Shown here one piece after another: positions 1-64,000 of a DNA stretch of 64,000 bases. Origin of the DNA: Proteiniphilum sp. X52. Lineage in GTDB: Bacteria > Bacteroidota > Bacteroidia > Bacteroidales > Dysgonomonadaceae. The DNA is taken from NCBI RefSeq assembly GCF_003712195.1, contig NZ_RDSD01000006.1, forward strand, positions 62,001-126,000, read 5' to 3'. Position 1 is the first letter of the stretch. Each line of letters begins with the position of its first letter. Below the pieces are notes generated by a model that was not told the origin of the DNA, searched no databases, and saw only the letters and a program-made list of their open reading frames with translations. Both the position numbers and the translations under genes were made by a program.

Positions 1-507
1 AAGATCGATTTCAAGAATACAATCCTGATCATGACCTCCAATATCGGAACGCGGCAGTTGAAAGATTTCGGCCGTGGTATCGGGTTCAATACCAATCACG
101 ATGTGACTGATGCCGAATATTCGCGCAACATCATCCAGAAAGCGCTGAACAAGGCATTTGCACCCGAATTTCTGAACAGGGTAGACGATATCGTGATGTT
201 CGACCAGCTGAGCAAAGAGTCGATCTACAAGATTATCGATCTTGAGTTGAAAGGCCTTTACAAACGTGTCGGAGACCTCGGATACAATGTTGTCCTTACT
301 GAGCCGGCGAAAGAGTTTATTGCCAATAAAGGATACGACGTACAGTTCGGAGCACGTCCGCTAAAACGGGCTATCCAGAAATACATCGAAGACGAAATGG
401 CAGAAATGATTATCCGCACCGGGATGAAAGAAGGCGAAACCGTTCTGGTAGATTTTGACGATGAAAACCAGAAAGTGATCATAAATGTAAAAGAAAAAGT
501 GGAATAG
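1..507 (+). CDS. clpC: Clp protease ATP-binding subunit ClpC, C-terminal part
   Basis: The reading frame is open from the first base of the window, so the gene begins upstream and only about the last 168 residues are visible. ClpC is a Hsp100 AAA+ unfoldase that feeds proteins to ClpP in the cytoplasm. Visible here are the sensor-1 region of the second AAA+ module (ILIMTSNIGTRQL), the APEFLNRVDDIVMF arginine-finger segment, and the C-terminal D2-small domain with the GARPLKRAIQ sensor-2 motif. These motifs are shared by ClpB and ClpC; the short tail after sensor 2 and the Bacteroidetes context favour ClpC. The ATG at 31 is internal and is not a start. A perfect hairpin overlaps the stop codon. 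Confidence 0.9.
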   Translation, partial: KIDFKNTILIMTSNIGTRQLKDFGRGIGFNTNHDVTDAEYSRNIIQKALNKAFAPEFLNRVDDIVMFDQLSKESIYKIIDLELKGLYKRVGDLGYNVVLTEPAKEFIANKGYDVQFGARPLKRAIQKYIEDEMAEMIIRTGMKEGETVLVDFDDENQKVIINVKEKVE

Positions 508-530
508 GACATTCCACTTTTTCTTTTTTA
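491..530 (+). terminator. Rho-independent terminator of clpC
   Basis: A perfect 15-bp stem (491-505 with 511-525, arm AAGAAAAAGTGGAAT, 5-nt loop) is followed by a run of T. The 5' arm includes the last codons and the first base of the stop codon of clpC. The convergent susD gene ends 70 bp further on. Confidence 0.88.
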
Positions 531-598
531 AACGTGATCCAATCACATTCCTTTATCGCCGGTTTTCTTTTGATAAAAGCTATTCTGTGAAAAGCTAA

Positions 599-2191
599 TC
601 AATAGCCAGGATTTTGTTTCAGTGAAGGATTACGCTGCAACTCCTGCTGTGTAATAGGCCATAACATATGTTTTTCCTGGAAGGTGGCACCCCAGGGATT
701 TTTTGCTCCGATCACATCGATAAACGTTACCACGCCCTTATTGTTTGCAGACGTTACCGGATATTTACGAGTACGTTGTATATCGTCCCATATTTTCATC
801 TCGAGACTAAATTCACGGATACGTTCAGCCCATACCTGTTCAATAAAAGCTTCCCTTGAAAGAGCGCTCAATTGAGAAACAATCTGGGTCCTGGTCCTGG
901 TTGTGTATGCACGGGCGCGCACATCCGCCAGATAGCCCACGGCCTCAGCGGTCACCCCTTCTGCCTGGGCGATAGCCTCAGCCGCGATCAGCAACACTTC
1001 GGCATAGCGGTAGATAGGGAAATCTTTTCCACTGATACCTGTTTCAAACATGGCTTCCTCATCAAGATAAAACCATGGAGAGGGTTGTTCAAATTGAGAC
1101 ATATTCCCATTCTGATCCGGATACTGGGTGAAGAAGAACTGTCTTTCCTGTATACGAAGGTCGTTTACCGGATCATAAGCATTGATCAATGTGGGCATCG
1201 GCCGGATCGCATTGTTGGTCAGGGTATATTTGAAAGTTCCCCAAGCCGCGGCATAAACGGGGAAAGAGAGTTGCACCCAACGGTTCTGGTAATCAGAGAT
1301 CGTGGCTGAACGCTCCCTGGTGAAAACATATTCCTTAAGGTTATCCTCCGTACGGAGAATGTTATATGCGCTATTCTCAGGCTCATTATCCCGATGCTGT
1401 GTCAGGCTATGTTTTCCGGCATCAATAACGCTTCTGGCCGCCGCGGCAGCATCCGCGTAACGGTTGGTGTTCAACGGGTAACCGCTCATTTGCAGATACA
1501 CATTCGCCAACAATGTTTCCGCAGTAGCTTTCGTAATCCTGAAACCATTATCAACAAATGCCGCGTCAGCCAAAACCGGGATCGCGTCTTTCAGATCCTG
1601 CTCGATCTGCGCATACACAGCGGACGAGGGGTCACGCGGAATATAAAGGTTCTCGAGCGACTCATAAGGTTCTGTTACCAGAGGTAGATCACCGTAGAAC
1701 TTGACCAAGTGGAAATAGTTGAAAGCACGGAAAAATTTTGCCTGTGCGATCAATCGTTCTTTCTCGCCCGCAGCAAAACTGACGTCTTCAATTCCCGGAA
1801 TATACTTCAATGCCGTATTGGCTCGGGCAATTGCTGTATAACAGTTAGCCCACAGTGTATTCATTTGGTTGGCGATATTAGACGCGCTGATAGTCAATTC
1901 CTGGCTGTACTGCACGATTACCTCCTGTCCTTTGTATTCATTGTCATACAAACCTGAAAGATAGGGTCCCCATGCAATGGTTGCTCCATTATACACCCCC
2001 GCATCATAATAGGTCATCAAACCGGTGTTATATAACGCATTGACACCGGAACGGGCGTGATTGGCAGTCTTATAGAACTGGCCAAGGTCCATATTCTCTC
2101 TCGGCTTTTCTTCCAAAAAACCTTCGCATGCATTGAATGTAAATGCGAAACAAAAGAGCATGAAACTTAAAAATATATTCTTTATTTTCAT
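599..2191 (-). CDS. SusD/RagB-family outer-membrane lipoprotein (system 1)
   Basis: This is the surface glycan- or nutrient-binding lipoprotein that caps its partner SusC transporter. The 530-residue product has a lipoprotein signal peptide ending FTFNAC (lipid-anchored Cys near residue 22), followed by EGFLEEKPRENMDLGQFY, the usual SusD start. The RAFNYFHLVKFYGDLPLVTEP segment typical of the TPR part is near residue 155, and the PITQQELQRNPSLKQNPGY tail is also typical of the family. It lies 26 bp downstream of susC in the same orientation, so the two are co-transcribed. No enzyme is linked to this pair, so its substrate cannot be inferred. Confidence 0.93.
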   Translation of the reverse strand: MKIKNIFLSFMLFCFAFTFNACEGFLEEKPRENMDLGQFYKTANHARSGVNALYNTGLMTYYDAGVYNGATIAWGPYLSGLYDNEYKGQEVIVQYSQELTISASNIANQMNTLWANCYTAIARANTALKYIPGIEDVSFAAGEKERLIAQAKFFRAFNYFHLVKFYGDLPLVTEPYESLENLYIPRDPSSAVYAQIEQDLKDAIPVLADAAFVDNGFRITKATAETLLANVYLQMSGYPLNTNRYADAAAAARSVIDAGKHSLTQHRDNEPENSAYNILRTEDNLKEYVFTRERSATISDYQNRWVQLSFPVYAAAWGTFKYTLTNNAIRPMPTLINAYDPVNDLRIQERQFFFTQYPDQNGNMSQFEQPSPWFYLDEEAMFETGISGKDFPIYRYAEVLLIAAEAIAQAEGVTAEAVGYLADVRARAYTTRTRTQIVSQLSALSREAFIEQVWAERIREFSLEMKIWDDIQRTRKYPVTSANNKGVVTFIDVIGAKNPWGATFQEKHMLWPITQQELQRNPSLKQNPGY

Positions 2192-2217
2192 TGTCGTTTA
2201 TTTTTTACAAGATTCTA

Positions 2218-5200
2218 TTAAAATGTCGCCGATAATCCCAATGTGAAAGTCCTTGGCTTAGGATACTGGAAGAAGAACATGTTTTGACCAAACTTGGCGT
2301 TGGCTCCCGACTGCGATGTGGCCTCAGGATCATAACCCCGGAAGTCGTCCGCATGAATGACAAACAGGTTGTTCACACCACCATAAATGCGAAGAGAGCT
2401 GAACGCTTTGATCGCATTGGGTTTGAAAGTATATCCCAGTTGGATCAGATTGGCGCGCAGGTATGAACCGTCGGCCACCCATCGAGAATCAAGTTCCGAA
2501 CTTTGTCCGTCGCGCGTTCCGTTGCGTATGGCCTGGGTCTTGGCGTCTGTCTTACCCGGTCTCCATGCATCATAAAGAATAGATTTTTCACCGTTGGTAA
2601 GTCCGAAACGGTCTTCCGTGGAGTGGGTAAATTGTTGCAATACTTCCACACCATATACAAACTGGAAGTCCACAGTCAAATCAAAATTCTTATAACTGAA
2701 ATTATTGATGAAACTACCCATAAAGTCGGGCATACCCTTGCCAAGAATTTTCTTTTCAGAAGAACGTTTGGCCTGCCCCACGATCTGACCGCTGGGGATC
2801 AAACCCGCGTCCCGGTCTTCCTCAGTCCAGTAACCCAATCTTTCGTATCCCCAGAAAGCCGCCAAAGGCTCACCTACACGGAAGATGGTCTGATATCCGG
2901 ATACCCAGCTGGGACCGGCAAATACATCTTCATTATTTTCACCCAAGGCATCGATCCTGTTTTTGTTGTAATTCAGGTTCAATGTGGTTCCCCAGGTGAA
3001 GTCGCCGGTAGAGATATTGGTAGAGTTGATCAAGAGATCGACACCACGGTTGGTGATCTGTCCCATATTGTCGGTTACAGCATCGAAACCGGTAGTACGG
3101 GGAACGGGGCGCGGCAGAATGAGGTCTTTCGTCTGTTTATTATAATACGACACTTCGAGATTCAGGCGATTGTTGAACATGCCGAAATCAACACCTATGT
3201 CGAACTGATGGGTCTTCTCCCACTTCAGGTCGGGATTAGCCAAACGGCCCGGCCATGCGGCACTTTGACGGCCGTCATTAATAAACACGTTACCACTCCC
3301 CATCATAGCCAAAGACTCATAGGTCCCGATCTCAGAGTTACCGGTAATACCGTAGCTGGTATGGAATTTAAGGTTGTTGACAATACCGGTATTGAAGAAA
3401 TCCTCGTTCGACACCACCCATGCCAGACCGGCGGAAGGGAAGAATGCATATTTATTGTTTGCGCCGAAACGCGATGAACCGTCCGCGCGTCCGGTTACCG
3501 TGGCCGAATATTTATCGTCATAGGTATAGGAAGCCCTCAGGAAATAAGAATTCATTGCCCAACTCGAGTAACCCGACGTGGGATTCTTCGGCAACGTCCC
3601 TACTCCCATATTGTTATTTCCGTAGAAGTCATCCGTGAAGCCTTCGGTCTCACCGCGGTTCCATCGGTAAATTCTTTCCTGCCATGATAAACCCAACATA
3701 GCGTTGACACGGTGCTTATCAAATGAATTCATGTAGGTAAGGAAAGTCTCTTCCTGCCAGAAGAGGGTATGTTGATTCTCGATCCATGCATTTCCGTTCG
3801 GGAAAGAGATGTTGGCAAGATCGGTAGGAGAATAATTACGGTAATGGTTCATATACTTTGTGATCCCCAAACGAGTCTGCAGATCCAACCCCGGAGCCAG
3901 ATGGAATGTAAGCTCGGTATTACCAAAGATTTGTGTACGTTCCCGCCTGCGTTCCTGTGTTTCCAGAACGTGAACCGGATTCGCCATTCCTTCCAGCCCC
4001 AACGCATCACTCACTGTGGTGGAGTTTGACCATCTTCCGTCGGGAAATTGAACAGGCATCCAGGGCACCATTTCTATCATGGAACGGCGAGGCATCTGGT
4101 GACCGCCATCTTCCTCGGCTTCATTTCCCCATGTATGGTTCACGAACAAACTTACGGAAGTGGACAACCATGGAGTGGGGTCAGCATCATAGGTAAGTTT
4201 CGCATTCACACGCTTCTGATAGGAATTCAGCATCAGACCCTGATAATCGGAATAATTAAGGAATGCCCCGATGGATGAAAATTCATTCCCTTGTTGTATA
4301 CTCAACTGGTGGTTGTGCGACAAGGTGGTGCGGGTTGCCTCTCTTTGCCAGTCGGTATCATACAGCGGATTACCATTGGCATCAAACAAGTTGGGATCAG
4401 TAAAGTAATCAGTCTTGTTGAGCGAATAATTCTTGCCCTGGTATTTATTGGCATTTTCCTGACCGATCATGAAAGCTTCAATCCATTCGGAAGCATTCAT
4501 CACATCCATATAGCTTGCCATGGTACCCACACCAACCGAACCGTCGTAGCCGACCCTGACTCCCGTGCCTCTCAATCCACGCTTGGTGGTGACAAGGATC
4601 ACACCGTTGGCACCGCGTGCCCCGTAAATCGCTGCCGAAGAAGCGTCTTTCAGCACCTCAATCCTTTCAATATCGTTGGGGTTCATGTACTGGAAGTTCT
4701 CCATCGCCACACCATCCACGATATAAAGCGGATCGGTACTTGCGTTGATGGTTCCGGTGCCGCGAATCACGACACGAGAAGCACCACCCGGCTGGCCCGA
4801 ATTGGAAAACACATTCACACCGGAAGCTTTTCCTTTCAATCCGTCCAACGCGCTGAATGATTGTTGCCTTAAAATATCCTCACCTCTGGACACAGAGATA
4901 GAACCGGTTACGTCGGATTTGCGTTGAACGCCATATCCCACGACCACCAATTCGTCCAATGCCTGAGTATCTTCCCGCAAAGTAATATTGAAGGTGGTTG
5001 TATTGGCCGTATTTATTTCCTGCTCTATATAACCGATATAAGAGATACGGATCACCGCATTATTTTCCACCTGTAGGGAGAAATCACCGTCCATATCGGT
5101 CACGGTACCGTTGTTTGTACCCTGCTCAATAATATTAGCGCCGATAATGGGCTCTCCCTGTGCGTCGGTTATTTTTCCGGTGATCTGCTTTCTCTGCTGC

Positions 5201-5595
5201 TGGAGCACGGTGTTCTCCTTATCCGCTTGCTCTTTTCCAACGTCTTTTTTATCGATGAAAATATACTTTCCGGATATTCTATAAGTAAGAGAGGAATTTT
5301 CCATTAACTGATCCAGTATCTCATGGATATTCCGGTTTTCCAGGTCCACATCATAGTGAATGTTGCGGTCCACATCACTGCTTTTATAAAAAAACACGTA
5401 ATCGGACTGATTCTCAATAGCGGAAACAATCTCGTCAAAGGTTGCCTGCCGCATCTTCACCGATAGTTTTTCATTTCGGGCATGATCACCGGCAAAACCA
5501 TTAAAATTCCCGGTAATCAGAAAGACAAAAATGAACATCACGGTTAAAGGTCTTTTTCTCCATATAAGTCTGTGGGAGTCTGTTAATTTATTCAT
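2218..5595 (-). CDS. SusC/RagA TonB-dependent transporter with STN signalling domain (system 1)
   Basis: An outer-membrane importer powered by TonB. Its 1125 residues divide into a signal peptide (about 1-36), an STN domain (about 44-98, LSVKMRQATFDEIVSAIENQ onward) that signals to a FecR protein, a carboxypeptidase-regulatory-like domain (about 136-210, QITGKITDAQGEPIIGANII), the plug (from DELVVVGYG, about 213) and the beta-barrel ending in LGLSATF with the C-terminal aromatic residue. The STN domain fits the FecR and ECF sigma genes directly upstream (5873-8011), which indicates a trans-envelope induction loop. The leader of about 277 bp between fecR and this gene carries repeats that are described separately. 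Confidence 0.95.
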   Translation of the reverse strand: MNKLTDSHRLIWRKRPLTVMFIFVFLITGNFNGFAGDHARNEKLSVKMRQATFDEIVSAIENQSDYVFFYKSSDVDRNIHYDVDLENRNIHEILDQLMENSSLTYRISGKYIFIDKKDVGKEQADKENTVLQQQRKQITGKITDAQGEPIIGANIIEQGTNNGTVTDMDGDFSLQVENNAVIRISYIGYIEQEINTANTTTFNITLREDTQALDELVVVGYGVQRKSDVTGSISVSRGEDILRQQSFSALDGLKGKASGVNVFSNSGQPGGASRVVIRGTGTINASTDPLYIVDGVAMENFQYMNPNDIERIEVLKDASSAAIYGARGANGVILVTTKRGLRGTGVRVGYDGSVGVGTMASYMDVMNASEWIEAFMIGQENANKYQGKNYSLNKTDYFTDPNLFDANGNPLYDTDWQREATRTTLSHNHQLSIQQGNEFSSIGAFLNYSDYQGLMLNSYQKRVNAKLTYDADPTPWLSTSVSLFVNHTWGNEAEEDGGHQMPRRSMIEMVPWMPVQFPDGRWSNSTTVSDALGLEGMANPVHVLETQERRRERTQIFGNTELTFHLAPGLDLQTRLGITKYMNHYRNYSPTDLANISFPNGNAWIENQHTLFWQEETFLTYMNSFDKHRVNAMLGLSWQERIYRWNRGETEGFTDDFYGNNNMGVGTLPKNPTSGYSSWAMNSYFLRASYTYDDKYSATVTGRADGSSRFGANNKYAFFPSAGLAWVVSNEDFFNTGIVNNLKFHTSYGITGNSEIGTYESLAMMGSGNVFINDGRQSAAWPGRLANPDLKWEKTHQFDIGVDFGMFNNRLNLEVSYYNKQTKDLILPRPVPRTTGFDAVTDNMGQITNRGVDLLINSTNISTGDFTWGTTLNLNYNKNRIDALGENNEDVFAGPSWVSGYQTIFRVGEPLAAFWGYERLGYWTEEDRDAGLIPSGQIVGQAKRSSEKKILGKGMPDFMGSFINNFSYKNFDLTVDFQFVYGVEVLQQFTHSTEDRFGLTNGEKSILYDAWRPGKTDAKTQAIRNGTRDGQSSELDSRWVADGSYLRANLIQLGYTFKPNAIKAFSSLRIYGGVNNLFVIHADDFRGYDPEATSQSGANAKFGQNMFFFQYPKPRTFTLGLSATF

Positions 5596-5605
5596 ATCTT
5601 TGCAT

Positions 5606-5695
5606 GTTTTTGATGAACTATTTCGTTAAGCCAAATGAGCAGAGCCAAGCTTGCTTGAGCTATGCCATGGCAAGAAATAGTGCGTTTTTGATGAA
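5606..5695 (-). repeat. Structured leader of the system-1 susC gene
   Basis: A 12-nt direct repeat GTTTTTGATGAA occurs at 5606-5617 and 5684-5695. Between the copies is an 8-bp inverted repeat (ACTATTTC at 5617-5624, GAAATAGT at 5674-5681) enclosing a hairpin, read on the minus strand as AGCTCAAGCAAGCTTGGCT (5661-5643): AGC/GCT and CAAGC/GCTTG pair around AA, with one bulged T. It lies 11-100 nt before the susC start. It may be a folded 5' leader or a small inserted repeat element. A nearly identical hairpin apex occurs at 27846-27864. Confidence 0.55.
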
Positions 5696-5767
5696 TTAAA
5701 AAATAGTAATCCACTGTTGCTTGTGAGACAATAGAGGTGATTTAATTTAATTGAAGACGAATCATGG

Positions 5768-5797
5768 GCCGGGATACTGTTGGCGCGGTCTCCCGGC
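5768..5797. other. Stem-loop between fecR and susC (system 1)
   Basis: The arms GCCGGGA (5768-5774) and TCCCGGC (5791-5797) form a 7-bp stem about 75 nt downstream of the fecR stop on the minus strand. There is no U-tract after it in the minus direction, so terminator function is uncertain. The rest of 5696-5872 is AT-rich and holds no canonical promoter box that I can see. Confidence 0.4.
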
Positions 5798-5872
5798 TTT
5801 ACTTATTATTTCAGGGTTCTCTCATAGGCATTTGTTTTTTATAAGTTATTAATCTATCTTGAATTATGCTGA

Positions 5873-6898
5873 TCATCTTCTCTGAAGAAAGATGGTATCA
5901 TCACTGAGCTGTAACCTGAATTGTCTTTTGAAATTGAGGACATTGGCAATCTCCTCCTTCGTCTGACGGGCAAAGAACTTTCCCGTATATTGTTCCTTCC
6001 TGTCCACTTCATCCGGAATAATAATGGTAACACCGTATATCTTCTCCAAACGACGGGCTATTTCCTCCAATGGAGCGTCTCTGAAAGAATAAACACCTTT
6101 CATCCATGATGTGGCGTCGAATGTATTTACTTCCGACAGCGTCGTTTGATAAGACTGCTTGTCAAAATAGATCTGCTGATCCGGATACATCATAATTTCA
6201 TTTTTCAGGTTGCCTTCGTCATCATATGTCCTTAATTTCACTTTTCCGTTCACCAGCGTAGTAATTGCATAGGGATCGGCGGAATATCCGAGAACGTTGA
6301 ATTCGGTTCCCAACACATTGATCCGCTGTTTATCGGCATGAACGATAAAATCATGCCGCTCATCTTTGGTTATACTGAAATAAGCTTCCCCATCCAGATA
6401 TACCTCCCTCTCCCTTCCACCAAACTTTTCCGGATACCGGAACCGGGAAGAAGCATTCAACCGAACTAACGATCCATCCGATAACCGGATGGTTTGCGGC
6501 TCACTTTTGGGTCCGGTTCTGACTTCAACCCATACTATCTGATCATGCCCCTTGTAAAAGAAACGGAGTCCGACAACCATCAGCAAAATAGCAACCGCAG
6601 CCACTCCCGCGTACCGGACGAGGCTGACATAACGCTTCCCCTGATTTGTTTCTAATGATGAAATATGTGTTGCGGGTTGTTGCTTAAGTTTTTCCCTTAA
6701 ACGATCCCAACTTGCCTCCATTTCCATTGCATCAGGTTTTCTCGCTCCTTTACGAAGCTCATAAATATGTTTTAATTGGAAGAAGATATCTTTATTTTCC
6801 CGCGAAGCATGATACCATCGCAGGAAAACCCGCATATCGTCTTCAGTCTGGTTCCCTTGAAGCACACGTACTACTATTGCCGGAACGTCTTCATTCAT
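5873..6898 (-). CDS. FecR-family anti-sigma factor (system 1)
   Basis: An inner-membrane protein that relays the state of the SusC STN domain to an ECF sigma factor. The 341 residues comprise a cytoplasmic anti-sigma region (1-90, including FLRWYHASRENKDIFFQLKH), a single membrane span (about 93-111, YAGVAAVAILLMVVGLRFF), the periplasmic FecR domain (about 120-235, with the LSDGSLVRLNASSRFRYPEKF and YLDGEAYFSI signatures), and a C-terminal STN-like/DUF4974 domain (about 270-340, FRDAPLEEIARRLEKIYGV). Its sigma gene lies upstream across an unusually long 522-bp gap. The start is the first ATG of a clear frame. Confidence 0.93.
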   Translation of the reverse strand: MNEDVPAIVVRVLQGNQTEDDMRVFLRWYHASRENKDIFFQLKHIYELRKGARKPDAMEMEASWDRLREKLKQQPATHISSLETNQGKRYVSLVRYAGVAAVAILLMVVGLRFFYKGHDQIVWVEVRTGPKSEPQTIRLSDGSLVRLNASSRFRYPEKFGGREREVYLDGEAYFSITKDERHDFIVHADKQRINVLGTEFNVLGYSADPYAITTLVNGKVKLRTYDDEGNLKNEIMMYPDQQIYFDKQSYQTTLSEVNTFDATSWMKGVYSFRDAPLEEIARRLEKIYGVTIIIPDEVDRKEQYTGKFFARQTKEEIANVLNFKRQFRLQLSDDTIFLQRR

Positions 6899-7420
6899 TG
6901 GTTATATCTTTTTGTCGAGCTATTTGTTCTTTCGTCATAACCCACCGGAAATCCACATGTTTCTTGGTCTAAATCTATCACCGGTCGCCTTGCCAAAACA
7001 GATGAATAGTCCAAGTCATTGAATTGTGTCAAATGAATCTCCCCACCGCAAGCGGACGGGGTATCATAGAAAAGTAAGCGGTATGATGGAACTAAGGCCC
7101 TCCGCCTTAGTCGCATACATTTCAAACTTGCATGCGAAACTTGCACTGGTTATATTATATATACGATTGTTAAAGGTGAACTACGTATTGTTTTTGAAAA
7201 ATTCTTATATGAGTCCCCTCAAAAAAGTCTTTTTTACTCAAATTTCCCTCAAAACAACCATTGATTTTCAATGAGTTGGAAACCTGTAAAATCGGGTTTT
7301 AGGGATTTCGGGGCAGACTCTTATATTAAAAAACTGAACTTTCGCAAGTCGTGCAATGGCAACTAAATCTTTCGACTGACGATATCTCCGGTCACACACT
7401 TGGGAACGGGCATATCAGAA
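6899..7420. other. Long intergenic region with palindromes between sigma and fecR (system 1)
   Basis: No convincing gene is visible. An 83-codon minus-strand frame (6895-7146) has no recognisable features. Two palindromic elements stand out: 7041-7061 (CCCC and CCGC pairing with GCGG and GGGG around AA) and 7081-7118 (GTATG and ACTAAGGC pairing with GCCTTAGT and CATAC). The segment at 7205-7260 is AT-rich with three CTCAAA motifs. In most sigma/fecR pairs the genes are nearly adjacent, so the gap suggests insertion of repeat-type sequence. The 38859-39458 and 37815-38789 pair in this window is only 69 bp apart. Confidence 0.5.
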
Positions 7421-8011
7421 CTATAAAAAAAATAATCGTGTGAAAAGTGAAAATTTGATATCAAAAAAGGAAAGGAAGAGAAAAACAATCAGACTATCCC
7501 GAAGAAATTTCAGGGCTTTATAGACCTGCGTCTCTACCGTTCTGACCGAAATATCCAATTCTTGGGCAATGTCGGTATGCTTTTTTTCCTCGAGATAGGC
7601 CTTCTTAAAAATCTCCCTGCGTTTGGACGGTAGTTTTTCAATGGAAGCATACACCGCTTCTATTTTGTCTTTATCCCATAAGTAGTCTTTCGGCGATTCG
7701 TAATATTTTAGTTCGTCGAGCTTCATCTGTCGAATGGCTTTGTTCATGAAAGTGTCTTCCACCTGTTGATGTTTCAAATAATCGTAACAGGCATGTTGAA
7801 CCATAGACAAAAGGTAATTCCCGATATTTTCTTCCACAATGACCGTCGACCTTCTATCCCATATCTTAAGGAAAATATCGTGCACAATATCCTCCGCCGC
7901 ATGGGCATCCACAAACTGCCGGGCAAAAAAGACCAGGTCTCCGGCATATTGGAGGTAAAAAGCTTTAAAATATTCTGTAAAAACACCTTGATTTTCTTTT
8001 TTCTTTTTCAT
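7421..8011 (-). CDS. ECF RNA polymerase sigma factor (system 1)
   Basis: A 196-residue ECF sigma-70 factor of the Bacteroidetes PUL-linked type. Region 2 is at about 20-85 (AAEDIVHDIFLKIWDRR, the core-binding and -10 recognition part), and region 4 is at about 120-178 (LPSKRREIFKKAYLEEKKHTDIAQELDISVRTVETQVYKALKFL, with the helix-turn-helix). It ends in a hydrophobic tail (VFLFLSFFDIKFSLFTRLFFL), as is common in these factors. It probably activates the susCD pair downstream and is held by the FecR protein at 5873-6898. It is transcribed away from the dsbA-like gene at 8326. Confidence 0.93.
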   Translation of the reverse strand: MKKKKENQGVFTEYFKAFYLQYAGDLVFFARQFVDAHAAEDIVHDIFLKIWDRRSTVIVEENIGNYLLSMVQHACYDYLKHQQVEDTFMNKAIRQMKLDELKYYESPKDYLWDKDKIEAVYASIEKLPSKRREIFKKAYLEEKKHTDIAQELDISVRTVETQVYKALKFLRDSLIVFLFLSFFDIKFSLFTRLFFL

Positions 8012-8152
8012 TTCGGAATTCTAAAGATATCCACCAAAGGCGAACTTTCATTGCTGTTACAGGCATCAGGCACGAGACTGTCCTGGGGTATTTCCTGTCA
8101 AACCGGTTTAAACAGTCTGCCGTAAGCATTCACATCGATTTAAAACGATCCT

Positions 8153-8160
8153 CAAAAGTA
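8153..8160 (-). promoter_or_regulatory. -7 box for the system-1 sigma gene
   Basis: The minus strand reads TACTTTTG, a match to the Bacteroides TAnnTTTG element, 142 bp upstream of the sigma start. No TTTG lies at the ideal 19-nt spacing (a TTG is present at 23 nt), so only the -7 half is convincing. The remainder of the 314-bp divergent region 8012-8325 shows no gene. A TACTTTAA at 8291-8298 is a weak candidate box for the dsbA-like gene. Confidence 0.4.
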
Positions 8161-8325
8161 TAAAAAATAAAAGTCATCTCCGGCAAGTTCACCTTAAACA
8201 AGAAAATTCATCTTCTGTATGCCGCTTCACGAAAAACCTGATATGGATAAACAGATGCAAACTGTTAAACAAAACAACGGAAAACTTGTTTACTTTAATC
8301 ACGGCAACGATAACACAAGATTAAA

Positions 8326-9048
8326 ATGAAGATAGAAGTATGGACAGATATCATGTGTCCCTATTGCCATATCGGCAAAATACATTATGAGAAGGCACTC
8401 CGGCGGTTCGACCATGCCAATGAAGTGACTCTCGAATGGAAAGCATATCAGCTCAACCCCGACCTTCCGGACAAAGGAAAGGGCATCCCTGTCAAGCAAT
8501 ACTTGACGGAAATGGCGGGATATTCTGAAGAAAATGTGGACAATATGATTGCCGGAATCAAACGGCTGGCCGACGAGGCAGGTATTCCATTCGCTCTCCC
8601 CAACGCAATTGCCGCCAACACGCGTGACGCGCACCGATTAATCAAACTGGCAGCAGAAAAGAAACTGGATTCCGTTGTCCTGGGAAAACTGTCGAAAGCT
8701 TATTTCGAAGAGGCCAAGGATTACAGCGACTGGAAGTTGCTTGTCTCTATCGGGAAAGAGGCGGGTTTGGAGGAAGGAGAGATACGCCGCATGTTGGACA
8801 GCAACGACTATCTCTATGAAATAAAGCAAGATATGCAGGAAGCGGCCAATCTGGGGTTCGATACCGTGCCCACCTTTCTGATGGACAGGCGCCAGGCCAT
8901 TATAGGCTCGGAACCGGTAGATCTGTTTGTAAAAGTGCTGAACAAAGCATATAGTGACTGGAAAAACAGGACGGAAAAGGATGCTTCGCCGGGACCGGAA
9001 GTGACCAGAGGCAAGTCATGTGACGCGGACGGGATGTGCGAGATTTAA
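8326..9048 (+). CDS. DsbA-family oxidoreductase, FrnE-like
   Basis: A 240-residue thioredoxin-fold protein of the DsbA/FrnE branch. It begins MKIEVWTDIMCPYCHIGK, so the redox-active CPYC motif is at residues 11-14 directly after the first strand. The helical insertion is followed by the cis-Pro segment FDTVPTFLMDRR near residue 185, and the C-terminal GSEPVDLF stretch is typical of FrnE. There is no signal peptide, so the protein is cytoplasmic. A second cysteine pair near the C-terminus (SCDADGMCEI) is a further redox or metal-binding candidate, as in FrnE homologues with extra Cys motifs. The substrate is unknown. Confidence 0.88.
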   Translation: MKIEVWTDIMCPYCHIGKIHYEKALRRFDHANEVTLEWKAYQLNPDLPDKGKGIPVKQYLTEMAGYSEENVDNMIAGIKRLADEAGIPFALPNAIAANTRDAHRLIKLAAEKKLDSVVLGKLSKAYFEEAKDYSDWKLLVSIGKEAGLEEGEIRRMLDSNDYLYEIKQDMQEAANLGFDTVPTFLMDRRQAIIGSEPVDLFVKVLNKAYSDWKNRTEKDASPGPEVTRGKSCDADGMCEI

Positions 9049-9074
9049 TTTTTTCATGTTTGAAAGGATTATGG

Positions 9075-9111
9075 TATCTTTGCACACAATGGAACAAGAC
9101 CTGCAGGTCTT
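9075..9111 (+). promoter_or_regulatory. -7 box and perfect 16-bp palindrome before the GNAT gene
   Basis: TATCTTTG (9075-9082) fits the Bacteroides -7 element; a weak TTTT stretch at 9051-9054 is the only -33 candidate. Fourteen bases downstream, in what would be the 5' untranslated region, is the perfect palindrome AAGACCTGCAGGTCTT (9096-9111). This could be an operator or a small hairpin. Confidence 0.5.
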
Positions 9112-9137
9112 CACTAACTTTTCAATGAAGCGTATAA

Positions 9138-9695
9138 ATGGAATATTTGCGGATCGATCTCAACGATAGAGCGCGCTGGGACAGAGTTTGGAAATTGTAT
9201 GAAGAGAGTTTTCCGTTAGCGGAGAGACGAAAAAAGGAGGATCATCTGCGCGCATACGCGGATGATCGATTCTTTCCCTTATCGGCATGGGAAGGAGAGG
9301 AGTTGATAGGGTTGATATTTTTCTGGGAATGGGATTCCTATCGCTATCTGGAGTACCTTGCGGTTAACCCTGAGCTTAGAGGACAAAGCTTCGGATCCCG
9401 GATGTTGAAATATTTGCGTGATTCGCAGCACACCATCATCCTCGAAATCGATCCCCTCAGCAATGAATTATCGGTGCGCCGCTTACAGTTCTATGAACGG
9501 GCAGGTTACACGCTCACTCCCTATCGCTTTACGCACCTCCCCTACCGGCTTGAGGCAGAACCACAGGAGCTGCTTATACTAAGTTATCCGAACATGATCA
9601 CCAAAGAACAGCACAATGATTTTGTCGGGTTTGTGAATGAGGAAGTGATCCGTTACTGTGAAGGTTATCCTTTCAACCAAGCACCGATTTCATAA
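9138..9695 (+). CDS. GNAT-family N-acetyltransferase
   Basis: A 185-residue acetyl-CoA-dependent acetyltransferase. The GNAT core is visible: beta-4 YRYLEYLAVNPELRGQSFGSRMLKYL contains the motif A pyrophosphate-binding loop (RGQSFGS, near residue 85), and the RRLQFYERAGYTL segment (about 120) is motif B. The acceptor substrate cannot be told. The 3' end overlaps the convergent gene 9673-10188 by 23 bp. The start is placed behind the -7 box at 9075-9082. Confidence 0.86.
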   Translation: MEYLRIDLNDRARWDRVWKLYEESFPLAERRKKEDHLRAYADDRFFPLSAWEGEELIGLIFFWEWDSYRYLEYLAVNPELRGQSFGSRMLKYLRDSQHTIILEIDPLSNELSVRRLQFYERAGYTLTPYRFTHLPYRLEAEPQELLILSYPNMITKEQHNDFVGFVNEEVIRYCEGYPFNQAPIS

Positions 9696-10188
9696 GTTGC
9701 AGCAATTGATCCACCATCAGTTTTTCTCTTTTTGATCGTGGATAGATAGGATAAATGATGACCAGGATTTTTTCTTTATCTTCCATCTTCAGGTATCCCC
9801 CTAATCCCCATGAGGTCATTCGCGCGTCTGTCCTGAATTTCAGGATGTTCTTTTTCCTGTCGGAATAAGAGATGATCCATTGGCGGTCGATCCGCTGCAT
9901 CACCTCATCGAAAGGGCATTCTGTCCGTCCGTTAAAGTGAAACAGCACTGTCTTCTGACCGGAAAAAGAGGGAGGCTCAGGATCATCCGATTCCATATAA
10001 TCGAGCCGTTTTGAGAAATAATATGTGATGATCGCGGGAGGGATCATACCGACAATAAAAAACACTAACGCCGCCTGCCAGAGATTGACCTCCACGCTCC
10101 ATAAGAAAGCGACGACTACGATAATCCCAACGTAAAAAACCAGGAAAATGGATACCCAGTATAAGTATAACCTGAATGTGAATCTCAT
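9673..10188 (-). CDS. Small two-span membrane protein, unknown function
   Basis: The frame is open to 10326, but the upstream part is intergenic repeat sequence in frame. The ATG at 10188 gives a sensible 171-residue protein beginning MRFTFRLYLYW. Two hydrophobic spans (about 6-28 and 34-55, with FWSVEVNLWQAALVFF between) are followed by a soluble domain of about 115 residues (KTVLFHFNGRTECPFDEVMQRIDRQWIISYSDRKKNILKFRTD shortened here in description). I do not recognise the family. It is 137 bp downstream of the DUF4230-like gene, separated by a hairpin and a heptad-repeat block. Confidence 0.6.
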   Translation of the reverse strand: MRFTFRLYLYWVSIFLVFYVGIIVVVAFLWSVEVNLWQAALVFFIVGMIPPAIITYYFSKRLDYMESDDPEPPSFSGQKTVLFHFNGRTECPFDEVMQRIDRQWIISYSDRKKNILKFRTDARMTSWGLGGYLKMEDKEKILVIIYPIYPRSKREKLMVDQLLQLMKSVLG

Positions 10189-10201
10189 ACGATTAAAATT
10201 A

Positions 10202-10236
10202 GAATCACGGGCCAAGAACCAAGATTCAAGACCCAT
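10202..10236 (+). repeat. Heptad repeat block upstream of the 10188 start codon
   Basis: Five consecutive 7-nt units follow the pattern G-A-N-N-C-A-A, for example GAACCAA (10216-10222) and GATTCAA (10223-10229). The block ends 13 nt before the ATG at 10188 when read on the transcribed minus strand. Four further blocks share orientation and placement (17395, 31661, 58966, 60018). Confidence 0.7.
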
Positions 10237-10301
10237 TTGTAAATTTATATATTCGTCTCTTGGCGCATTTAACCATGCCTCACTCCGTTGAAGGTTGTCT
10301 G

Positions 10302-10317
10302 CCCCGACTGGTCGGGG
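10302..10317 (-). terminator. GC-rich hairpin downstream of the DUF4230-like gene
   Basis: CCCCGAC and GTCGGGG form a perfect 7-bp stem with a 2-base spacer, 8 nt after the stop codon of the upstream minus-strand gene. No U-tract follows, so it is a weak terminator, an mRNA 3' stabiliser or a REP-like palindrome. Confidence 0.4.
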
Positions 10318-10325
10318 TGGGCACA

Positions 10326-10964
10326 TTAGTTCAGTTGTGGCATGACCAGTTCTTCCGTGATATGGATATCTTTAAAACCCATCTCTCTCAAAAGCGAAGT
10401 GATGGCAATCCTCGCTTCATCGGTCGCTTGCCTGTAGATACCCTGTCCAACGGCATCACGGATCATCACATCTTTCTCCCGTGAAATCGCCTCGTTGTAA
10501 TCCGATATTTTAATGGGATTAAACGCATTCTCGCTTTCATTGTACACCTGTATTGATTTTTCATCAATCACCGTATCCAGTATTTTGGGTTTAGGAAGCG
10601 AGATGTGAATAGTGGTGTCGTTATCCACAGTCACATTTATCCGGTTAAAATCCACTCCTGCCTTAATATATCCGTTATATTTCAGCAAAAAATATTTGTC
10701 GGTCAGCGGCACATTGATATTTAAGAACTTACGGTAGTCTTTATAACTGATCACTCCCGTATAGTTATACCTGACCAATGCCAGCTCCTGTATATAGGAA
10801 ATACGATTCATCACCGAGGAACTGTCGTATCCTCTCTCTTTCCCAGCCCTTTTATTCCCTGCCAGCAGCAAGAGCGATAAAATAACCGAGAGAACGAAGA
10901 AGAAGACCGTCAATATATTGATCCTTATTTTCGTACTCACTACTATAAATTTGTCATTGCTCAC
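10326..10964 (-). CDS. Membrane-anchored protein, probable DUF4230 family
   Basis: A 212-residue protein with one N-terminal membrane span (about 14-36, ILTVFFFVLSVILSLLLLAG) and an extracytoplasmic domain. The segments RYNYTGVISYKDY, KYFLLKYNGYIKAGVDF and ISLPKPKILDTVID resemble DUF4230, an SPFH-like family of unknown function. There is no in-frame ATG before the membrane span. A stop lies two codons upstream of the GTG at 10964, so GTG at 10964 (or GTG at 10940) must be the start. A -7-like box, TATTTTTG, lies on the minus strand at 11089-11082. Confidence 0.6.
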   Translation of the reverse strand: MSNDKFIVVSTKIRINILTVFFFVLSVILSLLLLAGNKRAGKERGYDSSSVMNRISYIQELALVRYNYTGVISYKDYRKFLNINVPLTDKYFLLKYNGYIKAGVDFNRINVTVDNDTTIHISLPKPKILDTVIDEKSIQVYNESENAFNPIKISDYNEAISREKDVMIRDAVGQGIYRQATDEARIAITSLLREMGFKDIHITEELVMPQLN

Positions 10965-11144
10965 ACATCACTATCATATACCCGACACAGCATTTCCAAA
11001 TTCATCCTATGGGAGGACTAATGACTTTCATTTCACCAACAGACTGAACCTGTTCTATCAAGGCGACTCACCAAGGTAATACAAAAATAGTAATTAAAAT
11101 GAGAATATTATATTAAATATGGCCATAGACCACAAAATTGTATA

Positions 11145-11152
11145 TATATTTG
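11145..11152 (+). promoter_or_regulatory. -7 box for the leader ORF and DUF6377-like gene
   Basis: TATATTTG matches TAnnTTTG and would place transcription start near 11160, about 25 nt before the leader ORF. No good -33 TTTG is found at 19 nt. The divergent region 10965-11237 otherwise contains only this box, the opposing TATTTTTG at 11082-11089 and the leader ORF. Confidence 0.4.
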
Positions 11153-11184
11153 TACATTACGGTTACAACCGCCAGGATAAGGTC

Positions 11185-11241
11185 ATGAATGAGTTCTTAA
11201 AAGCAAATTACTGGATCAACCGCAGAGATTATTTACTATGA
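11185..11241 (+). CDS. Candidate 18-residue leader peptide coupled to the DUF6377-like gene
   Basis: An ATG at 11185 opens an 18-codon frame encoding MNEFLKANYWINRRDYLL. It ends in TGA at 11239-11241, which overlaps the downstream ATG (11238-11240) as ATGA. This arrangement is the classic geometry for translational coupling. The peptide is not similar to anything I know. It could be a regulatory upstream ORF or a chance frame; the exact ATGA overlap is the argument for it. Confidence 0.45.
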   Translation: MNEFLKANYWINRRDYLL

Positions 11242-12836
11242 GGCTTGCGTATATCATATTTTTATTGACTATTTTCCCCACGGCCATTTTCAGCGTGGAA
11301 AGTGAAAACGATTCCCTGCTAAAATTGCTGGACAAGGTTATTTCAGAGCGATCCGGATACACAAAGATAAGGGAAGATAAGATCCAGGAATTGAAGAGGA
11401 GAAAACAACTACTGGTCGATACGAACGATATAATCAATATCAACTCGAAAATTATCCAACAATACAATAGCTTCATTTGTGACTCCGCAGAGTTTTATAT
11501 CAAAGAGAATCTATCTCTTGCGAACGAACTGGATGACCAAGATATCATTGTGGAGAATCTGTTGCGCTTATCCTATATATATTCACTGTCGGGTTTGTTT
11601 CTGGAAGCTTCTGCACTTTTCGACTCTCTTGATTATGAAAGCATGTCAGACAAAGACAAGTTATGGTATTGTTGGAATTCTATTCGATATTTTGAGAGTC
11701 TTATATTCTATACTTCCGATGCAAACCACTCGCTGGTATATGAAAAACAAAAGGAATGCTATAGAGACAAGGTAATGGGGTTGTTAGACAAAGGATCGGA
11801 AGAGTATAAAAAAGAATTAGCCCATAAGCTTCAGGAAGAAAGGCAGTTTTCAGAGGCGGAAAAATTGTTGTTGCCCATCTTTCATAATCAGACATCTGAA
11901 ACACACGGTTATGCAATGGCTGCAATGAATCTCGCCAAATTATACCGCCACTCAGGTAAAAAAGAACTTGAAAATTATTATCTGATTATCGCAGCGATCA
12001 CCGACATAGAATTGGCCGTAAAAGAAAATGAAGCGTTGCTCTCTTTAGCCATAAACCTGTATGAAATGGGGGATATTGACAGGGCATACGAGTACATAAG
12101 GATCGCATTGGATGATGCGCTGTTTTATAATGCAAGATTCAAAAACTCCGTTATCGCGCGGGTGCAACCCATCATTGAAGACACCTATCTGCAAAAGATT
12201 TATTCTCAACAGAAAAATTTAAAGACCTTCTCAATCATTACCAGTCTATTCGCACTGCTCCTGATCATTACCTTATTTTATCTGTATCTACAGGTCAAGG
12301 CCGTTTCAAAAGCCCGGAAGGAGCTTAGAATAATGAACGAAGATCTTCTGCAGTTGAACCGGAAGCTGGATGAAGCCAATACCGTGAAAGAACACTATAT
12401 CGGGTACTTTATGAACCAGTGTTCTATCTATGTCAATAAACTTCACAAGTATCGGAAAAATGTGAACCTGAATATAAAAACGGGACAGATAAACAATCTA
12501 TTTAAATTATCCACGGATGAATTGGAGAAAGATATATGCGAATTACATGCCAATTTCGACAAGACTTTTCTGGCACTTTACCCCAACTTTGTTTCGGAAT
12601 TCAACTCTCTGCTCAGGCGTGATGAACAATATTATCCCGAAAGAGGAGAGTTAAACAATGAACTTCGTATATTCGCTTTGATCAAATTAGGGATCACAGA
12701 CATGAAGCAGATCGCCGACTTTCTGCACTACTCGGTGCAGACTGTTTACAACTATAAAAGCAAAGTAAAGGGAAAAGCCCTGGCTGGGGGTGATCAATTT
12801 GAAGAAATGATCATCAGGATCGGGAGTATATCTTAA
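11238..12836 (+). CDS. DUF6377-like membrane-anchored TPR regulator with C-terminal HTH
   Basis: A 532-residue protein. It has a signal peptide (1-18), a helical TPR-like sensor region (about 25-325), one membrane span (about 330-352, FSIITSLFALLLIITLFYLYL), a coiled coil (about 356-390, ARKELRIMNEDLLQLNRKLDEANTV), and a C-terminal segment FALIKLGITDMKQIADFLHYSVQTVYNYKS shortened to its core ITDMKQIADFLHYSVQTVYN (about 488-507). That core has the look of a LuxR-type recognition helix. This architecture matches the Bacteroidales DUF6377 family, thought to act as transcriptional regulators. It faces the mannoside operon (12928-27300), whose SusC lacks an STN domain, so it is the best local candidate for that operon's regulator. 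Confidence 0.8.
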   Translation: MRLAYIIFLLTIFPTAIFSVESENDSLLKLLDKVISERSGYTKIREDKIQELKRRKQLLVDTNDIININSKIIQQYNSFICDSAEFYIKENLSLANELDDQDIIVENLLRLSYIYSLSGLFLEASALFDSLDYESMSDKDKLWYCWNSIRYFESLIFYTSDANHSLVYEKQKECYRDKVMGLLDKGSEEYKKELAHKLQEERQFSEAEKLLLPIFHNQTSETHGYAMAAMNLAKLYRHSGKKELENYYLIIAAITDIELAVKENEALLSLAINLYEMGDIDRAYEYIRIALDDALFYNARFKNSVIARVQPIIEDTYLQKIYSQQKNLKTFSIITSLFALLLIITLFYLYLQVKAVSKARKELRIMNEDLLQLNRKLDEANTVKEHYIGYFMNQCSIYVNKLHKYRKNVNLNIKTGQINNLFKLSTDELEKDICELHANFDKTFLALYPNFVSEFNSLLRRDEQYYPERGELNNELRIFALIKLGITDMKQIADFLHYSVQTVYNYKSKVKGKALAGGDQFEEMIIRIGSIS

Positions 12837-12841
12837 AAGAA

Positions 12842-12900
12842 GGATATTTTCCCGGTTCTTTGGCATTCCTTTTTAAAAGGAAAATATCCAAAGAACCGGG
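12842..12900. terminator. Interleaved inverted repeats between convergent genes
   Basis: Two perfect inverted repeats are interlocked. A pairs GGATATTTTCC (12842-12852) with GGAAAATATCC (12879-12889). B pairs CCCGGTTCTTTGG (12851-12863) with CCAAAGAACCGGG (12888-12900). The order A-B-A'-B' allows either stem, or a pseudoknot, but not both as nested hairpins. A small palindrome, CCTTTT-T-AAAAGG (12868-12880), sits inside. The location between convergent stops implies bidirectional termination. Confidence 0.7.
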
Positions 12901-12927
12901 TTAAGTTAATCAATTCAGAGATCTCCC

Positions 12928-13944
12928 CTACTCACAGCTTTCCTCTATCACAAAATCATCATCCGTTTCGTTATCCAATATAACCACACTTTTATCCTTA
13001 TTTGTGAAATGAACCTGAATGCCCGATATATCTGCATCTTTGGATAAGCCAAAGAATTCTCTCGGGTAAATGTACTTCTGGAAAGAGGTCACTGCGCCCA
13101 GATCACCCAGTGATTCCATAAGAGTTTTATCGGAAATCTCGTCCACGATCTTTTCTTTCTCTACTCCACCTTCCAGGTACTGTACCTTTGCATACAGATG
13201 AACATCGCCATCTTTCAGACCACCTTCGGTCACGTAGTTCGGTTCGTTATAGCGGATGGAAAATATATCACCGAAACCGAAAGTGGCAGGAACGAAAGAT
13301 ACCGCGGGGTCAGAAGTGAAGTCCATTTGAGGCTCATCACCACCGGTAACTTCCAGAAGTTTAGCTTCTACCACATCCTCATCGGGGTATTTTTCATTGT
13401 GGAATCCAAATGCTTCACCACAGAATGTATACCCCGCATAGAACCTCACGGCACGCGGACCTGTATGAAGTTTTATGTTCACAGAACCCACTACGGTTTT
13501 TTGGTCTGCGATGTTATCATTGATTTGGAAAGTGGTAGCCGATTTAAACACGACCCATTCCATCGGGCCTGTATTGCCAAGTACACCCATACGGCTCTGG
13601 AAAGAAGATGCCCATGGCATTCCATCCGTTGGATTTGTGTCTGTGGCACTCATCAGTACCATGGGTTCGTTGGTAACCTTATTCCCGGCAAATGCCGCGT
13701 CAGTGGTAAGAGTCAGCATAGCATTGTCTCTCACATTCCAAGCTTTAGGCATTAATATACCAAATGCCAACTTACTGTTACCATCGGTTTCGGCAATGAT
13801 TTTTATCTTTACTGTTATATTGATATCACTGTCAACCTGGGCATTGTCGGGGTGAATGATCTCTTCAATGGTCATGCAGGTGGCAACAAGGAATAACACT
13901 GCCACCAATGATAAATAGTATTTATATTTTTTTATGTATTGCAT
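12928..13944 (-). CDS. Exported PUL protein, DUF4961-like
   Basis: A 338-residue exported protein with a signal peptide ending VLFLVATCM (Cys at about residue 23, so probably a lipoprotein). An early Ig-like region (SDINITVKIKIIAETDGNSK) is followed by a second beta-rich part from about residue 200. The overall look is that of DUF4961 proteins, which are encoded near SusCD pairs and are thought to bind glycans on the cell surface. It is the last gene of the mannoside operon, 12 bp after its neighbour. The family name is from memory and should be tested with an HMM search. Confidence 0.6.
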   Translation of the reverse strand: MQYIKKYKYYLSLVAVLFLVATCMTIEEIIHPDNAQVDSDINITVKIKIIAETDGNSKLAFGILMPKAWNVRDNAMLTLTTDAAFAGNKVTNEPMVLMSATDTNPTDGMPWASSFQSRMGVLGNTGPMEWVVFKSATTFQINDNIADQKTVVGSVNIKLHTGPRAVRFYAGYTFCGEAFGFHNEKYPDEDVVEAKLLEVTGGDEPQMDFTSDPAVSFVPATFGFGDIFSIRYNEPNYVTEGGLKDGDVHLYAKVQYLEGGVEKEKIVDEISDKTLMESLGDLGAVTSFQKYIYPREFFGLSKDADISGIQVHFTNKDKSVVILDNETDDDFVIEESCE

Positions 13945-13956
13945 AAGATTACAATT

Positions 13957-14427
13957 TTATTGATGAATGCTTTTGAAAGTGTATTTATAATCCAGTGACG
14001 GACAATCCAGTTTGAAAGGGATGCTAAACTCACCGTTCACATAGTAGGCGATTAATTTGTCCGATTCAGTTAAACGCAGTTCATTGGGAAGCGCGCTCGT
14101 GTTCAGATATGCATCCACCCTACCGGCTGGGATTTCATAGCTGTAAGGTGAAAAAGGCACATCGCCATTGCTGAAACTTACCGCACTGATCTTATTATCG
14201 GTATAGTGCAACGTCAACCTGAAAGTCTCGAAGAAGTCGAATTTCTGGGCAAGGTCGATCCCGTTAATGTTTACCTCGTCGTACTGGTAAACATGGAAAA
14301 GGCCATAATTTATATCATAATCAGATGGGTAGTCGGATGATATTTGTGTCCGGTTTTCGTCTTCGCAGCTTATGATGGCGAATAAAACCGAAACTACAAT
14401 AAGTATGAATCCATATTTTTTCATCAT
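13957..14427 (-). CDS. Small PUL lipoprotein, possibly DUF5004-like
   Basis: A 156-residue protein with a lipoprotein signal peptide (VSVLFAIISC, Cys at about residue 21) followed by EDENRTQISSDYPSD and a predicted beta-sandwich. The small all-beta surface lipoprotein encoded between a DUF5005-like and a DUF4961-like gene is probably an accessory glycan binder. Two consecutive ATG codons (14427 and 14424) are equivalent starts. I do not recognise catalytic motifs. Confidence 0.5.
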   Translation of the reverse strand: MMKKYGFILIVVSVLFAIISCEDENRTQISSDYPSDYDINYGLFHVYQYDEVNINGIDLAQKFDFFETFRLTLHYTDNKISAVSFSNGDVPFSPYSYEIPAGRVDAYLNTSALPNELRLTESDKLIAYYVNGEFSIPFKLDCPSLDYKYTFKSIHQ

Positions 14428-14466
14428 TTTAATTTTTTAGTTTATAAGTTGTTGATTTTCAAACTT

Positions 14467-15843
14467 TTAATCCATAATTTTATCTATATCGATCCAGAAA
14501 AACCGGGGGCGATAAGTAGTTACATCGCTGAACTGCTCCGCAAACACTTCGGTATTCACGTTGTAGCTGACAAGTATCATCCCGTCTTTCTCAAACTGCG
14601 GGTGAGCCATCGCATTGTAGGTCAATAAATGGGGAGTGTTTTGCTCATAGGTTCTGAATATGAGTTGTTTATTTCGCCACGGACCGGCAGGACTATCAGC
14701 AATAAACGTGTATATCTCACCGGAATTAAAAGTTTTCTTTTGGGTGAGCAGTACATACTTGCCCCGCAGTTTGAACACATTGAACTGTGACGAAACGGGT
14801 ACCGTTGATAACCCTTGCAGCTTCACGGCATCTGAAGGATTTGCACTCCAGCCCGAACCGTTATAATATTGCCAGTTATCATATGGGTTGCCTACGGCGG
14901 TTCGCGCAACCAGCACCTCTGTGATGGGATCCATATCATTTCGTATATCCACCTGTGCATAGATATAATTATAATCGCCATCGTTGAGCGCGGCCATTCC
15001 ATAATGAATATCCGGTGAACCGTTGAATGGTATGGGCGTTATCCTATTCAATTCCAAACCGGGAAGGTTATACTCCAGTATATGGGTGGTTTCATACATG
15101 AAACCCCACATGCCTTCACCTCCCTGATACATCAGGGTTTGGAAAATGTATAACTTATCACCATTCACAAAACCGTGTCCGGGCCAGTACCATTTCTGCT
15201 CGTCGGGATAACCGGGAGGCACTGCCGCAGAAGCATTCCTGTCGCCCCCGTATCCGTAAATGGCACTCACCTTCCCGTTCTCATACACAATATAGGTATT
15301 GCGATACATACGCTCGGATGTCGGACGTTGTCCATTAGTAACCGTTCCTATATAAGAGTCGCCCATCAGGAAGATACTCCTGCCGTCGGGTAAAGGAATG
15401 GAATACATACCATCACCTGCGGTTACACTTCCCTGGTCGGGAATGATAATGCTGGCAATCACCTTGTCAAGACCATCAATTTTTGCCTGGATAGTGTTGG
15501 TGTTTACAACTTCACTACCCTTCATCAATGAGAGAGTTACCGATACAGGTTCATTGTATGGCACCTGAGTGAAGTAGGCCGTCGCTGCGTCTCTTCCAGC
15601 AGTTTTAGTGATGGCCGGTTTGCTCAACTCAATACGATAATTATCGAAACTGACTTCCGGGTTGGTAAGTTCCCAGGACAGGTATAGCGTATCCGCATTG
15701 AATGTACTGGAAATCTTGATATAGGTGTGATCCCCGTCTGGTTCAAAGGGATTCTTCCTTATACTGTCATCACTGTCCGAGCAAGAGACGAAGATGCAAA
15801 GCAAGAATGAGAATAATATCATACGATTATAATTGTGCTTCAT
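14467..15843 (-). CDS. Surface lipoprotein, DUF5005-like five-bladed propeller
   Basis: A 458-residue lipoprotein (signal peptide ending LLCIFVSC). An N-terminal fibronectin/Ig-like domain (about 35-125, TYIKISSTFNADTLYLSWEL) is followed by a propeller-like domain (about 130-458). Repeated blade motifs include RSIFLMGDSYIGTV, HGFVNGDKLYIFQT and GKYVLLTQKKTFNSGEIYTF, resembling GH43/GH183-type folds. The acidic residue in LMGDSYIG and other Asp residues near blade starts could be catalytic or binding residues. It may be an uncharacterised glycoside hydrolase instead of a pure binder. It lies 24 bp downstream of susD in the operon. Confidence 0.6.
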   Translation of the reverse strand: MKHNYNRMILFSFLLCIFVSCSDSDDSIRKNPFEPDGDHTYIKISSTFNADTLYLSWELTNPEVSFDNYRIELSKPAITKTAGRDAATAYFTQVPYNEPVSVTLSLMKGSEVVNTNTIQAKIDGLDKVIASIIIPDQGSVTAGDGMYSIPLPDGRSIFLMGDSYIGTVTNGQRPTSERMYRNTYIVYENGKVSAIYGYGGDRNASAAVPPGYPDEQKWYWPGHGFVNGDKLYIFQTLMYQGGEGMWGFMYETTHILEYNLPGLELNRITPIPFNGSPDIHYGMAALNDGDYNYIYAQVDIRNDMDPITEVLVARTAVGNPYDNWQYYNGSGWSANPSDAVKLQGLSTVPVSSQFNVFKLRGKYVLLTQKKTFNSGEIYTFIADSPAGPWRNKQLIFRTYEQNTPHLLTYNAMAHPQFEKDGMILVSYNVNTEVFAEQFSDVTTYRPRFFWIDIDKIMD

Positions 15844-15867
15844 AATTTAATACTCGTTATTAAATGA

Positions 15868-17379
15868 TCAATCCCTCTTCAATTTAGGATTTAACCTCTT
15901 TTCCCTGATCGGGTATGGCAACAATAAACTTGCTTCGGTAAACGGCGCTGTATGGCTCGGCGTCTGGTACCCGATCATATTTACCATCTGGCCTGTGACA
16001 GCATGTAAAGCCCTGCGGGTTCTCAACATATCATACCATGTCTGATTCTCGAAGGCCAGCTCCCAGAAACGTTCCTGCAATACCTTATCAACCGTGATGG
16101 ATGTTGGTTTCACTTCTTCCGGCAATGCACGTTTTCTGACGGCGTAGTAGGCTGCAATGGCATCGGCATCGGTTGTGGTTCCTCCATCGGCCTGGGCTTT
16201 TGCCTCAGCCAACATCAACAGCACATCAGCATATCTTAAGAGTGTAAAGTTGGCTCCCGATTTTCCGGTTACCGCGGCATCCTGATCCCAGTACTTATAG
16301 ATATATAACCTGCCGAGGTCTACCATGCCCGATTGGTCGAGTGCCTGCTGTTGGGTATAATAGAATTCTCTTTCTTTTTTACGCTTATCGCCTTCGGGGT
16401 AGGTGTCGAAGAACATCTGGGTAACAGTGATCGCTCCACCGTAAGCGGCACTGGCAGAGACGGCTTTTACCGGTGCAGGATAAGCCAGCAGGGCACTATG
16501 GAGGGGATTACCTGCATTGTCAGCCTCTCTCTGAATGGACCAGATAATCTCTCCGGAATTTTCAACAGTTCTCAACTCTTCATAGCTGTCGAACAGAGTA
16601 AATCTCCCACTGCTATATACCTGCTTTGCCATGTTGTAAGCCCTGGCATAGTATTCGGTTCCTTTTTGAAGGGGATATCCGGCCATGGTAAGTAAGACCT
16701 TGGCGTGCATCGACTTGACCGCTCCTTTCGTTACGCGGCCACTGGTATTTGTCCACTCCCTATCTTCCATCAGTTCGCCAGCTCTTGTCATATCCGCATC
16801 GATCTGGGTGTAGATGGCCTCTACGGATGATAATTCAATGGCAGTGTCAGTTACATCTCTGGTAGGGGTGAGCTTCAGTGGCACCGGTCCATAGAGTCTT
16901 ACCAGATTGAAGTAAAAGTAAGCACGGAGGAAATAAGTTTCGCCCAGGTACTGGTTCCTTTTGGCCTCACTTATCATCCCTTCTGCCATACCTTCTACAC
17001 CTTCGATGATGCTGTTGCAATTCTCAATAGCTCTGTATGCTGTTTCCCAGAATCTCTGCACATAGCTGTTATTTTCCGCAATGAGCAGACTGTTGGCCTG
17101 AGCGAGGTCTTGGGTACCTGATCCGCGCATACGTTCACCGTATCCGTGCATGAATTCCAGGAAGACGAAACTATGAGAGCCGGGCTCGATATCTGAGTCC
17201 ATAATATCATCCACAAAGGTGTATATACCGTTCACGGCAGCAGATACCTGCTTTTCGTTTTGGTAATACGAATCGGGGTTCAGAAATGTCTTTGGCTTTT
17301 CTTCAAGGAAAGAATCGCATGAAGAGATCATTACCGCCAGGGCAATGAGCCAGCTTATATTTGAATATATCTTTTTCAT
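15868..17379 (-). CDS. SusD/RagB-family lipoprotein (mannoside operon)
   Basis: A 503-residue SusD homologue with a lipoprotein signal peptide (ALAVMISSC, Cys at about 21) then DSFLEEKPKTFLNPDSYY. The RAYFYFNLVRLYGPVPLKLTP signature is near residue 153, and the C-terminal LLPYPIREKRLNPKLKRD is standard. It partners the SusC at 17648-20791. A 268-bp gap full of heptad repeats separates the two genes, whereas the three other pairs here are 18-26 bp apart. Confidence 0.93.
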   Translation of the reverse strand: MKKIYSNISWLIALAVMISSCDSFLEEKPKTFLNPDSYYQNEKQVSAAVNGIYTFVDDIMDSDIEPGSHSFVFLEFMHGYGERMRGSGTQDLAQANSLLIAENNSYVQRFWETAYRAIENCNSIIEGVEGMAEGMISEAKRNQYLGETYFLRAYFYFNLVRLYGPVPLKLTPTRDVTDTAIELSSVEAIYTQIDADMTRAGELMEDREWTNTSGRVTKGAVKSMHAKVLLTMAGYPLQKGTEYYARAYNMAKQVYSSGRFTLFDSYEELRTVENSGEIIWSIQREADNAGNPLHSALLAYPAPVKAVSASAAYGGAITVTQMFFDTYPEGDKRKKEREFYYTQQQALDQSGMVDLGRLYIYKYWDQDAAVTGKSGANFTLLRYADVLLMLAEAKAQADGGTTTDADAIAAYYAVRKRALPEEVKPTSITVDKVLQERFWELAFENQTWYDMLRTRRALHAVTGQMVNMIGYQTPSHTAPFTEASLLLPYPIREKRLNPKLKRD

Positions 17380-17647
17380 TTGATTGATAATTTAGACATA
17401 AGAGCCAAGAATCAAGACATAAGACATTACATATCCTTATGTATCGTTGATCTATATGCTCGTTTCATATGATTTTATCTCTTTACATCAATGTATATGG
17501 GAACGTTTTAGAACCAGGATTTTTAGAATCAACAACTAAGAAATTAGAACTAAGAAGCGGAGAAGTTCAATATTTCGTTTTTCATTCTTAACTCTTAATT
17601 ATTCACTTTTAAAAAATCTTGGCTCTTTGTTTTTTACTCTTTAATTC
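17380..17647. repeat. Heptad-repeat-filled spacer between susC and susD (mannoside operon)
   Basis: No gene is present. Two blocks read on the plus strand as 7-nt units of the GANNCAA kind: 17395-17429 (five units, GACATAA and GAATCAA among them, ending 15 nt before the susD start) and 17511-17560 (GAACCAG, GAATCAA, GAAATTA and GAACTAA). A third block at 17581-17640 has the opposite polarity (TTCATTC, TTAACTC and similar). The opposed blocks could form a long imperfect hairpin in the intercistronic mRNA. Confidence 0.6.
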
Positions 17648-20600
17648 TCAGAATGTAATCTTCATGTTAGCCGTAACTGTTGTTGGACGAGGGTATGAGT
17701 AGAAATCGACACTCTGTCCGTTGTCTGTATTGAAGGCTCCCATTTCGGTATCATATCCGGGGTATTGAGTGAGTAACGCAAGATTTTCAACAGACACTCC
17801 CAATGAGAGGTTATTTACTTCCCTGAGCCAGTTAAGCACTTTAGGACTGAAAGAATACGAGAGTGCAACGTTACGGATTCGTAAGAAGTCTCCTTTATGA
17901 AGCATGTACGAATCCTTTTCGTTTTCGCCGAAGAATGGATCTGAGGGCAAACGCAATGCAGCCACCATAGTATTTTGATTCTCAGGGGTCCATGCTTTGA
18001 GTATATCTTTCACGCTGTTGCTGTACAACGGTCTGTTTTCGCCCATGGAATGGGTAATGCTCATGATCTTGAAGCCGTACACATAATTAAGGTCAACCAT
18101 CAATGAAAAGCCCTTGTGGGTAAAGGTATTCACCATAGTTAGGTTTCCTTTCGGTCTGCCGGTTCCCATTAACTGACGATCCTCTTCGTCGATCTTATAA
18201 TCACCATTCACATCTTCGTACTTGATATCACCAGGTCTTTTGCCATACCTGGCAGCTTCCTCTACCTCGCCAAGACTCCAGGTACCCAGTCTTTTATAAA
18301 CATAATACGATGCCCAGTCTATACCTTCCCGAGCTATGGTATTATTCCCCGTATCAATGGTTTCTCCGTTTATATCTATGGTTTTCACTTTGTTAGTGGA
18401 GTACACAAGATCTGTCACCCACATAAAATCTTTTGTATGGATGTTGCGTGATGTAATGGTAGACTCGAATCCCTCGTTCCGTATCTCGCCGAGATTGGAC
18501 CACGTAGTGGCATATCCGGTGGTGATAGGTATCTGTTTCTCGAACAACAGGTCTCTGGTTGACTTGGTGTAATAGTCCATGATTACCTCTAACCGGTTGT
18601 TAAGGAAACTCAGGTCCAGTCCAATATTAAACTGGCGTGATGATTCCCACTTGAGATCCTTGTTACCCAGGTTGCTGAGGGTTACATACGATGTAAGTTC
18701 TTTGTTGAAAATGGTAGAACCGTTGCCGTATTGTGAGATGGTTCTGTAATTAGGGATGGAGGCGTTACCCACTACACCGTAACTTGTTCTGAGCTTGGCC
18801 TGGCTTACCACATTGAGGAGCGGTCGGAAAAAACTCTCTTCCGAAATACGCCATCCGGCAGATACTGACGGGAAGTATCCATACTTGTTGTTCATGCCAA
18901 AATTTGAGGCTCCATCAGCACGGAATGTAACACCCAGCAGATACCTGTCGCGGAAGCTGTGATTCATCCGGAAATAGTATGAATTCATCGTATTCTGATT
19001 CATCCCTGATCGGGGTTCGTGCCATGTTGTTCCTGCCGAGAGGTTGTGATAATCAAACGAATCATCGAAGTATTGTTCGGAACCCGAGGATGAACTTTCA
19101 TTGCGATTATAATACCAGCTGGCACCCAGCACAAAGTTAGAACTGAGTTGTCCGTTGAAATACTCATCGGTATAGGTAAAGTAGTTTTCGCTGGTGAGTT
19201 TCTGATTATCGGAGTTACTGATATCCGCATAGCCACCATTGTTTTCGCTTACGTCCAGAAGCCCGGCTTTAGCATAACTCATCCCCTTCCTGTTATTCTG
19301 CTGATAATCTCCCTGTACGGTCAATGTTAGCTTTCTGGTTATGTCGAGAGTAGAATTGAGGCTGAATACGGAGAAATTGGATTTCCATTCATCCCTTCGG
19401 TCTCGTAGTAACAGCAGTGGATTCTCCCCTTCCTCGGAAAATTTGTAATCTCCCTTGCGTCCCCAACTGCCATCTTGGTATTTAACAGGCACAATGGGCG
19501 GCATCTCGATCATATTACGGATCGCCCCCTGACCGAAAGAACTTTCCATATCGTTATTGTTACCTTTCTGACCACCAACGGTTCCTACAACCTGCACGCG
19601 GAGCCATTCCTTAATCCTGCTGTTTACATTCACAGTACCGGAGAAGCGTTCGTACGCTGAGCTTTTCAACACTCCTTCATAGTTTTGGTAGGCAACACTT
19701 GAATAAACACTTGTATCATCGTTACCCGATGAAAAAGATACGATGTGGTCATGGGTGATGGCTGTGCGGGTCATTTCCTTCTGCCAGTCTGTGTTGTACC
19801 TGGGCGAAGCAATCAACAGTCCTTTTTCATCGTACTGGTAGTTGCCGGAAGCATCTTTGGCATAATAGAAAAGTTTTTCGTCGGCAGTGGTAAGGTGAGG
19901 CATGGTTTGTCCGCTGTAGGCATAGCTGCGCCGTTGGACTTCCATATATTCATCGGCATCCAGCATGTCGAGTTTGCGATTCATAAAACCGAATCCCATC
20001 TTACCATCGTAGGTAATAGAGCCTTTGCCTTTTTTACCTTTCTTGGTGGTGATAAGCACAACCCCGTTTGATCCTTGTGCGCCATACATAGCTGTTGCAG
20101 CAGCATCCTTAAGAATGTCGATAGATTCAACATTCGCGGAATTGATGATATTGGGATCAACGCCAATTACACCATCGAGTACATAGATAGGGTCTTTACC
20201 TGCATTGATGGAACCCATCCCACGAACGCGGAGGGAAGATGAACCACCCGGCCTCCCGGACATGGATACGTTTGTTACCCCGGCCACTTTTCCGGCTATG
20301 CCTTGCATGATGTTAAAGGCAGACGGTCGTTCATTCAATTCATCACTTTTTACAGAACTCACTGCTATGGACATATCTTTTTTTGATCGGGTTCCGTATC
20401 CGATAACCACCAGATCTTCCATCAGAACAGCATCCGGTTTCATAACCACATTGTACTGTGAATTATCACCGATTGTCAACTCAACAGTCATCATTCCCAC
20501 ATACGATATCTGCAGCGTTTTAGCATCGGAATGTATTCTTAAAGAGAAAATTCCGTCAATATCCGTGGTGGTACCTATTGTCGTACCTTTCACCACAACA

Positions 20601-20791
20601 GTGGCACCAATCACAGGATCACCGTTCTCATCGGTCACCACACCGGAAATCGTTCTTGCAGGGTGTTGTGAAATGAGATCTGAGGTGGCTTTCGCCTGTA
20701 CTCCGCTACTGAATGGCAGTATCAGGATCAACAGCAGTTTTACAATTTTGGGAAACACACCAGGCGCATCCGCTCTCTGTTTTCTTTTCAT
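17648..20791 (-). CDS. SusC/RagA TonB-dependent transporter without STN domain (mannoside operon)
   Basis: A 1047-residue outer-membrane importer. The open frame extends to a TTG at 20803, but the ATG at 20791 gives a normal signal peptide (about 1-35, IVKLLLILILPFSSGVQA). Next come the carboxypeptidase-regulatory-like domain (about 45-115, RTISGVVTDENGDPVIGATV), the plug (from EDLVVIGYGTRSKKD, about 128) and the barrel ending in TANMKITF. It has no STN domain, unlike the other three SusC proteins here. This fits the absence of a FecR/sigma pair and suggests control by another regulator such as the DUF6377-like protein. Confidence 0.95.
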   Translation of the reverse strand: MKRKQRADAPGVFPKIVKLLLILILPFSSGVQAKATSDLISQHPARTISGVVTDENGDPVIGATVVVKGTTIGTTTDIDGIFSLRIHSDAKTLQISYVGMMTVELTIGDNSQYNVVMKPDAVLMEDLVVIGYGTRSKKDMSIAVSSVKSDELNERPSAFNIMQGIAGKVAGVTNVSMSGRPGGSSSLRVRGMGSINAGKDPIYVLDGVIGVDPNIINSANVESIDILKDAAATAMYGAQGSNGVVLITTKKGKKGKGSITYDGKMGFGFMNRKLDMLDADEYMEVQRRSYAYSGQTMPHLTTADEKLFYYAKDASGNYQYDEKGLLIASPRYNTDWQKEMTRTAITHDHIVSFSSGNDDTSVYSSVAYQNYEGVLKSSAYERFSGTVNVNSRIKEWLRVQVVGTVGGQKGNNNDMESSFGQGAIRNMIEMPPIVPVKYQDGSWGRKGDYKFSEEGENPLLLLRDRRDEWKSNFSVFSLNSTLDITRKLTLTVQGDYQQNNRKGMSYAKAGLLDVSENNGGYADISNSDNQKLTSENYFTYTDEYFNGQLSSNFVLGASWYYNRNESSSSGSEQYFDDSFDYHNLSAGTTWHEPRSGMNQNTMNSYYFRMNHSFRDRYLLGVTFRADGASNFGMNNKYGYFPSVSAGWRISEESFFRPLLNVVSQAKLRTSYGVVGNASIPNYRTISQYGNGSTIFNKELTSYVTLSNLGNKDLKWESSRQFNIGLDLSFLNNRLEVIMDYYTKSTRDLLFEKQIPITTGYATTWSNLGEIRNEGFESTITSRNIHTKDFMWVTDLVYSTNKVKTIDINGETIDTGNNTIAREGIDWASYYVYKRLGTWSLGEVEEAARYGKRPGDIKYEDVNGDYKIDEEDRQLMGTGRPKGNLTMVNTFTHKGFSLMVDLNYVYGFKIMSITHSMGENRPLYSNSVKDILKAWTPENQNTMVAALRLPSDPFFGENEKDSYMLHKGDFLRIRNVALSYSFSPKVLNWLREVNNLSLGVSVENLALLTQYPGYDTEMGAFNTDNGQSVDFYSYPRPTTVTANMKITF

Positions 20792-20851
20792 GTTTGCAAA
20801 CAATTTTTGATTAATAAAAAGCTATGTTTAAATATGATTAAATAAATAGGA

Positions 20852-23209
20852 CTACCTACCCCATTCTTTATTAGGAGTATTCCCCATATATAATTCCAAA
20901 ACACCTCCCTGAGCGATATCAGAAAAATCAAGGTAGCATTCGCTGTATTCTTCTCCGTTCAGCACTGCCTTCTGGATATATATATTTTCCGGACCATTGT
21001 CATGGGCTATGATTGTAAATTTCTCTCCCGGTGCGTAATCGGGCTCGAGCCTGAAATCTACCCTGTCGAATACCGGGCTGGTAATCTCTAACCTCGTATC
21101 GCCCGGGCAGGAAGGATGAATCCCTGATGCTGTTAACACATACCATGCGGACATCTGTCCCGCATCTTCATTGCCGACAATACCCTCCACTTCATTACGA
21201 TATGCGTACTTACAAATATGCCTGCTCCATTTCTGTGTATTCCACGGCTCATTCAGCTTATTGAATAAGAAGGGCACAAAATGCACCGGTTCATTGGCAT
21301 GATTGTAATAGTCATTCCACAACAGGTCATCCGGGGTTTTATCAAAGAAGCTGCACAGGTCTGCCAGCACTGCTTTTCTGCCACCCATAAGTTGCACCAT
21401 ACCTTCTATATCATGTGGCACAAACCAACCCTGCTGGTAAGGGTTTGACTCCACACATCCATACCATTCGATCGTCCGGGCGTTTTCCGGCCAATCCTGC
21501 CATGAGCCGTCTGGTTTGCGGGGACGGAACCACCCTTTTTCCTTATCAAAAATATTCCGATAAGCCTGGGATTTCCTTGCGTATACCTTTGCCTCTTCGT
21601 CGTTACCCATTGCAGTGGCTAACTGTGAAATACACCAATCTGTATAGGCATATTCCAATGTATGCGAAATACTGAGTTCGGAGGGAGTATATCCCAATTC
21701 GTCATTACCAAACAGACGGGAAGTATTCTTCGCATACTCATAGGCTTTTTCTGCATCGAAAGTCCGGATTCCTTTTATATAGGCATCGGCAAGTATCGAA
21801 AGTGCCGGATTCCCGAGCATACATCCGGAATAGGCATTCACAATCTCCCAACGTTCATAATATTCTTTGCCACTCTCTTCAGCTAACGTAATAAGTGAAT
21901 TTATCTGATCACTTACCAGGGAAGGATTTATAATTGTTTGTAGGGGAAACTGACTGCGGAACACATCCCATCCACTGAATATGGTGCGTTTGGTAAAGAC
22001 TTCGTTTGTTGAATAAATTGTATTGTCACCACCCATATAACGACCGTCGGCATCGGTAAATATTCGGGGATCGATCATAGTATGATACAACGCGGTGTAG
22101 AATATAGTCTTCTCATCGTCACTTCCTCCGGATATTTTAATCCGGCTTAACTCTTTATCCCATAGCTGGCGTGCCTGAGTCTTCACTTCATTAAAATCTA
22201 ACGAGGCGATTTCAGTGTTGAAATTATTTTCCGCCCCTTCCATATCTACAAAGGAGATACCCACTTTCAGTGTGATTTCCTCTTCTTTGTGAGTAGGAAA
22301 TTCGGTATAGAAACCCAGATGTTTTCCTTTCATTTCCTCCTTTCCGGTAATGACCGGAGCTTCGGATACTCTGGTAAGGTAAGGAATGCCCACCACATCA
22401 TCCTTCTTGCGGCCCCAACCATCAGGAATATCGGCACTCCAAAATCCATAATTCTCTAACGGCTTGCTGAAACGGGCGAAAAAATGCACGGTATAGTTTG
22501 TATTGCCTTCCCCGTCACCCCAGCCACCACCATCGGGTGTGCATTTCATCCACCCCTTGATGGTATATTGGTCTACCACTTTCAGATACTGTTCCACAGA
22601 TGTTCCTCCCACCCTGCGGGCAAGATCAATCTGAATACGTGATTTCTCGTTTTCGGGAAAGGTAAACTTCAATATGCCGCAACGTGGTGTGGTGCTGCTC
22701 TGTACATTGATTTCGTAATCTGTAAGGTCGACCGAATAAAATCCGGCTTCGGCAACTTCGGATTTCTTATCGTAATAGGATCTGTAGCCGGTGATACTAC
22801 CGTCTTCCTTTCCTGCAATCTTTTTCAATTCGCCGGTTGTGGGCATCACCAGAAAATTACCCAGATCCCCGAACCAGCCTACACCGCTCATTTGTGTGAA
22901 AGCAAAACCTTCTATCGTTTTGTGTTCATAACTGTATCCCGGGCTGTTATCACCGCCGGTAATGGTATTCGGACTTACCTGTACCATACCGTATGGAGTG
23001 GTTGCTCCCGGAAACGTTTTACCCAATCCGTGATAAACTCCGGCTGCCGTAGTGCTGGTACTTGCTCCTATAAAGGGGTTTACATAATCCGCTGGTGAGA
23101 ATTCCGCTGTATTATCTTTCTGTGGGTTTGAGCAGGAGGTAATCCCCATGATTGCGCAGGAAACGAATAAAAGAATAACAGCTGTTGGCTTGTTTCGATG
23201 GGATATCAT
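20852..23209 (-). CDS. GH92 alpha-mannosidase, lipoprotein
   Basis: A calcium-dependent exo-alpha-mannosidase family common in Bacteroidetes. The frame opens at 23290, but the ATG at 23209 yields a clean lipoprotein signal (AIMGITSC) and 785 residues. An N-terminal beta-sandwich (from DYVNPFIGASTS, with GDNSPGYSYEH) is followed by an (alpha/alpha)6 barrel. The barrel holds the family motifs SGWDVFRSQFPL, NPYQQGWFVPHD and GNEDAGQMSAWYVL, whose acidic residues provide the catalytic and Ca sites. Linkage specificity (1,2, 1,3, 1,4 or phosphodiester) cannot be read from these motifs. It lies between the GH38 gene and susC. Confidence 0.93.
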   Translation of the reverse strand: MISHRNKPTAVILLFVSCAIMGITSCSNPQKDNTAEFSPADYVNPFIGASTSTTAAGVYHGLGKTFPGATTPYGMVQVSPNTITGGDNSPGYSYEHKTIEGFAFTQMSGVGWFGDLGNFLVMPTTGELKKIAGKEDGSITGYRSYYDKKSEVAEAGFYSVDLTDYEINVQSSTTPRCGILKFTFPENEKSRIQIDLARRVGGTSVEQYLKVVDQYTIKGWMKCTPDGGGWGDGEGNTNYTVHFFARFSKPLENYGFWSADIPDGWGRKKDDVVGIPYLTRVSEAPVITGKEEMKGKHLGFYTEFPTHKEEEITLKVGISFVDMEGAENNFNTEIASLDFNEVKTQARQLWDKELSRIKISGGSDDEKTIFYTALYHTMIDPRIFTDADGRYMGGDNTIYSTNEVFTKRTIFSGWDVFRSQFPLQTIINPSLVSDQINSLITLAEESGKEYYERWEIVNAYSGCMLGNPALSILADAYIKGIRTFDAEKAYEYAKNTSRLFGNDELGYTPSELSISHTLEYAYTDWCISQLATAMGNDEEAKVYARKSQAYRNIFDKEKGWFRPRKPDGSWQDWPENARTIEWYGCVESNPYQQGWFVPHDIEGMVQLMGGRKAVLADLCSFFDKTPDDLLWNDYYNHANEPVHFVPFLFNKLNEPWNTQKWSRHICKYAYRNEVEGIVGNEDAGQMSAWYVLTASGIHPSCPGDTRLEITSPVFDRVDFRLEPDYAPGEKFTIIAHDNGPENIYIQKAVLNGEEYSECYLDFSDIAQGGVLELYMGNTPNKEWGR

Positions 23210-23295
23210 ATTAATTGTTTTAGTACCTAAACTAGATATATAGTTATGCATTGACGTCATTAGAAACCTGAAATTCATACCGATCGGCATATGTA

Positions 23296-25878
23296 TTATT
23301 CTTTTATTTTCAAATCGCCAAACCGCAATGTCACGAAGCCGAATTGGGGGATTGTTATATTTGTCTGCAACCGTCCCTCCCCCTTATCGACAGGCGATAA
23401 TTCACGGATAGGATCACCTTTTAAATCTATCTGCTCTATTTTATCCACACTGCAGTTCCAGATCACCTCGCGGGAAATTTCGCGGGAGGATGTATTATAG
23501 ATACGTACAAGCAGATTACCGTTCTCCACGACCATAGAGGATATTTCCAGATTATCGCCCACCGTTTCGAGTATTGATCTTTGCTGTTGTTCAGGGGAAC
23601 CCGACATGAATTGTGCGACCATTGGTTCATTCCATTGACGGCTCGCTTTTTCCACCTCTCCCCTCTCCCAGTCGCCTGAATGAGGAAAAAGCGCATACCC
23701 TATTTCAGTGGGGCCATGGATCGTGTAATCTCTCCCCCACAAAGCCCTACCGGTATATTGAACGGTCAGTCCCAGCGGCAAACTGTCGGATTGCAGATAA
23801 CTCGTAGTATGGTCTGAAAACAGTGCTACCCCATAATCCTGCTCCTGACCGGTAATATCCACCCAATTCAGGATCACATTGTGTTTGATACTGTCCCAAC
23901 TTGAATAAAGGGTATTGTCAAGCTGACTTTCAGTGACATCAAACGGCGCATTCTTATATATCTTCCGGCCTACCTCATTGAACGGAAAACGTACATGAAG
24001 CTTATAGTCATCATTATAAAAAGCCTTATTCCGGTCAGTGGCTTCATAATTATCGCTCTGGTCATACGCGCCAATCCCCGGCTGTCCATCCCAGTCGATA
24101 TGCAGGGTAAAATCAATACGGTGATTCTCTTTATAAAAAGTGATCAGTTGATAATAGTTATGCCCGGCAATTTGATTCTCTACCTTTATTCGGGTAAATA
24201 TCTCTCCCTCTTCAATCACTGAGACTGTAGCCCGGCTTTCTGATCCCTCATAAAATCTGTCCTCCCTATAAAAAAAGCCTCTCAGGTCATTTAAATATCT
24301 CCCCTTTTCAACCAGTTGCCTGTTTCCGTTCTTTTTATCGATCAGGCTTGTGATCGTACCACCATGCTCAGGATCAATGATTACTGAGTAATAGTCTGTT
24401 TCTATTGCAAGTTTTTCTGAAGATGTGAGTTTTTCTGAAGAAAGATCCAGCTTTTTTTTAGAGGGCAGTTCCTTATCACTCTGTTTCAGCCGGTAAGTAG
24501 CATATCCCATTCCCGGCACCAATGCTTCAAAGAACAGTGTTACAGCACCGTCAATACCTTCTGATAATTGATGAGGCGCAGGCTTACCCTTAGCATCAAT
24601 GACTACTATCTTCCGGCCTCGAAAATGTTCCGATAGAATTAAGGCTACCTCTTCCTTACGTGTCGATCCCAGCGTATTATACACCCGGATATATTCAGTA
24701 TTATTCGTCTTGGCAAAGAGGTTTGATATCTTTTCGGACGCGATTTGATTTGTCGCTTCAGTCCACCGGACTACTTTATCGGCCCAGGTGTCTCCCGAAC
24801 TGCCGTTATAGGGAACAATCCAGCAGTCGTGATGCTGGGCAAGCATCAACGTCCTCCATGCTTCGTCAAAATCTTCTTCCGGCCAGCTCGTATCGTTAAA
24901 GAGGTAGTCCATCGCGGCCATCTTTTCTGCCGTGACGAGCAGGTTCTCACTCACCCGTACCTGCCGGGCTATTTCCTGCACCACTTGTGCACCCCACACC
25001 AATCCCGGTTTGATATCTTCTTGGGTGAAATGCCAGTCTTCGGGTTCCACCTTTCCTTTTATCATTTCAAAATAATTGGTCCAGGTGGTATACACTGTGG
25101 GTTCGTACTCACTGCGCCACAAACCTCCGTCCCATCCCGCATCCTGAAAACACATCCCTACCGGATACTGTATCCCGTTGGCAAAGCATTTTTCAATGAA
25201 ACTGTTGGAGTTGGTCCATGACTCGGTTTGCCAAGTCGTTTCCGTGGACAATTCCTCCACAACATATCTCGGAACGGCCGGAAGGGAAGTGCCGTCGGGC
25301 CCGATCCAGTTGACCAGATCCTTTCCGAAAGCGCTGGTATAACCTCCCCAACATGTATTAGGGTTTCTCAGTACCGCGTACTTATAACCAAAACCTTTCA
25401 GTATCTGCGGTAAACTACTCGTGAAGCAGGGCTCTTCCACGGCATAAGTCACAAAAGAGGCACTCGGAAAATACTCCCTGGTCTTTGCCATACCATAATG
25501 AAACTGCCGGATGATACTCTCCCCCGAGATGTTATAACAGTATGGCTGCGACCAGGTAGGGTTTACAAATTCTATACGTCCCGACGGGCCCTCTTTCTCA
25601 AAATATGCTTGGAACACTTTAAAATTTTCAGCATCTGTCACGCTGATCGTATCCCAGGTCTCAGGCTCGATCTCCAGATTGATTGCCCAATCAGGATGCT
25701 TCTCCAACTGCTCTACCATGAACCGTGCCTGCCATTGCGGGTAATGACCGTAGATACCACCATGATAACCATCGGTAAACCAAGCGGTCTGTGACAACAC
25801 AGGTATTTTCACCAGTAGAAAATAAAACAGAATAAAAATTGATAACCTATGTTTTTGACTTAAATTTTCAAGTACCAT
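23296..25878 (-). CDS. Divergent GH38-family alpha-mannosidase, exported
   Basis: The open frame reaches 25908, but the ATG at 25878 gives a signal peptide (SIFILFYFLLVKIPVLSQ) and 860 residues. The protein matches GH38 over its length: a catalytic (beta/alpha) domain (about 20-320), the helical middle domain with LMLAQHHDCWIVPYNG (about 370, the zinc-site His-Asp segment of GH38), and the beta-rich C-terminal domain with YYSVIIDPEHGGTITSLIDK (about 500). The first motif reads DGYHGGIYGHYP in place of the usual His-x-Asp, and the nucleophile region reads YAVEEPCFTSS, so zinc coordination may differ. Operon position implies cleavage of alpha-mannosides with the GH92. Confidence 0.8.
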   Translation of the reverse strand: MVLENLSQKHRLSIFILFYFLLVKIPVLSQTAWFTDGYHGGIYGHYPQWQARFMVEQLEKHPDWAINLEIEPETWDTISVTDAENFKVFQAYFEKEGPSGRIEFVNPTWSQPYCYNISGESIIRQFHYGMAKTREYFPSASFVTYAVEEPCFTSSLPQILKGFGYKYAVLRNPNTCWGGYTSAFGKDLVNWIGPDGTSLPAVPRYVVEELSTETTWQTESWTNSNSFIEKCFANGIQYPVGMCFQDAGWDGGLWRSEYEPTVYTTWTNYFEMIKGKVEPEDWHFTQEDIKPGLVWGAQVVQEIARQVRVSENLLVTAEKMAAMDYLFNDTSWPEEDFDEAWRTLMLAQHHDCWIVPYNGSSGDTWADKVVRWTEATNQIASEKISNLFAKTNNTEYIRVYNTLGSTRKEEVALILSEHFRGRKIVVIDAKGKPAPHQLSEGIDGAVTLFFEALVPGMGYATYRLKQSDKELPSKKKLDLSSEKLTSSEKLAIETDYYSVIIDPEHGGTITSLIDKKNGNRQLVEKGRYLNDLRGFFYREDRFYEGSESRATVSVIEEGEIFTRIKVENQIAGHNYYQLITFYKENHRIDFTLHIDWDGQPGIGAYDQSDNYEATDRNKAFYNDDYKLHVRFPFNEVGRKIYKNAPFDVTESQLDNTLYSSWDSIKHNVILNWVDITGQEQDYGVALFSDHTTSYLQSDSLPLGLTVQYTGRALWGRDYTIHGPTEIGYALFPHSGDWERGEVEKASRQWNEPMVAQFMSGSPEQQQRSILETVGDNLEISSMVVENGNLLVRIYNTSSREISREVIWNCSVDKIEQIDLKGDPIRELSPVDKGEGRLQTNITIPQFGFVTLRFGDLKIKE

Positions 25879-25908
25879 ATCGTTTCTTTTACAGGGATTA
25901 CAATCCAA

Positions 25909-27300
25909 TCAGATTTTCACTAAAACTATCTTTCTCTTTACCGGTTGGTTTATCTCATAGATCTTCGAAACAAGCATATCCATTTCCGCTTGCCGTGTTT
26001 CACGAAATGAGTGATGGATCATCCGGGCATAATTATCCCTATGCATTCTCAGCCATCCGTTGTTACCCGTTTCCTTATCAAGAGCTTCAAGCGATGCACG
26101 GTTATTGGCAAACAGCAATCCCCTTTCCTGAAAAAAGCCGAATTGTATCCAGGCGTAGTCCCGGAAATTTCTCTCAATCTCCCATCGCACTTCATTCAGA
26201 TGCATAATCGACAGAGCCTGCTGGTATTGCGGTGTTTTTGTTTCTGCCGCCAGATTCACCCCTTTGTTCAAATCAACAGATGACCATATTCCGATCTCTT
26301 CTCCATCAATGAACATCTTGTAATCACCTTTCTCTAAATCGGAGACTTTAATTACCTCCTGATTCATTTCTTCCATAAACGGTATATATTCCATTGCGTC
26401 GGCCTGTGATTTTTTTGCGTTCCATCCACGTGGAATCGTATCTAACGGATAGGGTAACGAATAAGCCAGGTAATCAAAAGAGAGTGTACCTTCATTTCCT
26501 CTTATATTGGAGATTTCACAGTTTGCCGACCGGACAACCGATTTTTTGGACGCATCCACCTCAAAGTCCGCCACTACATCGGAATCCAATCCCTGCTCCT
26601 TGAGAAAGAAGTAAGCCATTACCATGTGTCCGTCATTTTCAGGATGGATCCGGTCAAGACCACAAATGGTGAATTCCGGATCGTTCACCTGGAACTTCCG
26701 GTTAATTGCTGTCATAGGGGCGTTCAGATCCAGAAATTCCCAGTTATTCTCTTCTGCTGATTTCTTCTGAAATGCCACAATACGCTGCATCACCTCATTT
26801 TTCCCCCTCAGAGCAGTATTACCATCAATCTTAGCAGCTCCATCATACGGAGATCCTCCCATCATCACTATCTTCGTTCCGGAAAGTTTTTTCAACCGTC
26901 CTTCCAGCAATTTAAAATTCTCATAGGTTTCCCGGTATTTTTCTTCACCGAACCCGGCCCGGTCATCTCCGTTATACTCCTGATATCCCGAATCATTCAT
27001 TCCGAATGTAACGACCAGCGTAGTGGGATTCTTACTGAACACGTCACTATCCAAACGTTTATACATATCGAGCGCCGTATTTCCACCGATCCCAGCATTC
27101 AGTATACGCAGATCCCTGTTCGGAAACCTTGTCATATAATAGAGCCAAATAAATGAGTGATAGTGGCCTCCATCTGTAATACTGTTTCCCAGAAAGACAA
27201 CCCTTTCCCCTTCCCTAAACTCGCTAACCGGTTGAGAAATCAAGCCAAGAGCTATACCCAACGCAATAAAAACTGATGTGAATCTTTTTGTTATCTTCAT
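25909..27300 (-). CDS. Secreted SGNH/GDSL hydrolase with extra C-terminal domain
   Basis: A probable carbohydrate esterase, 463 residues from the ATG at 27300. After the signal peptide come block I GNSITDGGHYHS (catalytic Ser in SIT), block II GIGGNT, block III TFGMNDSGY, and block V LDRIHPENDGH with the catalytic Asp and His. The family core ends near residue 210. The remaining 250 residues form a second region (FEVDASKKSVVRSANCEIS onward) rich in charged helices. The role suggested by context is removal of acyl groups from a mannose-containing glycan. It is the first intact gene of the operon; the promoter is about 310 bp upstream and a broken GH130 lies between. Confidence 0.88.
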   Translation of the reverse strand: MKITKRFTSVFIALGIALGLISQPVSEFREGERVVFLGNSITDGGHYHSFIWLYYMTRFPNRDLRILNAGIGGNTALDMYKRLDSDVFSKNPTTLVVTFGMNDSGYQEYNGDDRAGFGEEKYRETYENFKLLEGRLKKLSGTKIVMMGGSPYDGAAKIDGNTALRGKNEVMQRIVAFQKKSAEENNWEFLDLNAPMTAINRKFQVNDPEFTICGLDRIHPENDGHMVMAYFFLKEQGLDSDVVADFEVDASKKSVVRSANCEISNIRGNEGTLSFDYLAYSLPYPLDTIPRGWNAKKSQADAMEYIPFMEEMNQEVIKVSDLEKGDYKMFIDGEEIGIWSSVDLNKGVNLAAETKTPQYQQALSIMHLNEVRWEIERNFRDYAWIQFGFFQERGLLFANNRASLEALDKETGNNGWLRMHRDNYARMIHHSFRETRQAEMDMLVSKIYEINQPVKRKIVLVKI

Positions 27301-27386
27301 CGCAAATACCATTGTGACCCGAAGGATCTGTTTAGTTAAAAAATAAAATTGTGATTGATATCCAGGTTAGTTTTGAATACAATCCT

Positions 27387-27538
27387 TTATGAGAATGGAT
27401 CATAGACGGCCATCGACACATGCGAATCGGCGCTGCCATAATAACGGAAGAGGTATCCGATGAAAAAACGGGATTCCCCGATACCGGCCGGATAAACTCA
27501 TCTAAAGGAAACAAAGGCTCATAAACCTTTTCAGTCAT
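27387..27538 (-). pseudogene. Remnant of a GH130 phosphorylase/mannosidase gene (internal deletion)
   Basis: On the minus strand an ATG at 27538 encodes FPLDEFIRPVSGNPV within its first 25 residues, resembling the N-terminus of GH130 enzymes. About 30 codons in, the frame changes: the +1 frame reads RYYGSADSHVSMAVYDP followed by FS and stop (27389-27387), resembling the GH130 C-terminus (consensus YYGCADSRVGVAVYDP). About 1 kb of the gene would be missing between. The overlap of both frames around 27450-27465 suggests recombination at a short direct repeat. GH130 enzymes act on beta-mannosides, which fits the GH38/GH92 operon. The family assignment is from memory of the two motifs. Confidence 0.65.
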
Positions 27539-27606
27539 ACTATTATTTCATTTCCTGTCGGACTATCCGGAATGGGCAACTCAATATTGTTTGTAATCCG
27601 GTTTTG

Positions 27607-27637
27607 CAAATGTATGGATGAAAAAAATCCTTTCAAA
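27607..27637 (-). promoter_or_regulatory. Promoter of the mannoside operon
   Basis: On the minus strand TTTG (27637-27634) and TACATTTG (27614-27607) are separated by exactly 19 nt, a full match to the Bacteroides -33/-7 consensus. Transcription would start near 27600, about 60 nt before the GH130 remnant and about 300 nt before the SGNH gene. The stretch 27638-27780 is AT-rich and shows no gene. Confidence 0.8.
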
Positions 27638-27835
27638 TGCAAAGTAGACTTAAAAGTAAACAACTCCACAGCGAAAAATCAAATAATCGTCTGTATATAA
27701 AATTATTACAAGAAACTGGAATGAGCTTAATGGTAAACCGATTTGAACCAAACCTTTCTCTTATCGCTTCCCAATTATGTTAAAACACTGACATAGTGCA
27801 AAGTTTTGTTTATATTTGCAGAATAGTAAAATGTG

Positions 27836-27889
27836 CCGAGCGAAAAGCCCAAGCAAGCTTGGCTTTTCGCTCGGCTTTCACTATATTTG
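27836..27889 (+). promoter_or_regulatory. Hairpin plus promoter before the orphan sigma gene
   Basis: A strong hairpin pairs CCGAGCGAAAAGCC (27836-27849) with GGCTTTTCGCTCGG (27861-27874). Its apex AGCCCAAGCAAGCTTGGCT (27846-27864) nearly equals one in the leader at 5643-5661. It overlaps a promoter with TTGG (27859-27862), 19 nt, and TATATTTG (27882-27889). A second TATATTTG lies before the hairpin at 27811-27818. The hairpin could be a terminator between tandem promoters or an operator. Confidence 0.6.
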
Positions 27890-27910
27890 CCGCTCAAAGT
27901 TAAGCGCCAG

Positions 27911-31793
<3,883 letters not shown>

Positions 31794-31815
31794 GACGTTT
31801 TATATGATAATTTAC

Positions 31816-32418
31816 TCATAAAGAGCAGAATAGCGCAACCAAAACAGGTACGCTGAGATCAAGTATGAATCCGTGAAAAACGGAAATAACGGCAAATTCT
31901 TTCCCCGAAAATTTCAATATGATCGGGAGGGTGGTGTCCATCGTGGTAGCTCCTCCCACCGAAATGGACGCCAGCTTGCCAAAATATTTCACAAAAAGCG
32001 GCGCAAGCAACAATGCCATTATTTCACGGATAATATTCGAAAGTAACGCAATAGTGCCAAGCTCGGCTCCTTTGTATTGCGTTATAAAAATACTGGATAA
32101 CGAGTAATACCCGAATCCGCTACCCACCGCCATAGATTCCAGAGCCGAACGTCCTGGAAATAAAAGACTTATTATCGCACATCCCGCCAGTGTGCCGACA
32201 ATGGTTGCCACCGGCAGCAAATAAAATCGGGGGTTTATCCTGGTGAAACGTTTCAACGTATTGGAATCATTCCCCAGGCTCAATCCCACACAAAACATCA
32301 AACAACATAACACATAAAAGCTTATGTCATTTTCAACGGCCGAAAGCGGGATAATTTCGAAATAACCCGATAATACACCCAGGACAAAAAAAGAGACAAT
32401 AATAATACTACTCTTCAT
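31816..32418 (-). CDS. lysO: LysO-family exporter, large subunit (split lysine exporter)
   Basis: A 200-residue integral membrane protein with about six hydrophobic spans. Segments CLMFCVGLSLGNDS, RSALESMAVGSGFGYYSLSS and ISVGGATTMDTTLPIIL match the C-terminal two thirds of LysO (YbjE, DUF340), an exporter of lysine and toxic lysine analogues. Its start overlaps the end of the 94-residue gene for the N-terminal third by 11 bp, so both parts are translationally coupled. Split LysO genes are known in Bacteroidetes, so this is probably functional and not a frameshift. Confidence 0.82.
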   Translation of the reverse strand: MKSSIIIVSFFVLGVLSGYFEIIPLSAVENDISFYVLCCLMFCVGLSLGNDSNTLKRFTRINPRFYLLPVATIVGTLAGCAIISLLFPGRSALESMAVGSGFGYYSLSSIFITQYKGAELGTIALLSNIIREIMALLLAPLFVKYFGKLASISVGGATTMDTTLPIILKFSGKEFAVISVFHGFILDLSVPVLVALFCSL

Positions 32419-32692
32419 GAAGGCCTTTTTGCTTATTATTGATACGCTTCCAGAGCAATAATGCGGCTATAGCGCTACCCAAAACCGCGGCAGCGGTAAT
32501 CACCAAAGCTTCGATCCCGATATGGGTCAGCCCGGATATAATTTGGGGATTGCCACCTACCTCCAATCCGAGAATGAACAAAAGAACCCAGATCAGCAGG
32601 CTAATAATTTTTGAAATATTTCCGAATTCTTTTTTTCGCCACAAGAATCCCAAAACACCTCCAAGCACCATGAAACCAATTGCGATAAACAT
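32408..32692 (-). CDS. LysO-family exporter, N-terminal domain protein
   Basis: A 94-residue protein with three hydrophobic spans (GFMVLGGVLGFLW, IISLLIWVLLFILGLEVGG and ALVITAAAVLGSAIAALLLW), equal to the N-terminal part of full-length LysO. It overlaps the gene for the larger part. It is the first gene of this pair and lies 18 nt beyond the terminator hairpin of the upstream susCD operon. Confidence 0.78.
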   Translation of the reverse strand: MFIAIGFMVLGGVLGFLWRKKEFGNISKIISLLIWVLLFILGLEVGGNPQIISGLTHIGIEALVITAAAVLGSAIAALLLWKRINNKQKGLHEE

Positions 32693-32709
32693 GTTAAAAA
32701 AAGGATTGC

Positions 32710-32750
32710 AAGGTGCCGTTGGTTATTTTCCTATAATCCAACGGCACCTT
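32710..32750 (-). terminator. Terminator of the system-3 susCD transcript
   Basis: A perfect 13-bp stem (AAGGTGCCGTTGG at 32710-32722 with its complement at 32738-32750) lies 14 nt after the susD stop. In the minus direction it is followed after 9 nt by TTTTTTT. Confidence 0.8.
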
Positions 32751-32763
32751 TGTTTATATCTTG

Positions 32764-34302
32764 TCAATTATTCAACGAAAGCTTTTCATTGGTGTTGATC
32801 TCCGTCAAAGGAATAGGGAAGAAAGCGTTTCTTTCTTGTGAAAAACCGGTTCTGCCGGCGCTCTGTAGCGCGTCTCCCAATTTACCCCATCTTCTCAGAT
32901 CGTACCAGCGAAAGTTTTCCAGAGGAAATTCGATCATCCTCTCATGTTCGATCTGCCGGCGCACCTCTTCCCGTGAGCTACCCGCCATTGGCGGCATATC
33001 ACCATGTACCCGGCGTACCTCGTTGACCAGAGGAATAGCCTGTGCGGTCTGGTCCAATTCATTCAAAGCCTCTGCTTTCATCAACATCACATTTGCATAA
33101 CGCATCAAAGGCAAATTTATTGCCGTGAAATTTTGCGTCAACCCTTCCTCTGTACCCGGTAAAAGCTTCCTGAATACCGGACGATTATAAGATATCCCGT
33201 TGCTGGAGAAAAGAGCGTCGTATTCATATCCGTACACTTTCCCTGTCCCATCGTTAAAATAATCATCCCGGAAGAAGATAGTCTGGTATAACCGGCTGTC
33301 GTAATGTCCTGTCTCCGAGATCTTTCCTTCTTTGATAAACGCTTCCATCAATGTAGGGCTGGGAAGTATCTCATCCCAGCCTCCCAGTTCAGAGGAAGCG
33401 ATCCACTTATGGAATTGTGTGCGATAATTTGCGCCGTTGGCTGTGCTCATAGAGAATTGCAATTCGAATATCGACTCCTTGCTATTTTTATTATCGCCTG
33501 TAAACATACTCAAAAAATCGCTTTCAAGGCTATATCCTTTCACTTCATCGAAAGCATCCACGGCAAGTTGCAGATATTCAGCCTTTTTATCCGGCGTTTC
33601 ATAAGCACGGGTGAGGTAAGACCATCCCAGATAGGCATATGCCGCTCCTTTTGTAGCCCTTCCCATATGGTCGGGGGAATGGCTTTCAGGCAAAGCGGCA
33701 GCCCTCTTCAGATCCCCGATTATAAAATCCCACGCATCAGCCCGCGAAGACTTATCCTTGCTTAAATCTTGCTGATTGGTGATGTATTTATCCCGGATTA
33801 TGATTTCTTCCCAATTGAGAACAAGTTTCAGATGGTAGTAAGCTCTTAAAAAATGGGCTTCATTCACGATCTGGGTTCTTTGCTGCGGGTCAATCTTGTC
33901 ATCCGGTATTTCCGAGACTTTTTCTATCACCTGGTTGCAAAAACTGATTCCGGTATAATTATTCCACCAGTAAGCACTGATCTGCGAATTACCATTCGTA
34001 TAGGAAAAATTATAGAGTTCAACCCAGTTGGGATAATTCATCGCATCGTTACCCATTGATATAATATCTTCCCTGTAGGCTTCCACCGGCCATTTCACCT
34101 CGGCATATTCCCAGGTATCGATGGAATATTCCAACTGGGAATAGGCTGCCGCGAGGCCGGCTTCGGCATCCGAGAGGTCTCTCCAGAAATTCCCGGATGT
34201 CAACATATCCGGAGAATTTACATCCAGGTAATCATTACATGCCGGTAGAAGGAGTAATGAACTGATTAAAAGTATATATATTGATTTTACTATTCGTTGC
34301 AT
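32764..34302 (-). CDS. SusD/RagB-family lipoprotein (system 3)
   Basis: A 512-residue SusD homologue. The lipoprotein signal ends LLLLPAC (Cys at about 22), followed by NDYLDVNSPDMLTSGNFW. The HFLRAYYHLKLVLNWEEIIIRD segment (about 150) and the LENFRWYDLRRWGKLGDAL motif near the C-terminus are typical. It lies 18 bp downstream of the partner susC. As in system 1, no degradative enzyme is attached. Confidence 0.93.
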   Translation of the reverse strand: MQRIVKSIYILLISSLLLLPACNDYLDVNSPDMLTSGNFWRDLSDAEAGLAAAYSQLEYSIDTWEYAEVKWPVEAYREDIISMGNDAMNYPNWVELYNFSYTNGNSQISAYWWNNYTGISFCNQVIEKVSEIPDDKIDPQQRTQIVNEAHFLRAYYHLKLVLNWEEIIIRDKYITNQQDLSKDKSSRADAWDFIIGDLKRAAALPESHSPDHMGRATKGAAYAYLGWSYLTRAYETPDKKAEYLQLAVDAFDEVKGYSLESDFLSMFTGDNKNSKESIFELQFSMSTANGANYRTQFHKWIASSELGGWDEILPSPTLMEAFIKEGKISETGHYDSRLYQTIFFRDDYFNDGTGKVYGYEYDALFSSNGISYNRPVFRKLLPGTEEGLTQNFTAINLPLMRYANVMLMKAEALNELDQTAQAIPLVNEVRRVHGDMPPMAGSSREEVRRQIEHERMIEFPLENFRWYDLRRWGKLGDALQSAGRTGFSQERNAFFPIPLTEINTNEKLSLNN

Positions 34303-34320
34303 AACTGTAATCTGTTAAAG

Positions 34321-37300
34321 TTAAAATGTGAGTTGAAGCCCAACGGTATAAGATCTTGTGAAAGGATATATATGCCTGTCCACTCCGGAATCGAGCACAC
34401 TGGAGCGAGAAAATTCCGGATCGATCCCCGAATACGAGGTGATGGTAAAGAGATTTTCACCACTGAGGTAGAAACGCAGTTTATCTAAGTGCAATTTCTG
34501 TGAAACAGTGACAGGCAACGTGTACCCCAGTTGTAACTGGCGAAGTCTTACAAAATCCCCATTCTCAATAAACCGGTCGGATTCCCTGAGGTTATTGTTC
34601 GGGTCCTGATAAACGGCGCGCGGCACATCGGTGGAACTGTTCTGCGGTGTCCACGCATCCAATGTCGATCTCAGGAAGTTGGATCCGGAATTCATCCCTT
34701 CATAGAAATACTTATTCCCGTTATAGAGCTTATGCGCCCAGGCGCTACTTAAAAGCAGTGACAAATCGAATCCTTTGTAATCTGCCGTGAAAGTCAGGTT
34801 CGCCTCGATCTTGGGAATGCCTGATCCGATGTATTCCTTGTCATTTTCATCGATCACCCCATCGCCATCCACATCGAGAAAACGAATATCACCCGGACGG
34901 GCATTCGGCTGAAGCATTTGACCGTCTTTATTCACATGCGCATTGACCTCCTGTTCGTTTTGGAAAAGCCCGTCAGTCCTATAAAGATAGAAGGCGCCAA
35001 TCGGCATTCCAACCCGGGTCTGAGTAGGGAAATGTTCCGTGCCGAATTTAAGCCCCTCGCCGTACAATACCTGGTTGGCATCAGCAAGGGCAATCACTTG
35101 GTTATTGATAGTAGCCATATTGAATCCGATACCATAATTAAAATCATTGATTTTATCATTCCAGTTCAGTTCCAACTCTACACCATTATTTCTCATCTTA
35201 CCCACATTCAATGTGGGATTGCTGAGTCCGGCAGAAGGAGGCAATGCCTTAGTGATCAACAGGTCTATCGTTTCATTGTGGTAGTAGTTCAGCGCACCGG
35301 TCAGTTTATTATTGTACAATCCGAAATCCACACCTATATTCTTATTATCGGTTGTTTCCCATTTCAAAGATTTATTTTCCAATGAGCGCGCAATGCTACC
35401 CGGCCATGGATTTTCGCCATTACCCTTCACATATCCCTGGTATTTGGTATTGTATGTGGAGATCAGGGCAAGGAAATCATATCTTCCCAGGGAGATCTCA
35501 TTCCCTAAACGTCCCCAACTGGCGCGTAATTTAAGATCACTCACAAAACCATCTTCAGGAAAGAATTCCTCCTGGCTGATACGCCATCCCAAGGCCGCGG
35601 AGGGAAATAAACCCCAGCGGCTGTCCGCACCGAATTTCGAGGAGCCGTCGCGACGCAAAGTCAACTGCACTAAATACTTATTGGCATAATTGTAATTGAG
35701 ACGGCCGAAAAATGACGCCCGTCTGTAGTCCCACAATGTGCCGTCTCCACTGTAGGTGCCTCCTGCCCCAGCCCTTATGGTCGAGAAATAGGGGTCGAGG
35801 AATCCTGACGCCACCTCTTCCGTGACCAGGCGACCGTTTTCAACCTTGTATAATATCGATTTGCCTTCCACGGCGACTGAATTCCAGGTCATCCTTTCCT
35901 GTGTGACAGAACTGCCGATCATGGCATTGACCGAATGGATATTGAACACTTTGTTGAAACTTAACACATTATCAAACACCTGTTCTTCCCAATAACCGGA
36001 ATATTCTTCATGAAAGGGGTATTCCCTCTTGGAACGTATATCCGCCACATATACAGGCTCATGAGAGACCCTTCGCTCATGTTCACCCCTGTAGGCATAA
36101 CTGCTCCTGAAGTTCAACCAATCGGTGAAGTTCACCGTTACTCCCACATTGGCCGTGGTATGGTACTTCTTGTTGGAGGAATCCCTGAAGTTATGATCTG
36201 CCATCACGTTCCGGTTGTTGGGGATACCGTCGAAATCGGTCAAGCCATAACCCGAAGGTTGGCTTTCGTCGTATATCGGGACCAATGGTGAAAGCATGTA
36301 CATCTCCTTTAAACTATACCTCGGCTGTTTACTGTCGGTGTACTTGAAAGCAATATTGGCATCCAATTCAAAAATATTCTTCTTCATATTCAATCTGGCA
36401 CGGGCATTATCATGACGATAGTTGTTTCCCAGGAATATCCCTTTCTCATCCAAACGGTTATATGATATGGAATAGTTTGAATTCTCGGCTCCGCCTCTTA
36501 CTGCCAACATATAATTCTGGGCAACTCCGTTCCTTAACATGGCATCCTGCCAATCGGTATTGACATTCGATTCTTTTGTCACATATGACGGCAAGGTGAC
36601 TTTGTCGTTGTCAGCAGCATACCTATTCCAGTTCTCGTACATTGCCCTGTGTACCTGGCGGTACTCCGGACCATTTAATAGTTCCAATTTCCTGGCCACA
36701 TCCGCGAAGCTAAGGTAAGAGTTGAATTCAATCTTGGTCTCACCTCTCTTGCCGCTTTTAGTGGTGATCAGTACCACCCCGTTCGCTGCGATTGAACCGT
36801 AAATGGCGGCCGCGGCACCATCCTTCAGGATTTCCATCGACTCTATATCCTGAGGATTCACATTGTTTATGTCTCCCGGAAAACCGTCGACAATATAAAG
36901 GGGGTTATTATCTCCAAAAGTCTTGACACCACGGATCTTTACCTGGACTCCCGAACCGGCGTTTCCCCCGAACTTCTGCACATTCACTCCGGCCACTTTT
37001 CCCTGGAGCGCTTCTGCCGGATTGGTGGTAGTCCTTTTTCCCAGTTCTTCCACATTGACAGACGAAATGGCGCCCGTAAGATCACTTTTCCTCAAAGTTC
37101 CGTATCCGATCACAACCAATTCATCCAATGTTTGGGTATCTTCCCGCAACGTAATATCGAAAGAATTCCTTCCGGCAATTGCCACTTCCTGTGGTTCATA
37201 TCCCACATAAGATATTTCCAGGACAGCATTCGGAGCCACATTGAGCCTGAAGTGCCCATCGATATCGGTCACCGTTCCATTTGCCGGATTTCCTTTCTCA

Positions 37301-37755
37301 ATGACCGTGGCACCGATCACCGGTTCACCCTGGGTGTCGGTGATCACTCCCGCAACCCATCTCGTTGCCGGTTGCCGCGCGTTGTTGGCAGACTGCGACT
37401 CTTCACTTCCCGTACTTTTATTGTTTTTCAGGAATACCCTGTTGTTGATCACTTTGAAACTGATTTCAGTCGCAGCGAATACGCGTGACAGGACCGTCTC
37501 AATATGTTCGTTTTCCACCTCTACCGATACATTTTCCAATCTTTCCGAAAGGATATCGGCATTATAAGAAAACTCATATCCCGTTTGCCGGTTCAACTGT
37601 TCAATCACATTGCCGACGGTGGTGTTTCCCAAATTCAGTTTCACATTCACCGATTGCGCCGTAACTGCCGACGCCAGGATATTCGCATTCAGGAAAAACA
37701 GCCACAGTAAAGACTTTACCGTTCGCATACATTTGTATTTTACGTGTTCATTCAT
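34321..37755 (-). CDS. SusC/RagA TonB-dependent transporter with STN domain (system 3)
   Basis: An outer-membrane importer of 1144 residues. Parts: signal peptide (about 1-34), STN domain (about 36-92, VNVKLNLGNTTVGNVIEQLN), carboxypeptidase-regulatory-like domain (about 135-205, AGVITDTQGEPVIGATVIEK), plug (from DELVVIGYGTLRKSD, about 215) and a barrel ending TVGLQLTF. The STN domain matches the FecR gene only 59 bp upstream and the ECF sigma gene beyond it, completing a cell-surface signalling set. No TAnnTTTG box lies in the 59-bp gap, so transcription probably depends on the cognate ECF sigma or runs through from fecR. Confidence 0.95.
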   Translation of the reverse strand: MNEHVKYKCMRTVKSLLWLFFLNANILASAVTAQSVNVKLNLGNTTVGNVIEQLNRQTGYEFSYNADILSERLENVSVEVENEHIETVLSRVFAATEISFKVINNRVFLKNNKSTGSEESQSANNARQPATRWVAGVITDTQGEPVIGATVIEKGNPANGTVTDIDGHFRLNVAPNAVLEISYVGYEPQEVAIAGRNSFDITLREDTQTLDELVVIGYGTLRKSDLTGAISSVNVEELGKRTTTNPAEALQGKVAGVNVQKFGGNAGSGVQVKIRGVKTFGDNNPLYIVDGFPGDINNVNPQDIESMEILKDGAAAAIYGSIAANGVVLITTKSGKRGETKIEFNSYLSFADVARKLELLNGPEYRQVHRAMYENWNRYAADNDKVTLPSYVTKESNVNTDWQDAMLRNGVAQNYMLAVRGGAENSNYSISYNRLDEKGIFLGNNYRHDNARARLNMKKNIFELDANIAFKYTDSKQPRYSLKEMYMLSPLVPIYDESQPSGYGLTDFDGIPNNRNVMADHNFRDSSNKKYHTTANVGVTVNFTDWLNFRSSYAYRGEHERRVSHEPVYVADIRSKREYPFHEEYSGYWEEQVFDNVLSFNKVFNIHSVNAMIGSSVTQERMTWNSVAVEGKSILYKVENGRLVTEEVASGFLDPYFSTIRAGAGGTYSGDGTLWDYRRASFFGRLNYNYANKYLVQLTLRRDGSSKFGADSRWGLFPSAALGWRISQEEFFPEDGFVSDLKLRASWGRLGNEISLGRYDFLALISTYNTKYQGYVKGNGENPWPGSIARSLENKSLKWETTDNKNIGVDFGLYNNKLTGALNYYHNETIDLLITKALPPSAGLSNPTLNVGKMRNNGVELELNWNDKINDFNYGIGFNMATINNQVIALADANQVLYGEGLKFGTEHFPTQTRVGMPIGAFYLYRTDGLFQNEQEVNAHVNKDGQMLQPNARPGDIRFLDVDGDGVIDENDKEYIGSGIPKIEANLTFTADYKGFDLSLLLSSAWAHKLYNGNKYFYEGMNSGSNFLRSTLDAWTPQNSSTDVPRAVYQDPNNNLRESDRFIENGDFVRLRQLQLGYTLPVTVSQKLHLDKLRFYLSGENLFTITSYSGIDPEFSRSSVLDSGVDRHIYPFTRSYTVGLQLTF

Positions 37756-37814
37756 ACATTTTAGTTTTTGTTATTAGTATAAAATATCGGGGTCACTCTA
37801 TCTCTGCGTTCAAA

Positions 37815-38789
37815 TCATACCTCTCTTTCCGTGATGAATACTTCATTCCCTTCCATGCGGTAATGTATGGGAGCCAGGTAACTCAATATATCCAGCACCT
37901 CCTTTAATGTTTCTTCACGATTGATAACGCACCTGTAACGATGATCTGCCAGTTTTTTCGATTCGAGATTAATGTTCACATCATAGATGAGGCTCAATTT
38001 ATTGACAATTTCCCGCAGGGTAGCGTTTTCGAATGTTATTTGATCCAGGTGCCATGAGGTGAGAGTATTCACATCCACCGTGGAGACCGTATAATGATTG
38101 CTTTGGGCCTCATATACCACTTTTTCACCCGGAGACATCTCAAAAACATCTTTGTTGCGGCTGTTTTGCAGTATTACCTTACCCGAAACAAGGATCGTTT
38201 CCACATGTCGTCCTTCATCCTCTACCAAAAGGTCGAATGATGTACCGGTTACTTTCAGGTTCATATAACGGGAAGTCACCCTGAAGGGGGATTCGGGATC
38301 TCTTTGTACATCGAAATAAGCTTTCCCTTTTAATGCAACATTGCGGTCGGACCTCGAAAATGACTCGGGTATCCGCAATTCGGATGATGCGGAAAGCCAA
38401 ACCAAGGTGCCGTCATCCAGGCGTACTTTTTTGATCGATTCATTCTCCGCCACCGAAATAACGGTGTAGTCTTCACTCCCTGACCGTATCAGCCCGAAGA
38501 TTGAAAGCGAAACAACCATAATCACCGCGGCTGCGTATTTGACAATATTGCGGACAGGGTACCGCAGTGTGCGATGTCGGATTCTTTTTCTGACCTGAGT
38601 AAGGGCAAGTGCGGTTCCGGGAACATTGTTTTTTCGGGAAAATTCATTCAGTAAGCGCAATTTACTTACTTCTGAAAATAATTGTCGGTTTTCGGGCGAC
38701 AAGCTCCGCCACTGCTCGAGTTCTTGCCTCTCCGTGGGAGAAAGAGGGCCGGAAAGATATTTGATCAATATTGAAAATCCTGAATCCAT
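37815..38789 (-). CDS. FecR-family anti-sigma factor (system 3)
   Basis: A 324-residue inner-membrane anti-sigma factor. The N-terminal cytoplasmic part (1-85, with LSPTERQELEQWRSLSPENRQLFSE in shortened form LEQWRSLSPENRQLF) is followed by a membrane span (about 85-105, YAAAVIMVVSLSIFGLI), the FecR domain (about 115-220, VRLDDGTLVWLSASSELRIPE and LKGKAYFDVQ), and a C-terminal STN-like domain (about 250-320, FENATLREIVNKLSLIYDVNI). It lies 69 bp after its ECF sigma gene and 59 bp before susC. Confidence 0.93.
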   Translation of the reverse strand: MDSGFSILIKYLSGPLSPTERQELEQWRSLSPENRQLFSEVSKLRLLNEFSRKNNVPGTALALTQVRKRIRHRTLRYPVRNIVKYAAAVIMVVSLSIFGLIRSGSEDYTVISVAENESIKKVRLDDGTLVWLSASSELRIPESFSRSDRNVALKGKAYFDVQRDPESPFRVTSRYMNLKVTGTSFDLLVEDEGRHVETILVSGKVILQNSRNKDVFEMSPGEKVVYEAQSNHYTVSTVDVNTLTSWHLDQITFENATLREIVNKLSLIYDVNINLESKKLADHRYRCVINREETLKEVLDILSYLAPIHYRMEGNEVFITEREV

Positions 38790-38858
38790 CGCAATTTTTA
38801 CGTCTATATTGGCTAAACGAACATCGCTGAAAAACTACGGAGCATAAGGGCGTTTTTT

Positions 38859-39458
38859 TCAAAAATATTTACAAAGAAGTGCCAAAATGAAAAAATCGGA
38901 TGGGGATAAGTGTTCTCTAAGGTATTTCATGGCAAGATAAATATGGCTTTCCACCGTGCGTTGCGGGATATTCAGTTTTACGGAGACCTCCCTGGCTTTC
39001 AATCCGTCGCGATAAACCAATTCAAAGACCTGTCTTCTCGCTTCCTGAAGATTACCGAGCAAGGCATTGAGCCTTTCCTCAAAATCTTTACTGAAAAGTT
39101 CTTTCAGAGCCTGGGAATCATTATCGATATAGGATTGATATTCGGCAGCAAACCTCAAGAGAGACTCTTTGGCATATTTTTCCAGCCGTTTATTCCTGTG
39201 AATGTGATCTATGCATCTTGAGTAGGCCGACTGGAACAAATAACTGTAAAACCCTTCCCCCACATACAGTTCCTTCCTCTTTTCCCATACGTATACAAAT
39301 ACTTCCTGGGCAATATCTTCCCCTGCCGTCCTATCATCCAATATTACGGTGGCATAGGATGCCACCTGTGGATAAAACCGACAAAACAACTCTTCAAACT
39401 CCGGCTGTGACAGGGTTTGAAGATCCACTGAAGAAATATGCCCCCTATGTTTTTCCAA
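38859..39458 (-). CDS. ECF RNA polymerase sigma factor (system 3)
   Basis: A 199-residue ECF sigma factor with region 2 (AGEDIAQEVFVYVWEKRKEL, about 46-65) and region 4 (RDGLKAREVSVKLNIPQRTV, about 150-170, then ESHIYLAMKYL), and a hydrophobic C-terminus (DFFILALLCKYF). No in-frame ATG lies between the promoter and the conserved region: the start is TTG at 39458 or GTG at 39428. The shorter form would begin VDLQTLSQPEFEELF, which resembles the start of related factors. It is divergent from a second fecR gene at 39607. Confidence 0.88.
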   Translation of the reverse strand: MEKHRGHISSVDLQTLSQPEFEELFCRFYPQVASYATVILDDRTAGEDIAQEVFVYVWEKRKELYVGEGFYSYLFQSAYSRCIDHIHRNKRLEKYAKESLLRFAAEYQSYIDNDSQALKELFSKDFEERLNALLGNLQEARRQVFELVYRDGLKAREVSVKLNIPQRTVESHIYLAMKYLREHLSPSDFFILALLCKYF

Positions 39459-39489
39459 ATAAAAGTAGAATAAGAATAATGGGATAAAA

Positions 39490-39520
39490 CAAAAGTAAAC
39501 AAATAATCGGACATGGCAAA
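39490..39520 (-). promoter_or_regulatory. Promoter of the system-3 sigma gene
   Basis: On the minus strand TTTG (39520-39517) and TACTTTTG (39497-39490) are separated by exactly 19 nt, a full match to the Bacteroides housekeeping consensus. Transcription would start near 39482, some 24 nt before the TTG start or 54 nt before the alternative GTG. Confidence 0.8.
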
Positions 39521-39576
39521 GCCGACATAATTTTAAAAAAAATATCCATTATTTTAGGGTAATCCTATCCTGGCAT

Positions 39577-39590
39577 GTTATAGATATAAC
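39577..39590. promoter_or_regulatory. Dyad before the divergent fecR gene
   Basis: GTTATA-GA-TATAAC is a perfect 6-bp dyad, 16 nt upstream of the fecR ATG at 39607. No TAnnTTTG box is found on the plus strand in this 148-bp divergent region. The dyad may be part of an ECF-type promoter or an operator. Confidence 0.35.
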
Positions 39591-39606
39591 AAGAAAAAGA
39601 TAAACA

Positions 39607-40533
39607 ATGGATAGAGACTTACTGTACCGTTTTTTTGAAGGTAAGACAAGGCTTGAGGAAGAAAAAAAGATCAGGCAATGGCTGGAAATTTCCGAAGCGA
39701 ACAGAAATACCTTCTTGCGGGAACGCAAAACATACGATGCCCTATTGTTTGGTTCTCCCGGCACCTCGAAACCGAGCCGGGAAGGACATACAATCTCATG
39801 GTATCGTATCGGTACGGTAACCGCTACCCTGCTGCTATTGATGGTAAGCACACTATATATACGCGGGCTGATATACGAAAATAACAGGCAGGAAGAGTAC
39901 AATACGCTTGTTGTACCCCCGGGGCAACGTATCCACCTGATCCTTGCCGACAACACCGACATTTGGCTGAATGCCAATAGCACATTGCGTTATCCCACTG
40001 AATTTTCAAGGAAAGGAAGAATTGTCTATTTAGACGGGGAAGCCTTTTTCGAGGTAAGCAAAGACGATAAAAAACCATTCATGGTGAAAACAACTTCGGG
40101 CGACATTAAGGTAACCGGCACCTCATTCAACGTGGAAGCCTATTCAAAACAGGGAAGTTTCGAGACCAGCCTGTTCGAAGGAAGTGTGGAGATTTACAAG
40201 AACGATCATAAACTCACCACTCTCAACCCTGATGAAAGAAGCTACCTGGAAGATGGAAAACTATATGTGACCCCAATAACCGACAGGGATAAGTATCTCT
40301 GGAAAGAGGGTTTGATCGCCTTCAATAATAAAAGCCTTGAAGATATCCTGCAGTCTCTCGAAAAGTATTTTGATATCCGGATACAAATCTCTAACAGCTC
40401 ATTGCCACAACGCACCTATACCGGAAAATTCAGGCAGTCTGATGGAGTGGATTATGCATTAAGGGTGCTGCAGAAAAGTATCCATTTTTCCTACCAAAGG
40501 GATGAAACAACAGGGATAGTGTATATAAAATAA
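39607..40533 (+). CDS. FecR-family anti-sigma factor (system 4)
   Basis: A 308-residue anti-sigma factor with the usual parts. A cytoplasmic region (1-62) is followed by a membrane span (about 65-84, TVTATLLLLMVSTLYIRGLI), the FecR domain (about 95-205, PPGQRIHLILADNTDIWLNA and YLDGEAFFEVS) and a C-terminal STN-like domain (about 238-305, FNNKSLEDILQSLEKYFDI). It is co-oriented with susCD at 40693-45794 but has no sigma gene of its own in front. The nearest sigma is the divergent one at 38859-39458, which already has a FecR partner. The orphan sigma at 27911 is the alternative. Confidence 0.92.
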   Translation: MDRDLLYRFFEGKTRLEEEKKIRQWLEISEANRNTFLRERKTYDALLFGSPGTSKPSREGHTISWYRIGTVTATLLLLMVSTLYIRGLIYENNRQEEYNTLVVPPGQRIHLILADNTDIWLNANSTLRYPTEFSRKGRIVYLDGEAFFEVSKDDKKPFMVKTTSGDIKVTGTSFNVEAYSKQGSFETSLFEGSVEIYKNDHKLTTLNPDERSYLEDGKLYVTPITDRDKYLWKEGLIAFNNKSLEDILQSLEKYFDIRIQISNSSLPQRTYTGKFRQSDGVDYALRVLQKSIHFSYQRDETTGIVYIK

Positions 40534-40692
40534 CCACCGTAAAAAATAAAAGCCTATGATAAATAAAGCAGAAAATTGAATGACCAGAGGAAACTAAAAA
40601 AACCGGCAGGCGCTGCAACGTCTACCGGTAGGATGTCTTACGTCGACACGTCTAAAATTATCTAAGTATCAACTTAAAACAATGACAAATGT

Positions 40693-43600
40693 ATGAAGAA
40701 AAACAATTCAACGGGTAACAATTTAACCGAAAAAGTACCCACAAATTTTTTTTTATTGATTATGCGAGTGACTATTATCCTATTATTTACCGGCATTTTC
40801 TGCACTATGGCCGAAACAGGTTATACGCAAAATGCCAGAGTAACGATCAACAAGCGTAATACAACCCTCAGGGAAATTTTAAATGAGATTGAAAAGCAAA
40901 CCGACTACCTGTTCATTTATAACAATGAAGTAAAAACCAACAGCAAAGTCTCAATAAAAGCAAAACAAGAGACTGTATCAAAAGTGCTGAATTCCATGTT
41001 GAAAAAAAGGAATCTGGACTATTCCATGGAAGGGAACCATATTATCCTTTCGGCAAAACAACAGAAAGAAGAGGCTACGGAAAAAGTCATTGCCCAACAA
41101 CAAAAAAAGCAGATTTCCGGAACCGTAACGGATGTCTACGGTGAACCCGTTATCGGTGCTAATATTATTGAAGTAGGTACTGCTTCTAACGGTACGGTAA
41201 CGGACGTAGACGGTAATTTTTCCCTTCAGGTGGAAAACGACGCGATTATCCGTATCTCTTATATCGGTTATCGGGAACAGGAAATCAACACAACAGGAGA
41301 AACGAGCTTCACCATTATTTTACAGGAAGAAACCGAAGTGCTGGATGAAGTGGTTGTTACGGCGTTAGGAATCAAACGGCAGAAAAGATCGTTAGGGTAT
41401 TCCACCACGCAAGTCGGGGGTGAAGAATTTACCCTGGCGCGTGACGTGAATTTAGGCAATGCCCTCTCGGGCAAGATTGCCGGGGTAACGGTAGCTGGGA
41501 ACGCGACCGGTGCGGGAGGCAGTAGCCGGGTTATCATCCGCGGGAATGCTTCGCTGACCGGTAATAACCAACCGTTGTATGTTGTAGACGGTATCCCGTT
41601 TGACAATACCAACCAGGCGTCGGCCGGGACATGGGGTGGTCTGGATGGCGGCGACGGGTTGTCGAATATCAATCCCGACGACATCGAAAGCATACAGGTG
41701 CTCAAAGGTGCGGCAGCATCGGCATTGTACGGCTATCGGGGAGGTAACGGAGCCATCCTGATTACGACTAAGTCAGGACAGAAAGGGAAAGGCGTAAGCA
41801 TCGAGTTCAATAATAACCTTACGTTTAACAATATCTACGACTACCGCGATTTCCAGACAATATACGGACAGGGCTCCATGGGGCAACGTCCCTTGTCGGC
41901 TGATGTAGCCAAGGCAACCGAAACATCCAGTTGGGGAGAACGGCTGGATGGAGGGAAAGCCGTCAACTTCCTGGGCAATGAATACACCTATTCCTATATC
42001 GACAACTGGAAGAATTTTTATCGGACAGGTATCAACAATGTTACCTCTGTCGGCATTAGCCAGGCTTCGGATAACATCACTTACCGATTCGGCGTTTCCA
42101 ATATGTACGAGAAGGGTATTCTCCCCAATTCCGGTATCAGCCAGCAGAGCATCAATACGAATACCACCTACGACATTACCGATAAGCTGCACCTGACAGT
42201 GAACGCCAATTATGTCTTCGAAAAGTTCAACGGACGATCCAATCTTTCCGATGGGAACGGCAATACCAACGCCTCACTGCTCTACCGAGCCAATTCGTTT
42301 GACGTGCGTTGGCTGGAACGCGGAAGCGAATCTGCCGACTGGGGAACAACCGACGACGGAAAAGAACTCATAGGTGGAACCAACGAATATTTCAATAACC
42401 CTTATTGGTTACAATACAGGAAAACCAACGAAATGAACAAGAACCGACTGACCGGTTCTATAACCTTGCGTTATGACATTACCGACTGGCTGTATGCACA
42501 AGGAGCTGTTCAACGCGACGGTTATAACATTGAATTCAAACAGGTACAACCTATTGGCGCAGCGGCAGATCCCAACGGTTTTATGAATGAGTATGCTAAA
42601 AACTTTTCCGAAACGAACATGAATTATTTAATCGGATTCAACAAACTTTTCGGTGATTGGTCGGTAGATGCCACTGTAGGTGGAAACCGTCTGCACAACC
42701 TGATGAAACAATGGCTGGTGGACGGCGGACGCCCTTTTATCGTCGATGGGCTGTGGTCAGTCAATAATCTGGCCGATCACCGGTTCAAGAAAAACTATGC
42801 GGAGTACAAGGTAAATTCAATATACGGGACTGTAGATTTCGGCTGGAAGAACCAAATATTCCTCAACCTGACAGGACGTAACGACTGGTTTTCGACCCTG
42901 TCGCCCGAAAACAACCAATACTTTTATCCATCGGCTACCCTGTCGTGGGTGTTTACCGATACGTTCAAAATGCCGGACTGGTTTACCTTCGGTAAGGCAA
43001 GGGCTTCTTACGCCTCGGCTTCCAACGGAACATCAGCCTATCAGAACCTGCTCACATATAAAATATCCGATTATGTGGTGAATGGGCAGAAAGTAGCCAC
43101 CGTAAATACAAGTACCTTTCCTAATCCCAACCTGAAGCCGGTACGCATCTCCGAATATGAAGGCGGGTTGAATCTGGCTTTCTTACGCAACCGTCTGTCG
43201 TTCGATATGGCTTATTACGTAAAGAATACAAGGGATGATATCGCTGTGGTAACCGTCAGCAGCGCCACAGGATACAGTGCCCAGATTCAAAATGTGGGCG
43301 AAATCGAAAACAGGGGGGTCGAATTTATGGTGAATGCCGTGCCAGTGCATAACCGTCATTTCGGTTGGAATACCACCTTCAATATCGCTCATAACAACAG
43401 CGAAGTAAAATACCTGGGTGAGAATGTAGAGATGTTACAGATCGACGGAGCATCCTCCCGTTCGGGAAATGTAACCGTACAGAATATTGTCGGCCGTCCT
43501 TACGGAGAACTGGTCGGCTACAAATATTTGCGCCATAACGGTGAAATCGTTTATAAAGATGGCCTCCCCCAACGCGAGACCGACTTATCCGTCCTGGGCA

Positions 43601-44157
43601 ACGGCGTGTATAAACTCACGGGAGGCTGGAACAACCAGTTTTCCTATAAGAATATCACGCTGGCTTTGCTCCTCGACTTCAAATTCGGCGCCAAGATTTT
43701 CTCAGGGACAAATCTGAGCCTGACCAATAGCGGGCTACATAAAAACACATTACAGGGACGCGAGAACGCGGCTGCCGGAACCATCATCGGAAAAGGTGTT
43801 ATGTTAGGTGCGGACGGGGAAAGTTATGTGCCGAATACAGTGGCAAAACCGGCGCAGGAATACTGGCAGAGCATCGTCTCGAACAGCATCTCCGAAGAAT
43901 TTATCTATGATGCCAGTTTTATCAAACTACGCGAACTGGCGTTGGGATACAACCTTCCAAAGTCATTATTGAGTAGGCAGCAAGCGGTAAAAGAGATGAG
44001 CATCTCTCTGGTCGCCCGTAACCTGTGGACCATTCTCAAACATACCGACAACATTGATCCCGAATCGGCTTATAACAACACAAACGGGCAAGGGCTGGAA
44101 CTGAATGGTTATCCCGCGACCCGCAGTATCGGATTCAATGTGAATATTAAATTTTAA
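40693..44157 (+). CDS. SusC/RagA TonB-dependent transporter with STN domain (system 4)
   Basis: A 1154-residue outer-membrane importer. Parts: N-terminal signal region (about 1-52, with the hydrophobic core FFLLIMRVTIILLFTGIF), STN domain (about 53-107, ARVTINKRNTTLREILNEIE), carboxypeptidase-regulatory-like domain (about 137-205, KQISGTVTDVYGEPVIGANI), plug (from DEVVVTALGIKRQKRSLGYS, about 217) and a barrel ending GFNVNIKF. The ALGIKR plug variant and the type of SusD partner mark it as a different subclass from the others here. The 159-bp region before it (40534-40692) has two CCGG-containing short repeats but no canonical -7 box. Confidence 0.95.
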   Translation: MKKNNSTGNNLTEKVPTNFFLLIMRVTIILLFTGIFCTMAETGYTQNARVTINKRNTTLREILNEIEKQTDYLFIYNNEVKTNSKVSIKAKQETVSKVLNSMLKKRNLDYSMEGNHIILSAKQQKEEATEKVIAQQQKKQISGTVTDVYGEPVIGANIIEVGTASNGTVTDVDGNFSLQVENDAIIRISYIGYREQEINTTGETSFTIILQEETEVLDEVVVTALGIKRQKRSLGYSTTQVGGEEFTLARDVNLGNALSGKIAGVTVAGNATGAGGSSRVIIRGNASLTGNNQPLYVVDGIPFDNTNQASAGTWGGLDGGDGLSNINPDDIESIQVLKGAAASALYGYRGGNGAILITTKSGQKGKGVSIEFNNNLTFNNIYDYRDFQTIYGQGSMGQRPLSADVAKATETSSWGERLDGGKAVNFLGNEYTYSYIDNWKNFYRTGINNVTSVGISQASDNITYRFGVSNMYEKGILPNSGISQQSINTNTTYDITDKLHLTVNANYVFEKFNGRSNLSDGNGNTNASLLYRANSFDVRWLERGSESADWGTTDDGKELIGGTNEYFNNPYWLQYRKTNEMNKNRLTGSITLRYDITDWLYAQGAVQRDGYNIEFKQVQPIGAAADPNGFMNEYAKNFSETNMNYLIGFNKLFGDWSVDATVGGNRLHNLMKQWLVDGGRPFIVDGLWSVNNLADHRFKKNYAEYKVNSIYGTVDFGWKNQIFLNLTGRNDWFSTLSPENNQYFYPSATLSWVFTDTFKMPDWFTFGKARASYASASNGTSAYQNLLTYKISDYVVNGQKVATVNTSTFPNPNLKPVRISEYEGGLNLAFLRNRLSFDMAYYVKNTRDDIAVVTVSSATGYSAQIQNVGEIENRGVEFMVNAVPVHNRHFGWNTTFNIAHNNSEVKYLGENVEMLQIDGASSRSGNVTVQNIVGRPYGELVGYKYLRHNGEIVYKDGLPQRETDLSVLGNGVYKLTGGWNNQFSYKNITLALLLDFKFGAKIFSGTNLSLTNSGLHKNTLQGRENAAAGTIIGKGVMLGADGESYVPNTVAKPAQEYWQSIVSNSISEEFIYDASFIKLRELALGYNLPKSLLSRQQAVKEMSISLVARNLWTILKHTDNIDPESAYNNTNGQGLELNGYPATRSIGFNVNIKF

Positions 44158-44177
44158 CCTCTTAGAATAGGAAAAAA

Positions 44178-45794
44178 ATGAAAAAAAATATTTTTTTGAA
44201 GTTGACATTGGCTGCATTCGCCCTGACGGGACTGACCACAAGTTGCAGCGATTTCGGTGATATCAATATCGACCCGGAACATTTGAACGAAGGAACCCTT
44301 GACTACAACTTGCTTTTTTCCGGCGTGCAGGTGCAGACACTCGGCTCTAACTGGGATGTCTGGCGCAACGGGATCATATACGGGACGAACATGATGCAGC
44401 AGACCACCAGTGTAAATTGGGCGCAAGGTGTCTTTTATACGTACAATGAAACGTTCAACGCCGCATTTTGGGATGGCTTGTATAAAGGTGACCGTGGAGC
44501 CATCCGCGACATCATCGATTTCATAGAGAAACGGAAAGATGTCGAGGGCTTTGAAAACGACTATCAGATGGGGCGCATTATGAAAGCGTACCTGTTTCAC
44601 CGGATGACCGATCTCTACGGAGATATTCCCTATTCGGAAGCTGGCCGTATCAGGGAAGGGATCACCCAACCCATATATGATAAACAGGAAGATATCTATA
44701 ACGACTTGTTAAAAGAATTGGACGAGGCGCAAGCCGCTATCAATATATCGGCCAGTAGCCAACTGGGAAATGCGGATCTCTATTTTAACGGGGATGGAAC
44801 GAAATGGAAAAAATTCGCCAACTCACTCATGTTGCGCGTCGCCATGCGATTGAGCAAGGTAGAGCCGGATAAGGCACAGGAATGGGTCAATAAAGCAGTG
44901 AACAACGGTCTCATAGAACAAGCCAGTGATAATGCCGTCTTATACCGTACGGATGGAACTACTGCTGACGACTCGGCCGAGCCTTACGGAAAGGTTTTCG
45001 CCCATGAGGAGCCTGTTGGCTTCTTTCTGAGCGAGTATTTCGTGGACTTGCTGAAAAACACCAACGATCCCCGCCTGGCCCTGATTGCTGTCGTCGTTGC
45101 CGAGAACCCCGATGCAAAGTACGACTCCGACAACTTCAACAAAGGCAATCCCGACCCGGCTATCCAAGTAGGAATGCCGATAGGTTATGATTTGAATGGT
45201 GGCGATTGGGATCTCTCGAAAGCGCCTGGTTATCCCGGTGATAATTTCAGAAGTGTCTATTCACTACCCAACCGCTATACCTATTCCGATGTGAAAGCGC
45301 CGACCATGATCGTGACCTATGCCGAAAACCAGTTGTTACTGGCCGAAGCAGCGCACCGCGGTTGGCTCACCGGCGGCAAGAGCGCAAAAGAGTATTATGA
45401 GACCGGTGTGAAGGCGGCCATGGAGCAATTCTCGTTCTATGAAAACGCCAAAAGCATCTATGAACAATACATCACCTCCGCGTCCATCAACAAGTATCTG
45501 CAAGACAATCCATTCGAGGAAAACCGCGCACTAGAATTGATCAATACGCAGTATTACATTACCACCTTCTGCGATGCATACGAAACATTCGCTAACTGGC
45601 GCCGTTCCGGTTATCCGGAACTTACTCCGGTGAATAAGGGATATCCGAACAGTGTAACTAACGGAACCATTCCTCGTCGTTTCACCTATCCTGCATCCGA
45701 ATCGCAAAGTAATGGAATGAATTACAAGGATGCCGTCAGCCGTTTGAATAACGGGGACACAATGACTTCCCGCATATGGTGGGATAAAGAATAA
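44178..45794 (+). CDS. SusD-like lipoprotein, SusD-like_2 subfamily (system 4)
   Basis: A 538-residue outer-membrane lipoprotein (signal ending LTGLTTSC, Cys at about 22, followed by SDFGDINIDPEHLNEGTLDY). The INIDP motif, MGRIMKAYLFHRMTDLYGDIPYSEA (shown here as KAYLFHRMTDLYGDIPYSEA) and PTMIVTYAENQLLLAEAA are characteristic of the SusD/RagB nutrient-binding subfamily that is distinct from classic SusD. It lies 20 bp after its susC. Such pairs often import peptides or glycans with no linked enzymes. Confidence 0.92.
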   Translation: MKKNIFLKLTLAAFALTGLTTSCSDFGDINIDPEHLNEGTLDYNLLFSGVQVQTLGSNWDVWRNGIIYGTNMMQQTTSVNWAQGVFYTYNETFNAAFWDGLYKGDRGAIRDIIDFIEKRKDVEGFENDYQMGRIMKAYLFHRMTDLYGDIPYSEAGRIREGITQPIYDKQEDIYNDLLKELDEAQAAINISASSQLGNADLYFNGDGTKWKKFANSLMLRVAMRLSKVEPDKAQEWVNKAVNNGLIEQASDNAVLYRTDGTTADDSAEPYGKVFAHEEPVGFFLSEYFVDLLKNTNDPRLALIAVVVAENPDAKYDSDNFNKGNPDPAIQVGMPIGYDLNGGDWDLSKAPGYPGDNFRSVYSLPNRYTYSDVKAPTMIVTYAENQLLLAEAAHRGWLTGGKSAKEYYETGVKAAMEQFSFYENAKSIYEQYITSASINKYLQDNPFEENRALELINTQYYITTFCDAYETFANWRRSGYPELTPVNKGYPNSVTNGTIPRRFTYPASESQSNGMNYKDAVSRLNNGDTMTSRIWWDKE

Positions 45795-45807
45795 GCAATT
45801 TTATGAA

Positions 45808-45845
45808 GTGAGCCCCGAAAGTCAGATAAAACTTTTGGGGTTCAC
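45808..45845 (+). terminator. Terminator hairpin after system-4 susCD
   Basis: A 15-bp stem with two G-U pairs (45808-45822 with 45831-45845) and an 8-nt loop begins 13 nt after the susD stop. There is only a weak T-stretch after it. Confidence 0.6.
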
Positions 45846-46158
45846 GTTACTTTGAGACATCATTTATCTATCTGGTTAATACCGCTGCTCACTTGGTTTC
45901 AATTACCAATACAGCAAATTATTTCAAGAGAGACTCACATAGAACCACTTACGATTCGATTTCCAACCCCATGGGATATTATGAAAAGATAGTGATCTCA
46001 CTTGATGACATCCCCTACCCTCAAAGCGGGGCATCAGGCATGTCCAGCCATGGAACACGAAATATTTAACAGTTGAAGTTTTATCTATCGTTTTGTGGAT
46101 GTTATCTTTGTACTAGCATTATCAACCATGGAACAATTCCCCTCCTTAGAAGGAACCG
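45846..46158. other. Gene-poor stretch with a relic-like open frame
   Basis: No normal gene is visible. One plus-strand frame stays open from about 45829 to TAA at 46067-46069 without an early start codon; its end reads GYYEKIVISLDDIPYPQSG and so on, from an ATG at 45971 (32 residues). This may be the tail of a lost gene or chance. An imperfect 80-bp duplication occurs: CCATGGAACA at 46048 and 46128, followed by TATCTTTGTAC at 46105 and TACCTTTGTAC at 46181. Confidence 0.3.
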
Positions 46159-46188
46159 TTGTGATTTGCTTAAGAAGTAGTACCTTTG
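46159..46188 (+). promoter_or_regulatory. Promoter interrupted from its gene by the group II intron
   Basis: TTG (46159-46161), 19 nt, and TACCTTTG (46181-46188) fit the Bacteroides promoter. The group II intron begins 8 nt after the -7 box, about where transcription should start. Before insertion this promoter would have stood about 30 nt from the metallophosphoesterase ATG. Confidence 0.6.
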
Positions 46189-46196
46189 TACTCTAA

Positions 46197-48381
46197 GTGC
46201 GACAAGAGGTCGTACAAGTAATTGTTCAGCATCATGTCTGAACCCATTGTTCCGTCAATGGTAGCATAGAGAGGCGTGCGTGATTGGTAACGGTCGGGTG
46301 CGAAGCCCTCTCGACAATGCGGCTTCAACGCAAACATCCTGCGTGAAGAGCTGCTAGGCTGACCGACATGGGTAACACAAGTGAACCACTGCACCATCGT
46401 AACAAAGAATTGGCTTACGGATGTTACAAGCCATGCCAAAAGGCAAGCAGTCAGGATAGCCCTCTTTATGGAAGGGCTACACGGATGTCGAACTGCCGGT
46501 GGATGGGCGGACTCTAAATCGGTCGTTAGTTGCTTGTGCGAAACTTGGTAAGCCCGTATTTCTCCCCGTGTGCACGGGGTAAGCCAATCGTGAGAGAAGC
46601 CGAACGGAATGCGGGTAAAGGATTGCGGAGAAAGCGAATGCTTCCGTGTAATGCGGGAGATAGAGGTTTAAAGGTTACCTCACGCGAAAGCGGGCAGACT
46701 TCCGCAGGGTAATTCTTTGTGAAAGGAAGGCAGAACTTGAAAAATGAAGAAACGGCAAAGGAGCGAGGCGCAAGCCGGGTGTGCATCTTCAGCCCGGAGA
46801 GCCACATCCTGGAAAGCAATTGATTTCCAAAAGTGTGAGCGAAGGGTGAGAAAGCTGCAAATCCGAATAGCAAAGGCTCAGAGGGAAAAGAGGTACGGCA
46901 AGGTGAAAGCACTGCAACACCTCCTGGTCACCTCCTTCGACGCCAAAGCCCTGGCGGTAAGGAAAGTGACCTCCAATAAAGGGAAACGCACGGCGGGGGT
47001 GGACTGCATATTGTGGAACACCGATGCCAAGAAATTAGGCGCGATACGTTCTTTGAAACGGAGAGGGTATAAAGCCCTGCCCCTAAAAAGGGTCAACATA
47101 CCGAAAGCAAACGGAAAGATGAGACCGCTGGGAATACCGACGATGAGGGACAGAGCCATGCAGGCACTTTACCTGATGGCATTGGAGCCCGTCACGGAAA
47201 CAGAAGCGGACGCCAACTCCTACGGGTTCAGGAGAGGGCGGAGTGCGGCGGATGCCATAGACGCCCTGCATAGATGGTTGAGCAGAAAATGCTCTCCCCA
47301 ATGGATATTGGAGGGAGACATTAAAGGATGTTTTGACCATATCAGCCACAGGTGGCTTCTCGATAATGTACAAATCGACAAGCAAATATTAAAAAAGTGG
47401 CTGGAGAGCGGAGTGGTGTTCAATAAACTGCCGCAACCCACAACGGAAGGAACGCCGCAGGGGGGCATCATCTCTCCCACACTCGCCAATGCGGTCCTGG
47501 ACGGCATGGAAAAAATGCTGAAAGAGAAGTATAAGGTGAGGTATGCGGACGGAAAACTTTACTGTCCCAAAGTGAATCTTGTACGATATGCGGACGACTT
47601 CATAGTAACCGGGGAGAAAAGGGAAACGCTGGAAGAGATAAAGAAAATGCTGACCGGCTATTTAAGGGAGCGAGGTCTCACACTCTCCGAGGAAAAGACG
47701 TGGATAACACATATCAGCAAGGGGTTCGACTTCCTTGGGTTCAACGTGCGCAAGTACAACGGCACATTGTTAATCAAACCATCCAAGAAAAGTCAGAAAC
47801 GCTTTACCGAAAAGCTGCATGAAGTTGTGCTCGGAAAGAACAAAACGGCAGCACAGGAGGGGCTGATAAGGGAACTCAATCCGATAATCAGAGGTTGGGG
47901 AAACTATTACAGTCATGTGGTATCAAAGAAAGTGTTCAGCAGGATAGACCATGTTTTAATCAATCAGTTGAAACGCTGGTCGTACCGAAGACACGCCAAC
48001 AAGTCACGAAAGTGGATAAAGGAAAGGTACTTTGTCGGCAATGGGAGCAGGGATTGGATTTTCAGCTGTGAAAGTAAAGATAAGAAAACTATCTTTGTAC
48101 TTCTCAAGTTGGCGGATATTCCCATCAGACGTCACATAAAGGTAAAGTGCGAAGCCAATCCGTTCGACCAGGCTTGGGACGCCTATTTCAGGAGGCGAAA
48201 GGTGAAAAGCTGTCGCCAACGTGCGTAAATCAAACTTTATCGGAATGCAAGCACCTTTAACGGTGAATGTGAGCCGGTTTAATTTTATGAGAATTAAATT
48301 TAGAATTATCGGAGCTGTATGCGGTGAAAGTCGCACGTACAGTTCTTAATGGGGGAAGCGGCAGCAATGCCGCCGACCTAC
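46197..48381 (+). mobile_element. Group II intron with RT/maturase ORF
   Basis: The 5' end reads GTGCGACAAGAGG, the conserved group II start. Domain V is recognisable at 48312-48345 (34 nt, starting GAGC with the AGC triad and a GTGAAA loop). It is followed by domain VI (about 48351-48381) with a GCAA tetraloop and a bulged A near 48376. The 3' end is placed at ...GACCTAC (AY rule). The proposed length is 2185 nt. EBS2 can be proposed as ACAAAG at 46402-46407, complementary to CTTTGT at 46184-46189. EBS1 may be TTATGG (46466-46471) in a TAGCCC/GGGCTA-closed loop, with one mismatch to the target. The 3' end could be off by 2 nt. Confidence 0.85.
46744..48228 (+). CDS. ltrA: Group II intron reverse transcriptase/maturase
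   Basis: A 494-residue protein encoded in intron domain IV that helps splicing and copies the intron into DNA. The RT domain spans about 70-345 with KANGKMRPLGIPTMRDRAMQ (RT1-2), EGDIKGCFDHI (RT3), EGTPQGGIISPTLAN (RT4) and LVRYADDFIVTG (RT5 catalytic YADD). The maturase X domain follows (about 365-430, LNPIIRGWGNYYSHVVSKKVF and INQLKRWSYRRH). The protein stops at YFRRRKVKSCRQRA, where longer relatives continue into an HNH endonuclease with CxxC pairs. That domain is absent, so retrohoming would need another primer source. Confidence 0.93.
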   Translation: MKKRQRSEAQAGCASSARRATSWKAIDFQKCERRVRKLQIRIAKAQREKRYGKVKALQHLLVTSFDAKALAVRKVTSNKGKRTAGVDCILWNTDAKKLGAIRSLKRRGYKALPLKRVNIPKANGKMRPLGIPTMRDRAMQALYLMALEPVTETEADANSYGFRRGRSAADAIDALHRWLSRKCSPQWILEGDIKGCFDHISHRWLLDNVQIDKQILKKWLESGVVFNKLPQPTTEGTPQGGIISPTLANAVLDGMEKMLKEKYKVRYADGKLYCPKVNLVRYADDFIVTGEKRETLEEIKKMLTGYLRERGLTLSEEKTWITHISKGFDFLGFNVRKYNGTLLIKPSKKSQKRFTEKLHEVVLGKNKTAAQEGLIRELNPIIRGWGNYYSHVVSKKVFSRIDHVLINQLKRWSYRRHANKSRKWIKERYFVGNGSRDWIFSCESKDKKTIFVLLKLADIPIRRHIKVKCEANPFDQAWDAYFRRRKVKSCRQRA

Positions 48382-48404
48382 ATAACAAATATAATTTCAT
48401 TTGT

Positions 48405-49400
48405 ATGCACAAAAAATGGATCATTGTCTCACTTTTCATCGTGATAGCTTTCACGTTGAATGCCCAGAAACTCTCTTTTAAGGAAGACGGGACCTTCAAG
48501 ATCGTGCAGTTCACCGACATGCATTACATGCATGGGAATCCGAAATCGGACACAACCCTGATGCTTATGCCCAGGATACTGGATAAAGAGAAGCCTGATA
48601 TGGTGGTATTTACCGGCGACATCGTCACGGGAAAACCGGTAAAGGACGGTTGGGATGCCGTAACCAAATTCGTTATTGAGCGCGCGATACCATTTGCCGT
48701 GACTTTGGGTAATCACGATCATGAACAGGGTGTGACAAGGGAAGAGATTGCTGATATTGTCACCTCCTACCCTTTCAACATCAACAGGCTATCGGACGTG
48801 AGCAGAGGCAGGGTAATGGACAATGTGATTCCGGTCTATAGCAGTGAACAACCACTGAAAGAGGCAGCTCTGATCTACTGTTTCGATACAGGAGCCTATT
48901 CCACGATAGACGATGTAAGTGGTTACCATTGGATAACCACCAGCCAGATAGGATGGTATCGGGAACAAAGTATCCATTATACCGTCAAAAACAATTTCCA
49001 GCCGCTACCCGCCCTGGCCTATTTTCATATCCCCTTGCCTGAATACCGGCTCGCGTTCAACGATGAAAAGAATATACGCCATGGAGAAAGAAAGGAAGAC
49101 GAATGTCCTCCCGAACTCAATTCGGGTATGTTCTTATCGATGAAGGAGATGGGGGATGTTATGGGCACATTTGCGGGACATGATCACGTGAATGATTATG
49201 TAGTAAACTACCATGGTATAGCCTTGGCCTACGGGCATTTCAGCGGTTGGAAGACCACCTATACCCCTGAAATCAACGGAGCCCGCGTAGTAGTGCTCAA
49301 GGAAGGAAAACGGGAATTCGACACATGGCTCCACCGGTTAGATGGCACCATTCGGCACAAGGTTTCATATCCCGCGGACTTTACCAATCCGGGGAAATAG
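48405..49400 (+). CDS. Exported calcineurin-like metallophosphoesterase
   Basis: A 331-residue phosphoesterase. The frame is open back into intron domain VI, but the ATG at 48405 gives a signal peptide (IIVSLFIVIAFTLNAQ) and is the natural start. Dimetal motifs are complete: FTDMHYMHG (D-x-H), VVFTGDIVTG (GD-x-x), TLGNHDHE (GNHD), and FAGHDHVNDY (GHDH). The presence of all four argues for an active enzyme of the Icc/DevT-like group; the substrate is unknown. It lies directly behind the group II intron, whose excision would join it to the promoter at 46159-46188. Confidence 0.9.
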   Translation: MHKKWIIVSLFIVIAFTLNAQKLSFKEDGTFKIVQFTDMHYMHGNPKSDTTLMLMPRILDKEKPDMVVFTGDIVTGKPVKDGWDAVTKFVIERAIPFAVTLGNHDHEQGVTREEIADIVTSYPFNINRLSDVSRGRVMDNVIPVYSSEQPLKEAALIYCFDTGAYSTIDDVSGYHWITTSQIGWYREQSIHYTVKNNFQPLPALAYFHIPLPEYRLAFNDEKNIRHGERKEDECPPELNSGMFLSMKEMGDVMGTFAGHDHVNDYVVNYHGIALAYGHFSGWKTTYTPEINGARVVVLKEGKREFDTWLHRLDGTIRHKVSYPADFTNPGK

Positions 49401-49525
49401 TTTTTTCATAAAAGAAATACTTACTTATTCGGTGGCAGAATTTATTTTCTGTCAACGAATATTCAATTGTTCAAATGAATAAACATTTAATTATCTAATT
49501 ATCAATAATATAAACAATGCATGAA

Positions 49526-49573
49526 ATTTGTTTAACAAATACTGGGAATATTGTTCAGTTAAAGTTATTTTTG
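49526..49573 (+). promoter_or_regulatory. Dyad and -7 box before the GntP-type permease
   Basis: TATTTTTG (49566-49573) matches the -7 element 22 nt before the ATG; a -33 box at the right spacing is not obvious. Just upstream is the dyad ATTTGTT-T-AACAAAT (49526-49540), a plausible repressor or activator site. The rest of 49401-49525 is AT-rich with no gene. Confidence 0.45.
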
Positions 49574-49595
49574 TAACAATTTCAGGTCGAATAAA

Positions 49596-50944
49596 ATGAG
49601 TATCGTTACGCTCTCTATGCTGGTTCTGCTGAGCATCGCGCTTATCGTGCTACTCACTTCGGTGACGAAACTAAACGCGTTTGCTTCGCTGTTTATCGTG
49701 GCCCTGTTGTTGGCCATGATCACCCTTCCCGACAAAGATGTGGTCCAAGTCCTTAAAGAGGGGTTTGGGAGCACCATGGCATCTATCGGGTTTCTGATTA
49801 TTTTCGGGGCGATTATTGCCGTGGTGCTGGAAAAGACAGGCGGTGCCATAAGCATCGCTAATTATATTCTGTCGAAGACAGGACAGGGTAAAGCCGCTTC
49901 AGCAATGGGCATTACGGGATTTGTCGTGGGATTGCCCATTTTCTGTGATTCGGGGTATATTATTGTGATTCGGGGTATATTATAATGAGTGGATTGGTAA
50001 AATCATTCAGCACGAAGGCCCGAATCGCATTGCCTTTTATCGCGTTTGTTTTGGCCACTTCACTCTATTCGGTACACTGCCTCACCCCCATACACCCCGG
50101 AGCATTGGCCGCTTCGGGAATTCTAAACGCGAATATCGGCATGCTGATATTGCTGGGGACACTTTTTGCCATTCCCGCTTCCATAGCCGCATTTCTTTGG
50201 ATCAAATGGCAAACAAGGAAAGATAGCTACCAAGAAACAGAGCCCTCCAAAGGTGAAATCGGGAGCCAAGAGCAATTGCCCCCGGTCGGTCTTTCGTTAT
50301 TACCTATCGCCACACCACTCATTCTTATAGCAATCGGCTCTTTCCTCGCGGTAATGAAAGTGCCCGAAACCCATTTGGCATTGAAAGGGTTGGCATTGAT
50401 AGGACAACCTATTATTGCCCTGCTGATTGGCACATTTTTATCACTGTTTTTATTGAAAAACAGGGCGGTGAAAAGCATCAATTCAATCCTTGAATCCGCC
50501 ATAGAAAAAGCAGGCCCGATCCTTATCGTAACCGGCGCGGGCGGAATGTTCGGCATGGTGATAAAAGAGACCGGCGTGGGCGCTTATGCCGGAGAGTTTT
50601 TTCTGCAAACAGGCTTAGGCCTTGCTGTTCCCTTTCTGATTGCTTCCATACTGAAAACCGCGCAGGGTTCATCAACCGTCGCGGTCATTACTGCGGCATC
50701 GTTCGTCGCACCCATGTTACCTGCACTGGGACTGGATTCGGAAACCGGAAAACTTCTGGCCATGATTTCGATGGGGGCCGGCTCAATGATGGTGTCTCAC
50801 GCCAATGATTCTTATTTCTGGGTGGTCGCCCGATTTTCCGGGATCAATTCCGACACCACGTTAAAAGTCTATTCCACGGCCACCATCGTGATGGGAATCG
50901 TTACCTTCGCGTGTGTATGGTTGACTTCATTTTTTATATTGTGA
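49596..50944 (+). pseudogene. GntP-family gluconate/glycerate permease split by a 20-bp tandem duplication
   Basis: Together 49596-49985 (129 residues) and 49985-50944 (319 residues) cover a complete GntP-type proton symporter of about 440 residues with 12 or more spans. TGTGATTCGGGGTATATTAT is present twice in tandem at 49944-49963 and 49964-49983. Removing one copy restores FCDSGYIIMSGLVKSFSTK in one frame, as expected for the GLPIFCDSGY family region. The first part now ends TAA overlapping the ATG of the second (TAATG), so reinitiation could still make two pieces. The companion glycerate kinase suggests D-glycerate or a sugar acid as the substrate. It is either a recent mutation, a reversible switch or an assembly error. 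Confidence 0.88.
49944..49983 (+). repeat. Exact 20-bp tandem duplication
   Basis: Two perfect copies of TGTGATTCGGGGTATATTAT abut each other. Twenty is not a multiple of three, so the duplication shifts the permease frame. It is short enough to revert by slippage. Confidence 0.97.
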
Positions 50945-50953
50945 TAAAATAAG

Positions 50954-52276
50954 ATGAGAAAGAAAGCCGAAGAAATATTTCTCGCCGGGGTTGAAAGTGT
51001 TTTGCCTGAAAAATTGATTCAAACACGAATAAAACGGAGTGGTGACATACTGCAAATTGCCGGTAAATCATACCCGTTATCCCGATTCAGGCATATTTAC
51101 GTTTTGGCAGCCGGAAAAGCAGCCGCTTTAATGGCTAAGGAAACCGAACGGATTTTAGGCGACAAAATAACAGGGGGGCACGTTGTCACCAAATACGGGC
51201 ACGAAACCCGTTTAAAATACCTGAATCTTACCCAAGCGGGACATCCGATACCGGACGCCGAAGGCGTGAAAGGGACACGAAAAATGGTGGACATTGCCCG
51301 GCAAGCCGGTGAAGAAGACCTGGTGATCTGCCTCATATCGGGCGGTGCGTCGGCACTGATGGCGGATTTCCCTGAAGCAACCACGCTCGATGACCTGAGA
51401 CACGCGAATGAACTGCTGGTAAAATGCGGTGCCGATATCAGCGAAATAAATGCCGTGCGCAAACATCTTTCGAAGGTGAAAGGCGGTCAACTTGCCAAAA
51501 CGCTTTATCCTGCAACCACCGTTTGCCTGATTTTATCGGATGTCACCGGTGACCGCCTCGATGTCATTGCTTCCGGCCCTACCTTCGGCGACACCAGCAC
51601 TTTTGCAGACGCGTGGGCGGTCGTCGAGAACTATTCGCTGGAAAATTCTTTCCCGCCTCCCATGCTGAACCATTTGCAAAAAGGACTGACCGGTTTGATT
51701 CCCGAAACACCCAAGCCGGACGATGCTATTTTCAGGAACGTTCAAAACCACATAATCGGGAATAACTTACTGGCATTGGAAGGCGCGTCGCGTAAAGCCC
51801 ATGAGCTTGGTTTTAAGACCCATATCGTCACCGACAAGTTGAAGGGAGATTATACGAGTGTGGCTGACTTTATTCTGAAAACAATCGAAAATCACCCACA
51901 AACTGCCGGCAAAAAGCCCGTTTGCCTGCTTTTTGGGGGTGAACCGACTGTAAAAGTCTCGGGAAATGGATCGGGCGGACGCAATCAGCACCTGGCTTTG
52001 TATTTATCCACTAAAATTGCCCGCGAGAAACAGATCACCATCTTATGTGCGGGGACAGACGGCACCGACGGACCGACCGATGCCGCGGGCGCCGTTGTGG
52101 ATAATGAAACGGTAGCTGCCGCGGTGAAGAGAAATATCGACCCCCGGATTTTTCTCCAAAACTCCGATTCTTACCATTTTTTCCAACAAACCGGCGGCCA
52201 TATTATCACCGGAAACACACGGACGAATGTAATGGATATGGTAGTAGTCGTGATCAAAGCTTTACCGCTTCCATAG
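50954..52276 (+). CDS. Glycerate 2-kinase, MOFRL family (GckA/TtuD type)
   Basis: A 440-residue cytoplasmic kinase converting D-glycerate to 2-phosphoglycerate. The N-terminal DUF4147 domain (about 1-240) contains YVLAAGKAAALMA, QAGHPIPDAEGVKG, LISGGASALM and LSDVTGDRLDVIASGPT. The C-terminal MOFRL domain (about 310-430) contains VCLLFGGEPTVKV, GSGGRNQHLAL and GTDGTDGPTDAAGA. All these motifs are intact. It begins 9 bp after the broken permease, so the two form an operon for uptake and phosphorylation of glycerate. The 3' end overlaps the convergent symporter gene by 15 bp. Confidence 0.93.
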   Translation: MRKKAEEIFLAGVESVLPEKLIQTRIKRSGDILQIAGKSYPLSRFRHIYVLAAGKAAALMAKETERILGDKITGGHVVTKYGHETRLKYLNLTQAGHPIPDAEGVKGTRKMVDIARQAGEEDLVICLISGGASALMADFPEATTLDDLRHANELLVKCGADISEINAVRKHLSKVKGGQLAKTLYPATTVCLILSDVTGDRLDVIASGPTFGDTSTFADAWAVVENYSLENSFPPPMLNHLQKGLTGLIPETPKPDDAIFRNVQNHIIGNNLLALEGASRKAHELGFKTHIVTDKLKGDYTSVADFILKTIENHPQTAGKKPVCLLFGGEPTVKVSGNGSGGRNQHLALYLSTKIAREKQITILCAGTDGTDGPTDAAGAVVDNETVAAAVKRNIDPRIFLQNSDSYHFFQQTGGHIITGNTRTNVMDMVVVVIKALPLP

Positions 52277-53653
52277 TTTCTCCATCTCTTCAAGCGATTT
52301 ACCTTTGGTTTCAGGAACCATCTTCCATACAAACAATGCTGAAATGACAGCCATCAACCCATAAAAACCATAAGTCATTCCACTGCTGAATTCCATCATG
52401 GCAGGGTATGTAGAAGAAATCAAATAATTGGCGAACCACTGAAAAGCAACGGCCACCGCTACGGCCTGCCCACGGATCTTGTTGGGAAAGATCTCTGATA
52501 TCAGCACCCAACAGATCGGACCCCACGACATCATAAATGAGGCTGTATATATAATGATGAATATCAATGTGCCAACACCTATAATGTTATTAAAGGCCAA
52601 TGCCGATATGGCAAACATGCCTATGGCCATCCCTATCGATCCTGTAATGAGAAGCGGTTTCCTGCCCCACTTATCCACGGAAAGAATAGCGACAACGGTG
52701 AAGACAACATTCACAAAACCCATTACGATAGTCTGCAACATTGAAGCATCCTTGGCCGCTCCCATACTTTCAAAAATACGGGGAGCATAATAAAGCGCCA
52801 CATTTATCCCCACGAATTGCTGAAAGACCGATAAAAGAACACCTATAATTATCACTATTTTCCCATATGAGAATAGCTTTGCCCTTTCAGTTGTCTGCCC
52901 CACAGAGTGCTTAATCTCCGAGAAAACCGCTTGCGTTTTCAGCTTGTCGCTATAAATTTTGTTCAAAACCGACATTGCCTGTTCATTCCGGTTTGACAGC
53001 ACCAGAAACCTCGGCGTCTCGGGAACCAGAAGTAATAAAATCCCGAATAATGCCGCAGGAATAGCTTCCGAGGCAAACATATACCTCCATCCCACGGCAT
53101 TTATCCATTCCATACTCTGTCCATATGCGATTGCCCAATTCACAAAGTACACCACCAACATCCCGAGGATAATGGCAAACTGGTTGAATGAAACCAGTCG
53201 ACCGCGGATATCAGCCGGCGCTATCTCGCTGATATACATGGGCGATACTGCCGAGGCAAGCCCTACCCCGATACCGCCGAGGATACGGTAGAGATTAAAT
53301 ATCAGCAGTAATTCTGTCGAGGGTTCTCCCCTGGTAAAGAAGAATGTTTCCGGATAACCCGATCCTAAGGCGGAGAGGGAGAAGAGTAGCGATGCAAATA
53401 ATAATGTCCTCTTACGTCCAAGGCGATTCGAAAAGAATCCCGACAAAACTCCCCCGATGATGCAACCGATCAATGCACTCGACACTGTGGCTCCATGTAT
53501 CAGGGAATTCAGGCCCAGCGGTCTGATAAGAAAGGTTTCGATAGATTTCTCCGCTCCCGAAATAACCGCCGTGTCATACCCGAAAAGCAATCCCCCCAAG
53601 GTGGCCACCATTGTGATACCAAACAAATAAGGTTTATTATACTGTTTTATCAT
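52262..53653 (-). CDS. xylE: Sugar porter MFS transporter, XylE-type D-xylose:H+ symporter
   Basis: A 463-residue inner-membrane transporter with 12 spans. Sugar-porter motifs are complete: GYDTAVISGA in span 1, NRLGRKRTLL in loop 2-3, GGIGVGLASAVSPMYISE with DIRGRLVSFNQ, VPETPRFLV, QQFVGINVALYYAP in span 7, GPICWVLISEIFPNKIRG in span 10-11, and VPETKGKSLEEME at the end. It lies after xylA and xylB in the same orientation, so D-xylose is the likely substrate. A structured RNA segment and a 14-codon frame separate it from xylA. Confidence 0.92.
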   Translation of the reverse strand: MIKQYNKPYLFGITMVATLGGLLFGYDTAVISGAEKSIETFLIRPLGLNSLIHGATVSSALIGCIIGGVLSGFFSNRLGRKRTLLFASLLFSLSALGSGYPETFFFTRGEPSTELLLIFNLYRILGGIGVGLASAVSPMYISEIAPADIRGRLVSFNQFAIILGMLVVYFVNWAIAYGQSMEWINAVGWRYMFASEAIPAALFGILLLLVPETPRFLVLSNRNEQAMSVLNKIYSDKLKTQAVFSEIKHSVGQTTERAKLFSYGKIVIIIGVLLSVFQQFVGINVALYYAPRIFESMGAAKDASMLQTIVMGFVNVVFTVVAILSVDKWGRKPLLITGSIGMAIGMFAISALAFNNIIGVGTLIFIIIYTASFMMSWGPICWVLISEIFPNKIRGQAVAVAVAFQWFANYLISSTYPAMMEFSSGMTYGFYGLMAVISALFVWKMVPETKGKSLEEMEKLWKR

Positions 53654-53656
53654 GTT

Positions 53657-53758
53657 TCAGAAAATAAAACAATGAAAGCGGGTGCCCGACAAAGTCTTCA
53701 TGGGTTCAGCCTCCTGACGGATGGGGAGGAAGACCAGGACACACTACTCTTTCATTGT
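53657..53758 (-). ncRNA. Candidate cis-acting RNA element between xylA and xylE
   Basis: Read on the minus strand, a closing stem ACAATGAAAG (53758-53749) with CTTTCATTGT (53678-53669) encloses two more helices. One is GTCTT-CCTCC with GGAGG...AAGAC around 53734-53695; the other is CGG/CCG at 53688-53679. The closing stem is followed by TTTATTTTC, as in a terminator. Within it an ATG at 53701 opens a 14-codon frame (MKTLSGTRFHCFIF) that stops 3 nt before the symporter ATG. It may be a terminator, an attenuator or a riboswitch-like element; I know no named family that matches. Confidence 0.45.
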
Positions 53759-53768
53759 AGGTTTTGTT

Positions 53769-55100
53769 TTAGATATACATATTCACAATTGCCTCATACA
53801 ACTCCTGCTTGCCGCTGATCTGTTCCGGTTCACGTCCTGATGCCAACGCATATGCACGCATCTCTTCCAGTGAGAGCTTCCCTTCCTCGAACTCTTTGCC
53901 TTTGCCGCTGTCGAAAGAGGCGTATCTCTCTTTCCGCATCCGGGTGTAGGGCGACTCCTCAAGGATGGCCGCGGCCGCCTCCAAAGCACGCGCAAAGGCA
54001 TCCATACCGGCAATATGCGCGATGAAAATATCTTCCAGATCAGTAGAATCACGACGGGTCTTGGCATCGAAATTTGTCCCGCCTCCCTGCAATCCTCCGT
54101 TTTGCAGGATGACAAGCATGGCTTGTGTCAGCTCGTACACATCCACAGGAAATTGATCGGTATCCCATCCATTCTGATAATCACCTCTGTTGGCATCAAT
54201 AGATCCAAGCATACCGGCATCCGCGGCGCATTGCAGATCATGTTCAAACGTATGGCCGGCAAGGGTGGCATGGTTCACTTCAATATTCAGTTTGAAATCC
54301 TTATCGAGGTTATGGGCGCGAAGAAATCCTATCACGGTTTCCGCATCATAGTCATATTGGTGTTTAGTGGGTTCCATCGGCTTGGGTTCGATAAAGAAAG
54401 TTCCTTTAAAACCCTTTGCTCTGGCGTAATCGCGTGCTTTGGCAAGCATCATGGCCAGATGCTCTTTTTCACGTTTCATATCGGTATTCAGCAGACTCAT
54501 ATAACCTTCGCGTCCTCCCCAGAATACGTAATTCTCACCTCCCAGCTCGATGGTGGCGTCCAGGGCATTCTTGATCTGGGTGGCGGCATAAGCCACACTG
54601 TGGAAGTTAGGGTTGGTAGCCGCACCGTTCATATAGCGCTTGTGACCGAAGACATTGGCCGTGCCCCAAAGCAGCCTGATACCGGTCTCGCTCATTTTCC
54701 GCTTGATATAAGCCACAATGGTCTTGAGATTGGCTTCATACTCCTCCAGAGTATCGGCTTCATCTACCAGATCCACATCATGGAAACAGAAATATTCGAT
54801 ACCTACTTTCCGCATGAACTCGAAACCGGCATCAACTTTCTTTTTAGCTCTTTCCATCGCATCACGACCGTTGTTCCATTCAAAATCTTTGGTCTCCACT
54901 CCAAACGGATCTCTCGCTTCGGCGCAAAGCGTATGCCAATAAGCCATTGAAAATTTGAACCAATCCTTCATCTTGCGTCCGTAAACCACTTTTTCGGCAT
55001 CGTAATAGCGGAACGCCAACGGATTTTTGCTCTCCTTACCTTCAAATTCTATCTTTCCAATTCCGGGAAAAAATTCCTCTATTTTCTTTTCTACGTCCAT
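53769..55100 (-). CDS. xylA: Xylose isomerase
   Basis: This 443-residue cytoplasmic TIM-barrel enzyme interconverts D-xylose and D-xylulose using two divalent metals. Family landmarks are present: [16 protein letters not shown], the catalytic His-Asp pair in [12 protein letters not shown] (about 100), [20 protein letters not shown], the metal ligands in [18 protein letters not shown] (about 233) and [18 protein letters not shown], and [16 protein letters not shown] (about 310). Length is normal for the group II bacterial enzymes. It lies 37 bp after xylB. Confidence 0.97.
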
Positions 55101-55137
55101 AATGTAAATTTATTAAAAGATTATTATACTGATTATT

Positions 55138-56616
55138 TTATGAAATCAGGGATTTCCAGCGTTGGTATGCATTCATATATTGACCTTTATTCTTATTATC
55201 GGGCTCCACGGTCATGATTTTCTTCAATGAGGAGAATGCTTCTGTAGGCGACGCATATATTCCCGCACCGATACCGGCAGCTTTTGCCGCACCTGCCGCT
55301 CCGTCGGTATCGAACAGTTCGATGACCGCGCCGCTTACTGAGGCAAGCGTTTCCCTGAAGAGCGGACTGAGGAACATATTGGCATTTCCCGCACGAATGA
55401 CCCGGATATCCATCCCGATCTCCCGCATGATCTCCATTCCATACTGGAAGGCAAAAACGATTCCTTCCTGGGCCGCCCGCAACACATCGGAGCGGGAATG
55501 AATATTGAAATTAACACCATGGAATGAGCAGTCCACATTCCGGTTTTCCAGTACGCGCTCCGCACCGTTCCCGAAAGGGATTACCGAGAGGCCTCTTGCG
55601 CCGATGGGCGATCGCGCGGCAAGTGCATTCATCTCATTGTAATCTACCTGTCCCGGCATGATGTTTTTCTTTATCCATGAATTCAGAATACCCGTCCCGT
55701 TGATACAAAGCAAAACTCCTAATCTTGTCAAATCGGGTTTGTGATTGACATGCGCAAATATATTCACCCTCGAAAAGGGATCATATCTTACCTCATCCAG
55801 TACTCCGTAAACCACACCCGATGTACCGGCGGTAGAAGCGATCTCTCCGGGATCAAAGACATTCAGGGAAGCAGCATTATTGGGTTGGTCTCCTGCCCGG
55901 TAGCTGACCGGCGTTCCGGGCGATAGACCAAGCTCTCTTGCCGCGGAGTCAGACACACGGCCTTGTATGCCGAATACCGGCGTTATATCGGGGATCAGCT
56001 CTTTCTCGAATCCGAAATGATCCAGTATCTCCCGCGACAGACGATTCTCTTTGAAATCCCAGAATATTCCTTCGGACAATCCCTCCACAGTAACCGATAT
56101 CTCATCTGTCAACCTCATGGCAATGTAATCGCCCGGCAACATGATCTTGTAAATACGCTCATATATCTCCGGTTCATTCTCCTTTACCCATGCCAGTTTT
56201 GAGGCCGTAAAGTTACCGGGAGAGTTCAATAGATGGGATAAAACCTTCTCTTGCCCGATTGAATGAAAAGCCTTCTCTCCAAAAGGTACTGCCCGGCTGT
56301 CACACCAGATAATAGATGGACGTAGCACCTCCCTGTTTTTGTCTACCATCACCAATCCGTGCATCTGCCATGAAATACCGATGGCCTTAATATCCTGAGG
56401 GTCTGCTTTCGATTGTTTGAGTAACGAAGCGGTAGACAACCTCAGGTTAGTCCACCACATCTCCGGATCTTGCTCGGCCCATCCGGGCTGTTCAGCATAC
56501 ATCGGCATCTCTGCCTTGGGATAAAAATCGGATGTCACGGTTTTTCCGGTTTCAATATCCACCAGCGCGGCTTTCACGGATGAGCTGCCTATATCATATC
56601 CTAATAGATACATCAT
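55138..56616 (-). CDS. xylB: Xylulokinase, FGGY family
   Basis: This 492-residue kinase phosphorylates D-xylulose to xylulose 5-phosphate for the pentose phosphate pathway. The FGGY ATPase motifs are visible: LLGYDIGSSSVKAALVD (phosphate 1, residues 3-19), GISWQMHGLVMVD, a W-C-D segment SIIWCDSRAVPFGEK (about 105), RAGDQPNNAASLNV (about 240), and VIRAGNANMFLSPLFRETLA (adenosine region, about 410). Two ATG codons in a row are possible starts. It is the first gene of the xylB-xylA-xylE group. Confidence 0.94.
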   Translation of the reverse strand: MMYLLGYDIGSSSVKAALVDIETGKTVTSDFYPKAEMPMYAEQPGWAEQDPEMWWTNLRLSTASLLKQSKADPQDIKAIGISWQMHGLVMVDKNREVLRPSIIWCDSRAVPFGEKAFHSIGQEKVLSHLLNSPGNFTASKLAWVKENEPEIYERIYKIMLPGDYIAMRLTDEISVTVEGLSEGIFWDFKENRLSREILDHFGFEKELIPDITPVFGIQGRVSDSAARELGLSPGTPVSYRAGDQPNNAASLNVFDPGEIASTAGTSGVVYGVLDEVRYDPFSRVNIFAHVNHKPDLTRLGVLLCINGTGILNSWIKKNIMPGQVDYNEMNALAARSPIGARGLSVIPFGNGAERVLENRNVDCSFHGVNFNIHSRSDVLRAAQEGIVFAFQYGMEIMREIGMDIRVIRAGNANMFLSPLFRETLASVSGAVIELFDTDGAAGAAKAAGIGAGIYASPTEAFSSLKKIMTVEPDNKNKGQYMNAYQRWKSLIS

Positions 56617-56747
56617 TCATTGATTTACAAATTATTTATATTTCACATGCTCATTTCTTTGATCATTTCTCATCGCTCCAGGCGATCACGGAACAAAGCC
56701 CAGCAGATTCAGTGCAATTTCCACTTGTAGAGGAAGCAAAAATATCA

Positions 56748-56846
56748 TCACATGACAAATCCGTTGAATCCTCCGTCTATGGTGATGGTTGCCTGTACCT
56801 CCTGTGATAACGACCACTCTTCCGTTTATGCTGAATAAATTTTCCA
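56748..56846 (-). pseudogene. 99-bp remnant of an SDR oxidoreductase gene (internal deletion)
   Basis: On the minus strand an ATG at 56846 encodes MENLFSINGRVVVITGGTG, the N-terminal strand and glycine-rich NAD(P) motif of short-chain dehydrogenases. Directly after this, in the +2 frame, the sequence reads QATITIDGGFNGFVM and stop (56750-56748), the C-terminal TGQ-x-I-x-IDGGF motif of the same family. Some 700-750 bp are missing between. Both edges share ACAGGC, so deletion at a microhomology is likely. The N-terminus resembles D-mannonate oxidoreductase-type SDRs used in glucuronate catabolism, which fits the adjacent alpha-glucuronidase gene. The rest of 56617-56903 shows no gene. Confidence 0.8.
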
Positions 56847-56903
56847 TATTTTGTTTTTTTGATCTTCAAGTGTGATTTCGGCGCATCTATGTTTTGTCAG
56901 GTC

Positions 56904-58943
56904 TCAGTGATGATGTTTCAAATCCAGTTTTACCTTTTTCAGGTCATCCAATTCATGCACGGGTCGTTCGATATCATAAGGAATCGGCTTTCCGGAATAG
57001 GTCTGGAAATACAGAAGGCAAGCATCTTTCCACCAGACAGCATCACGCGACTGTATTTTCAACCGCGACTGCACATGACGGAAACGTTCTCCGTCGATGT
57101 ACCTCTCCATCCTGTCCCATATTTTCTGGAATTCGCGCACCTGTCGCACACCGGTATCGTATCGATAACAAAGCTCGTCCCATAGAGTACGGCCGTTCTT
57201 CATCGGATGGTCCCAGGGCAGATGATGGAACCAAAGGAGAAGATCTTCGGGGCAGGTTGCGATATCGTTAAAATATTCCTTTAACGGAGCATGATACTGC
57301 GAAACGGCATCGCTGCCCCCGGTCGTGCGGTCGAATCCGATCCCCTTTTCACCGGCGTTATGGTAATACCGGGGCAACCAGTCCGGACGCGCGCCGGGAA
57401 TATCGCACCACGGTTCGGGTCCATAGTGGTGATCCCATGCAAAGATATGGTGCAATCCCAACGGCATCATATAATTGACGGCGGCGTCCCATGAGTGGAG
57501 CATCATCTCTTTCACGGGAGTGACGAAGGCCTGGTCGCGGGTAAACGCCATGCGCAGCCACTCTTCGGCGATCTCGTCTGCCGTTAACTCGCAATTCCAT
57601 GCCAGCCGGCCGAAGGCATACCAGTTTGCCTGCGCAAAATGGTGCCCACACCAGTTAATATCCTCTCCGATATTTGCCACGCCCGCAATGGCACTTACGG
57701 GATGGGGGAAAATAGTGCCGTCGGTTGTCTTGGCAACAGTCGCGCCTTTCCCATTGCAATAGGTATCACTTTCAAAGAACTCTTTCCACTGGGGCGCCAA
57801 AAATACCAGATGGTTGGAGAAGCCGAGATATTCCTGGGTAATCTGCAATTCAGGCATCAGGGCTGTATTCTTCATTCCGCCGAATAGCGGACTGAACGGT
57901 TCCCGCGGCTGAAAATCTATCGGCCCGTTCTTTACTTGCAGGATCACATTGTCTCGAAATTTCCCATCCAAGGGTATAAATTCCTGATACGCCTGTTTAG
58001 CGCGATCCTCGTCGCCAGGATGATAAACGAATGCGCGCCACATCACAATACCCCCATAGGGTTTCAGCGCATCCGCCAGCATATTGGCTCCATCGGCATG
58101 TGTACGGTCGTAATCCTGGGGACCGGGTTGCCCTTCGGAATTGGCTTTCACCAGAACCCCCCCGAAATCGGGGATCAAACGGTATATCTCCCCGATCTTA
58201 TCTCGCCACCATCGTCGCACCCCGGTATCCAGCGGATCAGACCCGGAAAGCCCGCCCAATATCTGCGGAGATGAAAAGTTGACCGATAAATAGACCTTTA
58301 TACCGTAAGGACGCAGAATATCCGCTATTACTTTCACTTTGCGCAGGTAATTTCCTGTCAATATACCGGGAGAGGCATTCACGTTGTTCAGCACCGTTCC
58401 GTTGATGCCGATCGAAGCGTTGGCCCGCGCATATTCCTTGTATCGCGGAGATATTTTTTCGGGTAGTTCATCCCATTTCCAGATGGAATATCCGGCATAC
58501 CCGCGTTCTACCGTGCCGTCGAGGTTATCCCAGTGGTTCAGCAGGCGCAAATCATATGCGGGGGATTCTTCCACCTGCAGCGCGCCGTTGTCGTTTTGCG
58601 TATCCTGTAAACGCAACAAATGGTAGGCTCCGTAGAGTAATCCCAGGTCGGAGGCCGATTGAATATGGATTCCCGTTTGCTTCTCGCCGGAAATGACATA
58701 GCCCTCCTTTCCCAGGTTTCGCAACTTTTTATTTTGGTGTAAGGAAAGGTGTACCGCTCCACCTTTCCATCGCTTTTCCAGTTCCTCAACCGCAACGCTT
58801 ATGGCCGGACTTTCCCTGTTGGCTTTCACCTGGGCCTGGGCGGTCATTTCGGCACGAAACCATAAACGGCTTCCATCCTCCGCTTTCAGGCATCCCGCGG
58901 AAACACACCACCAGAATACTATATATAATACGGTTCTATTCAT
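56904..58943 (-). CDS. aguA: GH67 alpha-glucuronidase, exported
   Basis: A 679-residue enzyme that removes (4-O-methyl-)glucuronic acid from xylo-oligosaccharide ends. The signal peptide (VLYIVFWWCVSAGCLKA) indicates export. An N-terminal domain (about 22-140) is followed by the catalytic TIM barrel (LRLLNHWDNLDGTVERGYAG, about 135; VKANSEGQPGP with the acid Glu, about 265; FQPREPFSPLFGG with ITQEYLG for the base residues, about 350), and by the helical C-terminal domain (FHHLPWDHPMKNGRTLWDEL, about 585). It lies 86 bp downstream of the GH43 gene in the xylan cluster. Confidence 0.95.
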   Translation of the reverse strand: MNRTVLYIVFWWCVSAGCLKAEDGSRLWFRAEMTAQAQVKANRESPAISVAVEELEKRWKGGAVHLSLHQNKKLRNLGKEGYVISGEKQTGIHIQSASDLGLLYGAYHLLRLQDTQNDNGALQVEESPAYDLRLLNHWDNLDGTVERGYAGYSIWKWDELPEKISPRYKEYARANASIGINGTVLNNVNASPGILTGNYLRKVKVIADILRPYGIKVYLSVNFSSPQILGGLSGSDPLDTGVRRWWRDKIGEIYRLIPDFGGVLVKANSEGQPGPQDYDRTHADGANMLADALKPYGGIVMWRAFVYHPGDEDRAKQAYQEFIPLDGKFRDNVILQVKNGPIDFQPREPFSPLFGGMKNTALMPELQITQEYLGFSNHLVFLAPQWKEFFESDTYCNGKGATVAKTTDGTIFPHPVSAIAGVANIGEDINWCGHHFAQANWYAFGRLAWNCELTADEIAEEWLRMAFTRDQAFVTPVKEMMLHSWDAAVNYMMPLGLHHIFAWDHHYGPEPWCDIPGARPDWLPRYYHNAGEKGIGFDRTTGGSDAVSQYHAPLKEYFNDIATCPEDLLLWFHHLPWDHPMKNGRTLWDELCYRYDTGVRQVREFQKIWDRMERYIDGERFRHVQSRLKIQSRDAVWWKDACLLYFQTYSGKPIPYDIERPVHELDDLKKVKLDLKHHH

Positions 58944-58965
58944 TATTCCACCTCAATAAATTCCG

Positions 58966-59001
58966 GATTTCAAGATTTCAGATTCAAAATTCAAGATGCT
59001 G
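58966..59001 (+). repeat. Heptad repeats upstream of the GH67 start
   Basis: Units GATTTCA (twice), GATTCAA, AATTCAA and GATGCTG follow each other with one extra base at 58973. They begin 22 nt from the aguA ATG. The rest of the 86-bp gap (59002-59029) continues with CTTTCCA-like units, so the whole spacer is repeat-like. Confidence 0.6.
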
Positions 59002-59029
59002 AACTTCCCCACCTTTCCACTTTTCCACT

Positions 59030-60004
59030 TTAAGAAGCAGTTCCCTGAATCGTCCTGATCGTTCCATCCGGGTTGTATTCCAGTTCCACCACTTTCAGGC
59101 TCCGCAACCATGTTTTGCCGCCCGAAGGGACACAATCGTGATGGAACAGATACCATTTCCCTTTGAATTCAATAATAGAGTGATGGGTAGTCCAGCCCGC
59201 GACAGGCGTAAGGATCACCCCCTGGTAGGTGAACGGGCCGTAAGGGTTGTCGCCAAGGGCATAACAAATCAGATGCGTGTCGCCGGTCGAATAGGAAAAA
59301 TAATATTTCCCGTTGTATTGATGCATCCACGATGCTTCGAAAAAACGGCGTTGGGTATCGCCGGCCGTGAGCGGTTTCCCCTTTTCATCGAGAATGAGCA
59401 GGTCACGCGGCTCTCCGGCAAATTCAAGCATATCTTCCGTCAGCCTTACCACTTTGGGACAAAGTGCCGGCGCATCCCCTTCGGGCAAATCCGCGCATTC
59501 CAACGCTTTGTTGTTGCGGTATCGTTGCAGTTGTCCTCCCCAGAGCCCGCCGAAATACATATAATACTCCCCATCTTCGTCGTGCCAGAGGCAGGGATCA
59601 ATGCTGTAACTCCCTTTGATGGGATTTTCCCGCGGAATGAACGGCCCTTCGGGTTTATCACTGACGGCCACGCCGATACGGAAGATATCATTTTTATCCT
59701 TCAGAGGGAAATACATATAATACTTTCCGTTCCGAAAAGCTACGTCACAATCCCATAACTGCCGGCCAGCCCAGGGAATGTCTTCGGTACTGAGCACGAC
59801 ACCGTGATCGGTGACTTCTCCTTTTTCCACATCATCCAGAGAAAATACGCGGTAATCCCTCATATTGAAATGATCCCCGTTGTCGTTCTCAGGAATACCG
59901 CTTTCCCAATCATGGGAGGGATAGATATAAATCCGGCCGTTAAAGAGGTGAACCGACGGATCGGCCATATAATCATCCGGCACCAAATACCTTGCTTGTT
60001 TCAT
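59030..60004 (-). CDS. GH43-family glycosidase (beta-xylosidase/arabinofuranosidase type)
   Basis: A five-bladed propeller hydrolase. The frame opens at 60073, but the ATG at 60004 removes repeat-derived residues and gives 324 residues with no signal peptide, so it is probably cytoplasmic. The catalytic triad is visible: base Asp in YMADPSVHLFNGRIYIYP (about 12), the pKa-modulating Asp in SIDPCLWHDEDGEYYMYF (about 128), and acid Glu in RRFFEASWMHQYNGKYYFSY (about 215). It would act on xylo- or arabinoxylo-oligosaccharides brought in by the GPH symporter encoded just upstream. Exact specificity is not readable. Confidence 0.88.
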   Translation of the reverse strand: MKQARYLVPDDYMADPSVHLFNGRIYIYPSHDWESGIPENDNGDHFNMRDYRVFSLDDVEKGEVTDHGVVLSTEDIPWAGRQLWDCDVAFRNGKYYMYFPLKDKNDIFRIGVAVSDKPEGPFIPRENPIKGSYSIDPCLWHDEDGEYYMYFGGLWGGQLQRYRNNKALECADLPEGDAPALCPKVVRLTEDMLEFAGEPRDLLILDEKGKPLTAGDTQRRFFEASWMHQYNGKYYFSYSTGDTHLICYALGDNPYGPFTYQGVILTPVAGWTTHHSIIEFKGKWYLFHHDCVPSGGKTWLRSLKVVELEYNPDGTIRTIQGTAS

Positions 60005-60017
60005 ACTTTTTAATTTA

Positions 60018-60052
60018 GAATCAGGATTCAAGAACCAGGACACAGGACTGTT
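60018..60052 (+). repeat. Heptad repeats upstream of the GH43 start
   Basis: Five units in register (GAATCAG, GATTCAA, GAACCAG, GACACAG and GACTGTT) begin 13 nt from the ATG at 60004. The remaining gap 60053-60234 carries other 7-nt-periodic, low-complexity sequence, for example around 60085-60150 and 60210-60240 (CACATTGG-like units). It contains no gene. Confidence 0.65.
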
Positions 60053-60234
60053 TCCAATTGATTGATTTGGCAATTTGTAGATGAAATGATCATATTATTC
60101 ACAAAAAAATCTCCAAATCCCTAAATCATCCAATGATCCAATCAAATGTCATGACTGTTTATCATCCATAGCGAAATCTCAGATTATCGCTGTTGGTTTT
60201 CATTTACACATGAATAAATCAACACATTGGCACA

Positions 60235-61647
60235 TCAACTCAACTGTCTCGCTTCGATCTCCCTATTGATCTTATCGATCACCTCATCCTCCAACTCATA
60301 TTTCGAAATGATAAACATGGCCAGGATAAGCAACAGTGCCGGAATAACGGCGACAAGCCACAAAATACCCTGTTCCACGAAAGGGGTTTGTGAAAGGGGA
60401 TTTTTCTCATCGAACCTTACAAAGGCCAGGACAAAGCCGGGCACCACTCCACCCAATGCCATGCCGGCCTTGAAAAAAATACCGGTAAGCGCGTTCACGA
60501 TACCCGATATCCTCCTTCCGGAGACATGCTCGCCATAGGATATTACTTCGGGAACCAATGCCCACATATATCCGGTGGCGACTATCACACCCGTGGATTT
60601 CACGAACTGGGCGGTGAGCACTAACCAAACCTGGTTTTTCAGGGCGGGCACGACCGAAATAATATACAATAGCGCCATTCCCATAATAGCCACTGAAAGA
60701 AACACATAAAACATCTGTTTTTTACCAATAGCCCGTTTGATGGCGGGAACCATAGGCAAGAAAATAAAAGCGGGAATAGATCCCAATGCCGCAAAATAGG
60801 GCAACATGTCCGGAGCATGCACGTTGTAAATCATATAATACGATCCGGCAGAATTACCGATAGCCATCATGGCAAAAGCGGTAATAAAGAAAAAAGCCAG
60901 TATCCGGAGGGGACGGTTACGCACAAATTCCCGCCAGAGGTCGGACACTTTCACCTGCGCCGTATCCTTCTGATCCATGACGACCCGCTCTTCGGTCTGG
61001 GTATAGCAAAAAATCAACAGCGCCAGTCCGACAAGGGCATAAATAGCCATGGTGATAAACCAGGCATTTCCCGACTCCGTTGAATTGATCTTTCCATCAG
61101 GCGAAAGAGTTTTCACAATCACGGGAATACCATAGGCCACGGCCAAACCTCCGAGATTTGCTAAAAACATACGTACTGAGGTCAGTTTGGTTATCTCATC
61201 GGTATCACGGGTAAGGGATGCATTCAACGCTCCATAGGGAACATTGACCAGGGTGTAGCACATCGACAAGCCTATGTAAGTAATATAAGCATATGGCAGC
61301 GAACCGGAAAAGCCGTTCCAGAAACAAAGAATGGCAAATCCGGTAAGAGGAATTCCTCCCAATATGAGATAAGAACGATATTTTCCCATTGTAGGGTTTC
61401 GTTTATCCACAAAAGCACCTACCATTGGATCCCAAACGACGTCAATCAGGCGTACGATGAGGAACATCACAGCAGCAGTGGCCGCCGGTAGTGCGAAGAC
61501 GTTGGTATAAAAAATCAGGAGGTACATCGATACCGTCTGATAAATAAGATTCTGTGCCAGATCTCCTGATCCGAAGCCTACCCGTTGCACCCATGATAGT
61601 TTATAAAATCCTTTCAAGTCGCCCTGTTCAAGTATTCCTGGTTCCAT
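60235..61647 (-). CDS. GPH-family sugar:cation symporter (MFS)
   Basis: A 470-residue inner-membrane transporter of the glycoside-pentoside-hexuronide family (relatives include XynB-linked YagG/XynP and MelB), with 12 spans. The family signature DVVWDPMVGAFVDKRNPTMG followed by KYRSYLILGG sits in loop 2-3 (about 52-78), and RIIDVV-like and LVNVPYGALNASLTRD motifs (about 140) follow. It probably takes up xylo-oligosaccharides for the GH43 and GH3 enzymes. The upstream region has a TATTTTTG box on the minus strand. Confidence 0.9.
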   Translation of the reverse strand: MEPGILEQGDLKGFYKLSWVQRVGFGSGDLAQNLIYQTVSMYLLIFYTNVFALPAATAAVMFLIVRLIDVVWDPMVGAFVDKRNPTMGKYRSYLILGGIPLTGFAILCFWNGFSGSLPYAYITYIGLSMCYTLVNVPYGALNASLTRDTDEITKLTSVRMFLANLGGLAVAYGIPVIVKTLSPDGKINSTESGNAWFITMAIYALVGLALLIFCYTQTEERVVMDQKDTAQVKVSDLWREFVRNRPLRILAFFFITAFAMMAIGNSAGSYYMIYNVHAPDMLPYFAALGSIPAFIFLPMVPAIKRAIGKKQMFYVFLSVAIMGMALLYIISVVPALKNQVWLVLTAQFVKSTGVIVATGYMWALVPEVISYGEHVSGRRISGIVNALTGIFFKAGMALGGVVPGFVLAFVRFDEKNPLSQTPFVEQGILWLVAVIPALLLILAMFIISKYELEDEVIDKINREIEARQLS

Positions 61648-61732
61648 GCTGGTATATTGTTTTTTTCAGTCTTCTTCGTCAGTGCTCCATTAGATTATCA
61701 AGCAAAATTCCGCAAACAGAATTTCAATACTG

Positions 61733-61740
61733 CAAAAATA
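61733..61740 (-). promoter_or_regulatory. -7 box before the GPH symporter gene
   Basis: The minus strand reads TATTTTTG, 85 bp upstream of the ATG at 61647, in a very AT-rich segment (61735-61830). A -33 TTTG at the right distance is missing. The rest of 61648-61917 has no gene. Confidence 0.4.
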
Positions 61741-61917
61741 GATTATTTTTGATAAAATAAAAAATGAAACACATATTATAATACATATATTATCAAATAA
61801 ATAAATATTGTATTTTATACTATTATGCCGATATGAGTCACAACAGCATGCTTGGCTTACATTGACTGCCCTTATTCAACGGTTGTCACCTTCTCATCGC
61901 GCCGGGGGAGTATACCG

Positions 61918-64000
61918 TCATTGCACCTTCACTTCTATCTGTTTTTGATTGATTTCATCGGATGTGCCTCCATACAAAATAGTATAATGTCCTGGTTTTG
62001 TGATTAATCCATCCACATCGGCATCATAGAATGTAAAAGCTCCGGGAGTAATTTTTAATTCCACCATTCGGGTTTCACCCGCTTTGAGATGTATCCTCCG
62101 GAATGCCCTCAACGACTTGTTGGGAGCCTCGGGATCGTTATTCCGCCTGACATAGACCTGCACCACTTCGTCTCCGTCGCGGGCAGAGGTATTTGTTACG
62201 GGGATAGTTACAGTGATATCTTCGTTTTTCTTGATTTCTTTCGAGTTTATCGCGGCTTCTCCGTAAGTAAATGTGGAGTAACTCAGTCCGTGCCCAAACG
62301 CATATAACGGCGCCTCCTTCATATAGCGGTAGGTTCTTCCTTCCATGTCATAATTCTCAAAGCCCTGGCGTTGCGGATCATTATGCCTGGAGAGGGCATT
62401 GTCCAACTGTTCCAGGGTCTTGTAGAAGGTGACCGGCAGCCGTCCCGCGGGATTATAGTCGCCAAACAGCACATCGGCAACGGCAGTGCCGGCTGCCTGC
62501 CCGCCATACCAGGCGCAAAGCAAGGCGTCGTAATTATGCTCGTCCTGTTCCAGCGCGAGGGCGCTACCGGTGCACAGCACAAAGACGACAGGTTTACCCG
62601 TCTTCCTTAATTCAGCAAGAAACTCCCGTTGGATCCGGGGCAGGTCGATCGACACTTTGTCCCCGCCTTTAAAGCCTTCGGCATTGACCGGCATCTCTTC
62701 CCCTTCGAGACTCGGCGATAGTCCTCCGACGTAAATGATGGCATCCACATCATTTAATTTCCCCATCAGGTTGGAGAAATCCGCTTTTTCTTTTCGGAAC
62801 AGATCAAAACCGATAGTTACATTCCCTCCCTCCTGGATATGACTGAGAGTAATCGGGTAGTCCTTATCCTTTTCAAAATATGCCACATACTCGGCCGGGA
62901 CGGTTGCTTCCCGTCCCTGGCGCGACAGCACCTCTTTTCCGTCGACAAACAAGCTGTAACCATCCGAGGCATGGGCCGAAAATACCACCTCTCCGGTATA
63001 GGGTGCGGTAAACAGGCCGGAAATACAAGTCGACGTATTTTCCCTCCCCACCCCCGGCGCCAAAGCAATACCGCCGTGAGTGCTGTAATGGATGCCTGTG
63101 GCATTGATTAGGGTGGCCGCAGCTTCCCCACTGAAAGTGGGGTTGTTGTAAAAGCTGACTTTCAATCCTTTTTCCCCCTGAGGGGCGCTCTTTAAGTTGT
63201 CATAGAGGGATGTCCTGGTCCATGGATCCACCCAGTCACAACCTTTGTCATAAATGATCTCTGCATCAGGAAGTTTCCTGCGGATTCCCTCAACAATAGT
63301 AACCGTACTGGAAGGCACTCCGTTGTAATTGCCCCACAGCATCACACTATCGGCGGCATTGGGACCGAGAACGGCTATCTTTTTTATCTTTTTGCTTAAG
63401 GGTAATATCTCATTGTTATTTTTGAGCAACGCCATCGATTCGCGAGCTACCTTCACCGCCTGTTCGCGGTGGCTGGGGGAGTCCACGACTGAATAGGGCA
63501 GATCGCTCCACGGCACCCTGTCGGCCGGGTCGAGCATACCGAGTTCAAACCATCCGCGCAACACGCGGCGCAGGGAGGCATCAATCTGTGCTTGGGTAAT
63601 CAGCCCTTGCTGTAAGGCAGTGGATAGATGCTCATATACCGGACCGCATTCCAGGTCGGTGGAATGGATCACCGCGTCGGCGGCGGCGGCCTCGGGCGTC
63701 GGGTGGGTCTGATGATGATTTTCCATGTAGAAATCGTTGATGGCCCAGCAGTCGGATACTACCATACCCTCGTATCCCCACCTGTTTCGCAGGATATCCA
63801 GCATCAGCAGATCACTGCCGCAGCAGGGTTGATCGTCATAGGCATTATAAGCACACATCACTTCACGGACATTGGCTTCACGGATAAGGGCTTCAAATGC
63901 GGGAAGATAAGTCTCCCATAAATCGCGTCGGGAAACCAGCGCATTGTATGAATGCCTGTTCCATTCGGGGCCGCTATGCACCGCAAAATGCTTGGCGCAG
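61918..64000 (-). CDS. GH3 beta-xylosidase/glucosidase with PA14 insert, N-terminus outside window
   Basis: The frame runs through the right edge of the window. At the edge it reads AKHFAVHSGPEWNRH, the GH3 substrate-binding KHF motif, so the GTG at 63981 is not a start. In order: the end of the TIM barrel with the nucleophile Asp in GMVVSDCWAINDF (about 80 residues from the edge), the (alpha/beta)6 sandwich (KIAVLGPNAADSVMLWGNYN), an inserted PA14 domain (about 290-405, with DGYSLFVDGKEVL), and a C-terminal fibronectin-III-like domain (VPVTNTSARDGDEVVQVYV). PA14 inserts bind or shape the active site in this family. The cluster context suggests beta-xylosidase. Confidence 0.93.
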   Translation of the reverse strand, partial: CAKHFAVHSGPEWNRHSYNALVSRRDLWETYLPAFEALIREANVREVMCAYNAYDDQPCCGSDLLMLDILRNRWGYEGMVVSDCWAINDFYMENHHQTHPTPEAAAADAVIHSTDLECGPVYEHLSTALQQGLITQAQIDASLRRVLRGWFELGMLDPADRVPWSDLPYSVVDSPSHREQAVKVARESMALLKNNNEILPLSKKIKKIAVLGPNAADSVMLWGNYNGVPSSTVTIVEGIRRKLPDAEIIYDKGCDWVDPWTRTSLYDNLKSAPQGEKGLKVSFYNNPTFSGEAAATLINATGIHYSTHGGIALAPGVGRENTSTCISGLFTAPYTGEVVFSAHASDGYSLFVDGKEVLSRQGREATVPAEYVAYFEKDKDYPITLSHIQEGGNVTIGFDLFRKEKADFSNLMGKLNDVDAIIYVGGLSPSLEGEEMPVNAEGFKGGDKVSIDLPRIQREFLAELRKTGKPVVFVLCTGSALALEQDEHNYDALLCAWYGGQAAGTAVADVLFGDYNPAGRLPVTFYKTLEQLDNALSRHNDPQRQGFENYDMEGRTYRYMKEAPLYAFGHGLSYSTFTYGEAAINSKEIKKNEDITVTIPVTNTSARDGDEVVQVYVRRNNDPEAPNKSLRAFRRIHLKAGETRMVELKITPGAFTFYDADVDGLITKPGHYTILYGGTSDEINQKQIEVKVQ

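Follow-up and report, generated by a model that had tools for sequence, protein, structure and literature searches.

The window analyzed here, a 64,000-nt stretch of the genome of Proteiniphilum sp. X52 (our G000; 4.43 Mb in 96 contigs), contains five intergenic runs of 7-nt units on the minus strand. The initial annotation placed them 13, 15, 20, 22 and 13 nt from minus-strand start codons, and these distances are exact (ATGs at window positions 10188, 17379, 31640, 58943 and 60004). According to Pfam, these start codons belong, in order, to a 171-aa ORF without a match, a SusD-like gene, a beta-galactosidase gene, whose nearest named relatives are found in Bacteroides, Dysgonomonas and Parabacteroides, a GH67 gene and a GH43 gene. 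Three of the runs, at 17395-17429, 10202-10236 and 60018-60052, are degenerate, yet each lies within a minus-strand member of a dispersed leader family described by our model R1. The leader at 17371..17486 is full length (R1 E 2.7e-20), and the heptads of its 3' part are followed by TCTAA 12 nt before the ATG of the SusD-like gene. The heptad part of the leader at 10185..10257 has TTCTAATTTTAATCGT ahead of the ATG at 10188 (R1 match C77:72185-72257, E 4.4e-7; window positions 10185-10233, E 5.3e-6), while the degenerate leader at 59997..60100 has TTCTAAATTAAAAAGT ahead of the ATG of the GH43 gene (C77:121997-122100, E 3.3e-6; window positions 59997-60048, E 2.8e-5).

The two remaining runs are of different kinds. 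A long minus-strand tandem array at 31650..31803, with about 18-20 copies of the unit TTCTCAG/TTCCCAG, lies between a LysO-like gene and the beta-galactosidase gene and takes up most of that gap; 31661-31793 is clean, with a TRF period of 7, 18 copies and 92% matches. All five runs are periodic, as the initial annotation held, but the minus-strand run at 58966..59001, of ATCTTGA type and 22 nt before the ATG of the GH67 gene, is weak, with only 15/21 lag-7 matches and a TRF period of 14. Likewise, the common direction stands for the sites first listed, but two further runs had been overlooked: one at 17522..17563 (minus strand, TTCTTAG/TTCTAAT type, 25/28 in a TTCTYRR scan), which shares both intergenic region and direction with the leader at 17371..17486, and one at 17570..17612 (plus strand, TTCTTAA/TTTTTCA type), which has the opposite direction and lies some 40 nt from the stop codon of the upstream SusC-like gene. 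That no run precedes a plus-strand gene is true within the window but is an accident of it, as TTCYNAG arrays number 201 forward and 195 reverse genome-wide. Rfam covariance models, applied to the whole window at the gathering score, gave nothing at the arrays and two group II intron matches elsewhere.

To set period 7 against chance, we counted as arrays all runs with at least 16/21 lag-7 matches in intergenic regions of at least 30 nt, using dinucleotide shuffles as the control. In the genome of strain X52, 45 stretches including the window were sampled (932 kb, 460 intergenic regions) on contigs named in two listings of genome-wide pattern matches, mostly at steps, with L151, L154 and L155 picked for pattern hits and L226-L229 for synteny; 39 of these 460 regions contained lag-7 arrays, compared with a mean of 1.0 after shuffling. 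Longer multiples were enriched similarly (lag 14, 42 regions vs 0.0; lag 21, 31 vs 0.2), lag 8 was weakly raised (11 vs 0.5), and lags 5, 6, 9 and 10 gave 0-2 regions. Lags 15 and 20 were slightly raised (8 and 5 regions) in a set of 41 stretches of this genome, the coding sequence of which yielded 3 lag-7 runs in 612 genes. A scan for TTCTYRR at a threshold of 22/28 found 25 matches in 452 kb vs 1-3 in each of five dinucleotide shuffles. In sister species, lag-7 regions amounted to 17/101 in G054 (10 stretches, four of them picked for synteny, the others at steps), 24/133 in G051 (12 stretches, eight picked because of pattern hits and four for synteny), 2/76 in G053 and 0/45 in G052. Array-free intergenic regions gave no clear residual signal of period 7, and the arrays are therefore discrete; a hidden period 7 across all gaps was rejected, being unseen where arrays are absent. 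The initial annotation is supported in its case against chance, as it is for a fixed period, for orientation and for the short distance to start codons.

To examine position and polarity, we assembled 141 arrays from three species, 123 of them between same-strand genes; with gene starts taken from a simple hexamer-based caller rather than from annotation, 71 of the 123 lie nearer the start and 52 nearer the stop of the adjoining gene. The stop-side class is nearly as large as the start-side class. The two classes differ in polarity: arrays that are pyrimidine-rich in the sense direction outnumber the others 48:21 near starts and are outnumbered 10:40 near stops (Fisher 1e-7; each species separately <0.01; 4/123 arrays at exactly 50% pyrimidine excluded), and the ratios are 40:21 and 10:39 after removal of nine arrays that overlap the dispersed leader. 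A 4-mer classifier trained only on the start-near arrays assigned the sense direction to 60/71 of these in leave-one-out trials and to 14/52 of the stop-near arrays. Across species its fit was weaker in the same direction, the weakest split being 31/40 start-near and 13/30 stop-near arrays in sense.

By word family (F1 TTCYNAR, F2 TCTTGRN, F3 TYTTMAY, F4 TTRGTAA, F5 TTRTCMA and F6 YTYATAA, all found in tandem), the ratio of sense to reversed arrays on the start side is 15:1, 10:0, 7:2, 13:0, 1:1 and 4:1 for F1 to F6, in sum 50 vs 5, and that of reversed to sense on the stop side is 6:4, 2:0, 12:1, 5:2, 11:2 and 0:0. With the sense word at starts and mostly reversed families at stops, the arrays thus point outward to the adjoining coding sequence. 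In a strict subset of arrays, whose nearer edge is at most 30 nt away and whose other edge is over 20 nt farther off, this outward rule fits 43/47 on the start side and 33/39 on the stop side. Similarly, 7/8 arrays with an edge at most 30 nt away in divergent gaps point to that edge; the four cases in convergent gaps are too short to judge. The arrays also hug the genes, the median distance from array to coding edge being 10.5 nt vs an expected mean of about 52 nt under uniform placement (100 arrays with at least 60 free nt). A start lies within 20 nt of the array in 51/71 start-near arrays, and 26/52 stop-near arrays overlap the last codons.

Two candidate causes of the polarity were rejected. 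Local composition does not supply it, as pyrimidines make up about 50% of array-free gaps on either side; only the last 20 nt before the ATG deviate (44%), and these are equally A-rich with and without arrays. Avoidance of ATG and supply of stop codons suit TTCTTCA/TGAAGAA, which has 0.034 ATG per unit in sense and 0.089 reversed at starts, and 0.73 and 0.49 stops per unit at stops, but account for some families only: the words TTCYNAG and TTRGTAA are ATG-free in both orientations and still run 15:1 and 13:0 in sense at starts. Since outward polarity is seen at stops too, though less strictly than at starts, translation initiation alone is unlikely to be responsible.

The three degenerate sites belong to a longer element. 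A 26-nt stretch of the site at 17395 matches four further places in the genome, with up to three mismatches allowed, against none for its reversed control, and TTGATTCTTGGCTCTTRTGTCTAA, at the same tolerance, has 11 matches in G000, 17 in G051, 14 in G054, 6 in G061 and 11 in G088, with none for the reversed pattern. Many of 30 loci read, 13 of which were aligned, share a leader of about 110 nt in which an upstream block around TATGAAAC...CATGAGA...TTCACACAA..ATGATTAAAAT is followed by the heptads GTCTTGT GTCTTGA TTCTTGG CTCTTGT GTCTAAT TTTTAAT and then the ATG. The genes behind it are unrelated and appear to include those for TrpE, DnaN, biotin carboxylase, a sialate-synthase-like protein and a sulfatase (N-termini judged by eye), besides SusD (by search), and such a dispersed leader supports the initial suggestion of a leader element; before the TrpE-like gene the heptads are kept in four species.

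R1, a sequence-only model built from leader copies preceding an ATG and scored on 92 candidates per genome, matches at E ≤0.01 at least 53 times in the genome of strain X52, including the three window sites, at least 62 times in G051, 55 in G054, 52 in G088, 31 in G061, 29 in G068 and 15 in G086, and at least 0-9 times in each of the other members of the genus. Among the matches listed for G071, G072, G076 and G080, only the upstream half is covered, and in G071, G072 and G080 a different sequence replaces the heptads behind it. In the wider order (198 genomes, 18 candidates scored in each), at least seven genomes besides that of strain X52, all from other families, match R1 at E ≤1e-4; the three of these that were read show, respectively, a full leader before an ATG, heptads preceding an ORF that by eye resembles argininosuccinate synthase, and a plain array.

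Within the sampled stretches, the next gene is on the same strand for 10/11 R1 matches in G000, 7/9 in G051 and 6/7 in G054, and a called start lies within 25 nt of the match end for 8, 6 and 3 of them, the match at 10185 being scored as a miss because the gene caller placed the start elsewhere. Of 26 distinct copies that contain TCTTGNNTCTAA followed by an ATG after 4-16 nt, three without an ORF were set aside; 21 of the 23 ORF-confirmed copies have a spacing of 10-12 nt between TCTAA and the ATG, most commonly 11 nt, which places AA at -13/-12. The fixed distance to the ATG claimed for the repeats is thus tight for the dispersed leader, but the bulk of start-side arrays lacks phase lock to the ATG (p = 0.28, 48 arrays, leaving out those >25 nt away or fitting TTNNNRR below 0.8). 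The earlier impression of a fixed distance is accounted for by the dispersed leader, and that of a period by the wider class of arrays. In Flavobacterium johnsoniae, an A-rich position A-12/A-13 goes with high initiation (PMC6847099), and both the leader's AA at -13/-12 and the A-rich last 20 nt match this motif. A leader peptide was rejected, as some copies read from ATG to TAA through the heptads and others lack the ATG or have an early stop (by eye).

When two neighboring genes are also neighbors in a sister species, the gap between them often has an array there too, sometimes with a different word. Ahead of a class-V aminotransferase gene (Pfam), the word is TTCTCAG in strain X52, TTTATAA in G051, CTCATAA in G054, GGTAATT in G061 and TTTTTCA in G088, and the last ~17 nt before the ATG are similar in all five species despite the change of word. 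In other gaps the word is kept (GGTAATT in L151/L236, ATCTTGA in L153/L262). L151 has five GGTAATT units and L236, from G051, has two, with nearly identical flanks and a difference in gap length of 21 nt, i.e., three units; this is the one case in which a clean whole-unit change is readable. Nine comparisons were one-sided at the array threshold, of which one was dropped because its genes, at 28% identity, are not orthologs; in each of the remaining eight the gap is longer on the side with the array (e.g., 122 vs 38 nt, 19 vs 146 nt). Upstream of a PFK gene, a promoter-side sequence common to several species ends in what we take to be a TTTG-type promoter motif, and the array lies between that sequence and the ATG.

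To assess abundance, we counted exact tandem matches across whole genomes of 39 species of the genus, many of them incomplete drafts; matches overlap, so that one long array is counted many times. On this count TYTTMAY arrays number 585 in strain X52, 85 in G051, 130 in G054 and at most 21 elsewhere in the genus; TTCYNAG arrays 396, 24 and 3, with 0-7 in other species; TTRGTAA arrays 92, 39 and 79, with 3 in G061 and 0-1 elsewhere; and TCTTGRN arrays 59, 49 and 37, with 17 in G061, 28 in G088, 26 in G086 and at most 11 elsewhere. Reversed patterns were rare for TYTTMAY (32 vs 585), TTRGTAA (0 vs 92) and TTCYNAG (4 vs 396). This control is unclean for single words, as in one scan with 587 reversed vs 571 pattern matches, since reversal turns the pattern into that of another heptad family. 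For TCTTGRN, which occurs in 41/393 genomes and 36/207 genera of the wider order, the control is not independent (108 reversed vs 59 in strain X52; reversed in 23/393 genomes of the order). As most of the 39 species have none or few, high abundance is a property of few species, and the words that dominate differ among them, with F1 accounting for 17/51 arrays in strain X52 vs 2/58 in G054.

We consider it somewhat more probable than otherwise that these arrays are tandem heptanucleotide repeats resembling the short tandemly repeated repetitive sequences (STRRs), growing in permissive strips beside coding sequences. Their length would change in steps of whole 7-nt units, most likely through slipped-strand replication and recombination between arrays, and their observed location may reflect persistence only where extra sequence is tolerated. 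One such strip would run from the stop codon to where the following gene's regulatory core begins, the other from the promoter to the A-rich initiation region before the ATG. Words turn over, and one degenerate array is part of the ~110-nt leader that is dispersed before dozens of unrelated genes. The fixed ATG distance of this leader would follow from an initiation region of Bacteroidetes type that it brings along, AA lying at about -13/-12. If arrays survive only in tolerant strips while their words turn over, most of them would be tolerated leader or trailer filler with no dedicated switch.

Counting for slippage are the strong rise at lags 7, 14 and 21 outside genes only, the whole-unit change, the longer gaps with arrays, the replacement of words, the restriction to few species, last 20 nt that are A-rich regardless of arrays and the lack of a gene theme in a sample of ten. 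Counting against it, neutral growth predicts neither outward polarity nor the hugging of coding edges, and leaves the dominance of one word family (F1) at many loci of a species unpredicted; the clean whole-unit change is a single one and an age gradient along the arrays is absent (38 arrays); and the heptads kept before the TrpE-like gene in four species hint at constraint. Outward polarity is observed, yet it lies outside what the slippage model explains.

Some of these points would suit a working mRNA element, in which an RNA-binding protein or ribosomal protein S1 reads the heptad leader and tunes initiation, and reversed, purine-rich copies act on mRNA 3' ends. The predominance of sense arrays on the start side, the leader's tight distance to the ATG, the heptads kept before the TrpE-like gene and the R1 matches in other families all favor this account, which we regard as possible, though rather doubtful. 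Words are replaced in some orthologous leaders, most members of the genus have few arrays or none, Pfam gives no common theme for ten genes immediately downstream of arrays (eight with a start-side array), bulk arrays show no phase lock, and a conserved structure of the leader RNA found no support. Apart from the RNA structure, these findings leave the general role in translation initiation suggested by the initial annotation unsupported, as do the 52/123 arrays nearer a stop. By its own account, the initial annotation would be contradicted by repeats that occur as often after stops, in whichever orientation, and half of this is what we found: 52 arrays are stop-near vs 71 start-near, and at stops they are mostly reversed.

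Outward polarity at both edges, species-typical words and a 110-nt leader in unrelated sites of several species could also point to a mobile or enzyme-made element, a dedicated activity that inserts or extends leader and arrays outward from the gap until a coding sequence is met. We judge this unlikely, given that terminal inverted repeats and identical target duplications are, by eye, absent from the aligned leader copies, that plasmid and phage collections contain no match for the one copy from the window that was compared, and that arrays show no gradient along their length. A quite improbable reading is a general edge-seeking heptad system, in which templated 7-nt addition or a word-tolerant reader protein would keep arrays pointing outward at both gene ends throughout this clade, with the word rewritten per species and place, period and polarity held constant. 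A few gaps contain facing arrays able to pair (e.g., G054 L230 11493-11592 and L154 7983-8562 of strain X52), as would be expected if arrays and reversed partners in the same gap formed the arms of intercistronic hairpins, either terminators or REP-like units. Duplex energies compared with those for other gaps refute this as a general account and make it very improbable altogether: the mean pairing rank of an array against the rest of its own gap is 0.46 over 110 gaps (chance 0.5), with 9/110 gaps in the top 5% and 13/110 in the top 10%.

Taken together, the arrays resemble known repeat families that change fast more than they do a novel signal for translation. Shine-Dalgarno initiation is largely absent from Bacteroidetes, which raises the question of what fills their leaders. 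The dispersed 110-nt leader provides material at hand for examining the influence of such leaders on expression, and the swaps of words at constant place, period and polarity between sister species make slippage separable from selection and directly testable. If the arrays are filler, they caution against taking a 7-nt leader for a regulatory signal; an edge-seeking system, if true, would mean an intergenic organization defined by period and polarity and not by sequence.

In the open literature, covered by title and start of abstract and with most subscription papers outside its scope, we found nothing on such arrays in this group or on an outward rule. STRRs are cyanobacterial heptanucleotide repeats, intergenic and with several words per genome, in which degenerate 7-nt units are arranged head-to-tail in non-coding DNA and whole-unit copy number varies between relatives. 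The arrays described here are likewise head-to-tail, degenerate, dispersed and intergenic, and share the whole-unit copy difference in one clean case (5 vs 2 units). Geobacter metallireducens contains dispersed elements of four or five heptanucleotide repeats (PMC2700814); their GC-rich unit GGGACCG also occurs inside genes, from which the arrays here are nearly absent, another class has the unit MTYCTGA, and the available part of that paper gives no start-codon spacing for them. Closer is the TAACTGA heptamer, which in marine Beggiatoaceae, Cyanobacteria and five Bacteroidetes lies a short way ahead of start codons and for which S1, cold-shock and Csr-type proteins have been weighed as readers (MacGregor, 2015; PMC4679880). 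That system shares with ours intergenic direct repeats of heptamers, no functional theme and a patchy distribution. In BOGUAY it lies mostly in one orientation just upstream of starts; here 51/71 start-near arrays are within 20 nt of the start and mostly in sense, but the mostly reversed stop-side class (52 arrays) is nearly as large. One set in F. litoralis is reversed just after a stop codon (PMC4679880), as is often the case here. TAACTGA tandem doublets number 0 in the 932 kb from strain X52 and in stretches of 520 kb from G051 and 600 kb from G054, and GAACTGA and TGAAGAA do occur as tandem doublets in the former. Heptamers related to TAACTGA are rarely or never in direct repeat in that account, whereas six word families are tandem here, and the present system further differs in its many words, their frequent reversal beside stops, their replacement between orthologs and the dispersed 110-nt leader.

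The upstream half (approximately AATCGTATGAAACGAGCATGAAAACTGTTTTCACACAAGAACATGATTAAA) of the leader, the dispersed element of about 110 nt in which an upstream block and then heptads precede the ATG, also occurs without heptads, as at 4489-4545 of genome stretch L039 and in stretches L339, L341 and L343; these copies contain an ATG of their own, followed by a stop within a few codons. In the source genome, heptad arrays lie at most about 75 nt from the ends of two contigs (C9 and C87), and the draft assembly may therefore break at the arrays, in which case array counts may be too low.

Alongside the heptads, families of 8-nt units, for example GTGCCAAT and CATTGGCA, were recognized by eye in the source genome, with example loci at 9280-9556 of L227 and 7358-7686 of L228. 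Self-match at an offset of 8 nt is raised in the intergenic regions of the source genome and of two sister species of the same genus (G051 and G054). Intergenic regions also hold further dispersed repeats, about 58, 110 and 200 bp long and roughly 75-95% identical among the matches listed, at 6899-7420 and 27313-27910 of the window and in L033, L036, L146, L032, L041 and L136; heptad arrays adjoin some of these repeats.

The window also carries a perfect 20-bp tandem duplication, TGTGATTCGGGGTATATTAT (49944-49983), at the extreme end of one ORF and adjoining the start of the next. Rfam places a group II intron on the plus strand at 46243-48386, with matches to RF02012 (46243-46351) and RF00029 (48310-48386); the 494-aa ORF between these matches (46744-48228) is presumably the intron's maturase.
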